From assembly GCF_006970865.1 (NCBI RefSeq), contig NZ_CP035503.1, forward strand, positions 509,001-573,000: 64,000 bases of DNA. The letters are read 5' to 3'. Each line of letters begins with the position of its first letter. Position 1 is the stretch's first letter. The notes below the pieces were generated by a model. It saw only the letters and a program-made list of their open reading frames with translations. It was not told the origin of the DNA and made no database searches. Source of the DNA: Rhodoferax sediminis. GTDB taxonomy: Bacteria > Pseudomonadota > Gammaproteobacteria > Burkholderiales > Burkholderiaceae_C. Below, piece by piece: positions 1-64,000 of this stretch. Position numbers and translations under genes: made by a program.

Positions 1-569
1 CGTTCACGCTGGTCGGCGCGACCACGCGCGCCGGCATGCTGACGAACCCGCTGCGCGACCGCTTCGGCATCGTGTCGCGGCTGGAGTTCTACACGCCGGA
101 GGAGCTGGCGCGCATCGTGCGGCGCAGTGCCGGCCTGCTGAATGTGGCGACTGACGACGCGGGCGGCTTCGAGATCGCGCGCCGCTCGCGCGGCACGCCG
201 CGCATTGCGAACCGGCTGCTGCGCCGGGTGCGCGACTACGCCGACGTGAAGGGTACGGGCCACATCACGCTCGACATTGCCAACAAGGCGCTGGCCATGC
301 TCGACGTGGACCCGCAGGGCTTCGACGTGATGGACCGCAAGCTGCTGGAGGCCGTGATCCACCGCTTCGACGGTGGCCCGGTGGGGCTCGACAACATCGC
401 GGCCAGCATTGGCGAGGAGCGCGACACCATTGAAGACGTGATCGAGCCCTACCTGATCCAGCAGGGCTACCTGCAGCGCACGCCGCGCGGGCGCATCGCC
501 ACGCTGGCCGCCTACAAACATCTGGGCGTCACGCCGCCGAGCCGCAGCGACGGCCTGTTTGCCGAGTAA
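1..569 (+). CDS. ruvB: Holliday junction helicase RuvB, 3' part
   Basis: This is the C-terminal part of the RuvB AAA+ motor that drives branch migration with RuvA at Holliday junctions. The reading frame is open from base 3, so the gene starts upstream of the window; about 188 residues are visible. The first residues ([20 protein letters not shown]) are the RuvB sensor-1 region and arginine-finger area. The lid domain follows ([20 protein letters not shown], sensor 2), then the C-terminal winged helix that contacts DNA, ending in the family-typical [13 protein letters not shown] stretch. The frame ends in TAA with no disruption. The next gene lies on the other strand and converges with it, so this is the end of its operon. 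Confidence 0.97.
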
Positions 570-589
570 AGCCCGCGCGGCGGCTCGGG

Positions 590-1366
590 TCAGCCGCCGA
601 ACTTGCCGTGCCGGCCGGCGCCTTGCGCAAAGCGCGCGGCGCCGGCTTCGCCCTCAGAAAACACCATCGGCGTGCCCTGCGCGCCTTCGCGCAACAAGGC
701 TTCGGCCAGCGACAGATCCCACTGCTCGTAGGCGGAGCGGCGGTCGGCCAGCATGCATTGCTGCGGGAAGGCCGCGATCTGGCGCGCCAGTTCCTGTGCC
801 GCCGCCAGCGCGCCGCCGTGCGGCGTGATGCGATTCACCAGGCCCATCGCCAGCGCTTCCGGCGCCGGCACCGGGCGGCCGGTCAGGATCAGGTCGAGCG
901 CGCGGCCCATGCCGACGATGCGCGGCAGCCGCACGGTGCCGCCATCGATCAGCGGCACGCCCCAGCGGCGGCAGAAGACGCCGAAGATCGCGTCCTCATC
1001 GGCCACCCGCATGTCCGCCAGCAGGGCCAATTCCAGGCCGCCGGCGACGGCATGGCCATTCACGGCGGCGATCAGCGGTTTGCGCAAGGCCATGCGCGTC
1101 GGCCCCATCGGGCCACTGCCGCCGCCCTCCAGGTCGAGCTCGTTGCGCAAGGCCGGGTCGGACACCGCGCCCAGATCCGCACCGGCGCAAAAGTGGCCGC
1201 CCGCCCCGGTCAGGATGGCGATGCGCAAGGCATCATCGCCCTGGAAGCGGTCGAACGCCGCGCGCAACGCCGCTGCCATCGGGCCGTTGACGGCATTGCG
1301 CTTGTCCGGCCGGTTCATCGTGATGGTGCAGACGGCCGCGTCCACGCTGAATGAAATGTGGTGCAT
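590..1366 (-). CDS. Enoyl-CoA hydratase/isomerase (crotonase) family protein
   Basis: A 258-residue crotonase-fold protein that should act on acyl-CoA thioesters in the cytoplasm. The oxyanion-hole segment HFCAGADLGAV lies near residue 65 and the second glycine-rich segment NGHAVAGGLELALL near residue 110. The Glu of GGLEL matches the first catalytic Glu of enoyl-CoA hydratases. At the second catalytic Glu position (FGQPE in classical hydratases) this protein has FGVFC, so normal hydratase chemistry is doubtful and the exact reaction cannot be named. The ATG at 1366 is chosen because GGGGA sits just upstream; the open frame runs further but lacks homology there. It is divergent from the TRAP transporter at 1566, with a 199-bp shared intergenic region, which may link it to use of the transported acid. 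Confidence 0.85.
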   Translation of the reverse strand: MHHISFSVDAAVCTITMNRPDKRNAVNGPMAAALRAAFDRFQGDDALRIAILTGAGGHFCAGADLGAVSDPALRNELDLEGGGSGPMGPTRMALRKPLIAAVNGHAVAGGLELALLADMRVADEDAIFGVFCRRWGVPLIDGGTVRLPRIVGMGRALDLILTGRPVPAPEALAMGLVNRITPHGGALAAAQELARQIAAFPQQCMLADRRSAYEQWDLSLAEALLREGAQGTPMVFSEGEAGAARFAQGAGRHGKFGG

Positions 1367-1565
1367 GACTTCCCCTTTTCTGCATTGAGCCTTGTGACCA
1401 CCCGATGAAAGCTGGCACGGGGCAGCGGCAGTGTCGCACGCATGCAGGGGATTGGGTAGCAAGTTCCCGGGGCCGCCGAATGATCGTCTGCTAACATATG
1501 ATTCGCTCGCGTCCGGCTGGTTCTGTGCCTGCATCGTGTGCAAATTAACCCGCAAAGGAACAAGG

Positions 1566-2549
1566 ATGAACTCAATATCACGCACCGTGGCCGCACTGGC
1601 CTGCGTGTTCGGGATGGCATGGAGCGGGGCCGCTGCGGCCGCCCCCGTGCAGGTGAACATCGGCATCGTCACCGCCCCGGCGTTCGTGCACACGCTGTCG
1701 GCGGAAAAGTTCAAGGAAGCGCTCGACAAGGCCTTGCCCGGCGAGTACGACGTGGTCATCCACAATTCCGGTGCGCTGGGCAGCGAGACCCAGGTGCTGC
1801 AGCAACTGCAGCTGGGCACCGTGCAGATGTGCGTGTGCACCACCGGCCCGGTCGAGGCCTTTGTGCCCGAGATCAAGGCCATCGAGATGCCGTTCCTGTT
1901 CAGCTCGTACGAGCAGACCGACAAGGTGCTGGATGGCCCCATCGGCCAGGATCTGCTCAAGCGCTTTGGCAAGGCCGGCCTCGTCGGCATGCACTTCGAG
2001 GACAACGGTTTCCGCAATCTCACCAACTCCAAGCGCGCCATCCGCGAGCCCGCCGATGTCAAAGGCATGAAGATCCGGACCATGGAGTCGCCGACCCACC
2101 TGGCCATCTGGCGCGACATTGGCGCCAACCCGACGCCCATGGCGTGGCCGATCACGACCCAGTTGCAGCAGGGCGTGCTCGATGGTCAGGAAAACCCGAT
2201 CTCCGTGATTTCGGCGGCCAAGCTCAATGAGGTGGGGCAAAAGTATCTGACGCTGACCCGGCACGTGTATTCGGCGCTCGTGTTCGTCGGCAGCAAGGCC
2301 TTCTTCGACAAGCTGCCGCCCGCCGATCAACAGGCCTTCATGGCCGCGGCGGCGCAGGCTTCGACTTTCGGGCGCAACTATGTGCGCAGCAACGAGGCCA
2401 AGCAGCTCGCGGCGCTGGAGGCGGCGGGCATGCAGGTCGTCACGAACCCGGATCTGGCGGCCTTCCGTGCCAAGACCGAGCCGGTCTACGCGTCGCTCAC
2501 CGGCGACACGAAGAAGATCGTCGACGAGATCCGCAAGAGCGAAAAATAG
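1566..2549 (+). CDS. TRAP transporter substrate-binding protein, DctP family
   Basis: The periplasmic solute receptor of a tripartite ATP-independent transporter, 327 residues. It begins with a Sec signal peptide (hydrophobic VAALACVFGMAW, cleavage near AAAAA-PVQV). The family signature lies at about residues 160-215: DVKGMKIRTMES holds the Arg that salt-bridges the substrate carboxylate, and QGVLDGQENP follows. AAAGGAAC sits upstream of the ATG. It is followed at 78 bp by the small and large membrane subunits, forming a complete dctPQM-type operon. The ligand is probably an organic acid, but it cannot be identified from sequence. Confidence 0.93.
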   Translation: MNSISRTVAALACVFGMAWSGAAAAAPVQVNIGIVTAPAFVHTLSAEKFKEALDKALPGEYDVVIHNSGALGSETQVLQQLQLGTVQMCVCTTGPVEAFVPEIKAIEMPFLFSSYEQTDKVLDGPIGQDLLKRFGKAGLVGMHFEDNGFRNLTNSKRAIREPADVKGMKIRTMESPTHLAIWRDIGANPTPMAWPITTQLQQGVLDGQENPISVISAAKLNEVGQKYLTLTRHVYSALVFVGSKAFFDKLPPADQQAFMAAAAQASTFGRNYVRSNEAKQLAALEAAGMQVVTNPDLAAFRAKTEPVYASLTGDTKKIVDEIRKSEK

Positions 2550-2627
2550 AGAGCCATCGACGGCTGGACGGGGACCGCGCCGGCGCTGCGCCGCCCCTGC
2601 TCCCGCCTTGTCGCGCTTGACCTCAAC

Positions 2628-3110
2628 ATGAATCTGCACCACCGCTTGCTGGCGTTCAGCGACCGCGTCAACGGCCTGGTCGAGCAGCTGCTTCTGCTCA
2701 TCGGGGTGGCCTTTTCGCTGATCCTGTTCGCCCAGGTGCTGGCGCGCTACCTGGGGCACTCGCTGAGCTGGTCCGAAGAGATCGGGCGCTACCTGCTGGT
2801 CGCCACCACGTTCCTCGGCGCCACCGTCGCCTACAAGCGGGCGGACTTCATCGGTCTGGCCGGCTTCGGCGCCAGATTCGGCCGCCTGGTCGAGCGCATC
2901 ATCGTGCGCGCACTGCAGCTGCTGACGCTGGCGTGCTTCGGCTTCATCACCTGGTTCGGCGTGGGCTATACGTTCAAGGCCTGGGATCAGACCTCGAGCG
3001 CGGTGCAGATGCCGATGTCGCTGCCGATCGCCGTGCTGCCCTTGTCGGGCGCCATCTTCCTGCTGCACGTTCTCGTTGACCTGACCCGGCCTGTGGTCCC
3101 CTCAGCGTGA
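2628..3110 (+). CDS. TRAP transporter small permease, DctQ family
   Basis: A 160-residue inner-membrane protein with four predicted hydrophobic helices (around residues 20-40, 50-68, 88-110 and 130-152), the normal size and topology of DctQ. The family-typical ARYLGHSLSWSEEIGRYLLV stretch lies after the first helix. It pairs with the large permease; in some TRAP systems the two are fused. Its stop overlaps the start of the next gene by 4 bp (GTGA), a sign of translational coupling. Confidence 0.92.
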   Translation: MNLHHRLLAFSDRVNGLVEQLLLLIGVAFSLILFAQVLARYLGHSLSWSEEIGRYLLVATTFLGATVAYKRADFIGLAGFGARFGRLVERIIVRALQLLTLACFGFITWFGVGYTFKAWDQTSSAVQMPMSLPIAVLPLSGAIFLLHVLVDLTRPVVPSA

Positions 3111-4411
3111 TCATCGTCCTGCTGTTCGTGCTGATGTTCGTGCTGATGGCGCTGGGCCTGCCCATCGCGCTCTCCATCGGCCTGCCGGCGATCGGCCTGA
3201 TCGTCTCGCCCGGCGTGTTCCCCGACACGGTCACCCTGTCCGCGCTGGGCCAGACCGTCGTCCAGCAGCTTTTCTCGGGGGTCGACTCGTTCGACCTGCT
3301 GGCCGTGCCGCTGTTCATGATTGCCGGCTCGATCATGGAGGTGGGCGGCATCTCGCGCCGCCTGATCGACTTCTGCGACAGTCTGGTCGGCTGGGCGCCG
3401 GGCGGCCTGGCGGCGGCGGCGATCGGGGCCTCGATGATCATCGCCGGCATCTCGGGCTCGGCCGCTGCCGATACCGCGGCGATCGGTGCGGTGGTGATTC
3501 CGACCATGATCCGCCAGGGCTATCCGCCCGCCTTCGCCGCCGCCGTGGTGGCGGCCGGCGGCGCCATCGGCATCATCATCCCGCCGTCGATCCCGATGAT
3601 TTTGTTCGGCTTCATGACCAACATCTCGACCTCCCAGCTATTCGCCGGCGGCTTGCTGGTGGGCGTGCTGATGGGCCTGTCGTTCATGGCCGTGGCAATC
3701 GGCATCTCGTGGCGCAGGGGTTATGGCGAGCGCGTGGCCTTCACCTGGAAGAGGGTGGCCAGCACGGGGCGCGCTGCCCTGTGGTCGATGGGCGCGCCCG
3801 TGATCGTCCTGGGCGGCATCCTGAGCGGCATCGTCACGGTGACCGAAGGCGCAGCGCTGGCCGTGTTCTATGCGCTGCTGGTCGGCACCGTGATCAACCG
3901 CGAACTGGCCTGGCGCGACCTGCCGCGCCTGATGGTGCGCTCGCAGGTGGTGGCCGGCGGCATCCTGTTCATCATCGCGATGGCCAAGGTCTTCGGCTGG
4001 CTGCTGGCCATGCAGCAGGGCGCGCAGTTGCTGAACGTCTTCGTGAATTCGATGTCGCTGCCGCCGGTGGGCCTGCTGCTGCTGGTGCTGGCCCTGTTGC
4101 TGGTCGTCGGCTGCGTGATGGAGACCACCGCGGCGCTGCTGCTGGTGGTGCCGGTGCTGGCCCTGCTGACGCCGCAGATGCAGATCGACCCGGTGCAGTT
4201 CGGCGTGCTGGTGGTGACCAACCTCGCGATCGGGATGCTCACGCCGCCGGTGGGCATCTGCCTGTTCGTGAGCTGCGGCATCGCCGACGTGACGCTGGGC
4301 CGGATCTCGCGGGCGGTGATGCCGCTGGTGGCCGTGGCCATCCTGGACATGCTGATTGCCGCGCTGTGGTCGCCCCTGACGATGTGGCTGCCGACCTTGC
4401 TCTACCGCTGA
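3107..4411 (+). CDS. TRAP transporter large permease, DctM family
   Basis: The 434-residue DctM-type channel subunit of the ion-driven TRAP transporter. It is hydrophobic throughout, with about 12 membrane segments. Family motifs include the AGISGSAAADTAAIG region near residue 115, the IIIPPSIPMILFG stretch near residue 160 and the C-terminal NLAIGMLTPPVGICLFV region near residue 370. The start is GTG at 3107, overlapping the dctQ stop (GTGA). It ends 48 bp before the convergent hydroxylase gene, with no clear hairpin terminator between them. Confidence 0.94.
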   Translation: MIIVLLFVLMFVLMALGLPIALSIGLPAIGLIVSPGVFPDTVTLSALGQTVVQQLFSGVDSFDLLAVPLFMIAGSIMEVGGISRRLIDFCDSLVGWAPGGLAAAAIGASMIIAGISGSAAADTAAIGAVVIPTMIRQGYPPAFAAAVVAAGGAIGIIIPPSIPMILFGFMTNISTSQLFAGGLLVGVLMGLSFMAVAIGISWRRGYGERVAFTWKRVASTGRAALWSMGAPVIVLGGILSGIVTVTEGAALAVFYALLVGTVINRELAWRDLPRLMVRSQVVAGGILFIIAMAKVFGWLLAMQQGAQLLNVFVNSMSLPPVGLLLLVLALLLVVGCVMETTAALLLVVPVLALLTPQMQIDPVQFGVLVVTNLAIGMLTPPVGICLFVSCGIADVTLGRISRAVMPLVAVAILDMLIAALWSPLTMWLPTLLYR

Positions 4412-4459
4412 TGCAGCGTTTGCCGTGCCGGGCGGCAGCGGCCAGGATTTTAAATCAAA

Positions 4460-4510
4460 TCAGCTTCTAGCCCTTGCTGAACATGCGTAGGTAGCTATCA
4501 AAATCTGAGC
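4460..4510 (-). repeat. Coding repeat copy 1 (3' end of hydroxylase/YhhN gene)
   Basis: The minus strand carries GCTCAGATTTTGATAGC (4510-4494), then 20 nt, then GGGCTAGAAGC. It encodes the C-terminal residues ILIATYACSARARS and the stop codon, so the element forms the end of the protein. Codons run ATA GCT ... AGG GCT, the same frame as every other sense copy. Confidence 0.75.
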
Positions 4511-6232
4511 GCAGTAGTAGCTGGACAAGACCCATAGCGGCGCCAGCGGCAGCGGGTGTGCAAAGCGGTCGATGGCCAGCAGCGCGTCGCTCAACATGAA
4601 AAATCCCGCCCCCACGGCCACCATCACGGCGCCCTGGTTGCGCAACAGCGTGGCGCGGCCGATGGCCTGCGCCGCCATCAGCGCGATGACCACCACGTAG
4701 GCGGCCACGGCCGGCCGCAGCACCGGTCCGATCCCGTGCCACAGGTAGGCGTACATGCCCGCACCCACACCCAGCGTGCCATAGAGCGCGCGCCGGCTCG
4801 GGAACCACACGGAGCGCACGCCCGCGACCTCGCGCCCCGTGCCCGCGCCGAGCGACTGCAGCTGCGCGGTGCCAAGCTTGAACAGCACGAGGTAGCACAG
4901 GTGGGCGATCAGGAACGCCACCAGCCCCGGGAGGAAGTAGCCCGGGAACATCAGCAGCACATCGCCCGCCAGCGCGGCCGCGAGCGCCGCCATCAACAGT
5001 GCATCCAATCGACCCTCAGCCCTGGTGGTACGGTGACTCAAGGCTACGAAAACCATAGCAATCACCATGGTCAGCGGCTTGAAGAGGTGGTGCAGGTCGG
5101 GCAGGCCCATGGCACTGCTCGCGGTGGCCAGCGCGGCGGACTCGATCAGGAGCACCTCCAGCACGTTGATGCGCCCCTGCAGCACGGCGCCGAGCGCCCA
5201 CAGGGCCGCCATTAACGCCGCCAGCCACACGGCGGCTTGCGCCAACGGCATGGTGTCGGCAAACCACAGGAACACGGAGACACCTGCCAGCAGCAGTGCG
5301 AACTGCACGCCGGAAAACCACAGTACGGCGCGGCTCACGAGGGGATGAAAGCGTTTGACCTGCGCCATCTCGAACGCCGGCTTGGGAAAGCGCTGAGCCA
5401 CGTCTGCAGGCCGCCAGCCCGGCGGTTTGAACCAGACGCGCAGCTTGTCACGCCAAAGGCGCGTGTGCCACGAGTCCTTGAGCAGCGCCCAATAGACTTC
5501 AAAGTTGGCCCACAGCGGATCCCAGCTGTTCAGCGCGCCGCGCGTGCCGTAGACGCATTTCTCGCGCTCTTCGGTGAAGGTGCCGAACAGCCGGTCCCAG
5601 ACGATCAGGATGCCGCCGTAGTTCTTGTCGAGGTAGGGGTCGTTCACGGCGTGGTGCACGCGGTGGTTCGACGGCGAGCAGAACCAGCGGTCGAACCAGC
5701 CCAGCCGGGGCACGTGCTCGGTGTGGACCCAGAACTGGTACAGCAGGTCGATCAGCGCGACGACGGTGAAGATCAAAGGCGGCACGCCGGCCACTGCCAT
5801 CGGCACATAGAAAATCCAGCGCAGCAGCTCGTAGGTGGCGGGTTGCCGCAGCGCGGTCGAGAGGTTGTAGTCCTGGCTCTGGTGGTGCACCACGTGTGCG
5901 GCCCACAGCACGGCGCTTCTGTGGCCCATGCGGTGCAGCCAGTAGTAGCACAGGTCGTAGAACAGCAGCGCCAGCAGCCAGCCGTACCAGGTGTTCCAGA
6001 ACTCCGGGTTCGGGTAGAGCGCGACGCCAGCGTAGATGGCGCTGTAGATGCCGATCTGCAGCAGCCGCGTGAACACCGCGCTGAGCTGGCTCAGAGCCCC
6101 AAGGCTGATGCTGTTGATGGCGTCGTTCAGACGGTAGGTGTTGCGGCCCTTCGCCCAGCCCCAGGCGAATTCGAAGGCGATCAGCAGCAGGAACACCGGC
6201 GTCGCGAGGACGATGATTTGGCTGGGGGTCAT
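4460..6232 (-). CDS. Sterol desaturase/fatty acid hydroxylase fused to YhhN-like domain
   Basis: A 590-residue integral membrane protein with two recognisable halves. Residues 1 to about 270 form a fatty-acid-hydroxylase (sterol desaturase superfamily) di-iron domain. Its histidine ligands are H100/H104 (HRMGH), H113/H116/H117 (HVVHH), H170/H173 (HTEH) and H190/H193/H194 (NHRVHH). Residues about 370-590 resemble the YhhN/TMEM86 lysoplasmalogenase family (LFKPLTM, then AGDVLLM and LVAFLIAHLCYLVLF). The hydroxylase superfamily includes alkylglycerol monooxygenase, which cleaves ether lipids, and TMEM86 hydrolyses vinyl-ether lysolipids. A joint role in ether-lipid cleavage is therefore an inference. 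Two copies of the window's coding repeat lie inside: one at residues 392-408 and one that encodes the last 15 residues and the stop. Confidence 0.85.
   Translation of the reverse strand: MTPSQIIVLATPVFLLLIAFEFAWGWAKGRNTYRLNDAINSISLGALSQLSAVFTRLLQIGIYSAIYAGVALYPNPEFWNTWYGWLLALLFYDLCYYWLHRMGHRSAVLWAAHVVHHQSQDYNLSTALRQPATYELLRWIFYVPMAVAGVPPLIFTVVALIDLLYQFWVHTEHVPRLGWFDRWFCSPSNHRVHHAVNDPYLDKNYGGILIVWDRLFGTFTEEREKCVYGTRGALNSWDPLWANFEVYWALLKDSWHTRLWRDKLRVWFKPPGWRPADVAQRFPKPAFEMAQVKRFHPLVSRAVLWFSGVQFALLLAGVSVFLWFADTMPLAQAAVWLAALMAALWALGAVLQGRINVLEVLLIESAALATASSAMGLPDLHHLFKPLTMVIAMVFVALSHRTTRAEGRLDALLMAALAAALAGDVLLMFPGYFLPGLVAFLIAHLCYLVLFKLGTAQLQSLGAGTGREVAGVRSVWFPSRRALYGTLGVGAGMYAYLWHGIGPVLRPAVAAYVVVIALMAAQAIGRATLLRNQGAVMVAVGAGFFMLSDALLAIDRFAHPLPLAPLWVLSSYYCAQILIATYACSARARS
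5010..5059 (-). repeat. Coding repeat copy 2 (within YhhN domain)
   Basis: The minus strand carries GCTATGGTTTTCGTAGC (5059-5043), 20 nt, then GGGCTGAGGGT. It is translated as FVALSHRTTRAEG, in a loop between the first two helices of the YhhN half. The 17+20+4 spacing is exact and the frame matches the other copies. Confidence 0.75.
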
Positions 6233-6259
6233 CGGCTCAGGACTCCCCGGGCCTGCTTG

Positions 6260-6901
6260 TCATGCGGTGGTTTCGTCGAGTGATTCATCGTCCTGGAGAT
6301 GGTTGGTGTCGGCCCAGCCGACCAGCGTCAGGCCCTGCGGCGTCCACAGCAGGCGGTTGATGGCCGCATTGCCCAGTGCCCAGGTGCGCGGCGCCTGCAA
6401 TTCCTGCCGCGTGGCGGCGCGGTACAGCACGTCCATCACGCCGCCGTGGCTGACCAGCGCGATCAGCTCGCCGCGGTGGCGCTCGGCCAGGGTCTGCACG
6501 GCGTGCGTCACGCGCTGCCTGAACTGCAACAGGGACTCGCCGCCCTCGGGCGCGAAGTCGGGGTCGCGCTTGCGCCAGCGCAGCGACTGTTCGGGCCACA
6601 GCGCCGCGATTTCGGCAAAGGTCTTGCCCTCGAATACGCCGAACTCGCGCTCGCGCAAACCCTCCTCGCTGAGCACCGGCAGCTCCGTGGCCTCGGCCAG
6701 CGCGAGCGCGGTCTCCCGCGCGCGCAGCAGGTCGCTCGCGTAAATGGTGCGGATGGGCTCGTCCGCCAGCGCCAGCGCCATGCGGCCAGCCTGCCAGCGG
6801 CCGGTCTCGTTGAGCGGAATGTCGAGCTGGCCCTGGATGCGGGTGTCTACGTTCCAGGCGGTTTCTCCGTGGCGGATGGCGAGGATGCGGGTAGTGTTCA
6901 T
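6260..6901 (-). CDS. Histidine phosphatase family protein
   Basis: A 213-residue cytoplasmic enzyme of the phosphoglycerate-mutase-like histidine phosphatase superfamily. The phospho-accepting histidine is in RHGETAWN (residues 10-17), with DIPLNETGRWQAG and YASDLLRARETA behind it. The acid/base Glu lies in REREFGVFEGKTF and the second catalytic His in LVSHGGVMDVLYR near residue 150. The substrate is not predictable: close relatives are called phosphoglycerate mutase, alpha-ribazole phosphatase or broad-range phosphatases. It starts with ATG at 6901; no strong ribosome-binding site is visible. It lies 28 bp upstream of the hydroxylase gene on the same strand, so the two may be cotranscribed. 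Confidence 0.9.
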   Translation of the reverse strand: MNTTRILAIRHGETAWNVDTRIQGQLDIPLNETGRWQAGRMALALADEPIRTIYASDLLRARETALALAEATELPVLSEEGLREREFGVFEGKTFAEIAALWPEQSLRWRKRDPDFAPEGGESLLQFRQRVTHAVQTLAERHRGELIALVSHGGVMDVLYRAATRQELQAPRTWALGNAAINRLLWTPQGLTLVGWADTNHLQDDESLDETTA

Positions 6902-6947
6902 GGGGGGCAGGGATCGTGTCGGAGGTTAGGTCAAGGGCCTCGTTTTT

Positions 6948-7889
6948 TCAGGTGATGTGCACCACCTGCACGCCGGCCGGTGCGAATGCCGGATGGGCGG
7001 GGGCGAAGTCTTCAGTGTCAAACGCCTTGTCGCCGTTGGCGTCCGCCACGCCGGTCGCGCGCGCGCCCTTGAAGTCGTACAGCGCGCCGTCGAGCAGGTG
7101 GCTGGGCACCACGTTTTGCAGGGCGTTGAACATGTTTTCCACGCGGCCTGGGAACTTCTTTTCCCACTCGCGCAGCATCTCGCCGACCTGCTTGCGCTGC
7201 AGGTTCTCCTGGCTGCCGCACAGGTTGCACGGAATGATCGGAAAGTCGCGGTGCTGCGACCAGCGCTGCGCGTCCTTCTCGGCCACGAAGGCCAGCGGGC
7301 GGATCACCACGTGGCGCCCGTCGTCGCTGACCAGCTTGGGCGGCATGCTCTTCATCTTGCCGCCGAAGAACATGTTCAGCAGCAGCGTCTGCAGGATGTC
7401 GTCGCGGTGGTGGCCCAGCGCGATTTTGGTCGCGCCCAGTTCGTCGGCCACGCGGTACAGGATGCCGCGGCGCAGCCGGCTGCACAGGCTGCAGGTGGTC
7501 TTGCCCTCGGGGATGAGGCGCTTGACGATGCTGTAGGTGTCCTCGTTCTCGATGTGAAACGGCACGCCCGTGCTCTTCAAATAGTCGGGCAGCACATGCT
7601 CGGGAAAGCCGGGCTGCTTCTGGTCCAGATTCACCGCGATCAGGTCGAAGTGGATCGGCGCGCGGCGCTTCAGCTTGAGCAGGATGTCGAGCAGCGTGTA
7701 GCTGTCCTTGCCGCCCGACATGCAGACCATGACCTTGTCGCCCTCCTCGATCATGTTGTACTGCACGATGGCGCGGCCCACCTCGCGGCACAGGCGCTTC
7801 TCGAGCTTGTGCGTTTCGCGCTCGATCTTCAAATCCCGGCTCGGTGGCACGATTTCGTTGTCAATCCACTGGGTGTTCACAAGATTCAC
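6948..7889 (-). CDS. ttcA: tRNA 2-thiocytidine(32) synthetase TtcA
   Basis: Thiolates cytidine 32 of some tRNAs in the cytoplasm, using ATP and an Fe-S cluster. The PP-loop motif [10 protein letters not shown] lies near residue 60. The two CxxC cluster motifs are CSLC (about residue 135) and CNLC (about residue 222), and [20 protein letters not shown] is typical of TtcA. Two tandem GTG codons (7892 and 7889) could start the protein; the one at 7889 overlaps the TGA of the upstream folB-like gene (GTGA), so it is preferred. The 313-residue length fits the family. It is the last gene of a short minus-strand run with the folM- and folB-like genes. Confidence 0.95.
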
Positions 7890-8257
7890 CACTGCCCCGT
7901 CTCGATGCGAATCGCCACTTCGCAGTCGTCAAAAATCTTCAGCTTGGCGATCTTCACGCGCACGCCCAGCACGCCGGGCAGCTGCATCAGCCGGTGCGCG
8001 AGTTTGCCGATCAGCGACTCCAGCAGGTTCACGTGCTCGGCCGTGCATTCCTTGATGATGATCTGGCGCACCTTGCGGTAGTCCAGCACGTGTGTGATCT
8101 CGTCGTCGCGCGGCAGCAGCGGCTGGGGGCCGAGGTTGAGATCGGCGTCGACCTGGATCGGCTGCGGCGCGTTTTTTTCGTGCGCCAGGATGCCCAGGTT
8201 GGCGTTGAAACGCAAACCGGTCAAGGTGAGGATCTGCAGGCCTTTGGTGTTCAGCAT
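7886..8257 (-). CDS. folB: Dihydroneopterin aldolase-like protein FolB
   Basis: A 123-residue tunnelling-fold protein of the dihydroneopterin aldolase/epimerase family, which in folate synthesis cleaves dihydroneopterin to hydroxymethyl-dihydropterin. [17 protein letters not shown] matches the N-terminal strand, and [16 protein letters not shown] is the family helix with the conserved Glu. The ATG at 8257 is used; a TTG at 8284 would add nine residues with no family match. It sits 63 bp downstream of a pteridine-reductase-like SDR and overlaps ttcA by 4 bp, so a role in pterin metabolism fits the context. Confidence 0.88.
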
Positions 8258-8320
8258 GGTCTTAGAGTGTTGAGGACAGAGCAAGATTGCTGCGCAATTC
8301 CTGGTCTGTCCCGCAAGGTT

Positions 8321-9115
8321 TTACATCATTGAAAAGTCTTGCTCGAACCGCATCAGATGCTGGCCGCCATCGACCAGCAGCGTGGTGCCCGTGATGGAGG
8401 AGTTTTCCAGCGCGAATTTCACGGCCGCCGCAACATCGGCGGGCGTTGAGGAGCGGCCCAGCGGCGAGAGCTTGTGCAGGGCCTCGAATTTCTCGTCGCT
8501 CAGCAGGTGGCTGGTCAGCGTCAGCCCCGGCGCCACGCCGACCACGCGCAGCTGCGGCGCCAGCGCCATGGCCAGCAGCGTGTTGGCGGCCTCCAGCGCA
8601 GCCTTGGACAGGGTGTAGCTGAAAAAGTCGGGATTCGGGTTCCACAGTTTCTGGTCGAGCAGATTCACCACCACGCCGGGCGCGCTTTGGCCCTCGCCTG
8701 CAGGATCGTCGCCCCGCGCCTTCACATGCTCGAACAAAGCCTGCGCCAGCAGGATCGGGGCGCCGGTATTGCTGCGCCAATGCGTTTCCATGGCCGCAAA
8801 GCTGAAGCTGGCCGGGCTGTCGTGCTCGAAGGTGGAGGCGCTGTTCACCACGGCGTCGACCGCGCCGAAGTGCTTGATGACCCGCGGCAGCAGCGCGCGC
8901 ACCGCGGCCTCGTCCGAGAGATCGGCATCAAAAGCGGCGCTGGCCCGCGACAGCTCTACGCAGTCAGCTACCGTTTTAATAGCGTCTGCCTGCGAGCCAC
9001 GGTAGTGCACCGCGACCTGCCAGCCGCTGGCCGCGAGCGCGAGCGCGATCTCGCGGCCCAGCCGTCTGGCGGAGCCGGTGACGAGAACCGTGCGGGGGCG
9101 GGCAGGGGCGGACAT
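8321..9115 (-). CDS. Pteridine reductase-like short-chain dehydrogenase (FolM-like)
   Basis: A 264-residue NAD(P)H-dependent short-chain dehydrogenase. The cofactor motif TGSARRLGREIA lies at residues 14-25; the Arg-rich form is typical of FolM and PTR1 pteridine reductases rather than ordinary SDRs. NSAST stands for the NNAG motif and YTLSKAAL holds the catalytic Tyr and Lys. GLTLTSHLLSD and the C-terminal GTTLLVDGGQHL complete the family. Its neighbour folB supports reduction of dihydropterins or dihydrofolate. Start ATG at 9115, only 20 bp from the divergent MidA gene. Copy 3 of the coding repeat lies inside (residues about 45-61). Confidence 0.87.
   Translation of the reverse strand: MSAPARPRTVLVTGSARRLGREIALALAASGWQVAVHYRGSQADAIKTVADCVELSRASAAFDADLSDEAAVRALLPRVIKHFGAVDAVVNSASTFEHDSPASFSFAAMETHWRSNTGAPILLAQALFEHVKARGDDPAGEGQSAPGVVVNLLDQKLWNPNPDFFSYTLSKAALEAANTLLAMALAPQLRVVGVAPGLTLTSHLLSDEKFEALHKLSPLGRSSTPADVAAAVKFALENSSITGTTLLVDGGQHLMRFEQDFSMM
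8932..8983 (-). repeat. Coding repeat copy 3 (in folM-like gene)
   Basis: The minus strand carries GCTATTAAAACGGTAGC (8983-8967), 20 nt, then GGGCCAGCGCC and GCTTTTGATG. It is translated as TVADCVELSRASA in the shared frame of the sense copies. Confidence 0.72.
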
Positions 9116-9135
9116 TCGGGGACAATTCGGCTCAG

Positions 9136-10290
9136 ATGACAACACAGCGTAGTTTAACGAGCACCCTCGCAAAGCAGATAGGGCGGGCCATCCAATCCAG
9201 CGGCGGCTGGATCGGCTTTGACGAGTACATGGCGCTGGCCCTGTACACGCCGGGCCTGGGCTATTACGCCAACGATTTGCGCAAATTTGGCACCATGCCG
9301 CACGGCGTGAAGGGCGGGGGCAGCGACTTCGTGACCGCGCCCGAGATGACGCCGCTGTTCGGCCAGACACTGGCCGCGCAGGTGGCGCAGGCGCTGCAAG
9401 TCACGCAGACGTGCGAGGTCTGGGAATTTGGCGCCGGCTCCGGCGCGCTGGCGCTGCAGCTGCTCGATACGCTGGATGCGTCGGGGGTGGCGGTGCAGAC
9501 CTACACCATCGTCGACCTGTCCGGCACGCTGCGCGAGCGCCAGCAGCAGACCCTGGCGGCACACGCCGGCCGGGTGCGCTGGGTCAGCGCATTGCCCGAG
9601 ACGATGCGGGGCGTGCTGGTGGGCAACGAGGTGCTGGACGCCATGCCGGTCAAGCTGCTGGTGCGCACAGATGGTGTGTGGCACGAGCGCGGCGTGGCCT
9701 GCGAGATGAGCCAGACGGGCGAGCCGGGCCGCTTCGTCTGGCAGGACCGGCCCACCGCGCTGCGCCCGCCGGTCGACATCCTTGGCGCGCACGACTACCT
9801 GACCGAGATCCACCCGCAGATGGAGGCCTTCATTCGCACGCTGGCCGGCACTTTGATGCGCGGCGCGGCCTTCTTCATCGACTACGGCTTTCCCGAGGCC
9901 GAGTACTACCATCCGCAGCGCCACATGGGCACCGTGATGTGCCACCGCGGGCACCTGGCCGACGCCGATCCGCTGGCCCTGGTCGGGCTCAAGGACATCA
10001 CGGCGCACGTCAACTTCACCGCTCTGGCGCTGGCGGCGCAGGAGGCCGTTACCTCGCCCGAAGCCGCGCAGGAGGTGGGCACGCTCGGCTACACGAGCCA
10101 GGCGCGCTTTCTCATGAACGCGGGTTTGCTCTCGAAACTGGAGCACGCAACGCTTGCCGAGCGCGCGATGGCGCTCAAATTAATCAACGAACACGAGATG
10201 GGCGAGTTGTTCAAGGTGATCGGCTTCTACAAGGGCGCGCCGTGGCAGGCGCTGGGTTTTGCGCAGGGCGACCGAACCCCTACACTCTGA
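9136..10290 (+). CDS. MidA family class I SAM-dependent methyltransferase (DUF185)
   Basis: A 384-residue relative of mitochondrial NDUFAF7/MidA, an arginine methyltransferase needed for complex I assembly; bacterial members are of unknown target. The conserved start GWIGFDEYMALALYTPGLGYYA is followed by FVTAPEMTPLFGQTLA, the SAM-binding motif EFGAGSGALALQLL near residue 97, and VGNEVLDAMPVKLL. FFIDYGFPEAEYY and HRGHLADADPL are also family hallmarks. The start ATG leaves only 20 bp to the divergent folM-like gene. The small DUF2905 gene follows two bases after its stop, so the two are coupled. Confidence 0.92.
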   Translation: MTTQRSLTSTLAKQIGRAIQSSGGWIGFDEYMALALYTPGLGYYANDLRKFGTMPHGVKGGGSDFVTAPEMTPLFGQTLAAQVAQALQVTQTCEVWEFGAGSGALALQLLDTLDASGVAVQTYTIVDLSGTLRERQQQTLAAHAGRVRWVSALPETMRGVLVGNEVLDAMPVKLLVRTDGVWHERGVACEMSQTGEPGRFVWQDRPTALRPPVDILGAHDYLTEIHPQMEAFIRTLAGTLMRGAAFFIDYGFPEAEYYHPQRHMGTVMCHRGHLADADPLALVGLKDITAHVNFTALALAAQEAVTSPEAAQEVGTLGYTSQARFLMNAGLLSKLEHATLAERAMALKLINEHEMGELFKVIGFYKGAPWQALGFAQGDRTPTL

Positions 10291-10292
10291 GC

Positions 10293-10493
10293 ATGATCCG
10301 CTGGTTTGCCGTCGTCTTCTTCGCGCTGGTGCTGCTCAGCGGGCTCACGCCGTGGCTGCACAAGCTCGGCTTTGGCCGGCTGCCCGGCGACCTGCGCTTT
10401 CGGCTGTTCGGGCGCGATTGGGACATTCCGCTGGCCAGCACCGTCCTGCTGAGTCTGGCGGCCAGTGTGCTCGTGCGGGTGTTGAGCCGTTGA
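10293..10493 (+). CDS. DUF2905 family small membrane protein
   Basis: A 66-residue protein with two predicted membrane helices (residues 3-20 and 47-64) separated by a conserved polar loop, LGFGRLPGDLRFRLFGRDWD, which defines the DUF2905 family. Function is unknown. It starts 2 bp after the MidA gene, and its stop overlaps the TTG start of the next gene by 4 bp, so it sits inside a three-gene transcription unit. Confidence 0.87.
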   Translation: MIRWFAVVFFALVLLSGLTPWLHKLGFGRLPGDLRFRLFGRDWDIPLASTVLLSLAASVLVRVLSR

Positions 10494-11476
10494 GCAACAG
10501 GACCCCGATCGATTTTGGCGCGCTGCGCGCCGCGCCCGTGGCCTGCGTGGACGTCGGCGGCACCAAGGTGGCCGTCAGCGTGGCGGACCGGCAGGGCCTG
10601 CACGGGCGCGTCACGGAACCCACGGCCAAGCAGGGCGCCAACGACGCACTGGGGCGCCAGGTCGTGCGCCTGATCGGCCAGAGCTGCGCCGCCGCGGGCC
10701 TGGCCGCCACCGATCTGGCGGCGGTGGGCGTGTCATCGTGCGGGCCGTTTGTGCTGAACCAGGGCCTGATCGAACTGTCGCAGCCCAACATCTGCGGCGG
10801 CCTGGCCGGCCCGGCGCGCGGCCTGCCCAATGATTGGCAAACTGCGCTGCTGGAGGCGCCGCTGCGCGAGAGTGTTGCCAGCGACACCTGCCTGCTCCGG
10901 ATCGAGAACGACGGCGTCGCTGCACTGGAAGCCGAGCGCCGCTGGGGCGCGCTGCAGGGCGTCGATCATTGCGCGTATGTCACCTGGAGCACCGGCATTG
11001 GCGTGGGACTGTGCGTGGGCGGCCAGGTGCTGCGCGGCAAGAGCGGCAATGCCGGCCACGCCGGGCACAGTTTCGTGAGCGACAACGAGCAGGCGCTGTG
11101 CGGCTGCGGCAACCGCGGCGACGTCGAGGCGCTGGTTGCGGGCAATGCCGTCGCAAGGCGGTTTGCGGCGCAGGGGTATGCCGACGCTGCTGCACTTTTC
11201 ATAGCTGCAAGCGCAGGTGATGTAAGGGCTACGGCCATGATTGACGAGATATGCCGGGTGCTGGGGCGCATGCTCTACAACCTGGTGGCCACGCTCGACT
11301 TGCAGCGCATTGCCATTGGTGGCGGCGTGTTCTGGCCGCACCGCGATTTTTTGCTGCCGCGCCTGCAGGCGCAGCTCACGGGCCGGCTGGCCGCACTGAC
11401 CGATGGCGCCGAACTGGTGCCTGCGGGGCTGGGCGACAAGGTCGGCGACTACGCCGCGCTGGCGCTGGTGGCTTGA
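10490..11476 (+). CDS. ROK family protein (sugar kinase-like)
   Basis: A 328-residue ROK-fold protein, probably an ATP-dependent sugar kinase. The phosphate-1 motif VDVGGTKVAVSVADRQG lies at residues 17-33, the catalytic Asp in ENDGVAALEAE near 140, and the second ATP region in WSTGIGVGLCVGG near 165. The ROK zinc motif is incomplete: CGCGNRGDVEALVAG has two early Cys plus GNRG, but Asp replaces the usual last Cys. H-x-G-H (NAGHAGHSFV) is intact. The TTG at 10490 overlaps the DUF2905 stop (TTGA) and is the first usable start in this frame. Copy 4 of the coding repeat encodes the helix near residues 234-250. Confidence 0.87.
   Translation: MSNRTPIDFGALRAAPVACVDVGGTKVAVSVADRQGLHGRVTEPTAKQGANDALGRQVVRLIGQSCAAAGLAATDLAAVGVSSCGPFVLNQGLIELSQPNICGGLAGPARGLPNDWQTALLEAPLRESVASDTCLLRIENDGVAALEAERRWGALQGVDHCAYVTWSTGIGVGLCVGGQVLRGKSGNAGHAGHSFVSDNEQALCGCGNRGDVEALVAGNAVARRFAAQGYADAAALFIAASAGDVRATAMIDEICRVLGRMLYNLVATLDLQRIAIGGGVFWPHRDFLLPRLQAQLTGRLAALTDGAELVPAGLGDKVGDYAALALVA
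11189..11240 (+). repeat. Coding repeat copy 4 (in ROK gene)
   Basis: GCTGCACTTTTCATAGC at 11189-11205, 20 nt, then GGGCTACGGCC. It is translated as FIAASAGDVRATA. This copy does not seem to lengthen the protein relative to the ROK family as I remember it. Confidence 0.75.
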
Positions 11477-11627
11477 CGGGTGGGCCGTGCGCCGGGCCCG
11501 CCGCGGGTCCCTTTGTGAGGCGCTTGTATGAGGCGGGTAAAACAATCGTAAAGCAGCTTGGCTGCGGCGCGAAAACGCTGCCTGCGTGCTGGTGGGCGCG
11601 GCCTCGTTTGCTACCATCCATCGCACC

Positions 11628-13007
11628 ATGAATACACCCTCCAACCCGCCCCCTGACGCCAGCCCCTCTGCAGAGTCTCGCGCCAGTCGCCGCGGACGTT
11701 GGTGGTCGAACGGCTGGTTCTTGACGCTGCTGGTGCTGGTGCTCGCCGCCGGTGCCTATTACTTCATCTGGAAGCGCCCGGCCAAGGCGCCGGCCGGTGC
11801 GGCGTCCGCCCCGGCTCGCGCGGGCGCGGGAGGGAGCCAGCGCTTCAGCGGCGTGAACGGGGTGTCGCCGGTGGGCGTGGCCGTGGCCAGGACGACCGAC
11901 ATCGACGTGTACCTGAGCGGCCTGGGGTCGGTCACACCGCTGGCCACGGCTGTGGTCAAAAGCCGCGTCGACGGCACCTTGATAACGCTGAACTTCACCG
12001 AAGGGCAGGAAGTCAAGGCCGGCCAGCTGCTGGCGGAGCTCGACCCGCGCCCCTACCAGGTGGCCGTGACGCAGGCGGAGGGGCAGCTGGCGCGTGATGT
12101 GGCGCTGCTCAATGGCGCCAGGGTGGATCTGCAGCGCTACCGCGTGCTGGTCGAGCAGGACTCGATCCAGTCGCAGCAGCTCGACACCCAGGTCGCGCTG
12201 GTCAAACAGTACGAGGGCACGGTCAAGTCCGACCAGGGCAACCTGGACAGCGCGCGCCTTCAGTTGCTGTACTCGAAGGTGACGGCGCCTATCGGTGGGC
12301 GCATCGGCCTGCGCCAGGTGGACCTGGGCAACGTGGTGCACGCCAGCGACACCACCGGCATTGCCACCATCACCCAGTTGCACCCCATCACCGTGGTCTT
12401 CTCGTTGCCGGAGGACAGCATTCCCGCCATCACGAAGCGGCTGCGCAGCGGCGCCAAGCCCATGACCGAGGCCTGGGACCGCGACCAGCAGAACAAGCTC
12501 GCCACCGGCGCCTTGCTGACGATCGACAACCAGGTCGACAACACCACGGGTACCGTCAAGCTCAAGGCGCAGTTCCCCAACACCGACGGCGCGCTGTTCC
12601 CGCAGCAGTTCGTGAACGTGCACATGCTGCTCGATGTGCTGCGCGGCGCCACGGCCATTCCCAGCGCGGCCATCCAGCGCAGCGCCACGGGGCTGTATGT
12701 GTACGTCGTCAAGGCCGACAACACCGTGACGGTGCGCAGCGTGACCACCGGCCCGGCGCAGGGCGACCTGACTGCGGTCAGCACCGGCATTGCGCCAGGG
12801 GAGACCGTGGTGGTCGATGGCATCGACAAGCTGCGCGAGGGCGCCAAGGTCGAGCCGGTGGTGCGCGGCGGGCCCAATGACCCGGCGCTGCAGCAGCCCA
12901 AGCCGGGCGCGCGCGGGGCCGGCAAGCGCCGCGGCGCGGGGGCCGCCAGCGCACCGGCAGCCGGCGCGTCGGCACCTGCCGCGCCGGCAGCCAGCGCCGC
13001 GCATTAA
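11628..13007 (+). CDS. mdtA: RND efflux periplasmic adaptor, MdtA-like
   Basis: The membrane-fusion protein of a tripartite RND drug pump, 459 residues. An N-terminal membrane anchor (LTLLVLVLAAGAYYFIW, about residues 31-47) is followed by the biotinyl-lipoyl half-motif VDGTLITLNFTEGQEVKAGQ, a long alpha-hairpin (residues about 140-210), the second lipoyl half (KVTAPIGGRIGLRQVDLG) and a beta-barrel domain. The C-terminus is a low-complexity Ala/Pro/Gly tail. The start ATG at 11628 matches the expected cytoplasmic N-terminus. It leads a tight operon with two RND pumps and an outer-membrane factor. Confidence 0.93.
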   Translation: MNTPSNPPPDASPSAESRASRRGRWWSNGWFLTLLVLVLAAGAYYFIWKRPAKAPAGAASAPARAGAGGSQRFSGVNGVSPVGVAVARTTDIDVYLSGLGSVTPLATAVVKSRVDGTLITLNFTEGQEVKAGQLLAELDPRPYQVAVTQAEGQLARDVALLNGARVDLQRYRVLVEQDSIQSQQLDTQVALVKQYEGTVKSDQGNLDSARLQLLYSKVTAPIGGRIGLRQVDLGNVVHASDTTGIATITQLHPITVVFSLPEDSIPAITKRLRSGAKPMTEAWDRDQQNKLATGALLTIDNQVDNTTGTVKLKAQFPNTDGALFPQQFVNVHMLLDVLRGATAIPSAAIQRSATGLYVYVVKADNTVTVRSVTTGPAQGDLTAVSTGIAPGETVVVDGIDKLREGAKVEPVVRGGPNDPALQQPKPGARGAGKRRGAGAASAPAAGASAPAAPAASAAH

Positions 13008-13016
13008 AAGCTCGTC

Positions 13017-16000
13017 ATGAACCCGTCACGCATCTTCATCCTGCGGCCGGTCGCGACCTCGCTGCTGATGCTGGCCATCTTGCTGGCCGGCATCGTGGCG
13101 TTCAGGCAGTTGCCGCTGTCGGCGCTGCCGGAGGTCGACTACCCCACCATCCAGGTCGTCACGCTGTACCCGGGAGCCAGCCCCGACGTGATGACCTCGT
13201 CCGTCACGGCGCCGCTGGAGCGCACCTTTGGCCAGATGCCGGGCCTGAACCAAATGTCGTCCACCAGCTCGGGCGGCGCTTCGGTGATCACGCTGCAGTT
13301 CAGCCTGGATCTGAGCCTGGACATTGCCGAGCAGGAGGTGCAGGCCGCCATCAACGCCAGCGGCAACCTGCTGCCCGCGGACCTGCCGACGCCGCCCATC
13401 TACAACAAGGTGAATCCGGCCGACACGCCGATCCTGACGCTCGCGATCACCTCCAAGACACTGCCGCTGCCCAGGGTGAGCGACCTGATCGACACGCGGC
13501 TGGCGCAAAAGCTCTCGCAGGTGGCGGGCGTCGGCCTGGTGACGCTGTCGGGCGGGCAGCGTCCCGCCGTGCGCATTCAGCTCAATCCGAAGGCCGTGGC
13601 CGCGCTCGGGCTCAACCTGGATGACGTGCGCACCGCCATCGGCAACGCCAACGTGAACCAGGCCAAGGGCAACTTCGACGGGCCGACGCGGGCCTCCACC
13701 ATCGACGCCAACGACCAGCTCAAGTCGGCCGATGAATACAAAAACCTGATCGTCGCGTACAAGAACGGCGCCCCCATCCGCATCTCCGACATTGCCGATG
13801 TGGTGGACTCGGCCGAGAACGTGCGCCTGGCCGCCTGGGCCAACACCACGCCGGCGATCATCATGAACATCCAGCGCCAGCCGGGCGCCAACGTGATCGG
13901 CGTGGTCGACAACATCAAGAAGATTTTGCCCGCGCTGCAGGCCACGCTGCCGGGCGCCATCGACGTCAAGGTTCTGACGGACCGGACCACCACCATCCGG
14001 GCCTCGGTCAGCGATGTGGAGTTCGAGCTGCTGCTGTCGGTGGCGCTGGTGGTGATGGTGATCTTCGTGTTCCTGCGCAACGTGCCGGCCACCATCATTC
14101 CCAGTGTCGCGGTGCCGCTGTCGCTGGTCGGCACCTTCGGCGTCATGTATTTCGCGGGTTTTTCCATCAACAACCTGACCCTGATGGCGCTGACGATCGC
14201 TACCGGCTTCGTGGTGGACGATGCGATCGTGATGATCGAGAACATCTCGCGCTACATCGAGGAGGGCATGAAACCGCTGGAGGCGGCACTGAAGGGCTCG
14301 GCGCAGATCGGCTTCACCATCATCTCGCTGACCGTGTCGCTGATCGCGGTGCTGATCCCGCTGCTCTTCATGGGCGACGTGGTCGGGCGCCTGTTCCGCG
14401 AATTCGCCGTGACGCTGGCAGTTGCCATTCTCATCTCGGCGGTGGTGTCGCTGACGCTGACCCCGATGATGTGCGCGCGGCTGCTGCGCCACACGCCGCC
14501 CGAAAAACAGGGCTGGTTCTTCCGCAAGAGCGGGGCCTTTTTCGACAACGTCATCGCCCATTACGGGCGGGCGCTCGAATGGGTGCTGGACCGCCAGATG
14601 CTGACGCTGCTCGTTGCCTTCGCCACGCTCGTGCTCACGGTGCTGCTCTATATCTTCGTGCCGAAAGGGTTTTTCCCGGTGCAGGACACCGGGGTGATTC
14701 AGGGCATTTCCGAGGCCACGCAATCGGTTTCGTTCGCCACCATGGGCGAGCGCCAGCAGGCGCTGGCCCGCGTGGTGCTGCAGGACCCCGCGGTGCAGAG
14801 CCTGTCGTCGTTCATCGGAGTCGACGGCACCAATGTCACGCTCAACAGCGGGCGCCTGCAGATCAACCTCAAGCCCAAGGCGGAGCGCGGCATCAGCGCC
14901 AGTGACGTGATCCGGCGCCTGGGGCCCAGGCTCGACGCCGATGTGCCGGGCATCAAGCTGTACATGCAGCCGGTGCAGGACCTGACCATCGAGGACAGCG
15001 TGAGCCGCACCCAGTACCAGTTCAGCCTGGAAGACGCGAACCCGGACGAGCTCAGTCTGTGGGTGCCCCGGCTGGTCGCGCGACTGCAGCAAATCCCGCA
15101 GCTGGCGGACGTGGCCAGCAACCTGCAGGATGAGGGTCTGCAGGCCTATATCGACATCGACCGCGACTCGGCCTCGCGCCTGGGTATCACCACGGCGGCG
15201 ATCGACAACGCGCTGTACAACGCCTTCGGCCAGCGCATGATCTCCACGATCTACACGCAGTCCAACCAGTACCGCGTGGTGATGGAGGTCAAGCCCGAAT
15301 TCCAGAAGGGCCCCGCCGCACTGAACGGCATCTACCTGGTCACGGGCAGCGGCGGCCAGATTCCGCTGTCCAGCATCGCCCGCATTTCCGAGAAAACCGC
15401 GCCGCTGGTGGTGAACCATCTGAGCCAATTCTCCGCCGCGACAGTCTCCTTCAACCTGGCGGCGGGCGCCTCGCTGGGCGACGCCGTCGACGCGATCAAG
15501 GCGGCCGAGGCCGAGATCGGCCTGCCCGTGAGCGTGCAGACCAGCTTCCAGGGTGCCGCGCTGGCGTTCCAGGCCTCGCTCAGCAACACGCTGTTGCTGA
15601 TCCTGGCAGCCATCATCACAATGTACATCGTGCTCGGGGTGCTGTACGAGAGCTACATCCACCCGGTCACGATCCTGTCCACGCTGCCCTCGGCCGCGGT
15701 CGGCGCGCTGCTGGCGCTGCTGCTCACGGGCCATGACATCGACATCATCGCGATCATCGGCATCATCCTCTTGATCGGCATCGTGAAGAAGAACGCCATC
15801 ATGATGATCGACTTCGCGCTGGACGCCGAACGCCACGAGGGCAAGTCGCCGCGCGAGGCGATCTACCAGGCCTGCCTGCTGCGCTTCCGTCCCATCCTGA
15901 TGACGACGATGTCCGCCCTGCTGGGCGCCTTGCCCCTGATGCTCGGTGGCGGTGTCGGCTCCGAGTTGCGCCAGCCGCTGGGCATCACCATGGTCGGCGG

Positions 16001-16151
16001 TCTGTTGGTGTCGCAGGTGCTGACACTGTTCACCACGCCGGTGATCTACCTGGCCTTCGATCGTGTGGCGCGGCGCATGAAAAAGCGCTTTGGCAACCCC
16101 GACGTGGACTCGGATGGGACGCCGGCTGTGGACCCGCTGGTCCAGCCTTGA
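13017..16151 (+). CDS. mdtB: RND multidrug efflux transporter, MdtB-like
   Basis: A 1044-residue proton-driven inner-membrane pump of the HAE-1 RND family, starting 9 bp after the adaptor gene. It has the usual two-fold repeat: TM1 at residues 10-30, a large porter loop, TM2-6 near 335-490, and the same again in the second half. The proton-relay helix 4 is [20 protein letters not shown], with the two Asp near residue 405. [19 protein letters not shown] marks helix 10. With the next gene it should form a heteromultimeric pump as in MdtBC/MuxBC. Confidence 0.95.
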
Positions 16152-16167
16152 GCGCAATGGCCTGACC

Positions 16168-19100
16168 ATGAACATCTCCAAGCCGTTCATCGAGCGCCCG
16201 GTCGCGACCACGCTCTTGACGCTGGGCATCGCGCTGGCCGGGCTGGTCGCGTTCCGGCTGCTGCCGGTTTCGCCCCTGCCGCAGGTGGATTTCCCGACGA
16301 TCTCCGTGTCGGCCTCGCTACCGGGCGCCAGTCCCGAGACCATGGCCGCCACGGTGGCCACGCCGCTGGAGCGCGCCTTGGGCAGCATTGCCGGCGTCAC
16401 GGAGATTACCTCGAGCAGCGCGCTGAATTCGACGCGCATCACGCTGCAGTTCGACCTGAGCCGCGACATCGACGGCGCCGCGCGCGATGTGCAGGCGGCG
16501 CTGAATGCGGCGCGCACCCTGCTGCCCACGGGGATGCCGAGGAACCCGACCTACCGCAAGGTGAATCCGGCCGATGCGCCGGTGCTGATTCTGTCGCTGA
16601 CCTCGGACACGATGACGCAGGGCCGGATGTACGACGCGGCCGACAGCATCCTGGCGCAAAAACTGTCGCAGGTGGACGGCATCGGCCAGGTCAGTGTGGG
16701 CGGCAGCTCGCAGCCGGCGGTACGCATCGAGTTGAACCCGGCCGCGCTCAACAAATACGGCATTGGCACGGCCGACGTGCGCACGGCGGTGGCAGCCACG
16801 AATGCGAACCGGCCCAAGGGCATTGTGGAAGACGGCGAGCGCAACTGGCAGATTTACGCCAACGACCAGGCCACGACCGCCGCCGAATACATGCCCCTGA
16901 TCGTCGCCTATCGCAACGGCGCGCCGGTGCGCGTGCGCGACGTGGCCCAGGTGGTGGATTCGGTGGCCGACCTGCGCAACGCCGGCCAGACCAATGGCAA
17001 ACCCTCGGTGCTGGTGATCCTGTACCGCCAGCCGGGGGCCAACATCATCGAGACGGTGGACCGGGTGCGCGCGCTGTTGCCGCAGCTGCGCGCCTCGATT
17101 CCCGCCGCCATCAACCTGACGGTGTCGGTGGACCGCACGCCCACCATCCGCGCGTCGCTCAAGGACACCGAGCGCACGCTGCTGATCTCGATCGCGCTGG
17201 TCATCATGGTGGTGTTCGTTTTTCTGCGCAACTGGCGCGCTACCCTGATTCCCAGCGTGGCCGTGCCGGTATCGCTGATCGGCACCTTCGGTGCGATGTA
17301 CCTGCTGGGCTTCAGCCTGAACAATCTCTCGCTGATGGCCTTGACGATTGCCACCGGCTTCGTGGTGGACGATGCCATCGTGGTGCTGGAGAACGTCTCG
17401 CGCCATATCGAGAACGGCATGAAGCCGTTCGCTGCGGCCCTGCAGGGCGCGCGCGAGGTCGGCTTCACGGTGCTGTCGATGAGCCTGTCGCTGATCGCGG
17501 TGTTTATTCCGCTGCTGCTCATGGGCGGCATCGTCGGGCGCCTGTTCCGTGAATTCGCCATCACCCTTTCGGTGGCCATCCTGGTGTCGTTGCTGGTGTC
17601 GCTCACCACCACGCCGATGATGTGCGCGCGCCTGCTCAAGGCGCGCGACGCGGCCGCGGCACGCCAGCCAGGGCGCCTGTACCTGATGAGCGAGCGGTTT
17701 TTCAACGGCATGCTGCGCGGCTATGAGCGCTCGCTGGCCTGGGCGCTGCGCTTTGCCCCGCTCATGATGGTCATCTTGCTGGCGACGATTGCGCTGAACG
17801 TGTATTTGTATGTGATCGTTCCCAAGGGCTTTTTCCCGCAGCAGGACACCGGCCGGCTGGTGGGCAGCATCCAGGGCGACCAGGCGATCTCGTTCCAGGC
17901 CATGAAGCAGAAATTTGCCGAGTTCGTGCAGATTGTCAGGTCCGACAAGGATGTCGACACCGTGGTCGGCTTCACCGGTGGCGGGCGCGTCAACAGCGGC
18001 TTTGTTTTCGTCTCGCTGAAACCGCTGGGCGTGCGCAAGGACTCGGCCGACATGGTGATTGCGCGGCTGCGCGGCAAGCTGTCTCACGTGGCCGGTGCCA
18101 GCCTGTATTTGCAGGCCGTGCAGGACATCCGCGTGGGGGGCCGGCAAAGCAATGCCCAGTACCAGTACACGCTGCAGGCCGACGACCTGGCCGTGCTGCG
18201 CGCCTGGGAGCCCAAGATCACCCTGGCCCTGTCGAATCTGCCCGAACTGGCCGACGTCAGCAGCGACCAGCAGGACCATGGGCTGCAAACCACGCTGACC
18301 ATCGATCGCGCCACGGCCATGCGCATGGGCGTCACGCCGCAGCTGATCGACGCTTCGCTCTACGACCTGTTCGGCCAGCGCCAGATCTCGACCATCTACA
18401 ACGCGATGAACCAGTACCACGTGGTGATGGAGGCCTCGCCCGAGTACTGGCAGAGCCCGGCCACGCTGCAGAAAACCTATGTCAGCGTGCCCCTGTCGCG
18501 GGCGAACCTGGCACCGACCTCGTCGGCGCTGCAGACCGCGCCGGCGCTGACGGCGGGCGGCAAGCTGTCGGCCAACACCTCACTGGCGCTGACGCTCTCG
18601 ACCCAGCCGGAGCCGCAGATTCCGCTGGCCGCCTTCACCACGTATGCGCCCACCAGCACCGCGCTGTCGGTGAACCACCAGGGGCAATTCACGGCCTCGA
18701 CGATTTCGTTCAACCTGCCGCCGGGCGTGTCGCTGTCGGACGCCAGCGGCGCGATCGACAACGCGATGGCCAGGTTGGGCGTGCCGACCGGCCTGCATGG
18801 CAGCTTTCAGGGCACGGCCAACGCCTTCCAGAGTTCTTTGAGTAGCCAGCCCATGCTGATCCTGACGGCGCTGCTGGCGGTCTATATCGTGCTTGGCGTG
18901 CTGTACGAGAGCTATGTGCACCCGCTGACCATTCTCTCGACGCTGCCCTCGGCCGGCGTGGGTGCGCTGCTGGCGCTGCTGCTGACCGGCACCGAGTTCA
19001 GCCTGATCGCGCTGATCGGCGTGATCCTGTTGATCGGCATCGTCAAGAAGAACGCCATCATGATGATCGACTTCGCGCTGGACGCCGAGCGCCGGCTCGG

Positions 19101-19407
19101 CATGACGCCGCGCGACGCGATTTTCCAGGCCTGCCGGCTGCGCTTTCGCCCCATCATGATGACCACCATGGCAGCCATGTTCGGCGCCATTCCGCTGGCG
19201 CTGGGCCGCGGCGACGGTGCCGAGCTGCGCCAGCCGCTGGGCATCGCCATCGTCGGCGGCCTGATGGTGAGCCAGTTGCTGACGCTGTACACCACCCCCG
19301 TGGTGTACCTTTATCTGGACCGGCTCAGCGTGTGGGGCAAGGCGCACTATGCGCGCTGGCGCGCAGGCCCAGGCCGACCTATTTTTGCAGGGCAGGAGAG
19401 GCCATGA
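16168..19407 (+). CDS. mdtC: RND multidrug efflux transporter, MdtC-like, with porter insertion
   Basis: A 1079-residue partner of the MdtB-like pump. [20 protein letters not shown] is the standard RND start, so the ATG at 16168 is used. The helix-4 proton relay [20 protein letters not shown] and helix-10 [19 protein letters not shown] are present. It is about 40 residues longer than typical MdtC because of an Ala/Thr/Ser/Leu-rich insertion at about residues 772-812 in the second porter loop, just before [10 protein letters not shown]. It overlaps the outer-membrane factor gene by 4 bp (ATGA). Confidence 0.94.
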
Positions 19408-20918
19408 GCACCCATTCAACCTCCAATACGCCGCTGGCCATGGCCATGACGCTGGCCGTGTGCACGCTGCTGGGCGCCTGCGCGGTCGGCCCCGATTACG
19501 TCAGGCCCGACACCGCCGCCCCGCTCGCCTACAAGGAAAACAGCGGCTGGACCGTGGCCCAGCCCGCCGACACCGCGGATCGCGGCAAGTGGTGGGAAGT
19601 GTTTGGCGACGCCCGGCTCAACGCGCTGGTCGAACAGGTGGAGATTTCGAACCAGACCGTGAAGGCGGCCGCGGCGCAGTACGAGCAGGCGCGCGCGCTG
19701 GCGGAGTCGGCGCGCGCCGCCTACTTCCCGACGATTGGCCTGAACGCGGCCGCGACGCGATCGCAGGCCGGCAGCGGTCTGACCACGCGCACAACCACTG
19801 GCGCCTCCGGCGCTTCCTCCTCCGGTTCCTCCAGCATCAGCAACAACGTCTCCCTGTCGCTGGGCGCGTCCTGGGAGGCCGACATCTGGGGCAAGGTGCG
19901 CCGCGCCACCGAGGCGCAAACCAGCAGCGCCCAGGCCAGCGCCGCCGAGCTGGCGGCGGCGCGCCTGAGTGCGCAGGGCCAGCTGGCGCAAAGTTACTTC
20001 ACGCTGCGCCAGGTGGACGCCCAGATCCAGCTGTATGCCGACACCGTCGCCGCCTACCAGAAATCACTGCAGCTCACCAAAAACCGCTATGTCGGCGGGG
20101 TGTCGGCGCAGGCCGATGTGGTGGCGGCCGACACGCAGCTCAAGACCGCGCAGGCCCAGGCCATCAACCTGGGCGTGCGGCGCGCCCAGCTCGAGCATGC
20201 GATTGCCCTGCTGGTGGGCCAGCCGGCCTCGACCTTCTCCATCGCCCCCGCGCCGCTGACGACGGCGCCGCCACCGCCGGTGCCCGAGGCCGGCCTGCCC
20301 TCGCAACTGCTCGAGCGCCGGCCCGACGTGGCGGCAGCGGAGCGCCAGGTCGCCGCGGCCAACGCCCAGATCGGCGTGGCCAAGGCCGCGTATTTTCCGG
20401 CCCTGAGCCTGACCGGGTCGGCCGGTTACCAGGGCTCGACCCTTGCCAACCTGCTGAGCCTGCCGAACCGCTTCTGGTCCATTGGCCCGCAACTGGCCGC
20501 GACCCTGTTCGACGGTGGCGCGCGCGATGCGCAGAGCCGGCAGGCGCGCGCGGTGTATGACCAGAACGTCGCGCTGTACCGCCAGACCGTGCTCACCGGC
20601 TTGCAGGAGGTGGAAGACAATCTGGCGGCCCTGCGCATCCTGGAGCAGCAGGCCGCCGTGCAGGACGCGGCCCTGCAGGCGGCGCGCGAGTCGGTCAGGC
20701 TGACGATCAACCAGTACAAGGCCGGTGTCGTCAGCTACCTGAATGTGGTCACCGCGCAGGCCACGGCGTTCGGCACCGAGCGGGATTCGGTGAGTCTGCT
20801 GGGCAGCCGCTACGTTGCCAGCGTGCAGCTGATCCAGGCGCTGGGCGGTGGCTGGCATGCCACCAGTTTGCCGGGCGCCGCTGCCGTGAATGCGGCCAAC
20901 GATCCAAAACGGCCATAA
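19404..20918 (+). CDS. Outer-membrane efflux lipoprotein, NodT family
   Basis: The 504-residue TolC-like exit duct for the upstream RND pumps. A lipoprotein signal ([17 protein letters not shown]) places it as an acylated outer-membrane protein. The family start [10 protein letters not shown] and [15 protein letters not shown] are conserved. Two repeats of long coiled helices carry the paired motifs [21 protein letters not shown] and [12 protein letters not shown]. It contains a Ser/Gly/Thr-rich stretch near residues 130-150. Start ATG overlaps the MdtC stop. Confidence 0.93.
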
Positions 20919-20975
20919 AGACCCCACGTTGGCTTTCCTTGGGGCGGTCCGGCGGAAAATTGGGCCGGCGTGGTA

Positions 20976-22247
20976 TCAAGCGCCGGCTGCCGGCCAGCGG
21001 GCCGCGACTGCTGCGACCCGTGCCTGGTGAATCATCTCTCCAATCTTTGGACCTGTAGCCCCCGTGGATTGTGCGTGTTCGGCTATTGAATTTGTAGCGA
21101 CCTGCTGCGCGGCGGCGAGTGCCCCGAGCAGCCGCTCGCGCTGGGGATAAGCGCTCTGCTCCAGCCCCAGGCGGCCCCGCGCGTCGCATTCGCAGGCCAG
21201 CAGCGCGTCCGCGAATCGCTGTGGTTTGCGAAACGCATCGCAGCGCTCCAGCAGGCGCACCAGCGCCGCCGCCTGGAAGTCGCCGCTGCGGTGGATGTTG
21301 CCGTGTTCGCGCGCCACCACCTCGGCCAGTTCGCGGCATTCGGCGGGCACGCGCAGCCGTGCGCACACGCTCTTGACCAGTTTGACGCCGCGCTCCTCAT
21401 GGCCGATGTGGCGCGGCAGCGCGTCGGCCGGCGTCGTGCCTTTGCCGAGGTCGTGCATCAGGCAGGCAAAGCGCACCGGCAAGGGGGCGCCAAGCCGCGC
21501 ACTCATGTCGAGCACCAGCATCAGATGGACGCCGGTATCGACCTCGGGGTGATGCTGTGCGGGCTGCGGCACGCCCCAAAGTCGATCCACCTCGGGCAGC
21601 AGGACGCGCAGCGCGCCGCAATCGCGCAGCACCTCGAACAGGCGCGAAGGGGTGTTCTCCATCAGGCCGCGAGCCAGTTCCTGCCACACGCGCTCGGCCA
21701 CCAGCGCATCGACCTCGCCGTGGCCGACCATGTCCTGCATCAGCCGCATCGTCTCGGGCGCCACATGGAAGTCGGCAAAGCGCGCCGCAAAGCGCGCCAC
21801 GCGCAGGATGCGCACCGGGTCTTCGCGGAAGGCCTCGGTGACGTGGCGAAAGGTCTTGCTGCGCAAATCCCGCTGCCCGCCGTAAGGGTCGATCAGAGCC
21901 TTGGGATTTAGATGAAATGGGCTTGACGCCATTACTGCATCTGCATTGACAGCTATTGAATTGATAGTCAGGTCGCGCCGCGCGAGGTCCTGCTCCAGCG
22001 TCACGTCCGGCGTGGTGTGGAACGCAAAGCCGTGGTAGCCGCGCGCGGTCTTGCGCTCCGTGCGTGCCAGCGCGTATTCCTCGTGCGTTTGCGGGTGCAG
22101 GAACACGGGGAAGTCGCGGCCCACCGGCAGATAGCCCAGCGCGACCATCGCCTCGGGCGTGGCGCCCACCACCACCCAGTCGCGGTCCTGCACGGGCAAG
22201 CCCAGCAAGGCATCGCGCACCGCACCGCCAACCAAGTAGATCTGCAT
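20976..22247 (-). CDS. cca: Multifunctional CCA-adding protein
   Basis: tRNA nucleotidyltransferase that adds or repairs 3' CCA ends; 423 residues including a C-terminal HD-type phosphohydrolase domain. MQIYLVGGAVRDALLG is the class II nucleotidyltransferase start, followed by the DRDWVVVGATPE region and the RRDLTINSIA motif. HVTEAFREDPVRILRVARFA is the neck domain. The HD domain shows CLMHDLGKGTTP near residue 255 and VAREHGNIHR near 310. Two copies of the coding repeat lie inside. One follows the RRDLTINSIA motif and appears to add about 12 residues before IDPYGG; the other encodes part of the C-terminal region. Confidence 0.95.
   Translation of the reverse strand: MQIYLVGGAVRDALLGLPVQDRDWVVVGATPEAMVALGYLPVGRDFPVFLHPQTHEEYALARTERKTARGYHGFAFHTTPDVTLEQDLARRDLTINSIAVNADAVMASSPFHLNPKALIDPYGGQRDLRSKTFRHVTEAFREDPVRILRVARFAARFADFHVAPETMRLMQDMVGHGEVDALVAERVWQELARGLMENTPSRLFEVLRDCGALRVLLPEVDRLWGVPQPAQHHPEVDTGVHLMLVLDMSARLGAPLPVRFACLMHDLGKGTTPADALPRHIGHEERGVKLVKSVCARLRVPAECRELAEVVAREHGNIHRSGDFQAAALVRLLERCDAFRKPQRFADALLACECDARGRLGLEQSAYPQRERLLGALAAAQQVATNSIAEHAQSTGATGPKIGEMIHQARVAAVAARWPAAGA
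21047..21098 (-). repeat. Coding repeat copy 5 (3' part of cca)
   Basis: The minus strand carries GCTACAAATTCAATAGC (21098-21082), 20 nt, then GGGCTACAGGT. It is translated as SIAEHAQSTGATG near the C-terminus of CCA. Confidence 0.75.
21917..21968 (-). repeat. Coding repeat copy 6 (5' part of cca)
   Basis: The minus strand carries ACTATCAATTCAATAGC (21968-21952), 20 nt, then TGGCGTCAAGCC and CATTTCATC. It is translated as SIAVNADAVMASS, directly after the RRDLTIN motif. The GGGC box has one mismatch, and the left palindrome end is ACTA instead of GCTA. Confidence 0.68.
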
Positions 22248-22289
22248 GCCGGGCAGTTTACTTGGGAGCCTTGCCGACTGCTCTAGTGC

Positions 22290-22346
22290 GAAACGGCCCC
22301 CTCGGGGGGGGGGCAGCGCAGCACACGCTGTGGCAAGCGTGGGGGC
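22290..22346. repeat. GC-rich intergenic repeat with 10-G tract
   Basis: Between cca and the GST gene lies a GC-rich block: CGGCCCCCTCGGGG runs into a tract of ten G (22304-22313), then CACACGCTGTGGCAAGCGTG and GGGGC. The last 13 bases (CAAGCGTGGGGGC, 22334-22346) recur at 23104-23116 just beyond the GST gene, and GCGTGGGGGC recurs inverted at 26995-27004. All three sites are intergenic. On the minus strand the block begins one base after the GST stop and can fold (GCCCCC...GGGGGC), so it may end transcripts. Confidence 0.6.
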
Positions 22347-22347
22347 G

Positions 22348-23031
22348 TTATCTCGACAGCCGGTAAGGCTCCTCGAAATTGCGGAAATCCTGCTCGGCCA
22401 GGGCGTCGTCGATCCAGGCCTTGATGCCGGGCAGTGCGCGCACGCGTTCCACGTAGGCGGCGATCTCGGCGGGCACCGGCAGCGCATAGGTCTTGATGCG
22501 CATGCACACCGGCGCGAAATAAGAATCGGCGATCGTGAAATCCCCAAAAAGCAATGGCCCGCCATGCTGCGCGAGCAGCTCGCTCCACATGCTGACGAGG
22601 CGCTGCACGTCGGCGCGCACGGCGGGCTTGTCACGCCACACGAGCTGGCCGATGTGCGGCAGCGAAGCCTCGATGTTCATGCCGCAGCTGCCGCGCAGGG
22701 CCGCGAAGCCGGAGTGCATCTCGGCGCAGATGCTGCGCGCACGTGCCCGGGCCCTGGAGTCCTGCGGCCAGAGTTTTTTCTCGGGAAATTTCTCGGCCAC
22801 ATACTCGGCAATCGCCAGCGTGTCCCAGATGGCGAAGTCGCCGTCCAGCAGCACCGGTACCTTGCCGGCCGGGGTTACGCCGTCCAGTGTCACCTTGAAG
22901 TTCGAGCCCGGATCGAACGAATCGAAGAGCACCTTGACTTCCTGGAACGGGATGCCCGCCTGTTTGAGCAGTACCCAGGGCCGCATGGACCACGAGGAAT
23001 AATTTTTGTTGCCGATGTAGAGCTTGAGCAT
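22348..23031 (-). CDS. Glutathione S-transferase family protein
   Basis: A 227-residue cytosolic GST-fold protein. The N-terminal thioredoxin-like half begins LKLYIGNKNYSSWSMRPWVL, with Ser residues at the glutathione-activating position, and contains TPAGKVPVLLDGDFAIWDT with the cis-Pro and the Asp/Ser contact region. The helical C-terminal half follows (CAEMHSGFAALRGSCGMNIE). The substrate is unknown. The stop codon abuts the GC-rich repeat. The start ATG at 23031 fits the family's short N-terminus. Confidence 0.9.
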   Translation of the reverse strand: MLKLYIGNKNYSSWSMRPWVLLKQAGIPFQEVKVLFDSFDPGSNFKVTLDGVTPAGKVPVLLDGDFAIWDTLAIAEYVAEKFPEKKLWPQDSRARARARSICAEMHSGFAALRGSCGMNIEASLPHIGQLVWRDKPAVRADVQRLVSMWSELLAQHGGPLLFGDFTIADSYFAPVCMRIKTYALPVPAEIAAYVERVRALPGIKAWIDDALAEQDFRNFEEPYRLSR

Positions 23032-23122
23032 GAAAACCTCCAGGGCGACATGTTACTGCCGCGGGTTCGCCAACCCTTTACAAAAGCTTATCGATCCCCG
23101 CGACAAGCGTGGGGGCTCTGCG

Positions 23123-24067
23123 TTAGAAACGCCCGGCGGTTCTGCGCATGGCCAGCAACTCGTCTTCCTGGCCCTGCGTGTGGAGGTAAGACGGCGCGAT
23201 GGTGGACAGGGCGCTGGGGGTGATGCCCAGCGCCTGCAGTCCAGGGAGCAGTCCGCTGGCGATGTTGTCCACCTTCATCGCGTCGAGGTTGTCGCGGCTG
23301 ATCAGCGGCTCGCCCGGGGCCATCTCCATCAGCAGGGCCTGCAGGCGGCCCAGTGCCATCGGCAGCGGGATGATCGGGCGCTCGCGGCCGCTGTAGCGCC
23401 CCGCCAGTTGCACCAGTTCTTTCAGCGTCAGCACCTGCGGTCCGCAGGCCTCGTAAGTCTCGCCGATGCGCCGGCGCTCCTGCAGGCTGGTCACCACGGC
23501 CGCAGCGACATCTTCGACCCACACGGGCTGGAATTTCGCCGCACTGCCCGCCAGCGGCAGCACCGGAAACACGCGCTGGAGTCTGGCGAACAGGTTCAGG
23601 AATTTGTCCTCGGGGCCAAAAATCACGCTGGGGCGCAGCACCGTCAGATCCAGATCGGCCGCGCGCAGCACCTCTTCGCCGCGTGCCTTGCTGCGCTGGT
23701 ACATGGACGGCGCGTCGTTGCCGGCGCCCAGCGCGCTGACGTGCACCACGCGGCGCACTCCCGTTGCCGCACAGGCGCGCGCCAGTTTTTGCGGCAGCTG
23801 GACGTGCATCTTGTCAAATGCAGCTTCGTTGCCGTGCAGGAGGCCGACCAGATTCACCACGGCATCGTGTCCGGCCACGAGGCGTGTCAATGCGGCCTCA
23901 TCGTGCACATCGGCTTCGAACAGGTCCAGCAGCGGCAGCATCCACAGGTGCTTGGCGCCTGCGAGGCGCCGCGTGGGAACGGTGCTGCGCCACGCCAGCC
24001 GCGTCAGTTTCTCGCACAGGTGGCTGCCCACAAAGCCGGTGCCGCCGAGGATGAGTATTTTGTTCAT
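23123..24067 (-). CDS. Complex I NDUFA9-like NAD(P)-binding protein
   Basis: A 314-residue atypical short-chain dehydrogenase of the NDUFA9/UDP-sugar-epimerase-like family. The Rossmann motif GGTGFVGSHLCEKL starts at residue 8. VVNLVGLLHGN, HVSALGAGNDAPSMYQRSKA (a YxxxK-like motif, YQRSK) and VLRPSVIFGPEDKFLNLFA are family hallmarks. In mitochondria NDUFA9 is an accessory subunit of complex I; the bacterial proteins are of uncertain function, possibly quinone- or NADPH-linked. No nuo genes are in the window. ATG at 24067 chosen because the Rossmann strand begins at once. Confidence 0.88.
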   Translation of the reverse strand: MNKILILGGTGFVGSHLCEKLTRLAWRSTVPTRRLAGAKHLWMLPLLDLFEADVHDEAALTRLVAGHDAVVNLVGLLHGNEAAFDKMHVQLPQKLARACAATGVRRVVHVSALGAGNDAPSMYQRSKARGEEVLRAADLDLTVLRPSVIFGPEDKFLNLFARLQRVFPVLPLAGSAAKFQPVWVEDVAAAVVTSLQERRRIGETYEACGPQVLTLKELVQLAGRYSGRERPIIPLPMALGRLQALLMEMAPGEPLISRDNLDAMKVDNIASGLLPGLQALGITPSALSTIAPSYLHTQGQEDELLAMRRTAGRF

Positions 24068-24178
24068 GAGGGTCGATTCTGCTTGAGTCCTGTGGGTGTC
24101 CTGACAATCTGACGCATTGGCGCGTGTTCCTGCCCCGATAATTGAAGCATTCGAATGATAGAAGACAAGGGCTATTTC

Positions 24179-24367
24179 ATGCGCCAACTCAGCGCCGCCT
24201 GCCGGCTGTCGGTTTTTTGCGTCGTCGCGCTGTGCAGCGGCTGCGCCGTAGTGGCGCTGGGAGACGCCGTGGTGGCAGTCGGCGGTGCCGTGGTGACCAC
24301 CGGCGCGGTGATCGTCACCACCGGCGTCAAGGCCACGGGCGCCGTGGTGAATGCGGTGATCCCGTAA
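24179..24367 (+). CDS. Small putative lipoprotein, Val/Ala/Gly-rich
   Basis: A 62-residue secreted protein. The signal sequence SVFCVVALCSGC-AVVALG carries a lipobox with cleavage before Cys, so it should be lipid-anchored. The mature part is a repetitive hydrophobic run of Val, Gly, Ala and Thr (AVVAVGGAVVTTGAVIVTTG). ATG at 24179 has AAGG about ten bases upstream; an in-frame ATG at 24155 has no such signal. Function is unknown. It is convergent with slt, seven bases apart. Confidence 0.75.
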   Translation: MRQLSAACRLSVFCVVALCSGCAVVALGDAVVAVGGAVVTTGAVIVTTGVKATGAVVNAVIP

Positions 24368-24374
24368 ATCCGTT

Positions 24375-26393
24375 TCAGGGCAAATCCTTGCCCGGGTCCG
24401 GCAAGCTGGCATCGCGCGGCCCCACCGTGCCCAGCCGGGCCTTCAACGACTGGGGCTGGCCGCTCAGGATGGCCGCGTAATCGGTGGTGTTGGCCAGCAC
24501 TTTCTTGACGTAGTCGCGGGTTTCGGCAAACGGCACGTTTTCGGCCCAGATGGCCGCGTCCAGCACCGGGCCGTTGCGCCAGCTGCGCGGCCGCCCCGGG
24601 CCGGCGTTGTAGGCGGCGGCGGCCAGCGCCATGGAGCCGTCGAAGTCGTCCAGGATCAGCTTGAGGTAGCCGGTGCCGATCGCGATGTTGGTGTCGCGAT
24701 CGGAAATCTGCTCGGCGTTGAAGTTGACCAGCCCGATCTTGCGGGCCGTCCAGCGCGCCGTGGCGGGCATGACCTGCATCAGGCCCGAGGCACCCACACC
24801 CGACTGTGCGTCGATGATGAAGCGGCTTTCCTGGCGGATCAGGCCGTACACATAGGCCGGGTCGAGGCCGATCTCGCGCGTGCGCTTGATCACGGCCTGC
24901 TCGTGCGGCATGGGAAAGCGCTGGTCGAAGTCCATGAACGATTTGGTGCGCTCGCTGGTGTTGATACAGCGGTCCCAGATTTTGCGCTGGCAGGCCAGGT
25001 CGGCGGCGGCCAGCAGTTCGCGGTCGCTCATGCCGCCGGGCGTGTGCAGGTTGGTGGCGTAGTTCCATTCGCGCACGCCTTCGCTGCGCAGCCCGAGTCC
25101 GATCGCGTACAAGGCCCGGTTCAGGCCCGGGTCCGCCAGCGCCGCCTGCTTTTCCTGTGCCGTCGGCGGCGCGGGCCTGGGCGGCACGGTGACGCGCTGG
25201 CCCAGATCTTCCAGCGCCAGTTGCTCGTAGAAACCGCTGGGACCCGCGATGCCCTCCAGCAGCGCGTTGGCTTCAAGGCGCCGCGGCGACGCGGGGTCGG
25301 CGCGCTGGGCACCGTTCAGGGTGGCCAGCAGCGCGCGTGCCTTCCAGTAAACCCAGGTGGGATTCTTGCGCGCGTCCTCGCTCATGGCCTTGATCGCCGT
25401 CAGCACGGTGGGCCATGTGCCGGCGCGCAGCGCGGCGCGGGCTTTCCATTCCAGCAGGTCGTCGGGCAGGTCGCTGTCCCGGCTGACGCGCCCGTAGTAG
25501 TTCAGCGCATCGCCGCTCAAGCGGGTCGCCGCCTGCTTGCCGATGACGCCCCAGACCCAGTTGCGCTCTTCGCTGGTGAGCTGCGGGCTCCATTTGCTAT
25601 CGAGCTGGGTCGCGGCGGCGTCCGGGTCATTGGCGGCCATCCGGATCAGGGCCAGCACCACCAGCTGCTTGCTCACGCGCGACATCGCGACGGCTTTGCC
25701 GGCGAGAAATTTCGCCGGGCTGTTGCCGAGGTCGGCGACCAGGTTCAAAGCCTCGGGGGCGACGATCCCGACCGCGTTGCGCGCCACCGTCAGGCGATTC
25801 GCGGCCATCGCCAGTCGCGCCTTGCGCCACGCCTCCAGCGCGGGCATTTCTTGGGCGAAGATCAGGGTGCCTGCCGCCAGCGTGCAGCCGTCATCGGCCT
25901 TGTGCAGTGCAAACCAGTTTTTGCGGACCTGCTCGGCCAGGGTGGGCGAGGGCGTGGCGCTGGTCAGCTGCTCGATGTGCAGCGCGTAGCATTGCACTTC
26001 GCGGTCGTCGCGCATGCGGAATTTGGGGTATTCGGCGGCGAAACCCTCCCAGTCGCGGCGCTGGCCCAACAGCAGCAGCCAGTCGTTGCGCAGCCGGTCT
26101 TCCTGGTAGGTGCCGGCGTAGCGCGTGAGGAAATCCTGCACTTCCTGCGCGCTGGCGTCATCCAGCCGCGCCTTCAGCTCCCAATAGGCGGCCCAGGCTT
26201 CGAGCGGGTTGCCCCGGGCCAGCGGCAGCAGCGCCGTGAGTGCGGCCTTGTCGCCCCTTTTGAAGGCCTGGCTCATTTGCAGCAGGGCCTCGTCGCTGCC
26301 GGGTTGGGCCTGTGCAGACGGTAGCGCCGCGAACAGGACGCCGGCAATCAGGGTGGCGGAGAGAGACGGTGTCAAAATCTTGTTGATCTTCAT
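24375..26393 (-). CDS. slt: Soluble lytic murein transglycosylase
   Basis: A 672-residue periplasmic enzyme that cleaves the glycan strand of peptidoglycan to give 1,6-anhydromuropeptides. A signal peptide (LSATLIAGVLFAALPSAQAQ) is followed by a long superhelical alpha domain and, near residues 490-620, the lysozyme-like SLT domain: QESRFIIDAQSGVGASGLMQ with the catalytic Glu, then ALAAAAYNAGPGRPRSWR. Start ATG at 26393 is 9 bp from the divergent 5-formyl-THF cyclo-ligase gene, so their promoters must overlap. Confidence 0.94.
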   Translation of the reverse strand: MKINKILTPSLSATLIAGVLFAALPSAQAQPGSDEALLQMSQAFKRGDKAALTALLPLARGNPLEAWAAYWELKARLDDASAQEVQDFLTRYAGTYQEDRLRNDWLLLLGQRRDWEGFAAEYPKFRMRDDREVQCYALHIEQLTSATPSPTLAEQVRKNWFALHKADDGCTLAAGTLIFAQEMPALEAWRKARLAMAANRLTVARNAVGIVAPEALNLVADLGNSPAKFLAGKAVAMSRVSKQLVVLALIRMAANDPDAAATQLDSKWSPQLTSEERNWVWGVIGKQAATRLSGDALNYYGRVSRDSDLPDDLLEWKARAALRAGTWPTVLTAIKAMSEDARKNPTWVYWKARALLATLNGAQRADPASPRRLEANALLEGIAGPSGFYEQLALEDLGQRVTVPPRPAPPTAQEKQAALADPGLNRALYAIGLGLRSEGVREWNYATNLHTPGGMSDRELLAAADLACQRKIWDRCINTSERTKSFMDFDQRFPMPHEQAVIKRTREIGLDPAYVYGLIRQESRFIIDAQSGVGASGLMQVMPATARWTARKIGLVNFNAEQISDRDTNIAIGTGYLKLILDDFDGSMALAAAAYNAGPGRPRSWRNGPVLDAAIWAENVPFAETRDYVKKVLANTTDYAAILSGQPQSLKARLGTVGPRDASLPDPGKDLP

Positions 26394-26402
26394 GGGGGAA
26401 TT

Positions 26403-26975
26403 ATGGACAAGTTAGCGGTACGACGTGCATTGATCGAAGAGAGGCTGGCTCTGCCCGACCGCGTGCAGCGCGCGGATTTGCTCCAGCGCGTCATGCGGAT
26501 CTGGCTGGTGGGACGGCCCGATACCGTGATTGGCGCCTACTGGCCGATCAAGGGCGAGTTCGATCCGCTGCCCGCGCTGCACCGCTGGAAGGAGGATGGC
26601 GAGCTGCAGGGCGGCCCCGACATGAAGCGCATCGGACTGCCAGTGGTGGACAAGGTTCACAAGACCCTGACTTTTCACGCCTGGTACCCGGGCTGCCCGA
26701 TGCAGGAGGACGCCTACGACATCCCCAAGCCCAAGGACACCGAGGTGGTGGTGCCCACATTGCTGTTCGTGCCCTGCCTGGGCTATGGTGCGGGCGGCTA
26801 CCGGCTGGGCTATGGCGGGGGCTTCTATGACCGCACGCTGGCCGCCCTGCGGCCCCGGCCGGTCACCGTCGGGCTGGGCTTTACCCACGGGTTCATAGAA
26901 GATTTCGAGCCCGAGGCGCACGACGTGCCGCTGGATGCGATCCTCAACGACAACGGCGTGGTGTGGCCCGTTTAA
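26403..26975 (+). CDS. 5-formyltetrahydrofolate cyclo-ligase
   Basis: A 190-residue cytoplasmic enzyme that converts 5-formyl-THF to 5,10-methenyl-THF with ATP. The C-terminal ATP/folate site reads LGYGAGGYRLGYGGGFYDRT near residues 122-141, the family signature. The N-terminus has ALIEERLALPDRVQRADLLQ and TVIGAYWPIKGEFDPLP. It is about the normal length, with an ATG only 9 bp from the divergent slt start. It is followed by a fragment of the GC-rich intergenic repeat. Confidence 0.93.
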   Translation: MDKLAVRRALIEERLALPDRVQRADLLQRVMRIWLVGRPDTVIGAYWPIKGEFDPLPALHRWKEDGELQGGPDMKRIGLPVVDKVHKTLTFHAWYPGCPMQEDAYDIPKPKDTEVVVPTLLFVPCLGYGAGGYRLGYGGGFYDRTLAALRPRPVTVGLGFTHGFIEDFEPEAHDVPLDAILNDNGVVWPV

Positions 26976-27068
26976 TAAGCCCCTCGCTGCGTTCGCCCCC
27001 ACGCCTGGGTGGTTGGGCGTAAAGTTTAAAGTTCCGTTTTTGTACATGAACCTCGCAAGGAGCAGCGC

Positions 27069-28040
27069 ATGAACAAGCGATCCCTGGGCCGATCCGGCCT
27101 GCAAGTCTCACCATTGGCCTTCGGCGGCAACGTGTTCGGCTGGACCGTTGACGAAGCCACCTCGTTCTCCCTGCTGGACGCCTGGGTGGATGCCGGCTTC
27201 AACTTCATCGACACCGCCGACGTGTATTCGCGCTGGGTGCCCGGGCACACGGGCGGTGAATCCGAAACCATCCTTGGCAAATGGTTCAAGCGCAGCGGCA
27301 AGCGTAGCCAGGTGGTGCTGGCGACCAAGGTCGGCATGGAGATGGGACCGGGCCGCAAGGGGCTGGCACCGGCCTACATCCGGGGCGCGCTGGAAGATTC
27401 GCTGCGCCGGCTGCAGACCGACTACATCGACCTGTACCAGTCCCACGACGACGATGCCGACACGTTGTTGGAAGAAACGCTGGCGGCCTATGGTGAACTC
27501 ATCGCGCAGGGCAAGGTGCGCGCCATCGGCGCGTCGAACTACAGTGCAGTCCGACTGGCGCAGGCGCTGGAGGTGAGTCGGCAAGAGGGGCTGCCGCGCT
27601 ACGAGAGTCTGCAGCCGCTGTACAACCTGTACGACCGCGCCGCGTATGAAGACACGCTGGAGCCGCTGTGCGTCCAGCAGGGCGTGGGCGTCATCAACTT
27701 CTATGCGCTGGCCAGCGGCTTTCTGACCGGCAAATACCGATCCAGCGCCGATCTGGGCAAGAGTCCGCGCGGCAAGGGTGCCGCCAAGTACCTGACCGCG
27801 CGCGGCCTGCGCATCCTGGCCGCGCTGGACGACGTGGCGGCGCGCTACAACGCCACGCCGGCGCGGGTGGCGCTGGCGTGGGAGCTGGCCCGCCCCAGCA
27901 TCACGGCGCCGATTGTCAGCGCCACGTCGCTCGCCCAATTGGCGGAACTGGTGGCGGCCACACAACTGACACTGGATGCCGCCGCCATCGAGCAGCTGAA
28001 CCAGGCGAGCCGGCCGCAAGAACCAGCCCCGGCCGGTTGA
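27069..28040 (+). CDS. Aldo/keto reductase
   Basis: A 323-residue NADPH-dependent aldo/keto reductase. The catalytic tetrad is visible: Asp in FIDTADVYS with Tyr close by, Lys in LATKVGMEMG near residue 87 and His in YQSHDDDA near 125. The C-terminal cofactor segment APIVSATSLAQL is also present. It belongs to the bacterial YajO/Tas-like group; the substrate is unknown. AAGGAGC sits eight bases before the ATG at 27069. It is convergent with a LysR gene, 27 bp away. Confidence 0.9.
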   Translation: MNKRSLGRSGLQVSPLAFGGNVFGWTVDEATSFSLLDAWVDAGFNFIDTADVYSRWVPGHTGGESETILGKWFKRSGKRSQVVLATKVGMEMGPGRKGLAPAYIRGALEDSLRRLQTDYIDLYQSHDDDADTLLEETLAAYGELIAQGKVRAIGASNYSAVRLAQALEVSRQEGLPRYESLQPLYNLYDRAAYEDTLEPLCVQQGVGVINFYALASGFLTGKYRSSADLGKSPRGKGAAKYLTARGLRILAALDDVAARYNATPARVALAWELARPSITAPIVSATSLAQLAELVAATQLTLDAAAIEQLNQASRPQEPAPAG

Positions 28041-28067
28041 ACGGGCCGGACGCCCTGGCGCGGCCCT

Positions 28068-29054
28068 TCAATCGGGCTGGTCGAGCGTGTCCGGATCCGG
28101 CCCATCGCCAACGGCCTTGCGCGTTTGTGCCGCCTGCAGCGAAATCCATTCGCAAAACGCCCGGATTTCGGGCCGCAGCGCACTGCGCGGGCCGACCAGC
28201 ATCCAGTACGCCATGGGCGATTCGAGCCGCATGCCGGGCAGGATTTCCACCAGGTCGCCGCTGGCCAGGCTGTCGGCCACCAGGGGCATGCGCGCCAGCG
28301 CCACGCCCTGGCCCGTGAGCGCGGCCTGGGCGATCTGGTTGGCGTAGTTGAAGTACAGCCAGCGCTTGGGCTCGAGCTTGCTGAAGTGGTGGGTGTCGAA
28401 CCAGCGCCGCCAGGTCAACCACTCCAGATGCTGGGTGCGGTGCGCGTCGCCGGCCTCGATCAGCGCGAAATGCGCCAGATCCTCGCCGCGCGCGAGTGCA
28501 TGCCCGCTCTTGAGCAGCCAGGGGCTCGCCACGGGCGTGAGCTGCTCGCCGAACATGCGGATCGCGCTCGCCGGCACATTGGCGGGCACGGCGTAGCGCA
28601 GCGCGATGTCAACGTCGGTGGTCTCCATGTCCACCGCGTGGTCGCTCGCGTCGATGCGGATGTCGATGTCGGGGTACTCGCTCTGGAAGGCTTCCAGGCG
28701 CGGAATCAGCCACATGGACGCGAACGAGGCCCAGGTGGTGATGGCCACGCTCTTGCGTCCGGCGCTGCGGCGAATCAGCCGCACCGCGCTGTCGATGCGC
28801 TCCAGCGACGGCAGCACCGAGCGCAGCAGCTGCGCGCCCGCGCTGGTGAGCTCCACCGCGCGGGTGTGGCGCAAGAACAGGCTGACGCCCACCTCTTCTT
28901 CCAGCGACTGGATCTGCCGGCTCACGGCCGACTGCGTCAGCGCCAGTTCTTCCGCCGCGGCGCGGAAATTGAGATGCCTGGCAACCGCCTCCAGTGCGCG
29001 CAAATGTCCCACCGAGATCGGCCGCGAGCGCAGGTGGGTGGGTGAAGACTGCAT
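28068..29054 (-). CDS. LysR family transcriptional regulator
   Basis: A 328-residue LysR-type regulator. The N-terminal winged helix covers residues about 18-75 (LRALEAVARHLNFRAAAEEL, then ALTQSAVSRQIQSLEEEVG, with FLRHTRAVELTSAG). The effector-binding half resembles the GcvA-type group. It is divergent from a DUF2917 gene, a pairing seen repeatedly in Burkholderiales as far as I recall, so DUF2917 is the likely target. A dyad at 29092-29104 in the shared intergenic region could be its site. The ATG at 29054 lacks an obvious ribosome-binding site. Confidence 0.9.
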   Translation of the reverse strand: MQSSPTHLRSRPISVGHLRALEAVARHLNFRAAAEELALTQSAVSRQIQSLEEEVGVSLFLRHTRAVELTSAGAQLLRSVLPSLERIDSAVRLIRRSAGRKSVAITTWASFASMWLIPRLEAFQSEYPDIDIRIDASDHAVDMETTDVDIALRYAVPANVPASAIRMFGEQLTPVASPWLLKSGHALARGEDLAHFALIEAGDAHRTQHLEWLTWRRWFDTHHFSKLEPKRWLYFNYANQIAQAALTGQGVALARMPLVADSLASGDLVEILPGMRLESPMAYWMLVGPRSALRPEIRAFCEWISLQAAQTRKAVGDGPDPDTLDQPD

Positions 29055-29091
29055 GGGATTGAAGGAATGGCAGAAATGTCGATTGATGCGA

Positions 29092-29104
29092 ATTCAGTAT
29101 GAAT
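29092..29104. promoter_or_regulatory. Possible LysR operator
   Basis: The dyad ATTCA-GTA-TGAAT is perfect over five-base arms and lies 38 bp from the LysR start and 79 bp from the DUF2917 start. Its position between divergent genes fits a LysR autoregulatory site, but the assignment is inference. Confidence 0.4.
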
Positions 29105-29182
29105 AGCGTACCGCGTTTTCATTGGACTGCCAAGGCATTGGCGACCATCATTCATTCCTGATTAGCTGATATGGAGAACGCC

Positions 29183-29722
29183 ATGACCTCGCAAAATGTT
29201 CTGCAATTGCAACAACCCACGCCCGGCGCTGCGCTGCCCGGCTGCTGGAAGCTGGACGCCGGCCGCGCCGTGACCCTGCGGCCGCGCGAGGCGGGTGTGT
29301 TGCGTATTGCGCAGGGCCAGGTATGGGCTACCCTGCAAGGCCCGCACCGCGGTCCCGCCAACGACCTGGGCGACCGTTTTCTGCACCCCGGCGAGTCGCT
29401 GGCGTTGCGGGCGGGACAACGCCTGGTACTCGAGCCCTGGGATGCAGCCGGCAGTGCGCCGGCCTGGTTCAGCTGGGACCCGCAGCCTGCCGCCGCACAG
29501 AATCCGCCTCGTGCGGTGCGCGGATGGGGTGTCGCCGTGGGTCAGCCCCTGGCCGATTTGCGCCTGGCGCTTGGCGGCGTGGCCCGGGCGTTGGGCGGCG
29601 CGGCGGGCGCGGTGGTCCGCCTGGGCGCGGGCTTGGCCGGATTCGCTATCGATTTGCTAGCTGGTCGTGTCCGCCCTGCGGGGGCTGAGCACGCTTTTAG
29701 TGCCGATTCCAGGGCCAGGTAG
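29183..29722 (+). CDS. DUF2917 domain protein
   Basis: A 179-residue protein whose N-terminal half matches DUF2917: GCWKLDAGRAVTLRPREAG, then GQVWATLQGPHRGPANDLGD, with the HPGESLALRAGQRLVLEPWD cupin-like strand pattern. The C-terminal half is Ala/Gly/Leu-rich and poorly conserved. Its last residues (LLAGRVRPAGAEHAFSADS) come from copy 7 of the coding repeat. ATG at 29183 is chosen because GGAG lies six bases ahead; the ATG at 29171 overlaps that signal. Function is unknown. The divergent LysR gene is the likely regulator. Confidence 0.82.
   Translation: MTSQNVLQLQQPTPGAALPGCWKLDAGRAVTLRPREAGVLRIAQGQVWATLQGPHRGPANDLGDRFLHPGESLALRAGQRLVLEPWDAAGSAPAWFSWDPQPAAAQNPPRAVRGWGVAVGQPLADLRLALGGVARALGGAAGAVVRLGAGLAGFAIDLLAGRVRPAGAEHAFSADSRAR
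29645..29696 (+). repeat. Coding repeat copy 7 (3' end of DUF2917 gene)
   Basis: GCTATCGATTTGCTAGC at 29645-29661, 20 nt, then GGGCTGAGCACGCTTTTAG. It is translated as LLAGRVRPAGAEH and supplies most of the C-terminal tail, much as copy 1 does for the hydroxylase gene. Confidence 0.73.
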
Positions 29723-29809
29723 GTGAAGCTCTCGCGGCGGTAGTCGGCAAAGTCTCGGGCAGGGTCGGGCATGGCCTGCACCATACCCCCGCGCTGGCAG
29801 AATGCCAAC

Positions 29810-30448
29810 ATGGCCCGCCCCAAATCTGCCTCTCACGAACTCAAGCGCGACGAAATTCTCGATATTGCCGCGCAGTGTTTTGCCGATCGCAGCTACCCGG
29901 CCGCCAGCATGAACGATATTGCCGCCGCCATTGGCACCTCGAAGGCGCGCCTCTACCACTACTACAGCAGCAAGGAAGCCATCCTGTTCGACCTGCTCGA
30001 CCGCTACACCCAGCGCCTGCTGGCCATCATCGGCCAGGTCGAGGCGACGGCGCAGCGCCGTAGCCTGGATGACCGCGCCGCGCTGCACGAGTTGGTCCGC
30101 AATTTCCTGCAGGAGTACGAAACCTCGGCCACGCGCCACGTGGCGCTGCTGCACGACACCAAGTTTCTGGCCGCAGAGGCCGATGCTGCGCCGGGTCAGG
30201 TGCCGGCGCTGTCGCAGCGCGAGCTGATCCTGAACCGCCAGCGCGATGTGGTCTCCGCCGTCACGCGATTCCTGCGTCGCGCCTATCCGCAGCGCGTGAA
30301 CGCCGCGAACCAGACGGCCCTGGCCATGATGCTGTTCGGCATGATCAACTGGACTTTCACCTGGCTGCGCCCCGGCGGGGCCATGAGCTACGCCGCGTTT
30401 GCCGAGCAGGTGATCGGCGTGCTCGAACATGGGCTCGCCGCGGGCTGA
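29810..30448 (+). CDS. TetR family transcriptional regulator
   Basis: A 212-residue TetR-type repressor. The helix-turn-helix at residues about 14-60 reads ILDIAAQCFADRSYPAASMN then DIAAAIGTSKARLYHYYSSK, the canonical TetR pattern. The C-terminal ligand domain is typical of regulators of fatty-acid or CoA-ester metabolism but not specific enough to name. The chosen ATG is the one immediately before MARPKSASHELKRDEI; upstream in-frame codons encode no family sequence. It stands between DUF2917 and a convergent LysR gene, four bases from the latter, and its target is not evident. Confidence 0.9.
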   Translation: MARPKSASHELKRDEILDIAAQCFADRSYPAASMNDIAAAIGTSKARLYHYYSSKEAILFDLLDRYTQRLLAIIGQVEATAQRRSLDDRAALHELVRNFLQEYETSATRHVALLHDTKFLAAEADAAPGQVPALSQRELILNRQRDVVSAVTRFLRRAYPQRVNAANQTALAMMLFGMINWTFTWLRPGGAMSYAAFAEQVIGVLEHGLAAG

Positions 30449-30452
30449 GAGA

Positions 30453-31364
30453 TCAGGGCGACTTCGCCTTCAAGGCACTGCGTAGGGTTGCGAGAAAGCG
30501 GATGCTGGCGGTCGACAACGAACGCCCGCGCTTGATCACTACCGAAATGTCGCGCGACACGCGTGGTGTCGAAATCGGCCGGATGACCAGCGATGCGTTG
30601 TTCGATGCGCGCGCGAAGGCCGAGGGCATGATCGAGGCGCCCATGCCGCTGGCCGTCATCCACAACGCGGTCGACATGAATGACACCTCGTTGACAACGT
30701 TCAGGATTACGCCTGCGGTGGCTGCTGTGCCGTCGATCAGCGGCCGGACGCCATAGCCGGTACGCATGGTCACAATGGGGTGGCCTGCAAGGTCGACCCA
30801 ACGAACGCTGCGTGCGCAAGCCAGCGGATGGCTGGCCAGGCACACCAGCGCGAGTTGATCACGCAGGAGCGTCTGTGTGTCCACCTCGGCGCCGGGGTGC
30901 TCAGGAGTGCCAATGCCGAAATCGACGTGCTCACCAATGATCCGCGAGATGAACTGGTCGGGCGCGCAGTCGTCCACGACCACGCGCACCTGCGGGTAGG
31001 CTGCGCCAAAAGCGCAGATGGCGTCCGGCAGCAGGAAGGACGCCAGCGTGGGCGTTGTGGCGAAGCAGACGCGACCACGTTCCAGCGTCGACAGTGTGCG
31101 AAAGCTGGACGATAGTGCGTCCATGTCGCGCAGGATGCGTTCGGCCGTCGCAAGCATTTCATTCGCCGCCGCAGTTGGCTGCAGCGATCGGGTGGTGCGA
31201 TCGAACAGACGCGCACCCAGCCCCTCTTCGAGTTGCCGGATCAACATGCTGACGGCCGACTGAGTCACGAAGAGCTTCTCGGCGGCGGCGCCAAGTTTGC
31301 GCAGTCGGTGAACCTGCACGAAGGCGCGCAACTGCCGGAAGGTGGGGGCAAAGGTTTTATTCAT
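30453..31364 (-). CDS. LysR family transcriptional regulator
   Basis: A 303-residue LysR-type regulator with the DNA-binding domain at residues 8-65 (TFRQLRAFVQVHRLRKLGAA, then LFVTQSAVSMLIRQLEEGLG). The effector domain follows. It is divergent from the Bug receptor and flavin monooxygenase genes with 96 bp between, so it most likely controls their expression in response to an aromatic or carboxylic substrate. No other target is evident. Confidence 0.9.
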   Translation of the reverse strand: MNKTFAPTFRQLRAFVQVHRLRKLGAAAEKLFVTQSAVSMLIRQLEEGLGARLFDRTTRSLQPTAAANEMLATAERILRDMDALSSSFRTLSTLERGRVCFATTPTLASFLLPDAICAFGAAYPQVRVVVDDCAPDQFISRIIGEHVDFGIGTPEHPGAEVDTQTLLRDQLALVCLASHPLACARSVRWVDLAGHPIVTMRTGYGVRPLIDGTAATAGVILNVVNEVSFMSTALWMTASGMGASIMPSAFARASNNASLVIRPISTPRVSRDISVVIKRGRSLSTASIRFLATLRSALKAKSP

Positions 31365-31460
31365 CAGGCAACATGATATTGGGTCAACAATTTTTTGATT
31401 TACGAATGAATTGCGCTGAGGTCCAATGGTGTTTGGAGATAACTACATGGACCCACTTCA

Positions 31461-32465
31461 ATGATGAATTTCACCCGCCTCCTGCGCCCCGTCGCCTTTG
31501 CCGCGTTCACCGGACTGGCCGCACTGGCCATGCCCACCGCCGCGCAGAATGCCGTGGGTGACTTCCCGATCAAGCCGATCCAGGTGGTCGTCACTTTCCC
31601 GCCCGGTGGCAGCTCCGACGCCGTGTTCCGCATGATCGTGCCGCGCCTGAACGAGAAGCTGGGACAACCTGTCATAGTGGATAACCGGCCGGGCGCCGGC
31701 GGAAATGTGGGCCTCACGCTGGTGGCTAGGGCGCCGGCCGACGGCTACACGCTGGGGCTGGGCGCTGCGGGCGCACTGTCGGCCAACGTCAGCCTCTATC
31801 CGCAGATGCCGTTCGACGCCATGAAGGACTTCAAGCCGGTCGCGATGCTGGCGGCGATCCCGTTCGTGATTGTCGGTAATCCATCGATGAAAGCAAAAGC
31901 GGTGACGCTGCGCGAGCTCATCGCACTGGCCAAGGCCGAGCCGGACAAGCTGTCGGTCGGTTATGGTGGCAACGGCACAGCGATGCACCTGTCTGCGGCG
32001 TTGTTCGCCCAGATGGCGAACATCCAATTGAACGAGGTGCCGTACCGCGGCAGCGGACCGGTTGCGCTCGACGTGATGGGCGGCCAGTTGTCACTGGGCG
32101 TGGTCGACCTGCCGTCGGCGCTGCAACAGATCAAGGCCGGCAAGCTGATTGCCTATGCTGTGACCAGTGCGCGACGACTGCCCATGCTGCCGGACGTACC
32201 TACCGTGGCTGAGGCAGGACTGCCCGGATACGATTCGACCGGCTGGTTCGGCATTGTGGCGCCGGCCGGAACGCCCGAGCCGATCGTCGCGCGGCTGAAT
32301 GCCGAAATCAACGCCGCATTGACCGACGAGGCCATCAAGACCAAATTGCGGAACATGGGTGTCGAGCCGGAGCCGGGCACGTCCGCAGCCTTTGGTGTCT
32401 ACATTCGTTCCGAAACCGCGAAATGGGCCAATGTGATCCGGATTGCCCGTATCAAGCTGGGGTGA
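31461..32465 (+). CDS. Tripartite tricarboxylate transporter receptor (Bug family)
   Basis: A 334-residue periplasmic binding protein of the Bug/TctC family. The signal peptide (AFAAFTGLAALAMPTAAQ) is followed by the family start FPIKPIQVVVTFPPGGSSDA and VDNRPGAGGNVGL. LSVGYGGNGTAMHLSAALF and LPDVPTVAEAGLPGYDSTGW are classical Bug motifs. No membrane permease genes accompany it, as is usual for orphan Bug proteins in this order. It sits eight bases ahead of a flavin monooxygenase, suggesting it binds that enzyme's aromatic substrate or a related acid. Confidence 0.92.
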   Translation: MMNFTRLLRPVAFAAFTGLAALAMPTAAQNAVGDFPIKPIQVVVTFPPGGSSDAVFRMIVPRLNEKLGQPVIVDNRPGAGGNVGLTLVARAPADGYTLGLGAAGALSANVSLYPQMPFDAMKDFKPVAMLAAIPFVIVGNPSMKAKAVTLRELIALAKAEPDKLSVGYGGNGTAMHLSAALFAQMANIQLNEVPYRGSGPVALDVMGGQLSLGVVDLPSALQQIKAGKLIAYAVTSARRLPMLPDVPTVAEAGLPGYDSTGWFGIVAPAGTPEPIVARLNAEINAALTDEAIKTKLRNMGVEPEPGTSAAFGVYIRSETAKWANVIRIARIKLG

Positions 32466-32472
32466 AAGACGC

Positions 32473-34146
32473 ATGAACGCACCCGCAGAGATTCTGGCCG
32501 CCGACGTGCTGATCGTCGGCGCCGGCCCCGTGGGCCTGACCATGGCGATGGACTTGGCCGCGCGCGGCGTGAAAGTGCTCATCGCCGAAATTCGCCGTTA
32601 CGCCGAGCCGCCAAACGTGAAGTGCAACCATGTCGCCTCGCGCACCATGGAGCAGTTCCGCCGACTCGGCGTTGCGCGCAAGCTGCGCGACGCCGGACTC
32701 CCCGCCGATTATCCGAACGATGTCGTGTTCCGCACCAGCGTCACGGGCATTGAGCTGACGCGCATCCCGATTCCCTGCCGGCGCGACCGCTACACCGAGG
32801 CGGAAGGGCCGGACGCATGGTGGCCGACGGCGGAGCCGCCGCACCGCATCAACCAGATCTATCTGGAGCCGATTCTGCTGGAGCACACGGCCGCGCTGTC
32901 GGGCGTGACCCTGCTCAACCGGACGCAGGTCACCGGTTTCATGCAAGACGAGACGGGTGTCGTCGCGACGGCGACGAGCCTCGACGATGGCGGCACGCGT
33001 ACGCTTCGCGCCCGCTTCATGGTGGGCTGTGACGGCGGCAGTTCCGCGGTGCGCAAGCAGATCGGCGCGAAGCTTGAGGGGACGGCCGTCATCCAGCGCG
33101 TGCAGTCGACCTACATCCGCGCGCCGCAGCTGCGCTCGCTCATTCCGGGCAAGCCGGCATGGTCGTACTACTCGATGAACCCCCGGCGTTGCGGCACGAT
33201 GTTCGCCATCGATGGCCATGCCACCTGGCTGGTGCACAACCACCTGAACGCCGAGGAGCCCGAATTCGATTCGGTCGACCGCGACCGCTCGATCCGCGAC
33301 ATCCTCGGTGTCGGGCCCGACTTCGAATACGAGGTGATCAGCAAGGAAGACTGGGTGGGACGCCGGCTGGTGGCCGACCGCTTCCGCGATCGCCGGGTCT
33401 TTTTGGCGGGTGATGCGGCGCACCTGTGGGTGCCCTACGCCGGCTACGGCATGAATGCGGGCATCGCGGATGCCCTCAATCTGTCGTGGCTGCTGGCGGC
33501 CTGCGTGCAGGGCTGGGCCGACGAACGCATCCTGGACGCCTACGAGGCGGAACGCCAGCCCATCACCGAGCAGGTGTCGCGCTTCGCAATGGACCATGCG
33601 CAGAAGATGATCCGCGCGCGCCGCACCGTGCCGGCCGACATCGAGGCGCCCGGACCCGAGGCTGACGCGCAGCGCGCCGACATCGGACGCGAGGCCTATG
33701 AACTCAACGTGCAGCAGTTCTGCTGTGCCGGCCTCAATTTCGGCTACTACTACACGGGCTCGCCCGTCATCGAGTACGACGACGCCGCGCCGCCGGCATA
33801 CTCGATGGGCGCCTTTACTCCCTCGACCGTGCCGGGCTGTCGGGCGCCGCATTTCTGGCTGACGGATGGGCGTTCTCTGTACGACGCTTTCGGCCCGGCC
33901 TACACGCTGCTTCGCTTCGACCGACATGCAGACGTCGCGCCGCTCCAGCGCGCCGCGCAGGCAACCGGCATGCCGCTGACAGTGCTGGACGTCGACGCGC
34001 CCGCTGTTCCCGCCGAGTACGTGCATGCGCTGGTGATGTGCCGCGCCGATCAGCATGTGGTGTGGCGAGGCGACGCGGTGCCGCGCAATGGCGATGCCTT
34101 CATCGCGCGCCTGTGCGGTCGCGCCATGGCGGAAGCCACGCTCTAG
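32473..34146 (+). CDS. FAD-dependent monooxygenase (PheA/TfdB-type hydroxylase)
   Basis: A 557-residue flavoprotein of the class A aromatic hydroxylase family. The FAD-binding GxGxxG is in LIVGAGPVGLTMAMDLAARG (residues 12-31). The DG motif is MVGCDGGSSAVRKQIG near residue 180, and the GD motif RVFLAGDAAHLWVPYAGYG near 310. A thioredoxin-like C-terminal domain follows, as in phenol hydroxylases. It probably inserts oxygen into an aromatic substrate using NAD(P)H. The ATG at 32473 has GGTGAAAG ahead and directly follows the Bug gene. Confidence 0.9.
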   Translation: MNAPAEILAADVLIVGAGPVGLTMAMDLAARGVKVLIAEIRRYAEPPNVKCNHVASRTMEQFRRLGVARKLRDAGLPADYPNDVVFRTSVTGIELTRIPIPCRRDRYTEAEGPDAWWPTAEPPHRINQIYLEPILLEHTAALSGVTLLNRTQVTGFMQDETGVVATATSLDDGGTRTLRARFMVGCDGGSSAVRKQIGAKLEGTAVIQRVQSTYIRAPQLRSLIPGKPAWSYYSMNPRRCGTMFAIDGHATWLVHNHLNAEEPEFDSVDRDRSIRDILGVGPDFEYEVISKEDWVGRRLVADRFRDRRVFLAGDAAHLWVPYAGYGMNAGIADALNLSWLLAACVQGWADERILDAYEAERQPITEQVSRFAMDHAQKMIRARRTVPADIEAPGPEADAQRADIGREAYELNVQQFCCAGLNFGYYYTGSPVIEYDDAAPPAYSMGAFTPSTVPGCRAPHFWLTDGRSLYDAFGPAYTLLRFDRHADVAPLQRAAQATGMPLTVLDVDAPAVPAEYVHALVMCRADQHVVWRGDAVPRNGDAFIARLCGRAMAEATL

Positions 34147-34269
34147 CGGGGTTTCCATGGGGGTGCGTGCCGAAGCGCGAGCATCGCGTTGCGCGGCACG
34201 ACTGACGCGCCCTGAGTTTGGATCGCATTCGGCATGCTCGAAGATGGGCTGAGCCACTACACTGACCGC

Positions 34270-34779
34270 ATGAGTGCAATGCATGTGGTCGTGATGGGCG
34301 TCGCGGGGTGCGGCAAGTCGGCGGTCGGGCGGCGCATGGCCGCGCAACTGGGCCTGCCGCTGATCGAGGGCGACGACTTTCATCCGCCGCGCAATATTCA
34401 CAAGATGGAGCAGGGCGTGCCGCTCACGGACAGGGATCGCGCCGGCTGGCTGCAGGCGCTGGGCGCCAAGCTGGCGCAGCACCCGGCCGGCGCGGTGCTG
34501 ACCTGCTCCGCGCTCAAGCGGGCGTACCGCGATACCTTGCGGGCGGCCGTGCCGGAGCTGCGCTTTGTGCACCTGGCCATCACGCCGGCCGAATCGCTGC
34601 GCCGCGTCGCGGGGCGCGACGGCCATTTTTACCCGCCCAGCCTGGTGGCCAGCCAGTTCGAGGCGCTGCAGGACCCCGCCGAAGAACCGGGTGTGCTGGC
34701 GCTGGACGCAACGGCTTCGCTGGAGGAACTGGCTTTGAAAGCAGTGCAGTGGCTGAAAGCGGAATTTAACAATGCGTAA
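34270..34779 (+). CDS. gntK: Gluconokinase
   Basis: A 169-residue kinase that phosphorylates gluconate to 6-phosphogluconate. The P-loop VMGVAGCGKSAVGRRMA lies at residues 7-23, and EGDDFHPPRNIHKM with LTDRDRAGWL is the gluconokinase substrate region. TCSALKRAYRDTLR matches the LID segment. The ATG at 34270 is taken; a second ATG nine bases on is also possible. It stands alone with no gluconate permease or regulator beside it. Confidence 0.92.
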   Translation: MSAMHVVVMGVAGCGKSAVGRRMAAQLGLPLIEGDDFHPPRNIHKMEQGVPLTDRDRAGWLQALGAKLAQHPAGAVLTCSALKRAYRDTLRAAVPELRFVHLAITPAESLRRVAGRDGHFYPPSLVASQFEALQDPAEEPGVLALDATASLEELALKAVQWLKAEFNNA

Positions 34780-34871
34780 TTAATTACGGTTAGGTAAAAT
34801 CGCACGGTCATCAAGAAGATGCCGCGCGACTTGCGCCTCTTCAGCCCTTGCCCACTTACAGGAGACTCCCC

Positions 34872-35873
34872 ATGTCCAGCGCCCCCACCAAAGCCTTCGC
34901 CAGCCAGGCCGATCTGGCCGACAAGAAAATCACCTTCGAGCAACTCAGCGCCCATTGCTGGGCCTACACCGCCGAGGGTGATCCCAATTCCGGCGTGATC
35001 ATTGGCGACAAGTTCATCATGGTCAGCGACACCACCGCCACGCCGGCGATGGCGCAGGACCTGATCGCGAAGATCCGCACCATCAGCGACAAGCCCATCA
35101 AGTACGTGCTGCTGACCCACTACCATGCCGTGCGCGTGCTCGGCGCCAGCGCCTATGTGGCCGAAGGGGCGACCGAGGTCATCGCCAGCCAGGGCACGCT
35201 GGACCTCATCATCGAGCGCGGCAAGGAAGACATGCAAAGCGAGATGGAGCGCTTCCCGCGCCTGTTCCGCGGTGCCGAGGGCGTGCCCGGCCTGACCTGG
35301 CCGACGCTGGTGATCGGCGGCGGCGATGCCACCAAGGGCGAAGTGCCCGGCAAGCTGGTCGTCGATCTGGGCGGCGTCAAGGTGCAGATCTGGTCGCCCG
35401 GCTACGGCCACACGCGCGGCGATACGATTGCCTGGGTGGCCGAAGAGAAGGTGCTTTTCAGCGGCGACCTGGTCGAGTATGAGGCCGGCGTCTATACCGG
35501 CGACGCCCAGCTCGAGGAATGGCCCGCCACGCTCGAAGCCCTGCGGGCGTTGAGGGCCGAGGCCATCGTGCCCGGACGCGGCGAAGCCATGAAGGGCGCG
35601 GCCAACGTCGACAAGGCGCTCGACTACACCAAGCGCTGGGTCGAAACGCTGTACCGCTGCGGCAAGGAAGCCGCCGCCGCCAAAATGGACCTGAAGGCCG
35701 CCATGGCGCACACGCGCAAGAGCATGGACCCGATCTTCGGCCAAGTGTTCATCTACGAGCACTGCCTGCCGTTCGATGTGAGCCGCGCCTTTGACGAGGC
35801 CAGCGGCATCAAGAACCCGCGCATCTGGACGGCGGCGCGCGACAAGGAAATGTGGGCTGCGTTGCAGGCGTGA
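34872..35873 (+). CDS. Metallo-beta-lactamase-fold protein with degenerate metal site
   Basis: A 333-residue protein of the metallo-beta-lactamase fold (residues about 30-240). The usual HxHxDH motif is replaced by THYHAVRVLGASAY, which keeps the first two His but has Val and Arg in place of Asp and His. The third His (GYGHTRGDT) and the bridging Asp (FSGDLVE) are present, but the last His position reads PGRGEAM. At most part of a binuclear site can form, so ordinary hydrolase activity is uncertain. CAGGAGA precedes the ATG at 34872. Function is unknown; there is no clear operon partner. Confidence 0.85.
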   Translation: MSSAPTKAFASQADLADKKITFEQLSAHCWAYTAEGDPNSGVIIGDKFIMVSDTTATPAMAQDLIAKIRTISDKPIKYVLLTHYHAVRVLGASAYVAEGATEVIASQGTLDLIIERGKEDMQSEMERFPRLFRGAEGVPGLTWPTLVIGGGDATKGEVPGKLVVDLGGVKVQIWSPGYGHTRGDTIAWVAEEKVLFSGDLVEYEAGVYTGDAQLEEWPATLEALRALRAEAIVPGRGEAMKGAANVDKALDYTKRWVETLYRCGKEAAAAKMDLKAAMAHTRKSMDPIFGQVFIYEHCLPFDVSRAFDEASGIKNPRIWTAARDKEMWAALQA

Positions 35874-35947
35874 TGACGACGGGCAGCGGTCGCTGAAGGC
35901 GCTGGCGACGGGCTTGGGTGCATGGTTGCGTCCGGCCTGCGCAAGGG

Positions 35948-36346
35948 TCAGCAGGGATCCAGGGCGAGCGTCGGGATCAACGCCAGAAACTGCTCCAATG
36001 CCTGCTCGCCATCGCCCTGCCCGATCCGCATCAGGGCATCTTCATCGCCACTCGCAACGTAACCCATGGCGAAACGCTCGAAGCGCCGTTCGATCAGAGA
36101 CCCCTCATGGACGACCGTGACATCCATGTGACGTGGATCCGTCCGAATTTGCTCCATCAACTTGAGGACGTCGTTGCGGGTGCCTTCGATCTGCTGGCAA
36201 AAATGCATGCCGTCGAACACCAGCAGGCCCGTGATGTCGCGCGCTGCATTCCTCGTGCGCGCCGCCGTCACAATGCCGGCAACCTGGGTCACCTGAGCGG
36301 TCAGGGCTAGCGTGCTAGCATACAAAACTTCGTAAAGAGTGGTCAC
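35948..36346 (-). CDS. BLUF-domain blue-light sensor
   Basis: A 132-residue single-domain BLUF protein that should bind FAD and sense blue light. The key Tyr lies in LYEVLYAS at the N-terminus, then the flavin-contact region RNAARDITGLLVFDGMHFCQ with the conserved Asn, and QIEGTRNDVLKLMEQIRTDP after it. GTG at 36346 is favoured as start because GGAG lies seven bases upstream; a TTG at 36358 is the alternative. It has no output domain and is divergent, 48 bp away, from a Crp/Fnr-type regulator, which it could influence. Confidence 0.87.
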   Translation of the reverse strand: MTTLYEVLYASTLALTAQVTQVAGIVTAARTRNAARDITGLLVFDGMHFCQQIEGTRNDVLKLMEQIRTDPRHMDVTVVHEGSLIERRFERFAMGYVASGDEDALMRIGQGDGEQALEQFLALIPTLALDPC

Positions 36347-36394
36347 TTGGGTCTCCAATTTGCTGCAATGTAGGCGCGATTGAATGGAGCCACA

Positions 36395-37192
36395 ATGTCA
36401 AAAGACACAATCGGCTCATCTCCCATGGTCACATCTGCCCTCATTGAGCCTGAGCCGTCCGTTTGCCCCCGGCACTGCGTGGATTGCCATCTGCGGCAAT
36501 CTGACGGTTTTGCACCCGTGTCTGCGTCGGAACTTGCATTTGTCGAGGCCTTGCGCAACGGTAGGGTTCGTATCAAGGCGGGCGGTGAAATCATTGCCGA
36601 GCAGAAGCCGGGCGGCAAGCTGTTCACGCTGTACGCCGGCTGGGCGTTTCGCTACAAGTCGCTCAGCGACGGGCGCCGCCAGATCCTGAATTTTCTGTTA
36701 CCGGGCGATTTCATCGGCCTGCAGGGGCAGTTTGCCGACGGCGCTACGCATGGCGTGGAAGCTGTGACGGAAGTGGCGCTGTGCGTTTTTGCACGCGATA
36801 GCCTGAGGGACTTGTTCCGCGAGTACCCGAATCTGGGCTATGACCTGACCTGGCTTGCGGCACGCGAGGAGAGCCTGGTCGACGAGAATTTGCTGACCGC
36901 CGGGCGCCGCAACGCGACCGAGCGCGTCGCCATGCTGCTGATCCACCTGTATCGCCGGGCGCAGCGGGTGGGACTGGTGCAGGACGATAGCGTGGCGTTT
37001 CCGTTGAATCAGCAACACATCGCCGATGCACTCGGCCTGTCGCTGGTGCACACCAACAAGACGTTGCGCCGCCTGCGCAAGCTGGGTTTGCACCAGATCG
37101 AGGATGGGCGCTTGCGGCTGGTCAATCCCAAGGCACTGGTGCGCATCGCCGACTATTACGACCGGCCGTTGCGCCGCGCGCCATTGATCTAG
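36395..37192 (+). CDS. Crp/Fnr family transcriptional regulator
   Basis: A 265-residue regulator with an N-terminal cyclic-nucleotide-like beta-roll and a C-terminal winged helix. The N-terminus has CPRHCVDC, which matches the C-x3-C-x2-C start of FNR, but the fourth FNR cluster Cys, five residues further on, is Asp here. A central Cys (VALCVFARDS) is kept. The recognition helix region reads LNQQHIADALGLSLVHTNKT, unlike the E-x-x-SR of FNR, so it should not read an FNR box. ATG at 36395 has GGAG ahead. Whether it senses oxygen or NO is unknown. Confidence 0.88.
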   Translation: MSKDTIGSSPMVTSALIEPEPSVCPRHCVDCHLRQSDGFAPVSASELAFVEALRNGRVRIKAGGEIIAEQKPGGKLFTLYAGWAFRYKSLSDGRRQILNFLLPGDFIGLQGQFADGATHGVEAVTEVALCVFARDSLRDLFREYPNLGYDLTWLAAREESLVDENLLTAGRRNATERVAMLLIHLYRRAQRVGLVQDDSVAFPLNQQHIADALGLSLVHTNKTLRRLRKLGLHQIEDGRLRLVNPKALVRIADYYDRPLRRAPLI

Positions 37193-37226
37193 TTTTCGTC
37201 ACGACCCGCGCAAGCAGCAGCGTCGG

Positions 37227-38126
37227 TTACGGTTGCGGCAACGCCAGCTGTGCCAGGTCCCGTTCGTAGGCGCGCAGCCTTTGTACAGCGGTGTCGCGCT
37301 GGCCGGCCGTGGCGGTGTTGTGCGTCAAGGCGACGCTGCGGCAGTCTTCCTGCAGCAGGGCTTGCTGGTAGGCGCGGTATGCAGGGTTGGGCGAGTCGAG
37401 TGCGCGCTCGAAGTAGCCGTGGACCAGGTCGCGCGCGTCGCCTTCAGGCAGCCCGGCCTGTGTGATCCGGCGCAGCGTCTGCAGCGCATCCTGCTGGCGG
37501 CGCAGCCGCTCTTCGTAGCTCATGCGCGCATCAAAACCCGACAGCGCCACTTGCGCGCGAAGACTGTCTTTTTGAGCGCCGTCAAGCCGGCCGTAGATCA
37601 TTTCAGTGCGTGCCAGCCACTGCTTGTAGCGCTTGTCCGACTGCTCCGCGGGTGCCCTGGACAGCCACTCCTTGCGGTAGCGCGCGTCAGCCTTCGCGTA
37701 CTTGCGATCCAGCCCCTGCAATTGCGCCGGCGTCAGCGTCATGGCCAGTGCCGTCGCGGCAGGCTCGATCTGCGCCAAGAGGGTCCCCAGGTGCCGGCGC
37801 ATTTCCAGGGCAATGGCACAAACCTGCTCTGGCCCAATATCGGCGGTGGCCAATTGCTCCACTTTCTGTAGCAATTCGACATACCGGGGCAATTCGGTTG
37901 AGCGGTGCCAGAGCTGCAGCCGGGCCAGATCCGCGCGCAGCTGCAGGGTTTGCGCCTCATTGAAATCCACATAGCCGTCCAGCCACCAGTACCCGACGCC
38001 CGCGGCATTGTTGTAGGCGATCTTGATCGTGCTGCAGGCCGCCAGCGCAAGCGTGAACATCAGCCAGCCGATAATCCGGGCTACGCTTCCGGCCCAGGCC
38101 GGCAGAAAACGCACAGGAGGAGTCAT
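37227..38126 (-). CDS. DUF6279 family lipoprotein
   Basis: A protein of about 299 residues with a lipoprotein signal (IIGWLMFTLALAAC-STIKIA) and the DUF6279 hallmark start YNNAAGVGYWWLDGYVDFNE. The rest is helical and rich in Arg, Leu and Gln. It should be anchored to a membrane facing the periplasm; function is unknown. The start is unsure: ATG at 38126 shares bases with the glmU ATG on the other strand (the sequence CATG serves both), and a GTG at 38114 is an alternative. Neither has a good ribosome-binding site. Confidence 0.82.
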   Translation of the reverse strand: MTPPVRFLPAWAGSVARIIGWLMFTLALAACSTIKIAYNNAAGVGYWWLDGYVDFNEAQTLQLRADLARLQLWHRSTELPRYVELLQKVEQLATADIGPEQVCAIALEMRRHLGTLLAQIEPAATALAMTLTPAQLQGLDRKYAKADARYRKEWLSRAPAEQSDKRYKQWLARTEMIYGRLDGAQKDSLRAQVALSGFDARMSYEERLRRQQDALQTLRRITQAGLPEGDARDLVHGYFERALDSPNPAYRAYQQALLQEDCRSVALTHNTATAGQRDTAVQRLRAYERDLAQLALPQP

Positions 38127-39534
38127 GACAGCAATCGATGTGGTCATCATGGCCGCGGGCAAGGGCACGCGGATGAAGAGCCGCTTGCCCAAAGTATTGC
38201 ACCGCCTGGCCGGGCGTGCCCTGCTCGACCATGTGATCGACACGGCCGCCGGCCTGAATGCGCGCCATGTGGTTGTCGTGACCGGTCACGGTGCTACTGA
38301 AGTTGAAGCGGCTTGCCAAGGCGTGGCAAGGGCTACAGCCGGTTTTGACATAAAGTTTGTACGCCAGGAGCCGCAGCTGGGCACCGGCCACGCCGTGCAG
38401 CAGGCGGCCCCAATGCTGCCCGATGACGGCGTCGTCGTGGTGCTCTCGGGCGACGTGCCTTTGACCCGCGCTGAAGCCTTGCGCGCCCTGATCGAGGCCT
38501 GCGGCGGGGACAAGCTGGCGCTGTTGACCATCAACTTCACCGACCCGACCGGGTATGGACGCATCGTGCGTGCGGGCGCGTCGGTGCAGGCCATCGTCGA
38601 GCACAGGGACGCGAGCGAAGCCCAGCGCGCGATCACGGAGGTGTACAGCGGCATCATGGCCGTGCCGGCGCGCCGGCTCAAAGGCTGGCTGGGGCGGCTG
38701 GACAACAAGAACGTGCAGGGCGAGTACTACCTGACCGATATCGTGAAGCTGGCCGTGGCCGACGGCGTGCCGGTGGTCGCGCACCGGATTGACGACGCGC
38801 TGCAGGTGGCCGGTGTCAACAGCCCGGTGCAGCTGGCCGAGCTCGAGCGAGCGCTGCAGCTGCAGCAGGCACGCGCGCTGATGGAGCAGGGTGTGCGCAT
38901 CGCGGACCCCGCGCGGTTCGATCTGCGCGGCACGCTGGTCTGCGCGCAGGACGTGGAAATCGACGTGAACTGCGTGTTCGAGGGCCGCGTCAGCCTGGGC
39001 GAGGGCGTGAAGATCGGCGCCCATTGCGTGATTGCGAATGCGGTGATCGCGGCCGGCGCGGTGATCCATCCGTTCACCCACATCGAAGGCGGCCCGCACA
39101 GCGCGCAGGACCAGGTGGAGGTCGGCGCGGGCGCACGGATCGGCCCGTTTGCGCGTTTGCGACCAGGCGCCCATCTGGGTGCCGAGGTGCATATTGGCAA
39201 CTTTGTCGAAGTGAAGAATTCGACGCTGGCCAAAGGGGCCAAGGCCAACCATCTGGCCTATCTGGGCGACGCCAGCGTGGGCGAGCGCGTGAACTACGGG
39301 GCCGGCAGCATCACCGCCAACTACGACGGCGCCAACAAGCACCGCACGGTGATCGAGCACGACGTGCACATCGGCAGCAACTGCGTGCTGGTGGCACCGG
39401 TGACGATTGGGGCCGGTGGCACCGTGGGCGGTGGCTCCACCATCATCCGCGACACGCCGCCGGGCGCCTTGAGCGTTGCGCGCGGCCGGCAGGTGAGCAT
39501 TGCCGACTGGCAGCGCCCGGCGAAGAAAAAATAG
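38125..39534 (+). CDS. glmU: Bifunctional GlmU (GlcNAc-1-P uridyltransferase/GlcN-1-P acetyltransferase)
   Basis: Makes UDP-GlcNAc for peptidoglycan and LPS. The 469-residue protein has an N-terminal uridyltransferase domain (VVIMAAGKGTRMKSRLPKVL at residues 6-25, QLGTGHAVQQA near 95) and a C-terminal left-handed beta-helix acetyltransferase domain (hexapeptide repeats from about residue 255, NYGAGSITANYDGANKHRT near 395). AGGAGG lies four bases ahead of the ATG. Copy 8 of the coding repeat falls between the GHG and the QEPQLGTGHAV motifs and seems to add several residues. glmS lies 1.3 kb downstream on the same strand. Confidence 0.96.
   Translation: MTAIDVVIMAAGKGTRMKSRLPKVLHRLAGRALLDHVIDTAAGLNARHVVVVTGHGATEVEAACQGVARATAGFDIKFVRQEPQLGTGHAVQQAAPMLPDDGVVVVLSGDVPLTRAEALRALIEACGGDKLALLTINFTDPTGYGRIVRAGASVQAIVEHRDASEAQRAITEVYSGIMAVPARRLKGWLGRLDNKNVQGEYYLTDIVKLAVADGVPVVAHRIDDALQVAGVNSPVQLAELERALQLQQARALMEQGVRIADPARFDLRGTLVCAQDVEIDVNCVFEGRVSLGEGVKIGAHCVIANAVIAAGAVIHPFTHIEGGPHSAQDQVEVGAGARIGPFARLRPGAHLGAEVHIGNFVEVKNSTLAKGAKANHLAYLGDASVGERVNYGAGSITANYDGANKHRTVIEHDVHIGSNCVLVAPVTIGAGGTVGGGSTIIRDTPPGALSVARGRQVSIADWQRPAKKK
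38293..38344 (+). repeat. Coding repeat copy 8 (in glmU)
   Basis: GCTACTGAAGTTGAAGC at 38293-38309, 20 nt, then GGGCTACAGCCGGTTTTGAC. It is translated as VEAACQGVARATA. The right end of the palindrome is GAAGC rather than TAGC, but the later boxes are strong matches. Confidence 0.72.
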
Positions 39535-39573
39535 CCCGCAAGCAGGCCTGCTCCTGCCAGCGGGGTGAAACGG

Positions 39574-40080
39574 TCAATTGCGGCTTGTGGCCCAGGGATC
39601 CAGGGCAGCGTTTTCCGGGTTGGGGTTCAAGTCCGTCAAGACGGAAATTCCCATGACTTGAGACTTCTTGGATCCGGAAGGCTTCAAGTTTTTGTCGGCC
39701 TTGGCCATGCGCTGTTCGAGCTGCTGGCGAACGCTGATCTGGCCGGAGCGGTCCGGGCGGCTCAGGGCGGCCAGCGAGAGTTTCAGGCGGAACTCGTCCG
39801 GCGAGGGCATCCCGCGCTTGCCGGGCGCGGCGCCGGTCGGCGGCGCGCCGGATGGAGACGATTTTGTTCAACGGTACGTTCGCCAGCACCGCCTGGCCCG
39901 GAAACACCGTTTGCAGGTAACAAGGAGGTCGGCCTGCGCGGGCGTCAGCAGCGCCTCCGAGGTGTACCGGTCATCGCGAGGCGAGGGCGCGCGCACGAAC
40001 TTGAGGTACAGCAGCGCGACCAGCACCAGCACCAGCACCAGCACGATGCCCGGCAGGGCCCAACTCCAGATTGATTGCAT
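39574..40080 (-). pseudogene. Broken DUF2726-like membrane protein gene
   Basis: The start (40080) encodes a membrane helix (WALPGIVLVLVLVLVALLYL) and LTPAQADLLVTCK, then hits a stop at 39868. The family-like continuation FPGQAVLANVPLNKIVSIRR is in another frame across about 39900-39800. Downstream, from about 39810, sensible coding (MPSPDEFRLKLSLAALSRPD to the stop at 39574) resumes in the first frame. Two opposite frameshifts would reunite the pieces. The middle resembles DUF2726 proteins as I remember them. It could be a decayed gene or reflect sequence errors. Confidence 0.55.
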
Positions 40081-40212
40081 GGCCCTCCCCCGATTCGATT
40101 ATTTTGGGGAATACCCTTGCCTATAGGGCGCGGTGAGATTTTTCGGGCCATAGCGTGGGAAAGTGGACGGATCAGGTCCGTCGGTCGCCATGGGAGGGTG
40201 GTTTGCCTGCGT

Positions 40213-40704
40213 CTATCCGCTGGACGCCAGCGGCACCAGGGGTTCGAACTTGCTGCGCTTCACGCTGAAAAAGGCCTTGACGTTGCGCACGTTGGCATCC
40301 ACGGTGAACAGGCGCTGCACCAGCGCCAGGTAACCCGGCATGTCGGCGGCGACGACGATCAGGCAAAAGTCAGGCCCGGGCGAGACGCGGTAGCACTGCT
40401 GCACGGCCTCGTCCGCGGACACGCGTGCCTCGAACGCGGCCAGGCGCTCCGCATCCTGCCGGTCCAGCGTGATCTCGACGATGGCCGTGAGCCCGAAGCC
40501 CAGCATCGGCGCCAGCCGGTCGGCGCTGAGGATGGCGATCTGCCGCTCGATCAACCCGGCGCCCGCCAGACGCTTGACGCGCCGCAGACAGGTTGGCGGC
40601 GAGACATGGACCCGCTGCGCCAGCGCCTGATTGCTCAGCGAGGCATCGCGCTGGAGCTGGTCGAGCAGGCGAATGTCGGTTTCGTCTATTGTCATTTGTT
40701 CCAT
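40213..40704 (-). CDS. Lrp/AsnC family transcriptional regulator
   Basis: A 163-residue regulator with the AsnC-type helix-turn-helix at residues about 8-55 (TDIRLLDQLQRDASLSNQAL, then VSPPTCLRRVKRLAGAGLIE) and the C-terminal RAM effector domain (GLTAIVEITLDRQDAERLAA, then VSPGPDFCLIVVAADMPGYL). It probably binds an amino acid. It is divergent from glmS across an AT-rich 134-bp region, and it may regulate itself there. Confidence 0.92.
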   Translation of the reverse strand: MEQMTIDETDIRLLDQLQRDASLSNQALAQRVHVSPPTCLRRVKRLAGAGLIERQIAILSADRLAPMLGFGLTAIVEITLDRQDAERLAAFEARVSADEAVQQCYRVSPGPDFCLIVVAADMPGYLALVQRLFTVDANVRNVKAFFSVKRSKFEPLVPLASSG

Positions 40705-40745
40705 AAAATAGTTATATAAGAAATAAAATTTCTCTAAAATAGACG

Positions 40746-40763
40746 TTTGAAATTTTATTCAAA
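40746..40763. promoter_or_regulatory. Dyad in the Lrp-glmS intergenic region
   Basis: The AT-rich stretch between the Lrp/AsnC gene and glmS contains the dyad TTTGAA-ATTTTA-TTCAAA. It differs sharply in composition from the surrounding GC-rich DNA. It may be an Lrp-type operator for the regulator, for glmS, or for both. This is inference from position and symmetry only. Confidence 0.4.
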
Positions 40764-40838
40764 TAAGTATCCATATTAGATATTAAATTTTTCATCAATC
40801 ACTCTACGATTCAGCCACTGAATTTCTTGGGAGCTTCC

Positions 40839-42713
40839 ATGTGCGGTATCGTCGGCGCGGTCTCGAACCGCAATATCGTCCCCATTCTTGTACAGGGTCT
40901 GCAGCGGCTGGAGTACCGTGGTTACGACTCGTGCGGCGTCGCGGTGTATGACCATGGCCTCAAACGCGCGCGCAGCACCTCGCGCGTAGCGGAACTGCTG
41001 GAACAGGTCGGCGCCGGGCACCTGCAGGGTACGACCGGCATCGCGCACACGCGCTGGGCCACGCACGGCGCGCCGGTGGTGCACAACGCGCATCCGCATT
41101 TCAGCCACGGGCCCGGCACCGACGCCACGGCCAAGCCCGGCCGCATTGCCCTGGTGCACAACGGCATCATCGAAAACCACGATGAACTGCGTGCCATGCT
41201 GCAGGCCAGGGGCTATGGGTTTGCGAGCCAGACCGATACCGAAGTCATCGCCCACCTGATCGATTCGCTGTACGACGGCGACCTGTTCGATGCTGTGAAA
41301 CTGGCCCTGCCGCAACTGCACGGCGCCTACGCGATTGCGGTGTTCTGCAAGGACGAGCCGCACCGGGTGATCGGCGCGCGTGCGGGCTCGCCGCTGATTC
41401 TCGGGGTGGGCAAAGAGGGCGGCGAGAACTTCCTCGCCAGCGATGCCATGGCCCTGGCCGGCGTGACCGACCAGATCGTCTACCTCGAAGAGGGCGACGT
41501 GGTCGATGTGCAGCTCGGCAAATACTGGATCGTGGACAAGTCCCACAAGCCCATCCAGCGCGAGGTCAAGACCGTGCACGCGCACAGCGGCGCGGCGGAA
41601 CTGGGGCCGTACCGCCATTACATGCAAAAGGAAATCTTCGAGCAGCCGCGCGCCATTGCCGACACCCTTGAAGGGGTCGAGGGCATCGTTCCCGAGCTGT
41701 TCGAAGCCATGGGCAATCACCGTGCCGGCGAGGGCGCGTACCGCACCTTCAAGGACATCGATTCGGTGCTGATCCTGGCCTGCGGTACCAGCTACTACAG
41801 CGGCTGCGTGGCCAAGTACTGGCTGGAGAGCATTGCCAGGGTGCCCACGCAGGTGGAGGTGGCCAGCGAATACCGCTACCGCGACTCCGTGCCGAACCCG
41901 AAAACGCTGGTGGTCACGATCACGCAGTCCGGCGAAACGGCGGACACGCTGGCCGCACTGCGCCATGCGCAGTCGCTGGGCATGGCGCACACCCTGACCA
42001 TCTGCAACGTCTCCACCTCGGCCATGGTGCGCGAATGCAAGCTGGCCTACATCACGCGCGCCGGCGTCGAGATCGGTGTGGCGTCGACCAAGGCCTTCAC
42101 CACGCAGCTGGCCGGCCTGTTTTTGCTGACGCTGGCGCTGGCGCAGGCCAAGGGGCGACTCAGTGACGAGCAGGAGGCGGCGCACCTCAAGGCCATGCGC
42201 CACCTGCCGGCCGCGCTGGCCGCCGTGCTGGCGCTGGAGCCGCAAGTCATCAGCTGGGCCGAAGACTTCGCCAGGATGGAAAACGCGCTGTTCCTGGGCC
42301 GCGGCCTGCACTACCCGATCGCGCTGGAGGGCGCCCTGAAGCTCAAGGAAATCAGCTACATCCATGCCGAGGCCTACCCGGCCGGCGAGCTCAAGCATGG
42401 TCCGCTGGCGCTGGTCACCAGCGCCATGCCGGTAGTCACCGTGGCGCCCAACGACGCGCTGCTGGAAAAACTCAAGAGCAACATGCAGGAGGTGCGCGCA
42501 CGCGGCGGCGTGCTCTACGTGCTGGCCGATGCCGACACCCGCATCGAGAGCGCCGAAGGCATCCACGTCATCCGCATGCCCGAAAACTATGGCGCGCTGT
42601 CCCCGCTCTTGCATGTGGTGCCGCTGCAACTGCTCGCGTATCACACGGCCTGTGCGCGCGGCACCGATGTAGACAAACCGAGAAATTTGGCGAAAAGTGT
42701 GACTGTTGAATAA
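40839..42713 (+). CDS. glmS: Glutamine-fructose-6-phosphate aminotransferase (isomerising)
   Basis: First committed step of amino-sugar synthesis: makes glucosamine-6-phosphate from fructose-6-phosphate and glutamine. The 624-residue protein starts with [12 protein letters not shown]; the Cys after the initiator is the glutaminase nucleophile, which fixes the start at 40839 (GGAG ahead). TRWATHGAP and [11 protein letters not shown] are in the N-terminal domain. Two sugar-isomerase domains follow ([17 protein letters not shown] near 315, [16 protein letters not shown] near 370) and the C-terminus ends NLAKSVTVE as usual. It feeds glmU upstream through GlmM, which is not in the window. Confidence 0.97.
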
Positions 42714-42746
42714 CGGGCACACGCTTTGGCGCTAATTGTTCCGACC

Positions 42747-43382
42747 ATGAAGTCCACCGATTTGCCGACGATCCCGTCTATCTATCTCGCTCGCGTGCGC
42801 GAACTCCTCGGCAGCGGCGGCCGCAAGCTGCTCGGTTTGGTTGGCGCCCCCGGCGCAGGGAAGTCGACGCTGGCACTGGCCTTGCATCAGGCTTTTCCCG
42901 AGGCCTCGCAGGTGGTATCCATGGACGGTTTTCATCTGGCCAACACCGAGCTGCGGCGGCTTGGGCGCACCGAACGCAAGGGCGCTCCGGACACCTTTGA
43001 CAGCGCGGGCTATGCCGCTCTGCTGCAGCGCCTTCGCCATCAGCACGACGACGAGATCGTTTACGCGCCCGAGTTCAGGCGCGAACTCGAAGAGCCGATC
43101 GCAGGCGCCGTTCCGGTTTACCCACAGACCCGGCTCATCATCACCGAAGGAAACTACCTGCTGCTCGATGACGGCCACTGGGCAAGGCTGGCAACCATGC
43201 TTGACGACGTCTGGTATGTGGACGTTGACGACGCCGTGCGAAACGGCCGCCTTATCGAACGGCACCAGGATTTCGGTCGAAGCCCGGAAGCTGCGAAAGC
43301 ATGGGCCAACCGCACAGACGAGCCCAATGCCCGCCTGATCGCGACGACGAAGTCACGCGCGCGGCTGCTGTTTCAGTGGTAA
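42747..43382 (+). CDS. P-loop nucleoside/nucleotide kinase family protein
   Basis: A 211-residue phosphoribulokinase/uridine-kinase-like protein. The Walker A motif GLVGAPGAGKSTLALALHQA lies near residue 30, and VSMDGFHLANTELRRLGRTE with the catalytic Asp follows. IITEGNYLLLDDGHWARLA matches the family's Walker B/lid region. Relatives are variously called fructose- or pantothenate-kinase-like; the substrate is uncertain. ATG at 42747 is preferred to the upstream TTG. Its stop overlaps the NlpC gene start by one base (TAATG). Confidence 0.85.
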   Translation: MKSTDLPTIPSIYLARVRELLGSGGRKLLGLVGAPGAGKSTLALALHQAFPEASQVVSMDGFHLANTELRRLGRTERKGAPDTFDSAGYAALLQRLRHQHDDEIVYAPEFRRELEEPIAGAVPVYPQTRLIITEGNYLLLDDGHWARLATMLDDVWYVDVDDAVRNGRLIERHQDFGRSPEAAKAWANRTDEPNARLIATTKSRARLLFQW

Positions 43383-43909
43383 TGATTCCCGAATATCAGC
43401 CCGATCCTCGCGGCAAATCAAGTCTCGCTTGCATTGCCGTGACGCTTTTTGTCGCCCTTGGTGGATGCAGCACCGCGCCATCGGTCATCCGTGGCCCCGC
43501 TTCCGGCGACGCCGCCGAGGTTCCATCGCGCATCTCGCCGGAGCAGGCCGATGACATCACCATCTCCGCCGTCGGCCTGGTCGGCACGCCGTATCGCTAT
43601 GGCGGCAATACGCCCGACTCGGGTTTCGACTGTAGCGGACTGATTGGCTACGTGTACCGAACCCGGGCGGGGGTTGCGCCACCTCGAACGGTCTCAGGGC
43701 TGCAATACTGGGGCCAGCCGGTGTCGAGGGACAGTGTTCGCTCGGGCGACCTGGTCCTGTTTGCCAAGAGTGCCACCATTACGCACGCTGGCATCTACGT
43801 GGGCGATGGCCGTTTTGTCCACGCGCCGTCCACCGGCGGGGAAGTCAGGCTGGACCAGTTGAATTCCAGATATTGGTCCTCCCTGCGCGTGACTTTTCGC
43901 CGGCCTTGA
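43382..43909 (+). CDS. NlpC/P60 family lipoprotein (peptidoglycan endopeptidase)
   Basis: A 175-residue secreted cysteine peptidase that should cut stem peptides of peptidoglycan. The lipoprotein signal AVTLFVALGGC-STAP precedes the NlpC/P60 domain at residues about 60-175. The catalytic Cys is in SGFDCSGLIGYVYRTRAG, the His in ATITHAGIYVGDGRFVHAPS. The proline-rich PPRTVSGLQYWGQPV loop is family-typical. Translation is probably coupled to the kinase gene upstream. Confidence 0.92.
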   Translation: MIPEYQPDPRGKSSLACIAVTLFVALGGCSTAPSVIRGPASGDAAEVPSRISPEQADDITISAVGLVGTPYRYGGNTPDSGFDCSGLIGYVYRTRAGVAPPRTVSGLQYWGQPVSRDSVRSGDLVLFAKSATITHAGIYVGDGRFVHAPSTGGEVRLDQLNSRYWSSLRVTFRRP

Positions 43910-44035
43910 ACGACGCCAGAACAAGAAGCCAGACAAACCATTGACACGTTGCACCCGTAGGCGGGCCGGCGCGTGCGCCCTATGAATGAAGGCCAACTCC
44001 ATGCGGGAGGCCGTTGTCCTATGCTTTCCATAGTC

Positions 44036-44060
44036 ATTATCAATTGATAATCATTATCAA
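44036..44060. promoter_or_regulatory. Fur/PerR-type operator upstream of ahpC
   Basis: ATTATCAATTGATAAT (44036-44051) is a perfect palindrome and overlaps TTGATAAT-C-ATTATCAA (44044-44060), also perfect. The core GATAAT-C-ATTATC is identical to the centre of the classical Fur box and close to PerR boxes. It covers the -35 element of the predicted ahpC promoter, so a Fur-family protein could repress ahpC there. Confidence 0.7.
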
Positions 44061-44072
44061 ATAGGTTAGTAT
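44044..44072 (+). promoter_or_regulatory. Predicted sigma-70 promoter of ahpC
   Basis: TTGATA (44044-44049) and TAGTAT (44067-44072) are separated by 17 bases, close to the -35 and -10 consensus at ideal spacing. The ahpC start lies 45 bases downstream of the -10 element. The -35 hexamer is inside the Fur-like palindrome. Confidence 0.6.
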
Positions 44073-44117
44073 TAACCCTGATTTCAACGTCAACCACCTC
44101 TTAAAGAAAGACTCAAC

Positions 44118-44681
44118 ATGTCAATCATCAACACCCAGATCAAACCCTTCGCCGCCACCGCTTACAAGAATGGCAAATTCATCGACGTGACCCAGGAAAC
44201 CCTCAAGGGCAAGTGGGCCGTGCTGATGTTCTACCCCGCCGACTTCACCTTTGTGTGCCCGACGGAACTCGAAGACCTCGCCGATCACTACAGCCAGTTC
44301 AAGGACATGGGCGTCGAGGTCTACGGCGTCTCCACCGACAGCCACTTCGCGCACAAGGCCTGGCACGACACCTCGGAGGCCATCAAGAAGGTCCAATACG
44401 CGCTCATCGGCGACCCGACCCAGCAACTCTCGCGCAACTTCGAAGTCTTGATCGAAGAAGAAGGCATGGCGCTGCGCGGCACCTTCGTCATCAATCCCGA
44501 AGGCTTCATCAAGCTGATGGAAGTGCATGACAACGGCATTGGCCGCGATGCGTCGGAGCTGCTGCGCAAGGTCAAGGCCGCGCAATATGTTGCCGCCCAC
44601 CCGGGTGAAGTCTGCCCGGCCAAGTGGACCGAAGGTGCTGCCACGCTGACCCCCTCGCTCGACCTCGTCGGCAAGATCTGA
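44118..44681 (+). CDS. ahpC: Alkyl hydroperoxide reductase C (peroxiredoxin)
   Basis: A 187-residue 2-Cys peroxiredoxin that reduces hydrogen peroxide, organic peroxides and peroxynitrite. The peroxidatic Cys is in [17 protein letters not shown] (near residue 47) and the resolving Cys in [13 protein letters not shown] (near 166). [20 protein letters not shown] is typical of the AhpC1 group. It is followed at 97 bp by its reductase AhpF. A Fur/PerR-like site lies over the promoter. Confidence 0.97.
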
Positions 44682-44778
44682 GTCGTTGAGGAACCCGGTG
44701 GCGGCACGCCGCCACCCACCGTCGGCCCGGCACCGTATCGCCGGGCCGCGCCACGGCTGTAATTCAAGGAGATTCGCA

Positions 44779-46356
44779 ATGTTGGACACCAACCTGAGGG
44801 CTCAACTCAAGGCGTACCTCGAGCGCGTGAAACTGCCTTTCGAAATCATCGCCTCGCTGGACGACAGCGCCGCCGCCCGGGAGATGCACGGTCTGTTGAG
44901 CGACATCGTCTCGCTGTGTGACAAGATCACCTTGAGGACCGATGGCACGGACGTCCGCAAGCCCTCTTTCGCGCTGGCCGGCGCCGGCGAGGCGCCGCGC
45001 ATTCGTTTCGCGGCGATCCCGTTAGGGCATGAATTCGCCTCGCTCGTGCTGGCGCTGCTGCAGGTCGGCGGCCACCCGCCAAAGATTGAGACCGCACTGA
45101 TCGAGCAGATCAGGAATCTCGAGGGTGAATTCCGCTTCGAGACCTACATGTCGCTGAGCTGTCACAACTGCCCCGATGTCGTGCAGGCGCTGAACCTGAT
45201 GGCGGTGCTGAACCCCCGCGTGCACAGTGTCGTGATCGACGGCGCCCTGTACCAGCAGGAGGTGACCGAGCGCCAGGTGATGGCGGTCCCGATGGTGTTC
45301 CTGAACGGCGAGCATTTCGGCCAGGGCCGCATGGACGTCGAAGAGATTGTCGCCAGGCTTGATACCGGCACCGCGGCCCGCGATGCGGCCAGACTGAACG
45401 CGAAGCAAGCCTACGACGTGCTCATCGTCGGTGGTGGCCCGGCAGGGGCGGCCGCGGCCGTTTACGCGGCGCGCAAGGGCATCCGCACCGGCATGCTCGC
45501 CGAGCGCCTGGGCGGACAGACCATGGACACGATGGGCATCGAGAACTTCGTCTCGGTGCTCGAGACGGATGGGCCGAAGTTCGCGGCCGCGCTTGAGCAG
45601 CATGCCAGGTTGTACGAGGTGGACATCCTCAACCTGCAGCGTGCCGAGAAGCTGATTCCGGCCACCGACAACGACGGCCTGGTCGGCGTGCAGCTCGCCA
45701 ATGGCGCCACCCTGCACAGCAAAACCGTGATCCTGTCGACCGGCGCGCGCTGGCGCGAGGTCAACGTGTCGGGCGAGCGGGAATACCGCAACAAGGGGGT
45801 GGCCTACTGTCCGCACTGCGACGGCCCGCTGTTCAAGGGCAAGCGCGTGGCCGTGATCGGCGGCGGCAACTCCGGCGTCGAGGCGGCGATCGACCTGGCC
45901 GGCATCGTTGGCCATGTCACGCTGCTCGAATTCGGCGATGCGCTGCGCGCAGACGCTGTGCTCGTCAGCAAGCTGAAGAGCCTGAAAAATGTCGATATCC
46001 ATACCCAGGCGCAGACGACCGCGATCACCGGGGCCGACGGCAAGGTGAATGGTTTGACCTACATCGATCGGGCGAGCGGCGAATCGCGCCGCGTCGAACT
46101 CGAAGGCGTGTTTGTGCAGATCGGCCTGGTGCCGAACTCCGAGTGGCTCAAGGGAACGCTGGAGCTGTCGCGCCATGGCGAGATCGTGGTCGACGCGCGC
46201 GGCCAGACTTCGCTGCCGGGCGTGTTCGCCGCCGGCGACGTCACGACGGTGCCGTTCAAGCAGATCATCATCGCGACCGGTGATGGTGCAAAAGCGGCGC
46301 TCGGCGCATTCGACCACCTGATTCGCAGCTCGGCGCCGCAGGCGGTTGCGGCCTGA
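44779..46356 (+). CDS. ahpF: Alkyl hydroperoxide reductase subunit F
   Basis: NADH-dependent flavoprotein that recycles AhpC. The 525-residue protein has the N-terminal double thioredoxin-like domain with CxxC in [20 protein letters not shown] (near residue 130). The thioredoxin-reductase-like part follows: FAD motif [20 protein letters not shown] near 215, redox CxxC in [16 protein letters not shown] near 345, NADH motif [18 protein letters not shown], and [20 protein letters not shown] at the end. The ATG at 44779 has AAGGAGA eight bases ahead. Confidence 0.96.
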
Positions 46357-46431
46357 TGGCGCGTACGGCGGCGATCCAAGATCAGTTACACGAGCGGTTG
46401 GAGGCGCATCAAAGGCGATTTGGCAGAGGGC

Positions 46432-46986
46432 TTAGATTGAAACGTCGCCGATGCCGCGCCGCTCCCGCATCGCGCGGCCAATGCTCGCGAGCGCGTCGTC
46501 GCCCAGTAGCCGCGCCGCCATTGGCAACAGTTCGGTGTTCTCGCGTTCGATATGGCGCTCGTACAGGCCGACCAGCGCCTCGACGTCGTCTGCCGTCAGG
46601 GGGACAGACTCGCCCGCCGCAATTTGCGCGAGGGTGATGCGCAGCCTCTGCCATTGCGCCTCCAGCGCGCGGTGGTCCCGCGTGAGACCTTCGGTCATCT
46701 CGTGCAGGCAGACCGCGTCCGAGCCGGCCATCGATTCGATCAGCGCGGGGAAGAGGTCAACCTCCTCGTCCTGGTGGTGATTGATGGCCGAGGTGTCGAA
46801 GTAACGCATCACGTTGGCCGCTGCGGTGCGTGCTTCGGGATCGGCGCCATGCAGCGCCAGGTGCGGCACCAGGCGGCGCAAGGTGGCGCACTGGCGCGCC
46901 ATGCGGTCGTGGCAGACCGAGAGCATCTCCAGCGGCGCCTCGGGGCCGGCGCTTGGGGTGGAAAATCCCGGGAAAGGTGTGTTCAT
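46432..46986 (-). CDS. Hemerythrin HHE-domain protein
   Basis: A 184-residue four-helix protein of the hemerythrin type, which binds a di-iron centre and, in related proteins, oxygen or nitric oxide. Candidate ligands are in INHHQDEEVDLFPAL (near residue 75), LTRDHRALEAQW (near 105) and LYERHIERENTELLP (near 145). The ATG at 46986 overlaps the stop of the PAS gene (ATGA). It is the last gene of a five-gene operon with two DUF2249 genes and fdxA opposite an NsrR-like regulator, so a role in NO or nitrosative stress is likely. Confidence 0.9.
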   Translation of the reverse strand: MNTPFPGFSTPSAGPEAPLEMLSVCHDRMARQCATLRRLVPHLALHGADPEARTAAANVMRYFDTSAINHHQDEEVDLFPALIESMAGSDAVCLHEMTEGLTRDHRALEAQWQRLRITLAQIAAGESVPLTADDVEALVGLYERHIERENTELLPMAARLLGDDALASIGRAMRERRGIGDVSI

Positions 46987-47468
46987 GCGGTGGACTCCCC
47001 GTTTTCTTTGACGCCGTCCTTTGCTTTTTCTTCCAGCTCGTTCAGGCGCGCGCGAAGAGCGCCGTCTGCGAGATAGCGCGCGGTGCAATCGCGGCCCACG
47101 GCCAGCGCGCCGACGACGGCACCGGCCTCGTCGCGCACCAGCGCAAAGCTCAGGTCCACATACAGCTTGGTTCCGTTCTTGTGCATGGAGCGCGTGGTCA
47201 GCACGCGGTTCACGTATTTCTGCTGTCCGGTGCTGACGGCGTGGTTAAAGCCGTCCCAATGGGCGCGCCGCAGGCGCTCCGGGATGATGATGTCAAGGCT
47301 CTGCCCCAAGGCTTCGTCGGCCGTGTGTCCAAAAACAGTCTCGGCGCCAGCGTTCCAGAGCCGGATCGCACCATCGCGGTCCGCAAAGATGATGGCCTCG
47401 GGCGCCTGCTCGACGATGGCCCGGTGCAAATCCAGGCTGCCATTGCCGATCTTGGACTCCTGCTGCAT
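46983..47468 (-). CDS. PAS-domain protein
   Basis: A 161-residue soluble protein that is one PAS domain (residues about 12-130) with a short charged coiled tail. HRAIVEQAPEAIIFADRDGA, LWNAGAETVFGHTADEALG and VVGALAVGRDCTARYLADGA follow the PAS/PAC pattern. There is no output domain, so it probably passes a redox or gas signal to a partner protein, perhaps the hemerythrin whose gene it overlaps. The ligand is not predictable. Confidence 0.85.
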   Translation of the reverse strand: MQQESKIGNGSLDLHRAIVEQAPEAIIFADRDGAIRLWNAGAETVFGHTADEALGQSLDIIIPERLRRAHWDGFNHAVSTGQQKYVNRVLTTRSMHKNGTKLYVDLSFALVRDEAGAVVGALAVGRDCTARYLADGALRARLNELEEKAKDGVKENGESTA

Positions 47469-47500
47469 GGTGACTTCTGCCCGAAGTTTCGCGGAGATCG

Positions 47501-47764
47501 TCAGTGTCGGATGAAATCGATCACCACACCGTCCGGTCCGCGCTGGCGGTAGGCGATCTCCACCGCGTCGGCGTAGCGTGCCTGCAGTTGCTGCAGCAGG
47601 GGCAAGGGATCGTGGTCATTGACGAAGCGCATGGTCTCGCCTGCACGCAGGGCATCCAGTGCGCCAAAAATGGCGGCATGACGAAAGCGTTTGGCAATGC
47701 CGCGCGCATCAAAGGGGTACAGCGCATCGGGGGAAAGGTGGGAGTGGGGCTGGATGGTTTCCAT
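47501..47764 (-). CDS. DUF2249 domain protein
   Basis: An 87-residue protein with the DUF2249 core: FDARGIAKRFRHAAIFGALD, then RAGETMRFVNDHDPLPLLQQ (the NDHDP motif), followed by the strand-rich end. DUF2249 proteins occur next to hemerythrins, nitrite and NO reductases and Rrf2 regulators; their biochemical role is unknown. It lies 32 bp upstream of the PAS gene in the same operon. Confidence 0.87.
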   Translation of the reverse strand: METIQPHSHLSPDALYPFDARGIAKRFRHAAIFGALDALRAGETMRFVNDHDPLPLLQQLQARYADAVEIAYRQRGPDGVVIDFIRH

Positions 47765-47824
47765 CTTTTGATCTCCGTTTCAAAAATAGGGGGCGCTGGG
47801 CGCGGCAGAAAGGGCCGATGCGCC

Positions 47825-48148
47825 TCAACGCTCGAGTTTGTCCCGCTTGTCCGTCACGGCCGCCCACTCATCTGCGTCCGGGAGTGCGGCCTTGGTCCGG
47901 ATGATGGGCTTCCATAATCGTGCCAGCTCGGCGTTCAAGGGGGTGAAGTCCTGCTGATCGGCCGGCACATCTTCTTCGGCGTAAATCGCATTGACCGGGC
48001 ATTCGGGCACGCACACCGCGCAGTCAATGCAATCGTCGGGGTCGATGACCAGGAAGTTGGGGCCCTCGCGGAACGCATCCACGGGGCATACATCGACACA
48101 GTCGGTGTATTTGCACTTAATGCAGGCCTCGGTGACGACGAAAGTCAT
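47825..48148 (-). CDS. fdxA: Ferredoxin FdxA (3Fe-4S/4Fe-4S)
   Basis: A 107-residue seven-iron ferredoxin. The first cluster motif is [16 protein letters not shown], the second [16 protein letters not shown], and the C-terminal extension [16 protein letters not shown] is typical of FdxA. It carries electrons at low potential in the cytoplasm. Placement between two DUF2249 genes in an NsrR-adjacent operon suggests it feeds electrons to an NO- or oxygen-handling protein encoded here. The ATG at 48148 is fixed by the family start MTFVVTE. Confidence 0.95.
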
Positions 48149-48165
48149 GGTGAGTTGTCCTTTCC

Positions 48166-48447
48166 TCAGCCGCAGCAGGCTCCGCCGGAGCAGCAGTCGC
48201 TTGTCGCGGCAGTGGTTTTGCCGATCTGCACGCGCCATACCTCAGGGCCGGCCTCCAGGTAAGCCCAGCTGAAGGCGTCGCCCGACCTGATCTGGAATTG
48301 CTCGTACAGCGGCTTGGGATCGTGGTCGTTGATCAATTGCAGGGACTGGCCTGGTTGCAGGGTCTCGAAGCTGTTGAAGATCATCGGATGACGCTGATGA
48401 GGTGCGATCTGGCGAATGTCGAGGGTGGCGGCGAATTCAGCGGACAT
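48166..48447 (-). CDS. DUF2249 domain protein with double-cysteine tail
   Basis: A 93-residue DUF2249 protein ([20 protein letters not shown], then [20 protein letters not shown]). After the domain it ends in [10 protein letters not shown], two adjacent-Cys pairs that could bind metal or be nitrosated; the second DUF2249 protein nearby lacks this tail. It is the first gene of the five-gene operon. The intergenic region ahead of it holds an NsrR-like operator (48496-48518). Confidence 0.87.
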
Positions 48448-48495
48448 GGAGGGCGATCCTTCTCTCGGAGTGTCGGGTTGGACAGTGCATTTTTA

Positions 48496-48518
48496 AAGAT
48501 GTATTATTAATGCAAGTT
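48496..48518. promoter_or_regulatory. Candidate NsrR operator between DUF2249 operon and nsrR
   Basis: The half-sites AAGATGTATTA and TAATGCAAGTT flank a central T, an 11-1-11 dyad with 8 of 11 symmetric positions. It resembles the NsrR consensus I know from enterobacteria (AAGATGCATTT then AAATGCATCTT). Its place between divergent operons suits repression of both. Confidence 0.6.
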
Positions 48519-48572
48519 AAATATATCACCGGTTTTTTGAAAAAGCAATATTAAAAATAGATCTTCAATTTT

Positions 48573-49013
48573 ATGCGCCTGACCACCTTTTCTGATTACA
48601 GCCTGCGGGTCCTGATGTACCTGGCGTTGCAAGACGATCGCCTCGCGACGATCCAGGAGATTGCCACAGCCTACGACATCTCGGAAAGCCACTTGATGAA
48701 GGTGGTGCACCAGCTCGCGCGCAGCGGCGTGGTCGAAACCGTGCGCGGCAAGGGTGGTGGCCTGCGGCTGGCGCTCGAGCCGGCGCAGATCCGCCTGGGT
48801 CAAGTGGTGCGGCAGGCTGAGGGCGAAGGTCCGATTGTCGAATGCCTGTCCGGCGAGCCGGCGCGCTGCCGTATTGCGCCCGTATGCAGACTCCCGGGTG
48901 TCCTGGTGCGCGCCTTCAACGCCTTGTATGCGGAACTTGACCGCTATACGCTGGAGGACCTGGTGAGCGAGCCCAACGAGTTCAAACGTGTGCTGGCGCT
49001 GCATCCAGAGTGA
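48573..49013 (+). CDS. nsrR: Rrf2 family regulator, NsrR-like
   Basis: A 146-residue Rrf2-type repressor. The N-terminal helix-turn-helix matches NsrR closely (MRLTTFSDYSLRVLMYLALQ, then YDISESHLMKVVHQLARSG and VETVRGKGGGLRLAL). Cys91, Cys99 and Cys105 (VECLSGEPARCRIAPVCRL) align with the three [Fe-S] ligands of NsrR, which loses DNA binding when NO attacks the cluster. YTLEDLV at the end is also conserved. The globin gene follows 32 bp downstream, past a 31-nt palindrome. This makes it the probable NO sensor of the region. Confidence 0.87.
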   Translation: MRLTTFSDYSLRVLMYLALQDDRLATIQEIATAYDISESHLMKVVHQLARSGVVETVRGKGGGLRLALEPAQIRLGQVVRQAEGEGPIVECLSGEPARCRIAPVCRLPGVLVRAFNALYAELDRYTLEDLVSEPNEFKRVLALHPE

Positions 49014-49027
49014 CCGCAAGCAAAATT

Positions 49028-49058
49028 CCATAACATTCATATAATATGAATGTTATGG
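49028..49058. promoter_or_regulatory. Perfect 31-nt palindrome over the globin start, candidate NsrR operator
   Basis: CCATAACATTCATAT, one A, then ATATGAATGTTATGG: 15-base arms with no mismatch. Its inner 23 bases have the 11-1-11 layout of NsrR sites. Both possible ATG codons of the globin gene (49046, 49055) lie within the right arm. Confidence 0.65.
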
Positions 49059-49546
49059 ATAAAACCAGCACATCCGGCGATGCCGTGCCAGCAGATCCGG
49101 CCTTCCCCAACCGTGAACTCATCGTCCAACTGGTTCACACGTTCTATGCAGACGTTCGATCCGATCGGGTTCTCGGACCTACCTTTGATGCCGTGATCGA
49201 GGACCGCTGGGGGCCGCATCTGGCGCGAATGGTCGAGTTCTGGAGCACCGTGATGCTGGGCACGCGCAGCTTCAAGGGCAATGTTTTCGGCAAGCACATG
49301 GCAGTCGCGGGCGTCACGCCCGAGCACTTCACGCGCTGGCTCACGTACTGGTTTTTGCGCACCAGCGAATTGTGTCGGCCACGTGCTGCCGCGGTCCTGC
49401 AGAAGGCGGCCCTGGGTATTGCGAAGATGCTTCACCGCGGCTACTTCGGCGCCACGGCCAACTTCGAGGAAGCCGTTCTGGAGGCCCGCAAGGCGGCCCG
49501 GGTGCGAGTCAGGACGATTCCGTCCATCAGTCCCGTTCATTCATGA
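49046..49546 (+). CDS. Group III truncated hemoglobin
   Basis: A 166-residue globin of the group III (P) type. Recognisable parts are LIVQLVHTFYADVRSDRVLG, FDAVIEDRWGPHLARMVEFW, STVMLGTRSFKGNVFGKHMA and EHFTRWLTYWFLRTSELC. Such globins bind oxygen and NO and may detoxify NO or peroxynitrite. Two in-frame ATGs (49046 and 49055) both lie inside the 31-nt palindrome and neither has a ribosome-binding site, so translation may be leaderless or the true start later. It is on the same strand as the NsrR-like gene, 32 bp behind it. Confidence 0.88.
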   Translation: MNVMDKTSTSGDAVPADPAFPNRELIVQLVHTFYADVRSDRVLGPTFDAVIEDRWGPHLARMVEFWSTVMLGTRSFKGNVFGKHMAVAGVTPEHFTRWLTYWFLRTSELCRPRAAAVLQKAALGIAKMLHRGYFGATANFEEAVLEARKAARVRVRTIPSISPVHS

Positions 49547-49605
49547 GTTCAAGAATTTGACCGCATCGAATCGCAGTCTGCCAAGTTTGTTTTACCGGAG
49601 TTCAA

Positions 49606-50841
49606 ATGAGCCTTAAAGTCTTGTTGCTGGAAGATATCCATACCAGCGCCACCCCCATCCTGCAATCGATCCGCGACGTCGAAATCGTCCGGCTCAAACA
49701 CGCACCCGACGCACAGGAGCTGCAGACGCTGCTGGCCGATGTGAATGTGCTGGGCTTGCGTTCGCGCACCCGGCTCACCAGCCAGGTACTGGAACATGCC
49801 CCCCGCCTGCAGGCGGTAGGCTCTTACTGCACGGGCACCAACAACCTGGATCTGAAGGCGGCAACGGAGCGCGGGATCGGTGTATTCAACGGGCCGTTTT
49901 CGAATACGCGTTCGGTCGCCGAACTGGTGATCGGCCACGCCATCCACTTGCTGCGCCGCATTCCCGAGCGCCATGCCGCCGCGATGCGTGGCGCGTGGCT
50001 GAAGGACGCGAAGGGCTCCAATGAGCTTCGCGGCAAGACACTGGGGATCGTTGGCTACGGCAAGATCGGAACCCAGACCGGGCTGCTGGCCGAGGCCATT
50101 GGCATGCGCGTGATGTACTACGACATCGAGGCCTGCCTGCCACTCGGCAATGCCGTGCCGGCCGCATCGCTCGAAGTCCTCTTGCGCGAGGCCGACGTGG
50201 TGACGCTGCATGTTCCGGAGACGGAACGCACCCGGCAATTGATCGACGCGGGGCGCCTGGCCCAGATGAAGGACGATGCGGCGCTGATCAACCTGGCGCG
50301 TGGTCAGGCGGTCGACATCGACGCGCTGTATGCGACGTTGCGCAGTGGCCGGCTGCGCGGCGCGGCGATCGACGTGTTTCCGCTGGAGCCGGCGTCCAAG
50401 GCCGATACCTTTGAATCACCGCTGCGCACGCTGGACAACGTGATCCTGACGCCCCATGTGGGCGGGTCCACCTTCGAGGCGCAGCGCAACCTGGGCGTCG
50501 AGGTGTCGGAGAAATTGCGCGACTACCTGCTGTCCGGCGCTGTGCGCGGCAGCGTGAATCTGCCCGAACTGTCGGTGGGTGTCTTGCGGGCGCCCTGCCG
50601 CCTGGTGCACATCCATCACGACCGTCCGGGCGTCATGTCCAGGCTCAACGGCTTGCTGTCGGCGGCCGGCCTGAACGTGTCGCAACTGCACCTGGAAACG
50701 CAGGGCGGCATTGGCGTGGCAGCGATCGATTTGAGCGCACCGCTGGACGCACACACGCTGCAAGCCATCGCCGGCGCCGAAGGGACCGTTCGAGCTTTCA
50801 CCGTGCTGTCTTCGTCGGCGCGGGCGCAACTGGCGGCGTGA
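49606..50841 (+). CDS. serA: D-3-phosphoglycerate dehydrogenase
   Basis: First enzyme of serine synthesis; 411 residues with an NAD-binding dehydrogenase core and a C-terminal ACT domain for serine feedback. The Rossmann motif is LGIVGYGKIGTQTGLLAEAI near residue 147. Catalytic residues are in NLARGQAVDIDAL (Arg), DVFPLEPASKAD (Glu) and LTPHVGGSTFEAQ (His). The ACT part begins at VHIHHDRPGVMSRLNGLLSA near residue 328. Its 3' end overlaps the convergent membrane-protein gene by 44 bp. Confidence 0.95.
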   Translation: MSLKVLLLEDIHTSATPILQSIRDVEIVRLKHAPDAQELQTLLADVNVLGLRSRTRLTSQVLEHAPRLQAVGSYCTGTNNLDLKAATERGIGVFNGPFSNTRSVAELVIGHAIHLLRRIPERHAAAMRGAWLKDAKGSNELRGKTLGIVGYGKIGTQTGLLAEAIGMRVMYYDIEACLPLGNAVPAASLEVLLREADVVTLHVPETERTRQLIDAGRLAQMKDDAALINLARGQAVDIDALYATLRSGRLRGAAIDVFPLEPASKADTFESPLRTLDNVILTPHVGGSTFEAQRNLGVEVSEKLRDYLLSGAVRGSVNLPELSVGVLRAPCRLVHIHHDRPGVMSRLNGLLSAAGLNVSQLHLETQGGIGVAAIDLSAPLDAHTLQAIAGAEGTVRAFTVLSSSARAQLAA

Positions 50842-51451
50842 TCCGGCGCGGTGCGCTCTGGGTGGCACCAAGCCGCATCATCTGACGCAGCGCCAGCACA
50901 CCCAGTACCAGCGCGAGCAGCACCAGGCCGGTACCGGTGTTACTCTGGTCATCGGTCAGGTAGTTGGCGCACAGGCGCGAGGTGGTGTCCATGTAGAGCA
51001 TGCCTGCGGTGGCGCTCGTCCATGACAGATTGCCTACAAAAAACAGCAGCAACTCGGGCGCCATGCGGCGCCAACTGCCCGCCAGCATCAGGCCGGCGAG
51101 CCACCAGCTGAGGTATTTTGCCGCTGCCACCGGAGCCACCAATAACGTGGCGTCGAGTGCCGCGGGGATCATCCAGAACATCACCACGCAGGTGACCACG
51201 CTGACGCTCGTCAGCCCGCGCCAGTCCAGCAGCGCCATTGTTCTGCTCAAGTATGGAAACCAGCGCGTTGCGGTCGGCCCGACAAGACGGCGTGCAGCCC
51301 AGCCTGCGGCGAACAACACCGGGAACTCGACCAGCATGTGCAGCAGCATCTGGCTTTCAATCCTGTGGCGCAGCGTGGGCCACAGCAGTATCAGCGGCAG
51401 CACCGTCAGCAGGGCGGCAACGGGCTGGGCCAAGCGGGTGTTGTGCATCAT
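50798..51451 (-). CDS. Uncharacterised multi-span membrane protein
   Basis: A 217-residue hydrophobic protein with about six predicted membrane helices (for example LLTVLPLILLWPTL, LLVAPVAAAKYLSWWLAGLM, GLVLLALVLGVLALRQMM) and conserved-looking His and Trp positions (LLHMLVEFPVLFAAGW). I do not recognise the family. It is the last gene of the oxidase operon: its ATG overlaps the Sco gene stop (ATGA), so a role in assembling or supporting the haem-copper enzyme is plausible. It overlaps the end of serA. Confidence 0.75.
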   Translation of the reverse strand: MMHNTRLAQPVAALLTVLPLILLWPTLRHRIESQMLLHMLVEFPVLFAAGWAARRLVGPTATRWFPYLSRTMALLDWRGLTSVSVVTCVVMFWMIPAALDATLLVAPVAAAKYLSWWLAGLMLAGSWRRMAPELLLFFVGNLSWTSATAGMLYMDTTSRLCANYLTDDQSNTGTGLVLLALVLGVLALRQMMRLGATQSAPRRITPPVAPAPTKTAR

Positions 51452-52134
51452 GGTATGTTGCGCCGCGCCGTCGCAAGCTGCTTTGCTGCTTCGAGCGCCT
51501 GGGGCCACTGGTCGAATTCATACAGACCGCGCAGCCGCCCCGAGGCGTCGAGGAGGTGGATGGCCCCGTTGTGGACAAAGCCGCCCAGACCGTCCGGAAT
51601 GGCGATGACGTCAAGGGAGCGCATCAGCGCCTGGGTATCCGCTGCGGTCGCTGGTATCGCGAGGGTCCACAGCGCGGGATCGATCCGATGCTCGCGGGCG
51701 TACTCGCGCAGACTGGCCGGATCGTCATGTTCCGCGTCGAAGGAGATGGAGACCAGGTGCACGGCGGCCGAGGCCGGACTACTGGCGCGCTGTGCGGCCA
51801 GTTGGGTCTGCATTTGCTGGTACTCGTCGCCGAGCACGCGGCAGACACTGGGGCAGCGGGTGTAGATAAAGTCCACGAGGTAAGCTGCCGGCGGGCTGCT
51901 TGCGCTGCCCCACAGTGTGATCGGAGTCGTGCCCATTCCGCGTAGCGGCACTTGGGGGGCGCGCAGATTGCCGGCCTGCAGTGCCAGCTGGCGCCGGCCT
52001 TCAAAGGTCCACACCCCGAAGTTTGCCGTGTAGCGGTACAGGCCCCAGACAAAGGTCGCCAGCAGCGCGGCACACAGCGCCACCGTCAGGCGGCGCGCGA
52101 GCGAGCTATCGGCGGGAGAGATGGAATCCGGCAC
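51448..52134 (-). CDS. SCO1/SenC family copper chaperone
   Basis: A 228-residue membrane-anchored thioredoxin-fold protein that delivers copper to haem-copper oxidases. An N-terminal helix (ALCAALLATFVWGLY) anchors it in the inner membrane. The copper motif is YTRCPSVCRVLG (C-x3-C), and the distal His is in FDAEHDDPASLREYA. GGFVHNGAIHLLDASGRLRG is typical of the end. Placement behind the CcoN-like subunit and two cytochromes points to maturation of that enzyme's CuB centre. Confidence 0.9.
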   Translation of the reverse strand: MPDSISPADSSLARRLTVALCAALLATFVWGLYRYTANFGVWTFEGRRQLALQAGNLRAPQVPLRGMGTTPITLWGSASSPPAAYLVDFIYTRCPSVCRVLGDEYQQMQTQLAAQRASSPASAAVHLVSISFDAEHDDPASLREYAREHRIDPALWTLAIPATAADTQALMRSLDVIAIPDGLGGFVHNGAIHLLDASGRLRGLYEFDQWPQALEAAKQLATARRNIP

Positions 52135-52160
52135 AGCAGGCCATCTGTCGCGCTACGGCG

Positions 52161-52757
52161 CTACTTCAGCGGACCGAGTTCGGCGTCGCCCTTGAACGGC
52201 TCGGTGCGTGAGGCCGTATCCTTGCGCACCGCCGCGACGGCGTCGGCGGTGATGGGCGCGCCGGTATTGCCCCACTGGCTGCGAACGTGCGTCAACACGG
52301 CCGCCACTTCGGCGTCCTGCAATTGACCCTGGAACGTCGGCATGGCACCGTTATAGGGCTTGCCTTCGACGGTCAAGGGGCCATTGATGCCGTGCAGCAC
52401 GATGGCGATCAGCGTGGCCTCCTTGCCGGCCACCCAGTCCGAGCCCGCCAGCGGCGGAAATACACCAGGAAGACCCAGTCCGGTCGCCTGGTGGCAGGCG
52501 ACGCAGTGCGACGCAAACACGGCCGCACCGTCCACCGCCGCTCCTGCCGCCAGCGCCGGCGCGCCCTGCAACTCGGCAGCCGTACGGCCATCGCCCCAGT
52601 CAGAGGGGGTGTTCAATGTGGTGCGCAAGATGTACACCACGCCAAAGATGAATAGCGCGGTCACCAGCACGATGATGAACCACGGTGTCGGGTTGGCGCC
52701 TTCAACCGGCTCCGGGTTTTCGCGCTCTTGCTGCGGCAGGATTTCAGGCGTTGTCAT
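52161..52757 (-). CDS. Membrane-anchored cytochrome c
   Basis: A 198-residue protein with a single N-terminal helix (WFIIVLVTALFIFGVVYIL, residues 26-44) and one class I cytochrome c domain. The haem motif is CVACH in FASHCVACHQATGLGLPGVF near residue 85; the Met ligand is probably in GAMPTFQGQLQD. It resembles the cytochrome subunits that deliver electrons to cbb3-like oxidases or NO reductases. It lies 26 bp after the stop of the larger cytochrome subunit gene. Confidence 0.88.
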   Translation of the reverse strand: MTTPEILPQQERENPEPVEGANPTPWFIIVLVTALFIFGVVYILRTTLNTPSDWGDGRTAAELQGAPALAAGAAVDGAAVFASHCVACHQATGLGLPGVFPPLAGSDWVAGKEATLIAIVLHGINGPLTVEGKPYNGAMPTFQGQLQDAEVAAVLTHVRSQWGNTGAPITADAVAAVRKDTASRTEPFKGDAELGPLK

Positions 52758-52785
52758 GATCGTGCTCGGTTGGTGCGGTGCTTCA

Positions 52786-53415
52786 TTATTTGGCCGGTAC
52801 CGGTGCCGGCGTCGCGGGTGCACTCGCTGCGGGGGGCGTCTCGATGGCCGGGAAACTGCGATTCAGGGACAACAGGTATTTCACCAGGTCGAGTGCTTCC
52901 GGGCGCGCGACCACTACCTTGTTGGCAGGCGTGTAGCCCGGTGGCAGCGTCACGACCACTTCATCCTTGTCCGCCTGTGCCTTGGCCTCGAACAGGAACG
53001 GAAAGGCCGGCATGATGCTGCCGGGCACGTAAGCGCGCGGCTCGTACAGATGGCCCAGATTCCATTGCTCGCTCGGTTGGCGAACGCCGATATTCATCAG
53101 GTCGGGACCGGTGCGCATGTCACCCAGCAGGGGCGGCGAATCGTAGGCATAGTCGCCGGCGACCGTGGCGCGGCCCCAGCCGCGCTTAAAGTCGGCGGGG
53201 GCGAATTCCTTGGTGCGCGGCTGTTGCGTGTGGCAGTAAACGCAGCCGTTGCTGATATACACCTGCCTGCCGCGCAATTCGGCGCTGGTATAGGGTTTCA
53301 GCCCCGGCGTGGGGGCGATGTCGTGCAACTCCATGGCAGGCACGATCACCAGGGCACTGATGGACAGCGCGATCATGACCATGGCGCCGCCGATGAGTGT
53401 GGTTTCACTTTTCAT
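52786..53415 (-). CDS. CcoO/FixO-like cytochrome c subunit
   Basis: A 209-residue membrane-anchored mono-haem cytochrome. The N-terminal helix (IGGAMVMIALSISALVIVPA) precedes GRQVYISNGCVYCHTQQPRT with the haem motif CVYCH, and then RTGPDLMNIGVRQPSEQWNL, as in CcoO/FixO of cbb3 oxidases. The Met ligand is in GSIMPAFPFLF. It ends with an Ala/Pro-rich tail. Its start overlaps the stop of the catalytic subunit by 4 bp. A CcoP subunit with two haems is missing; the single-haem protein that follows may replace it. Confidence 0.88.
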   Translation of the reverse strand: MKSETTLIGGAMVMIALSISALVIVPAMELHDIAPTPGLKPYTSAELRGRQVYISNGCVYCHTQQPRTKEFAPADFKRGWGRATVAGDYAYDSPPLLGDMRTGPDLMNIGVRQPSEQWNLGHLYEPRAYVPGSIMPAFPFLFEAKAQADKDEVVVTLPPGYTPANKVVVARPEALDLVKYLLSLNRSFPAIETPPAASAPATPAPVPAK

Positions 53416-55058
53416 GGTGCCACCTTCTTGGCCAGCAAATGCGAAAACAGTGCCGGCTGGTTGCGCGTGGGTCCGAAATTGAGCACCATCGCAATGAAAT
53501 GGGCCGCGAATATCAGGTGGCCCAAGCCCATGATGGCGCCGCCAATGCTGCGAGCCTGGAGATACGGGATCGTGACGGCCACGGAATCCATGAATGGCCG
53601 GGTCCCATCCAGCATCGCCTCACCCTGCAGCCAGCCGCCAATGGTCAAGCCGATAAAGTAGAGCGCAAAGCCGCCACTGACCAGCCAGAAGTGGGCAGAG
53701 ATCAGCCGGGGGTAGGGCCACTCACGCGCCGTGATGCGTGGCATCACGAAATACATCGCGCCGAAGAACACAAAGGTGACGAAACCGTACAAGCCCAGAT
53801 GTGCATGCGCGACGGTGAAATGTGTGAAGTGGGTGATCAGGTTCACGCTGCGCAGCGCCTCGATCGAGCCTTGCAGCGAGCTGGCGGCGTACATCAGGCC
53901 ACCGACGCCGATGAAACGCAGGGTCGGTGAATAGCGAAACGTGGACAGCTGTCCTTCCAGTGTCTGAAACATGTTCACGGAGAACGCAGCCACCGGGATA
54001 ATCATCATCATGCTCTGGACGATGGACAGCGTGATCATCCACTCGGGCACCGGCCCGCCAATCAGATGGTGGCCACCGACCTGGCCGTAGAAAAAAGCCA
54101 GCGCCCAGAATCCCAGCAGAGACAGGTTGTAGGAGCGGATGGGGCGGCCGATGATTTTTGGAAGAAAGTAGTAGATCGACGCCAGCGCGAGTGGCGTGTA
54201 GAACAGGCCGAGCACGTTGTGGCCGAACCACCAGTTCATGGTGCCCGCCTGCACGCCGGTGTACAGGCCGGGGATCTTCGCCGTAATGAACAGCACGGGA
54301 AACCAGAACAGCGCGGCACCCATGTACCAGACGGACACATAGAGGTGCTCGACGCGACGGTTGACCAGCGTCAGCACCAGGGGCAGGCCAATCAGGGCAC
54401 CCCCCACGGCCATCAGGATGCTGACCTGCCACGGCATTTCAAGCCACATGAGTCCGGCGTTGAAGCCCGCTGCAATGGCGCCCAGGCCGGCAATCAGGCC
54501 GGCATTCCACAAAATAGCGCCCAAAAATGCGAAGCGCATGCCAATCAAGGGCGTCTTGAGCACGCGCGGGATGACGAATAGCACCGTACCCAAACCCGCC
54601 ATGGGTGTCCAGCCATAGGCGACCGAATTGAGATGCAGGGTTCGAATGATGCCGAAGGTGAGCCACTGTTGCGACGTCAGCCAGTCCGGGTCGTGCAGTT
54701 TGATGGAGGCTGTGAGTCCGGCCGCGGACGCCACCAACAGCCAGACAATGGAGCAGCAGTAAAAGAAAAATATGAGCGGACCGGTGGACGCGTCGGCGGC
54801 GGCCCGCTCGGCAATTTCGTGGGGGTCGCCATGGGCGGCCGTCCCGGTACCGGCGGCATCGACCGCGCCCTGCAATGCCTGTTGGGAACTGGCCGTTCCG
54901 GCTGGCTCTTCGATGCGGCCGATTTCGCCAGGCGCAAAAATGACCTCGGCGCCGGTACTGCTGCGATCAAACAGGCCGATGCGTTGCGACCAGATAAATA
55001 TGACTAGCGCCACGAACGAAATGACGAACGCTGAAAGCAGAATGGCAGCTGGATTCAC
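53412..55058 (-). CDS. CcoN-like haem-copper oxidase catalytic subunit with N-terminal extension
   Basis: A 548-residue membrane protein of the cbb3/NOR branch. Low-spin haem ligands are His in RTLHLNSVAYGW (about residue 142) and in HFTVAHAHLGLYGF. CuB ligands are in WWFGHNVLGLF and GGHHLIGG. The Tyr six residues before the HH pair (YGQVGGHH) matches the cross-linked Tyr of cbb3 oxidases, which NO reductases lack. An extra N-terminal helix plus FIWSQRIGLFDRSSTGAEVI resembles the CcoS assembly protein, followed by a loop of about 50 residues. The context is NO-responsive, so oxygen or NO as substrate is open. Confidence 0.85.
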   Translation of the reverse strand: MNPAAILLSAFVISFVALVIFIWSQRIGLFDRSSTGAEVIFAPGEIGRIEEPAGTASSQQALQGAVDAAGTGTAAHGDPHEIAERAAADASTGPLIFFFYCCSIVWLLVASAAGLTASIKLHDPDWLTSQQWLTFGIIRTLHLNSVAYGWTPMAGLGTVLFVIPRVLKTPLIGMRFAFLGAILWNAGLIAGLGAIAAGFNAGLMWLEMPWQVSILMAVGGALIGLPLVLTLVNRRVEHLYVSVWYMGAALFWFPVLFITAKIPGLYTGVQAGTMNWWFGHNVLGLFYTPLALASIYYFLPKIIGRPIRSYNLSLLGFWALAFFYGQVGGHHLIGGPVPEWMITLSIVQSMMMIIPVAAFSVNMFQTLEGQLSTFRYSPTLRFIGVGGLMYAASSLQGSIEALRSVNLITHFTHFTVAHAHLGLYGFVTFVFFGAMYFVMPRITAREWPYPRLISAHFWLVSGGFALYFIGLTIGGWLQGEAMLDGTRPFMDSVAVTIPYLQARSIGGAIMGLGHLIFAAHFIAMVLNFGPTRNQPALFSHLLAKKVAP

Positions 55059-55104
55059 GGGTGCCTCCTCAAGTTGGATTCGCTTGGCATGGTACCAAAC
55101 GCTC

Positions 55105-55127
55105 TTTTACAAATCACGATTTGAAAA
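55105..55127. promoter_or_regulatory. Palindrome upstream of the CcoN-like operon
   Basis: CAAATC-AC-GATTTG (55110-55123) is perfect and extends outwards to TTT and AAA with one mismatch pair. It lies between nnrS and the CcoN-like gene, about 50 bp before the latter's start. It does not match the NsrR layout or an FNR box, so the protein that binds it is unknown. A two-base loop rules out a hairpin terminator. Confidence 0.4.
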
Positions 55128-55135
55128 CTGGGTGA

Positions 55136-56371
55136 CTAGCCATCCTTGCCGTCCAGCCGTGCCCGCATCAGCCACGGTGTGTAAATCACCAGGTAGATCC
55201 CGAATGCCGCGGTCCAGGCGAGCGCGGCACCTACCAGCGAGATCGCCAGCAAGTCGGGCGATACCAGCGGAAGCAGCACGCGCAGGGCCGCTGCAAGCAT
55301 TACCAGCAAGTACGCCAGGATTTCGGGCTTTGAAGCCTTGAGTGGGCGGCCGGTGTGACCGCGGGCGGTACGTGTCATCATGGCGATGATGAGGCCACCT
55401 GTTGCGCCCACCGCAAGCGCATGCACCCCGGCGGAAACGGACACGATTCCGACCTCTGCCAATGCCAGCAAGGCCAGCCCGAGCGGAATCCAGGCATAGG
55501 CGGTATGCAGGATCCACAGGATCGGCCGGTTGCCCGCCGTGCGGGGGCGCCAGTGCAATTGACGACGAACGTGCAGGCCAGCGGCCAGCAACAGCACCGC
55601 GAACGCGACCCAGCCGGCGGGAGCGCAAACCCACAAGGCGAGGCCCGCCGCAGTGACCGCCAGTGTTGCCAGTTCGAACTTTCGTTGAGTGACCAGCTTC
55701 AGTCCCGGCGTGGCGTTGTTCATGAACGCGGGAATCACGCGCCCCGTGATCACGCATTCCACCATGACGATGAGCGCGAGGCAGGCGTACAGCGGTTGCA
55801 CTGGCGGGATATCGATGACGCCCATGATGGCCAGATGAAAGCCGAGATTGGCCAGCGACATCAAAACGAGAATCAGCGCGAGGGGCAGGTTGCGATGGTT
55901 CCGGGCCCGTACCAGGACGTCGATCAGGGCCACCGCCACAAGAGGCAACAAGGCCACATCGAGCACCGCGTACACAGGATAAGGCCCAACCACTGCGGTG
56001 ATGCGGGCGGCCAGCCATAAAAGTGCCAGGGCGCCGAGCACGGGACCGCGCGGCGTGTCCAGCCCGGTCCATGCCTTGACGGCTGTCAACAGAAAGCCAA
56101 TGATCACGGTGGCCGCAAAGCCGAACAACATCTCGTGGGCGTGCCACAGCATGGCAGGCGCCGATGGCTCGAAGCTGATCCGGCCAAGAAATACGGCGAC
56201 CCACAGCGGAACGGCCAACGTGGCGATCAGTGCGGCGCACAGGTAGAAAGGCCGAAAGCCGAGACGCAGCAAAGGCAGGCCCCGCGCGGGCGGCACGCTT
56301 TGAGCCGCGCCAGGTTGAATGGGGATGGAGGGGAGTTTCATTGCATTTGAGGAGGCCGATGGCAGGCTCAT
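55136..56371 (-). CDS. nnrS: NnrS family protein
   Basis: A 411-residue haem- and copper-containing membrane protein with about twelve helices; NnrS relieves nitrosative stress in other bacteria. Family marks are LRLGFRPFYLCAALIATLAV, APAMLWHAHEMLFGFAATVI, FLLTAVKAWTGLDTPRGP and HALAVGATGGLIIAMMTRTA. It may start at ATG 56371 or at ATG 56341 (MKLPSIPIQPG); an NsrR-like palindrome ends two bases before the first, which favours the second. It lies 77 bp upstream of the CcoN-like gene on the same strand. Confidence 0.92.
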   Translation of the reverse strand: MSLPSASSNAMKLPSIPIQPGAAQSVPPARGLPLLRLGFRPFYLCAALIATLAVPLWVAVFLGRISFEPSAPAMLWHAHEMLFGFAATVIIGFLLTAVKAWTGLDTPRGPVLGALALLWLAARITAVVGPYPVYAVLDVALLPLVAVALIDVLVRARNHRNLPLALILVLMSLANLGFHLAIMGVIDIPPVQPLYACLALIVMVECVITGRVIPAFMNNATPGLKLVTQRKFELATLAVTAAGLALWVCAPAGWVAFAVLLLAAGLHVRRQLHWRPRTAGNRPILWILHTAYAWIPLGLALLALAEVGIVSVSAGVHALAVGATGGLIIAMMTRTARGHTGRPLKASKPEILAYLLVMLAAALRVLLPLVSPDLLAISLVGAALAWTAAFGIYLVIYTPWLMRARLDGKDG

Positions 56372-56372
56372 T

Positions 56373-56401
56373 TATAACATCTATTTTTTATAGATGTTAT
56401 A
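56373..56401. promoter_or_regulatory. Perfect 12-5-12 palindrome, candidate NsrR operator for nnrS
   Basis: TATAACATCTAT, five T, then ATAGATGTTATA. The inner 23 bases (AACATCTATTT-T-TTATAGATGTT) have the 11-1-11 layout and AA-AT ends of the other two candidate sites. It lies between nnrS and the divergent sigma-factor gene and may affect both. Confidence 0.62.
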
Positions 56402-56551
56402 GTGAATTCTGCCTCAGGGCAATACCTGCCATGGGGTTATGCTGACCACGCTGGGGCTCGCCCAAGGCGTTGATACCTCATTTGCAGGAACGCGTGGCAG
56501 TTCGTCGCCATCTAATGAGCGAACCCGATGTGGCGAACAACAGGGAGCTTT

Positions 56552-57268
56552 ATGAATTCAATAGCCGAAAAGCGCATCGAGAAGGATCTGCCCGACGCCG
56601 AAATGGCCCGGCGGATCGCGGCTGGCGATCGGGACGCGTTGCGGCAGCTCATGCGGCGGTACAACCAGACGCTGTATCGCACGGCCCGCAGCATATTGAA
56701 AGACGATGCCGAGGCCGAAGACGCTGTGCAGGAGGCTTATATCCTGGCGTACCGCGCGATGGGTGGTTTTCGTGGCGACGCGAAGTTGTCGACCTGGCTG
56801 GTGCGTATTGTTGTAAACGAGTCGATCGGACGGGCGCGCAAGCGCAGCCGACGTGCCGAGGTGATACAACTCAATGGTTCCATGGAACAAAATGATGACG
56901 CCGCCGAGGTGCCTATGAACGAAGCCTCTTCCGAACAACCCGAGCGCGCCGCGATGCGCGCGGAAATGCGCCGCCTGCTGGAGGCCAAAATCGACCAGCT
57001 GCCTGACGGATTCCGTACCGTGTTTGTACTGCGGGCGCTGGAAGAGATGAGCGTTGACGAGGCCGCCGTGTGCCTTGGCATCCCGCCGGCCACCGTGCGC
57101 ACGCGTTACTTCCGGGCCAAGGGGTTGCTGCGCGAAGCGCTGGCACGCGAAATCGATTTCAGCTTTGGCGACGCCTTTGCCTTTGCCGGGGAGCGGTGTG
57201 ACCGCATCGTCGCCGGCGTGCTCACCCGGCTGAAAAATCTGCCGCTCCTGTCTGATTCTGGCGGCTGA
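56552..57268 (+). CDS. ECF-type RNA polymerase sigma factor
   Basis: A 238-residue sigma-70-family protein of the extracytoplasmic-function class. Region 2 covers about residues 30-95 (LMRRYNQTLYRTARSILKDD, then AVQEAYILAYRAMGGFRGDA and LSTWLVRIVVNESIGRARKR). Region 4 covers about 150-205 (LPDGFRTVFVLRALEEMSVD, then GIPPATVRTRYFRAKGLLRE). GGGAG precedes the ATG at 56552. No anti-sigma gene follows; the downstream gene is SirB2-like. It is divergent from nnrS across the NsrR-like palindrome, suggesting a link to NO stress. Confidence 0.9.
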   Translation: MNSIAEKRIEKDLPDAEMARRIAAGDRDALRQLMRRYNQTLYRTARSILKDDAEAEDAVQEAYILAYRAMGGFRGDAKLSTWLVRIVVNESIGRARKRSRRAEVIQLNGSMEQNDDAAEVPMNEASSEQPERAAMRAEMRRLLEAKIDQLPDGFRTVFVLRALEEMSVDEAAVCLGIPPATVRTRYFRAKGLLREALAREIDFSFGDAFAFAGERCDRIVAGVLTRLKNLPLLSDSGG

Positions 57269-57273
57269 AGCGG

Positions 57274-57654
57274 ATGAGCTATGGGGCGGTGAAGTCGCTG
57301 CACATTGCCTGCGTGGCGCTCAGTATCAGTCTGTTTACCTTGCGCGCCGCGCTGCAATGGCAGGACGTTCCCTGGCGCCGCTGGGGTGTGCTGCGCATTG
57401 CTCCACATATCGTCGATACGGTGCTGTTGGGGTCTGCGCTGTGGCTTTGCTGGACCATCGGCCAATATCCGTTCGTGCAGGGCTGGCTCACGGCCAAGGT
57501 GCTGGCATTGCTGGCGTACATCCTGCTGGGCCGCGTGGCTTTGGGGCGGAACACAGCCAGAGGGCAACGCCTGCCGGCATTCGCGGCCGCGCTACTTTGT
57601 GTTGGCTACATCGTGGGCGTGGCGCTCACGCACTCGCCCACGTGGGGACGGTAG
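57274..57654 (+). CDS. SirB2 family membrane protein
   Basis: A 126-residue protein with four predicted helices, matching SirB2 (YGAVKSLHIACVALSISLFT, then RIAPHIVDTVLLGSALWLCW and QGWLTAKVLALLAYILLGRV). SirB2 proteins are of unknown function; the conserved His residues could bind haem. It starts five bases after the sigma-factor gene, so the two form an operon. It converges with soxB, eight bases away. Confidence 0.88.
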   Translation: MSYGAVKSLHIACVALSISLFTLRAALQWQDVPWRRWGVLRIAPHIVDTVLLGSALWLCWTIGQYPFVQGWLTAKVLALLAYILLGRVALGRNTARGQRLPAFAAALLCVGYIVGVALTHSPTWGR

Positions 57655-57662
57655 TCGCCGTT

Positions 57663-59411
57663 TCAGGTCGAACCCGGCAAGTCGGCGATACCGGAGTTGG
57701 GCGCGGCGCCCACCAATTTGGGCATGTTGGGCTTGCGCGCAGCCACCTTGCCACCCTGGGCCTTGAGCCAAACCTCCACCACATCCCAGACCTGCTGGTT
57801 GCCTTGAGTTCTGGCTTCCTCCGCCACGGGGGCCCAGCCGGCCACCTTGTACTTTTTATCGGCTTCGATCGGCTTGCCGTTCAGACGCATATCGTCGATG
57901 CGCCTGCCCATCGTGGCTGATGGGCTGCAGGTGTACTGCAGTCCGCCGACGCGCACCATGTCGCCGCCCTGCTGGTAGTAAGGGTCGGGGTTGAACAGGT
58001 TGTCGCACACGTCTTCCAGCACGGTCTTGATCGTGTCCCCGGTCATCTCGGTCACGGTGGCGTACGAATAAGTAGTTGCCGTCATGTCCATCAGCCACTC
58101 CCGCGTGATGGCCTGGTCCGGTAGCAGGCTGGTGCCCCAGCGGAATCCGGGCGAAAAAGCCATGTCGGCGCCCTGCACGTCCATCAGCGCGTCCACCAGC
58201 AACTGGTCACCCGTGCCGTTGAAGTTGCCGCGGCGGTACAAGGTGCCCTCGGTCACTGCCAGCTGCTCGGCCAGCCGGGCTTCAAACGGGGCGCGCACGC
58301 GCGTGATCAACGCGTCCATCTCGGGGTCGGCAGGCAGCATGTTGGCAAAAACGGGCAGCAGCTTATAGCGGAAGTCGGCCACCTTTTTGTCCCTGACCTC
58401 GACATCGAGGACGCCCAGGAATTTGCCGTTCGAGCCTGCGTTGGTGACGATGGTCTTGCCGCCGCGGTTGCTCACCAGGGTGGCTACCGGCATGCCATCG
58501 TGCGTGTGGCCGCCCAGGATAGCGTCGATGCCCGTCACGCGGGCGGCCATTTTCAGGTCCACGTCCATGCCGTTGTGGGACAGGAGCACCACCACCTGCG
58601 CGCCCTTGGCGCGGGCCTCGTCCACCACCTTTTGCAGGTTGTCGTCCTGGATGCCGAAAGTCCAATCCGCCACCAGATAGCGCGGATTCGCAATGGGGGT
58701 GTAAGGAAAGGCCTGGCCCACAATGGCGCACGGCACGCCGTTCATCTCGCGCATCACATAGGGCTTGAAAACCGGGTCGCCGAAGTCGTTGGTCTTGACG
58801 TTCTGCGCCACAAAATCGATCTTGCCCGCAAAGTCCTTGTCGATGATTTCCTTCACGCGGTCCATGCCGTAGGTGAACTCCCAGTGCCCGGTCATCAGGT
58901 CGACACCCAGCAGCTTGCTGGCATCCACCATGTCCTGGCCCTTGGTCCACAGCGATGTGGCCGAGCCCTGCCAGGTGTCGCCGCCGTCGAGCAGCAGCGC
59001 TCCGGGTCGGCTGGCTCTCAATCGCTTGACCAGCGTGGCCAGGTGTGCGAAACCGCCGACCTTGCCATAGCGCCTGGCGGCCTTCTCAAAGTCCAGATAC
59101 GTGAGGGCATGGGCCTGCGCGCTGCCGGGGCGAATGCTGGCGAACTTCAGCAAGTGCTCGCCCACCAGGTGAGGCAGTTTGCCCTTCATGTCGCCAACGC
59201 CCAGGTTGACGTTGGGTTCGCGAAAGTAAATGGGCTTGAGCTGCGCATGGCAGTCGGTCATGTGCAAAAACGAGACACTGCCAAACTTGGGAATGTCATA
59301 CAGCCCATTGGCTGCCGTGGCAATGTCGGTCTCGGCGTAAGCGCCCAGGCCCATGCCTGCCATGGTGCCCGCACCGAGCACCTGCAAAAACTCGCGCGTA
59401 GTCAAATTCAT
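57663..59411 (-). CDS. soxB: Thiosulfohydrolase SoxB
   Basis: The 582-residue periplasmic di-manganese enzyme that releases sulfate from the SoxY-bound sulfur chain during thiosulfate oxidation. Metallophosphatase motifs are SFLHMTDCHAQL (residue about 50), LLLDGGDTWQGSATSLW (about 140) and LMTGHWEFTYG, with VLLSHNGMDVDLKMAAR and ILGGHTHDGMPVATL further on. The signal region MNLTTREFLQVLGAG lacks the twin arginine (TTREF, where RREF is usual), so export by Tat is uncertain. A hairpin terminator separates it from soxX upstream. Confidence 0.95.
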   Translation of the reverse strand: MNLTTREFLQVLGAGTMAGMGLGAYAETDIATAANGLYDIPKFGSVSFLHMTDCHAQLKPIYFREPNVNLGVGDMKGKLPHLVGEHLLKFASIRPGSAQAHALTYLDFEKAARRYGKVGGFAHLATLVKRLRASRPGALLLDGGDTWQGSATSLWTKGQDMVDASKLLGVDLMTGHWEFTYGMDRVKEIIDKDFAGKIDFVAQNVKTNDFGDPVFKPYVMREMNGVPCAIVGQAFPYTPIANPRYLVADWTFGIQDDNLQKVVDEARAKGAQVVVLLSHNGMDVDLKMAARVTGIDAILGGHTHDGMPVATLVSNRGGKTIVTNAGSNGKFLGVLDVEVRDKKVADFRYKLLPVFANMLPADPEMDALITRVRAPFEARLAEQLAVTEGTLYRRGNFNGTGDQLLVDALMDVQGADMAFSPGFRWGTSLLPDQAITREWLMDMTATTYSYATVTEMTGDTIKTVLEDVCDNLFNPDPYYQQGGDMVRVGGLQYTCSPSATMGRRIDDMRLNGKPIEADKKYKVAGWAPVAEEARTQGNQQVWDVVEVWLKAQGGKVAARKPNMPKLVGAAPNSGIADLPGST

Positions 59412-59436
59412 AAATTGGCGGCCGTTGAGACAAGCA

Positions 59437-59464
59437 ATAAAAGAAAACCCGGGCTCACCCGGGT
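59437..59464 (-). terminator. Intrinsic terminator between soxX and soxB
   Basis: Reading the minus strand, ACCCGGG-TGAG-CCCGGGT forms a 7-bp GC-rich stem with a four-base loop and is followed by TTTCTTTTA. This should end or reduce transcription after soxX, before soxB, and could lower soxB expression relative to soxYZAX. Confidence 0.7.
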
Positions 59465-59487
59465 CTGACAGAGGCCAGGCCCGTCGG

Positions 59488-60135
59488 TTACTGGTTGACG
59501 GGTGACTTGGGGTCCAGCAGCAGCGCCATGACGTCCCGGATCTGCTGCTCATTCAGGATGCCGGCATGGCCAAAGCGGGGCATGTCCGAGCAGGCGTTGT
59601 AGCTCTTGGCATTCCAGATCTTGCGCCAGGTGTATTCGACGACGGCCCGGGCCGCAGGGCTGTCCGGATCGGTCACACCGCGCGTTTTGCCGTAGTGGTA
59701 AAGACTGGGGCCGATGGTGCCGAACGACAGCTCCTGCTTGCTGATCTGGTGGCAGTTGTAGCAGTTGCCACCACTGAGCGCGCCGGCCTTGTCGTTCCAG
59801 GTCATGCCGCGGCCATCCTGGGCAATTTTCTCGCCTTCCTTCCAGTCGCCCAGAAACTTGCCATCAAGCGGCATCTTCACGGTCTTGAGGTTGGCTGCCT
59901 CCAGCGCCCTGGCGGTGGCCTCGTCCAGCGGTTTGCCCGCCACATCCGCGGCGCTGCATGCGCGATTGGTGTCGTCCTGCGCCAGCCGGTCCGTCCTGGC
60001 GATGCCTTGATCGCGGAACGATGCCTTCATGATGGCTACCGTCAACTGGTCGTAATCCGGGGCCGCAGGCGCGCTCGCGCAGCCCGCCAGCAGGAATGCT
60101 GCGGCGGGCAGCAGGAATTTCATGGTTTTTCTCAT
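59488..60135 (-). CDS. soxX: Cytochrome c SoxX
   Basis: A 215-residue subunit of the SoxAX cytochrome complex that couples thiosulfate to SoxY. The signal peptide is lipoprotein-like (FLLPAAAFLLAGC-ASAP). The haem motif is CYNCH in GGNCYNCHQISKQELSFGTI, followed by GPSLYHYGKTRG. The Met ligand is probably in SDMPRFGHAGIL near the C-terminus, and the end matches SoxX (QIRDVMALLLDPKSPVN). It lies 12 bp after soxA. Confidence 0.92.
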   Translation of the reverse strand: MRKTMKFLLPAAAFLLAGCASAPAAPDYDQLTVAIMKASFRDQGIARTDRLAQDDTNRACSAADVAGKPLDEATARALEAANLKTVKMPLDGKFLGDWKEGEKIAQDGRGMTWNDKAGALSGGNCYNCHQISKQELSFGTIGPSLYHYGKTRGVTDPDSPAARAVVEYTWRKIWNAKSYNACSDMPRFGHAGILNEQQIRDVMALLLDPKSPVNQ

Positions 60136-60147
60136 AGTGCTGCCTCC

Positions 60148-60951
60148 TTAACGCTTGATGGCAGGAGCAACGGATTCACCCCCTTTGCCGGTCACACCCA
60201 TGTACACGGCCAGGGCGATCGTGGCATCGCTGCCAAAACGGGGGTAGGGAAAGCGCTGCTGGCGATAGCAATCGTTCAGGCGCCGCTGCATGCCCCACAG
60301 TTCACCCGACGACACGCGATAGGCGGGCCATGAGCCGAAGCCACTGGCAGCACCAGAGGGCTTCGTCAGATTCGGCAGGTCCTGCAGGCGAATGCGCTTG
60401 TTGTCGGTGCCATGGCAGGACGCACAGGCAAAGTCATGAGTGCCGGCGCGCGCAAAAAACAGGCGCTTGCCCACCTCGTACATGGTTTTTTCTTCCGTGC
60501 GGGATTGCGGCAAATTGAACTTCATGCCACGCGACTCGGAAGAGATCCAGGCGACCAGACCCTCCAGATTCGCCTGCTCGCCCTTGCCGAAGGGCGTGTT
60601 GGCAATCTCGGCGGCGTTGAAACCCTGCAGGGTTTCCATGCACGTCAGCAGGCGCGATTCGAGATCCTGGACCCGTTTTGTGTCGGGAAAATAGCGCGGC
60701 AGCTCCACGAACGCACCCTTGACGACACCCGCACCTTTGCCCAGGTCACATTTTTCCAGCGATGCATTTTTAGGGCCGCGTGGCTTTTTCCACAAATCCT
60801 CGCCCTTGGCCTCGAACAACTCGGCAGGATTGCCGTCCTGCAGCATGGCCCGGTATTCGGCAATACCTTCCTCCGTTGTTTTTTGCGCCCAGGCCGCACT
60901 CGCAGCCAGGCCGACCAACGCGGCCATTGCCAGTATTTTTGTCATCCTCAT
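60148..60951 (-). CDS. soxA: Cytochrome c SoxA
   Basis: The 267-residue catalytic subunit of SoxAX, which joins thiosulfate to the SoxY carrier Cys. A Sec signal (ILAMAALVGLAASAAWAQ) precedes the mature protein. The active haem motif is ACASCHGTDNKRIRLQDLPN near residue 177. The Cys ligand to that haem is in RRLNDCYRQQRFPYP. The first haem site of diheme SoxA is reduced to lone Cys residues (SLEKCDLG, LLTCMETLQG), so this is the monohaem type. GAGG five bases ahead supports the ATG at 60951. Confidence 0.93.
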   Translation of the reverse strand: MRMTKILAMAALVGLAASAAWAQKTTEEGIAEYRAMLQDGNPAELFEAKGEDLWKKPRGPKNASLEKCDLGKGAGVVKGAFVELPRYFPDTKRVQDLESRLLTCMETLQGFNAAEIANTPFGKGEQANLEGLVAWISSESRGMKFNLPQSRTEEKTMYEVGKRLFFARAGTHDFACASCHGTDNKRIRLQDLPNLTKPSGAASGFGSWPAYRVSSGELWGMQRRLNDCYRQQRFPYPRFGSDATIALAVYMGVTGKGGESVAPAIKR

Positions 60952-60972
60952 GGGCACCTCGCCTTGTTGTTG

Positions 60973-61284
60973 TCAAGAAACCGTGGCCTCGTCGGTCCGG
61001 CTGTCGCCCTTGGTGTCCTTCCAGCTGATGCCGATCTTGTCGCCCGCCTTGGCGCCCTTCACGGTGAACTGCAAAAACGGGTTCTTCGAGACGGCCGGTC
61101 CCCATTCGGCCGTCATCACGGTCTTGCCATTGAGCGTGGCGGTCACGTCCTGGATGTGCCAGGCCGGGATCATTTTGCCAGCGGAATCCTTGCGCTGGCC
61201 GGATTCCATTTCGTGCGCCATCAGCACACGCACAACGGCGTTGGCGCCAGCGACTTGAGCGCGAATGCGCATCGGATCTCCCAT
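60973..61284 (-). CDS. soxZ: Sulfur carrier partner SoxZ
   Basis: A 103-residue immunoglobulin-like protein that pairs with SoxY as the sulfur-carrying SoxYZ complex. MGDPMRIRAQVAGANAVVRV and LMAHEMESGQRKDSAGKMIP are the SoxZ signature, with WGPAVSKNPFLQFTVKGAKA after it. GGAG lies eight bases before the ATG at 61284. It has no signal peptide and is presumably exported with SoxY by Tat. Confidence 0.94.
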   Translation of the reverse strand: MGDPMRIRAQVAGANAVVRVLMAHEMESGQRKDSAGKMIPAWHIQDVTATLNGKTVMTAEWGPAVSKNPFLQFTVKGAKAGDKIGISWKDTKGDSRTDEATVS

Positions 61285-61334
61285 TTTCAACTCCTCAATC
61301 TGGTTTCGAACAATGAAATAAACGCACGACGGGC

Positions 61335-61790
61335 TCAGCCGCCGCAGCCACCGAGCGTGACCTTGATTTCCTTTTTGGCGAACAGGGCCCGGCCGTCGGC
61401 CATGACGGCTACGACATAAACGTCGGACGTCTGGCCCATCTTCACGCGCGTCTTGAAGTTGGGCTCGATGCTGTCATTCACATGGAACACGGCCGCCAGG
61501 GTCGAGGGGTTCTTTTCGACCAGTATCAGGATCTGCTTGGGACCCGCGAGCGTGGTGGAGGCGCCCACTGGCACCACGGCGCCGTTTTCGGCGATGTCCG
61601 GGCCTTCGATCATGACGTCCTTGCTGGCAACCGGCGCGCCGGCACCCAGGGCTTTGAGCACGTCCGGCACGCTTTTCGCGTCGAAGGCGGTGTTGTTGTA
61701 AGCCCATGCGAATTGCGGGAACAGGCCGGTCGCGGCCAGCAGGCTAGCCACGACGGCGCTTCGATGGAGAGTCTCGCGACGAGTTTGCAT
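61335..61790 (-). CDS. soxY: Sulfur carrier SoxY
   Basis: A 151-residue carrier that bears the sulfur chain on its C-terminal Cys. It ends in KVTLGGCGG, the conserved SoxY swinging arm. The N-terminus MQTRRETLHRSAVVASLLAA is a Tat signal with a twin arginine, cleaved near FAWA-YNN. ATG at 61790 has AGGA eight bases upstream; an ATG at 61805 would add five residues and lacks such a signal. First gene of the visible sox operon. Confidence 0.94.
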   Translation of the reverse strand: MQTRRETLHRSAVVASLLAATGLFPQFAWAYNNTAFDAKSVPDVLKALGAGAPVASKDVMIEGPDIAENGAVVPVGASTTLAGPKQILILVEKNPSTLAAVFHVNDSIEPNFKTRVKMGQTSDVYVVAVMADGRALFAKKEIKVTLGGCGG

Positions 61791-61920
61791 ATATGAATTC
61801 CTCATGGTTAGACCGATTTTAATAAATTTTTCGAGATTTAGAACCGCAGATTCTCCGACGCTATTTTCCCGCACCTGAAGCCGGCCATCCTGCCAGGGCC
61901 TTGGCGTCGGCGCCCTGCGG

Positions 61921-63693
61921 TCAACTCGCGCTTTCCTTGATCTGGTACAGCGACGGCGCGCCCTCGGGGCGTTTTTCCAGCGTCCATCGCTGGCTGTGCA
62001 GCGCGCTCAAGGCCGGTCGATGCGCTATTGAAACGATAGCGCCACCCGCATGCTGTACTTGGGCCAGAAGCCTTTCATACACTTGTTTTTCGGCTGGCTC
62101 GTCGAGTGCGCTGGTGGCCTCGTCGGCAAAAATCCACTTGGGTTTTTTCAGCAGCACGCGCGCGATCGCCAGGCGCTGCTGCTCGCCGCCCGAGAGCTTC
62201 TGGCTCCACGCGTCCTGCGTATCGAGCTGCGTCGCCAACTGCGGCAGCAGGGCATCGGTCAGGGCCTGGCGCAGCGCCGCGTCGGTGTACTGATCGGCCG
62301 GCAGGGGATAGGCCAGCGCATCGCGCAGCCGGCCATTGGGAAAATAGGGACGCTGCGGAATGAACATCGAATCTGCGGGCTGTTCCACCCGGCCGCGGGC
62401 AAACGGCCAGATGCCGGCAAAGGCGCGGAACAGCGTGGACTTGCCGCTGCCCGAGGGGCCCTTGATCAGCACGCTGTCGCCGGCGCGCGCGTGCAGGGTG
62501 ACGTCCGAGAGCAGCACCGTGCCGCCGGGCAGCGCCAGCGTCAGGCCGTGCGTGGCCAGCGTGTCGGGCGCTACGGAATTCGTAGCCCCCAATGTAGACT
62601 GGGTCTGGGCTTGCGCCGCCATGCTCTCCTCAAAACTGGTCAGGCGGTCGGCCGTGGCGCGCCAGGCGGCCAGGCTGCTGTAGTTGTCGACAAACCAGCC
62701 CAGCGAATCCTGCACGCGGCCAAACGCGGAGGCAATCTGCATCAGCTCGCCGAGCTGGATGGCGCCGCTGAAAAAGCGTGGCGCCGCCACGATGAACGGA
62801 AACACCACGGCCGCCTGGCCAAAAAAATTGGTGAACCAGACCAGGTTTTTTTGCGCCTTGAGCAGCTTGAGAAAGTTGGACAGCACGCTGGAAAAGCGGC
62901 CGTCGAGTTGCGCGCGCTCCACGGCCTCGCCCTTGTCCAGCGCGATTGATTCGCTGTACTCGCGCACGCGCACCATGTGGTGCCGGAAATCGGCCTCGTA
63001 GCGCTGCTGCAGGAAGTTGAGCCGGATCTGCGGGCGGCCAATGTAATGGGTCGCGACGCTGCCCGCCATGCAGTACAGCACCGCCATCCAGACCATGAAG
63101 CCGGGGATGTTGTAGCTGCCGCCGTCAAATTTGAACGCAAAGCCGCCTGACAGGCTCCACAGGATGCCGACAAAGCTGGCCAGTGTGACGACTGCGTTGA
63201 GCAGCCCCATCGTGAGTGAGATGGTGTAGCTGGTGAACAGGTTCAAGTCTTCCTGGATGCGCTGGTCGGGGTTGTCGGGCGTGGCCCCGGCGTCGCCGGT
63301 AAAGCGCGCCAGCTCGAGCTGATAGAACGCATGATGGGCCAGCCAGCGCTGCAGGTAGTGGCCCGTCATCCAGGCGCGCCAGCGCAGCTCCAGCAGCTGG
63401 GTCAGGTAGAAGCGGTACACCGCGATGAGGATGAAGGCGAACGCGAGGTAGGTGAAGCGCCCGAGCTGGGTCCAGAACACAGGTTCGTTCTTGTTCTGCA
63501 GTGCGTCGTAGAACAGCCGGTTCCAGTCGTTGAGCAGCACCAGCATGTACACCGCCCCCAGGTTCAGCAGCACGATGGCCACCAGCAGGCCACGCGCCTT
63601 CCACTTTTCTTCGGACTGGAAATAGGGCAGCGACAGCGCCCAGACCTTGCGTGTGAAGACCTTGAAATCGGTGATTTTGGTGGACAGGCTCAT
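61921..63693 (-). CDS. SbmA/BacA-like ABC transporter, fused permease and ATPase
   Basis: A 590-residue half-transporter. The N-terminal six-helix membrane domain (residues about 20-330) is of the SbmA/BacA-like type that moves peptides, cobalamin or long-chain lipids, with RLNFLQQRYEADFRHHMVRV as a family segment. The ATPase domain has Walker A LIKGPSGSGKSTLFRAFAGI near residue 412, signature LSGGEQQRLAIARVLL, Walker B KWIFADEATSALDE and the switch His in VSIAHRPAL. Substrate unknown. Two antisense copies of the coding repeat lie within the ATPase half. Its ATG overlaps the stop of the upstream nucleotidase gene. Confidence 0.9.
   Translation of the reverse strand: MSLSTKITDFKVFTRKVWALSLPYFQSEEKWKARGLLVAIVLLNLGAVYMLVLLNDWNRLFYDALQNKNEPVFWTQLGRFTYLAFAFILIAVYRFYLTQLLELRWRAWMTGHYLQRWLAHHAFYQLELARFTGDAGATPDNPDQRIQEDLNLFTSYTISLTMGLLNAVVTLASFVGILWSLSGGFAFKFDGGSYNIPGFMVWMAVLYCMAGSVATHYIGRPQIRLNFLQQRYEADFRHHMVRVREYSESIALDKGEAVERAQLDGRFSSVLSNFLKLLKAQKNLVWFTNFFGQAAVVFPFIVAAPRFFSGAIQLGELMQIASAFGRVQDSLGWFVDNYSSLAAWRATADRLTSFEESMAAQAQTQSTLGATNSVAPDTLATHGLTLALPGGTVLLSDVTLHARAGDSVLIKGPSGSGKSTLFRAFAGIWPFARGRVEQPADSMFIPQRPYFPNGRLRDALAYPLPADQYTDAALRQALTDALLPQLATQLDTQDAWSQKLSGGEQQRLAIARVLLKKPKWIFADEATSALDEPAEKQVYERLLAQVQHAGGAIVSIAHRPALSALHSQRWTLEKRPEGAPSLYQIKESAS
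62024..62075 (+). repeat. Coding repeat copy 9 (antisense in ABC transporter gene)
   Basis: GCTATTGAAACGATAGC at 62024-62040, 20 nt, then GGGCCAGAAGCCTTTCATAC. The element points against the gene. The gene reads it as LLAQVQHAGGAIVSIA, next to the switch-histidine region. Confidence 0.7.
62570..62621 (+). repeat. Coding repeat copy 10 (antisense in ABC transporter gene)
   Basis: GCTACGGAATTCGTAGC at 62570-62586, 20 nt, then GGGCTTGCGCCGCCATGC. It also points against the gene, in the same codon phase as copy 9. The gene reads it as AAQAQTQSTLGATNSVA, the linker between membrane and ATPase domains. Confidence 0.72.
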
Positions 63694-64000
63694 GTGGCGG
63701 GACCCTTGATCTGGTTCGCCACTCCGCTGACCACATGCCCGGCGGGCACGTGCTGCGCGGCGGAATTGACGTGGCCGGTCTGATCATCAAAAAAGAAGTC
63801 GGGTTCAAATTCGCGCAAAAATTCTCCTTTCGGCAGGCCGCCGAGAAACATGGCCTCGTCGATCTCGATGTTCCAGTTCATCAGGGTGCGGATGGCGCGG
63901 TCATGCGCCGGGGCGCTGCGCGCGGTGACCAGCGCCGTGCGGATGCTCATCGTGGCCGTGCCTTCCTTCTGCAGCCGGTGCAGCGCCTGCAGCAGCGGCT
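63690..64000 (-). CDS. 5'-nucleotidase, C-terminal part
   Basis: The gene continues beyond base 64000; about 103 residues of its C-terminus are visible. VRTALVTAR-type sequence (MSIRTALVTARSAPAHDRAI), IDEAMFLGGLPKGEFLREF and DFFFDDQTGHVNSAAQHVPA match the end of cytosolic bacterial 5'-nucleotidases (Pfam 5-nucleotidase). It should dephosphorylate nucleoside monophosphates. The first ATG in view is internal, because the same frame reads PLLQALHRLQKEGTAT just ahead of it. The stop overlaps the ABC transporter ATG (ATGA). Confidence 0.85.
   Translation of the reverse strand, partial: PLLQALHRLQKEGTATMSIRTALVTARSAPAHDRAIRTLMNWNIEIDEAMFLGGLPKGEFLREFEPDFFFDDQTGHVNSAAQHVPAGHVVSGVANQIKGPAT

Follow-up and report, generated by a model that had tools for sequence, protein, structure and literature searches.

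Ten sites in a 64-kb window of the Rhodoferax sediminis chromosome (the window being the whole stretch of DNA that was analysed) share a palindromic word at a fixed distance from a short G-rich word, and the locus raises the question of what kind of element can recur in this form inside so many genes. The original prediction described a 17+20+4 pattern in units of 41-52 nt, all in coding DNA and translated in one frame, and likened them to the palindromic elements of Rickettsia. In Rickettsia such elements enter genes in frame, where they add a peptide, and their palindromes fold. The ten sites were all confirmed in the sequence, and they score 33-60 bits against a profile that was partly trained on them. 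The shared pattern is real, but the predicted unit was too short. Each of the ten is a copy of a degenerate motif of ~70 nt (profile columns -4 to +65), which runs from a GCTAY-N7-RTAGC dyad through patches reaching GGGCT to an A/T-rich end (Table 1). The profile also placed weak copies at 10124..10193 and 37807..37876, in addition to the ten.

Table 1. Copies of the ~70-nt element in the window, with profile scores, reading phase and host genes.
Feature	Coordinates	Strand	Score (bits)	Phase	Location	Remarks
Element copy	4445..4514	-	60	sense 0	straddles stop codon of FA_hydroxylase/YhhN gene 4460-6232 (-)	aligns without gaps in G070 and G123
Element copy	4994..5063	-	41	sense 0	in FA_hydroxylase/YhhN gene 4460-6232 (-)	same place in G070, G124, G120, weakly G121; absent from G122, G123
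Element copy	8918..8987	-	48	sense 0	in short-chain dehydrogenase gene 8321-9115 (-)	in 6/6 same-genus relatives compared
Weak element copy	10124..10193	+	26	2	in Methyltransf_28 gene 9229-10290 (+)	TAGC reads GAGC; weak copies also in G070, G124, G120
Element copy	11185..11254	+	47	sense 0	in ROK-family gene 10490-11476 (+)	gap-free against element-free ROK proteins except 4 residues at copy start
Element copy	21033..21102	-	51	sense 0	C-terminal part of poly(A) polymerase/CCA-transferase-like gene 20976-22247 (-)	gap-free against 12/12 spanning element-free homologues
Element copy	21903..21972	-	51	sense 0	in poly(A) polymerase/CCA-transferase-like gene 20976-22247 (-)	dyad is codons of conserved host motif RRDLTINSIA
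Element copy	29641..29710	+	39	sense 0	near 3' end of DUF2917 gene 29171-29722 (+)	
Weak element copy	37807..37876	-	22		no called gene at site	also in G070
Element copy	38289..38358	+	54	sense 0	in glmU 38023-39534 (+), over GHG-ATEVEA stretch	TAGC reads AAGC, within Glu codon
Element copy	62020..62089	+	39	antisense	in SbmA/BacA-like ABC gene 61921-63693 (-)	
Element copy	62566..62635	+	33	antisense	in SbmA/BacA-like ABC gene 61921-63693 (-)	

The over-representation expected of the 17+20+4 pattern was borne out by the genome-wide scan and by codon-preserving shuffles. The exact pattern occurs 188 times (89 + 99) in the whole genome, against 5 times (3 + 2) for the reversed pattern. Allowing up to two mismatches, 18 matches were counted in the window versus a mean of 8.9 in dinucleotide shuffles, and none of 100 shuffles reached 18. 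With a threshold of 20 bits, the profile found 67 copies in 464 kb versus 0 in reversed sequences; this result is in-sample because exact matches from the same genome trained the profile. When synonymous codons were shuffled with the proteins kept, a mean of 2.85 in-gene copies arose (maximum 5 in 20 shuffles) versus 34 observed. The chromosome holds the element at about 600 places, dispersed and on both strands, a strong over-representation of the kind that marks the DNA uptake sequences of Neisseriaceae (DUS) and Pasteurellaceae (USS). Conserved positions extend over about 70 bp, rather than over the short core of 9-12 bp of DUS and USS, and information content is ~42 bits per site. The copies listed (pattern matches in the genome together with profile copies) differ widely among themselves.

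Genes were called with a simple gene caller made for the analysis. Every one of the ten predicted sites lies in a called gene, as had been claimed, but that at 4460 straddles a stop codon, those at 62024 and 62570 are antisense, and only 34 of the 67 sampled copies lie wholly in a gene (22 sense, 12 antisense); another 16 run across a gene end, and 17 lie between genes. Intergenic copies occur alike between convergent, tandem and divergent genes. The use of both strands, of sense and antisense positions and of all intergenic arrangements speaks against a promoter, terminator or mRNA signal. The single frame held for the eight listed sense sites, all in phase 0, but not for the sample, where the 22 sense copies fall 14, 1 and 7 in phases 0, 1 and 2 and the 12 antisense copies 1, 10 and 1. 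The frames are therefore uneven, as anticipated. Sense phase 0 and antisense phase 1 are the only readings of the consensus without a stop, and the seven phase-2 sense copies have an altered TAG; the shared sense frame is thus explained by the stop codons of the motif. Stops account for the antisense bias only in part, because intergenic copies are equally open in antisense phases 1 and 2 (7/17 each). Uneven frames do not show in-frame insertion.

In-gene sites were compared with relatives that lack the element. Such a relative was available for 11 sites, and at 10 of these the closest one showed no element-sized difference. One in-gene site, in four Polaromonas, is a gain of 66 nt (22 residues) that is missing in 39 of 40 element-less relatives. 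Another site differs by -60 to -74 nt from one relative. Altogether, the length difference to the closest element-less relative came to about one element at 3 of 19 sites, and no obvious target duplication was seen at the one cleanly aligned filled/empty site. In-gene elements do lie at indel-prone places, with a median net insertion of at least 8 residues in 47% of 89 cases (many of them from one gene) versus 4% of control places. Conserved motifs of the host proteins themselves spell parts of the element, namely RRDLTINSIA in the poly(A) polymerase-like enzyme and GHG..VE in GlmU.

The ten copies found in stretches of G070 and the four found in G124 all align without gaps to window sites. 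In these two genomes third codon positions at conserved element positions were identical in 48/48 cells, versus 1953/2226 in flanks, and low-information element positions were less conserved than flanks. Over six relatives the element did not beat its flanks (93/119 versus 4035/5351, p 0.59), and third-position conservation at element positions was lower in G121, G123 and G122. At the RRDLTINSIA site the rare codon ATA was used in 24 and ACT in 23 of 30 loci with at least two elements outside that gene, versus 5 and 4 of 33 loci with no element outside it (Fisher p about 2e-7 each, with loci treated as independent although related). At this one well-sampled site codon choice is directed by the motif: element-rich genomes use the rare codons that spell it.

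The original prediction also held the element to be abundant in Comamonadaceae, and match counts in relatives agree: it is genome-wide, often translated and abundant in many members (Polaromonas, Rhodoferax and others), with a patchy distribution in this one family and chance levels elsewhere in the order. Presence switches by genome, with 437 matches in Polaromonas RGN.1 and 297 in P. eurypsychrophila, and 3 in Polaromonas JS666 (3 in the control); the spacer shows lineage dialects. Counts per 20-kb stretch rise with codon typicality (rho 0.71, p 4e-4, n=20) and also track GC and coding fraction (rho 0.65 and 0.59, respectively). Four stretches have no copies. One of them, L033, is the only mobile island sampled and carries an integrase along with IS66 and Wadjet-type genes; in the remaining three, catabolic genes predominate (5 proteins scanned per stretch). 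By the proxy of codon typicality only (n=20 stretches), the element is enriched in core and rare in acquired DNA, as are DUS and USS. Close pairs are few, with one gap below 500 bp versus 4.65 expected (p 0.04) and five below 1000 bp versus 8.9 expected (p 0.09), and copies are spread over 20-kb stretches no more evenly than at random (variance 3.0, mean 2.75).

Our preferred reading, held at a little short of an even chance, is that the element is a self-DNA signal that works like DNA uptake sequences but is far longer. Selection or molecular drive acting on the DNA itself would maintain the ~70-bp signal at about 600 chromosomal places. The competence apparatus would have a surface DNA receptor that prefers signal-bearing DNA, recombination would spread signal-bearing alleles, and copies would accumulate where host sequence tolerates them, in intergenic DNA and permissive protein loops and mostly in stop-free frames. 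That a DNA-uptake receptor reads the signal is our inference. Copy number, occurrence on both strands, survival in place, codon choice, on/off presence, dialects, scarcity in atypical DNA and few close pairs all count for the uptake-signal reading. DUS and USS likewise number in the hundreds on both strands, in and between genes at permissive places, are scarce in atypical DNA and have lineage dialects and a patchy distribution. Known uptake sequences are 9-12 bp long (~30 bp with flanks in Haemophilus influenzae) and present in 1500-2000 copies, unlike this element of ~70 bp with a 17-bp dyad and about 600 copies. An uptake signal of 70 bp with ~42 bits would be exceptional, and the dyad would suit a dimeric DNA-binding protein. 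Neisserial DUS are reported to have dialects by lineage (PMC3630211) and to lie in the core genome in permissive regions, to be conserved themselves and, when new, often to stand opposite unrelated sequence or gaps (PMC2397512). Sequence-selective, type-IV-pilus-dependent uptake by Verminephrobacter eiseniae, and transformation of Acidovorax temperans only by same-species DNA, have been reported without being tied to the present motif (PMC4212676).

Neither a receptor nor any other trans-acting gene that tracks the elements was found among ComEC, ComP_DUS pilins and the pilin tree. Genomes with elements and genomes lacking them alike have ComEC (45 of 46, the single miss being a draft with 50 matches), and ComP_DUS pilins occur in 115 of 120. 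A tree of 36 pilins required 8 label changes versus 12.4 in shuffles (7 of 500 shuffles were as low), with no single clade, and this clustering of element-rich genomes may come from kinship alone.

Alternatively, a cytoplasmic DNA-binding protein, chromosome-organising or of another kind, could recognise the element as a dimer on the GCTAY-N7-RTAGC dyad with further contacts along ~70 bp, its sites being selected along the chromosome. This is rather unlikely in our estimate. It would fit a dyad without covariation, orientation-independent copies, few close pairs, and the large between-genome differences and dialects, but ~600 sites of ~42 bits, half of them in genes, would need selection at each, their density is no more even than random and no candidate protein was found. 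The sites of parS, matS, Noc and SlmA systems are shorter and far fewer. We judge unlikely, too, a small non-autonomous mobile repeat of REP/MITE type that spread long ago, with drifted insertions as in-gene copies, successive amplifications as dialects and perhaps a RAYT-like Y1 transposase, carried by most of these genomes, as mover. The indel-prone places and the 3/19 element-length differences, including the 66-nt gain in four Polaromonas and the -60 to -74 nt site, are also predicted by a mobile element, and the 17/67 intergenic copies agree with one. The R. sediminis genome has a RAYT-like gene, and its repeats are dispersed and palindromic as in REP/RAYT systems. Of the 14 RAYT loci inspected, 8 have an element copy, or a weak one, near the 3' end of RAYT; RAYT (Y1_Tnp) occurs in 29/32 genomes with at least 5 matches versus 46/69 with none (p 0.013), and the three of 46 named genomes without it have 0, 0 and 2 matches. 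This association is nonetheless weak: RAYT is in all element-rich named genomes but also in most element-free ones, and no RAYT was detected in G020 (100% complete, 44 matches), G068 (96%, 62) or G040 (74%, 189). REP hairpins covary, unlike this dyad. Against a mobile repeat stand also the 10/11 in-gene sites without an element-sized difference, the polymerase site at 21033..21102 that is gap-free in 12/12 homologues, the spelling of element parts by host motifs, the high divergence of listed copies, the lack of an obvious target duplication at the one cleanly aligned site and the absence of copies from L033.

A structured RNA, terminator or mRNA processing signal, suggested by the palindromic start and the T-rich end after GGGC..GCC, is highly improbable. 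Base-pair covariation in the dyad was looked for and none was seen, paired cells in a fold test of 49/67 copies were 66.6% versus 68.4% in shuffles with no consensus fold found, sense and antisense copies are both common, and an Rfam search of the 64-kb window gave no match at gathering scores. Given a palindrome without covariation, the element is probably a double-stranded-DNA site rather than a hairpin. Least probable of all, and scarcely credible, is a Rickettsia-like palindromic element that codes in frame and is selected for the peptide it inserts. The two are alike in being repeated and translatable in genes, and the 8/8 listed sense copies in one phase and the one 22-residue gain would suit it. 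The likeness drawn originally did not survive: covariation and fold tests gave no palindrome that folds, stop codons explain the sense phase, several translated residues belong to host motifs, and most sites (10/11) have no element-sized insertion. A quarter of sampled copies (17/67) are intergenic and 12 antisense. This candidate is contradicted by the intergenic and antisense copies, the stop-codon explanation of the frame and the lack of insertion at most sites.

A fuller form of the uptake-signal reading, which we regard as possible but somewhat more doubtful, is that of a ~70-bp composite 'self' watermark in ~600 copies with genus-level dialects, by which Polaromonas, Rhodoferax and other Comamonadaceae would choose kin DNA. 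Its entry into genes would mostly not have involved insertion, even at a catalytic-domain motif, and it would fade genome-wide when a lineage loses its reader, as the Polaromonas JS666 lineage may have done with its putative reader. If true, self-DNA recognition would extend from Neisseriaceae and Pasteurellaceae to a large environmental family, with by far the longest uptake-type signal and another case of hundreds of coding-DNA sites shaped by a signal unrelated to protein. Whatever the reader, the ~70-bp bait, the natural near-loss in JS666 and the dialects should make its protein directly findable. There is also a warning that in these genomes a genome-wide DNA motif can dictate codon choice and the loop sequences of conserved enzymes.

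Two described repeats come close to the element. The beta-proteobacterial repeat element BRE is ~90 bp long with 69% GC, is sometimes tandem and reaches at most 29 copies, in Polaromonas JS666 (PMC3110155). It too is repeated in Comamonadaceae (and in Bordetella), with some copies in genes, but JS666, the richest in BRE, is almost without the present element. In P. naphthalenivorans CJ2 the motif pair ATAGCT(N)22CAAAAG, with 125 copies of which 81% are intergenic, was called a 'potential novel motif' (PMC5217627). The pair would fall in register with RTAGCT of the dyad and with the sequence that begins at the C of GGGC. Unlike the element here, it is reported as two short words, without extent, relatives or function, and its putative identity with the element is judged from the register rather than from the CJ2 sequence. 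In 400 kb of named-Polaromonas loci, ATAGCT(N)22CAAAAG has one exact match, which coincides in register with an element.

All ten window sites that the original prediction had described, each with GCTA-N9-TAGC (one or two mismatches in some), 20 nt and then GGGC or TGGC, were found in the sequence as described. A scan of the whole R. sediminis genome for this exact pattern returned 188 matches, compared with 5 for the reversed pattern, and synonymous-codon shuffling left a mean of 2.85 in-gene copies, compared with 34 observed. Alignment of 48 exact matches from the R. sediminis genome revealed conservation from approximately 4 bases before GCTA to approximately 64 after it, and a profile spanning columns -4 to +65 was built, with the consensus gaTTGCTATTAATTTAATAGCTgaTTGCGCAgAtttgACAAGGGCTAcAGgCcnATTTgATTtAAAATTt and approximately 42 bits. 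This profile was run over 464 kb, consisting of the window and 20 evenly spaced 20-kb stretches; its scores are in-sample, having been trained on exact matches from the same stretches, and it recovered 67 copies at 20 bits or more (0 in reversed sequences) and 70 at 8 bits (5 in reversed sequences). The density is about one element per 7 kb, extrapolating to ~630 in the 4.39-Mb chromosome.

Gene positions came from a simple caller (439 genes, 87% coding). By these, 34 of the 67 sampled copies are contained entirely in genes (22 in sense and 12 in antisense orientation), 16 lie across a gene end and 17 between genes. The claim that the eight sense copies of the window are read in one frame was borne out (phase 0 in 8/8), and over the sample the sense copies were distributed over phases 0, 1 and 2 as 14, 1 and 7, and the antisense copies as 1, 10 and 1. 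Stops interrupt the element consensus in every phase except sense phase 0 and antisense phase 1. In the intergenic set (17 copies under no gene constraint), sense phases 0, 1 and 2 are open in 10, 3 and 1 cases and the corresponding antisense phases in 0, 7 and 7. Within genes, the TAG is altered in all seven phase-2 sense copies (T lost in six, G in one). Based upon the stops in the consensus and the open phases of the intergenic copies, the common sense frame is largely a stop-codon filter; stop codons incompletely explain the antisense excess of phase 1 over phase 2.

Coordinates of the features discussed, with net differences at window element sites relative to element-free homologues
Feature	Location	Observation
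FA_hydroxylase/YhhN gene	window 4460-6232 (-)	Single 590-residue protein with a fatty-acid-hydroxylase and a YhhN domain; median 0 (2/2 homologues gap-free)
SDR gene	window 8321-9115 (-)	Median -1.5
Second dispersed repeat	window 8263-8322	~50 bp, inverted GGACAGA...TCTGTCC ends
ROK gene	window 10490-11476 (+)	Median +2
Polymerase gene, first site	window 21903..21972	Median +12; gap-free in 3/19
Polymerase gene, second site	window 21033..21102	Median 0; gap-free in 12/12 homologues
glmU	window 38023-39534 (+)	Median +1
SbmA/BacA-like ABC transporter gene	window 61921-63693 (-)	+1 and -10 (one homologue each)
Gain in conserved gene, Polaromonas	L098:2420-2489	22 residues, antisense
Wadjet JetA and SMC-like genes	L033:6495-19998	Same stretch as phage-type integrase and IS66 transposase
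Viral contig with strict motif match	L180:3497-3538	Sole one among the matches listed

Likeness to Rickettsia palindromic elements had also been proposed, by which the copies would be whole elements inserted in frame. In support of insertion, four Polaromonas loci (L098; also L099, L138 and L091) have cleanly gained 22 residues (66 nt, about the element length) in a conserved gene. A further locus, L112, shares the extra length but has no scoring element. No obvious target duplication was seen at the single cleanly aligning site with an element-length difference. Six same-genus relatives, with matches ~76-97% identical to the window, retain many copies at the same positions: all ten copies in the stretches of one (G070) and all four in those of another (G124) lie on window sites without gaps. 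In a third (G123), a single weak copy (24 bits) lies at an element-less window place, also gap-free, and five further copies are without a match in the window. At 19 sites compared with the closest element-less relative (L086 and L108 omitted as duplicates of the G070 and G120 stretches), the length differences were -66, -42, -27, -20, -6, 0, 0, 0, 0, 20 and 30 nt in genes and -74, -55, -17, -3, 0, 9, 28 and 188 nt elsewhere. A spanning element-free homologue was available for 89 of 98 in-gene elements, the element-free reference being 19 loci, mostly of other genera. Of the control places in these proteins, 92% had a net difference within 2 residues, compared with 43% of element places; the copies thus occupy positions prone to indels. 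In a comparison with a solved GlmU, the initial part of the element falls on a GHG..V stretch common to both, and the element region exceeds that of the solved protein by 7 residues, not 23; at the first polymerase site the excess over a solved relative is 8 residues. For the most part, in-gene copies do not resemble whole insertions, but a minority of sites may be such. Gene positions, stop-codon phases and homologue comparisons together led us to reject in-frame insertion of the Rickettsia type, since most in-gene sites show no element-sized insertion and the common sense frame is largely accounted for by stops.

Codon choice at the first polymerase site (RRDLTINSIA) follows the element. With a copy present, Ile is ATA in 40/40 loci and Thr is ACT in 37/40, compared with 0/30 for either codon in element-free loci, a comparison that is partly circular in that the copy at the site defines the groups, and that uses 40 and 30 of 80 loci, omitting those whose copy at the site is weak or whose copies all lie elsewhere. 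When 72 of the 80 loci (eight were too short) were instead grouped by copies outside the gene, ATA occurred in 24/30 element-rich loci versus 5/33 with none and ACT in 23/30 versus 4/33 (p ~2e-7 each, kinship not corrected), with 8/9 and 6/9, respectively, in the middle group having one element outside the gene. Silent positions at conserved element columns were identical in 48/48 cases in the two closest relatives, versus 1953/2226 in the flanks. Over six relatives, several of which lack the sites, this difference was gone (93/119 versus 4035/5351, p 0.59), but conserved columns were still more often identical than the weak columns within these elements (93/119 versus 103/174, p 0.001). The copies would be kept for their DNA and not for the protein.

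The dyad could in principle act as a hairpin or in RNA. Covariation was assessed in 98 copies among the R. sediminis genome matches listed and 33 from a further genome (G040), leaving out any listed place that overlapped one on the other strand. Among the 98, dyad positions 4 and 12 are independent (T-A 38, C-A 25, C-G 16, T-G 15; Fisher p 0.38) and inner Watson-Crick pairs are fewer than expected. For 49 of the 67 copies, mainly higher-scoring ones, a gap-free alignment gave 66.6% pairing versus 68.4% in shuffles, and RNAalifold returned no structure. The absent covariation and the lack of an RNAalifold fold led us to reject a hairpin or RNA structure. Independent half-sites are consistent with a protein acting on double-stranded DNA, where the element would be a signal read in either orientation.

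Copies per 20-kb stretch track codon typicality (rho 0.71, p 4e-4), GC content (rho 0.65) and coding fraction (rho 0.59). Per-stretch counts vary as expected by chance, and adjacent copies less than 500 bp apart are rare (1 versus 4.65 expected, p 0.04). Four stretches are empty; judged by five proteins scanned per stretch, one (L033) has integrase, IS66 and Wadjet-type genes and three (L038, L044, L045) have mostly catabolic genes. The second dispersed repeat of the window lies directly downstream of the SDR gene and has many copies of ~80-94% identity in the R. sediminis genome and the genus.

In 120 genomes of the family, the pattern has one match or more in 51, none in 69 and at least 20 in 20, with a maximum of 538. 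Outside the family, 146 genomes of 50 other families of the same order have 0-4 matches, in most cases not exceeding the reversed control. Counts for 46 named genomes were made with the exact pattern, which undercounts: in 21 kb, each of the Polaromonas CG loci has four copies by the profile.

Exact-pattern matches in named genomes
Genome	Matches
Polaromonas RGN.1	437
P. eurypsychrophila	297
Rhodoferax KJN.1	273
Ramlibacter MAG ACE_PRO44 (G150)	225
R. ferrireducens A7	97
Polaromonas CG_9.7, CG9_12	14 each
Polaromonas JS666	3
Variovorax (three)	0-2
Ramlibacter (five of seven)	0-4
Caldimonas (both)	0

Spacer dialects vary with lineage. The Ramlibacter ACE_PRO44 genome (locus L126) has a strong one, ..AGTGRCCGYCCGGCAAGGGC, in many of the matches listed, unlike other genomes.

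Our literature search yielded no paper that we recognised as describing the element's extent, coding copies or function. The available text of a statistical survey gives ATAGCT(N)22CAAAAG as a potential novel motif of P. naphthalenivorans, assigning it no function, with 125 copies (101 intergenic, 18 in genes and 6 overlapping a gene end), and, for R. ferrireducens T118, the highest number of significant motif pairs among its test genomes (140; PMC5217627); the register of that motif fits the element. BRE appears to be a different repeat, set apart by the size, GC content and counts in the accessible part of its report and not by sequence (PMC3110155), and the portion of PMC2755013 available mentions palindromic repeats only as CRISPR.

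The reading that we rank first, tentatively, is that the element may be a DNA uptake signal of the DUS kind. The ranking is based upon its likeness to the neisserial DUS and upon published selective uptake in two species. The likeness, as far as the available text on the DUS goes, lies in permissive places, scarcity in atypical DNA, dialects and large differences between genomes; neisserial DUS are there said to arise by recombination and not point mutation alone, and often face unrelated sequence or gaps (PMC2397512). According to the accessible part of PMC4212676, the comamonad Verminephrobacter eiseniae has type-IV-pilus-dependent, sequence-selective uptake and A. temperans is transformed by same-species DNA only, with no uptake sequence named there for either. 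The element's length and its dyad count against uptake, as does the fact that no reader was found: neither ComP_DUS pilin nor ComEC presence separates element-rich from element-free genomes, and in a tree built from 36 of the 40 pilin regions fetched (four had no open frame for a pilin, and no fewer than four rows resemble other prepilin-type proteins) element-rich genomes are not gathered in a single clade. For RAYT as a necessary mover, the association with elements was weak and not decisive. In 8 of the 14 RAYT loci examined (L166-L169, L173, L174, L176 and L178), a copy or weak copy scoring 17.6-43.5 bits sits at approximately the 3' end of the gene for the RAYT-like Y1 transposase, on the strand opposite to it.
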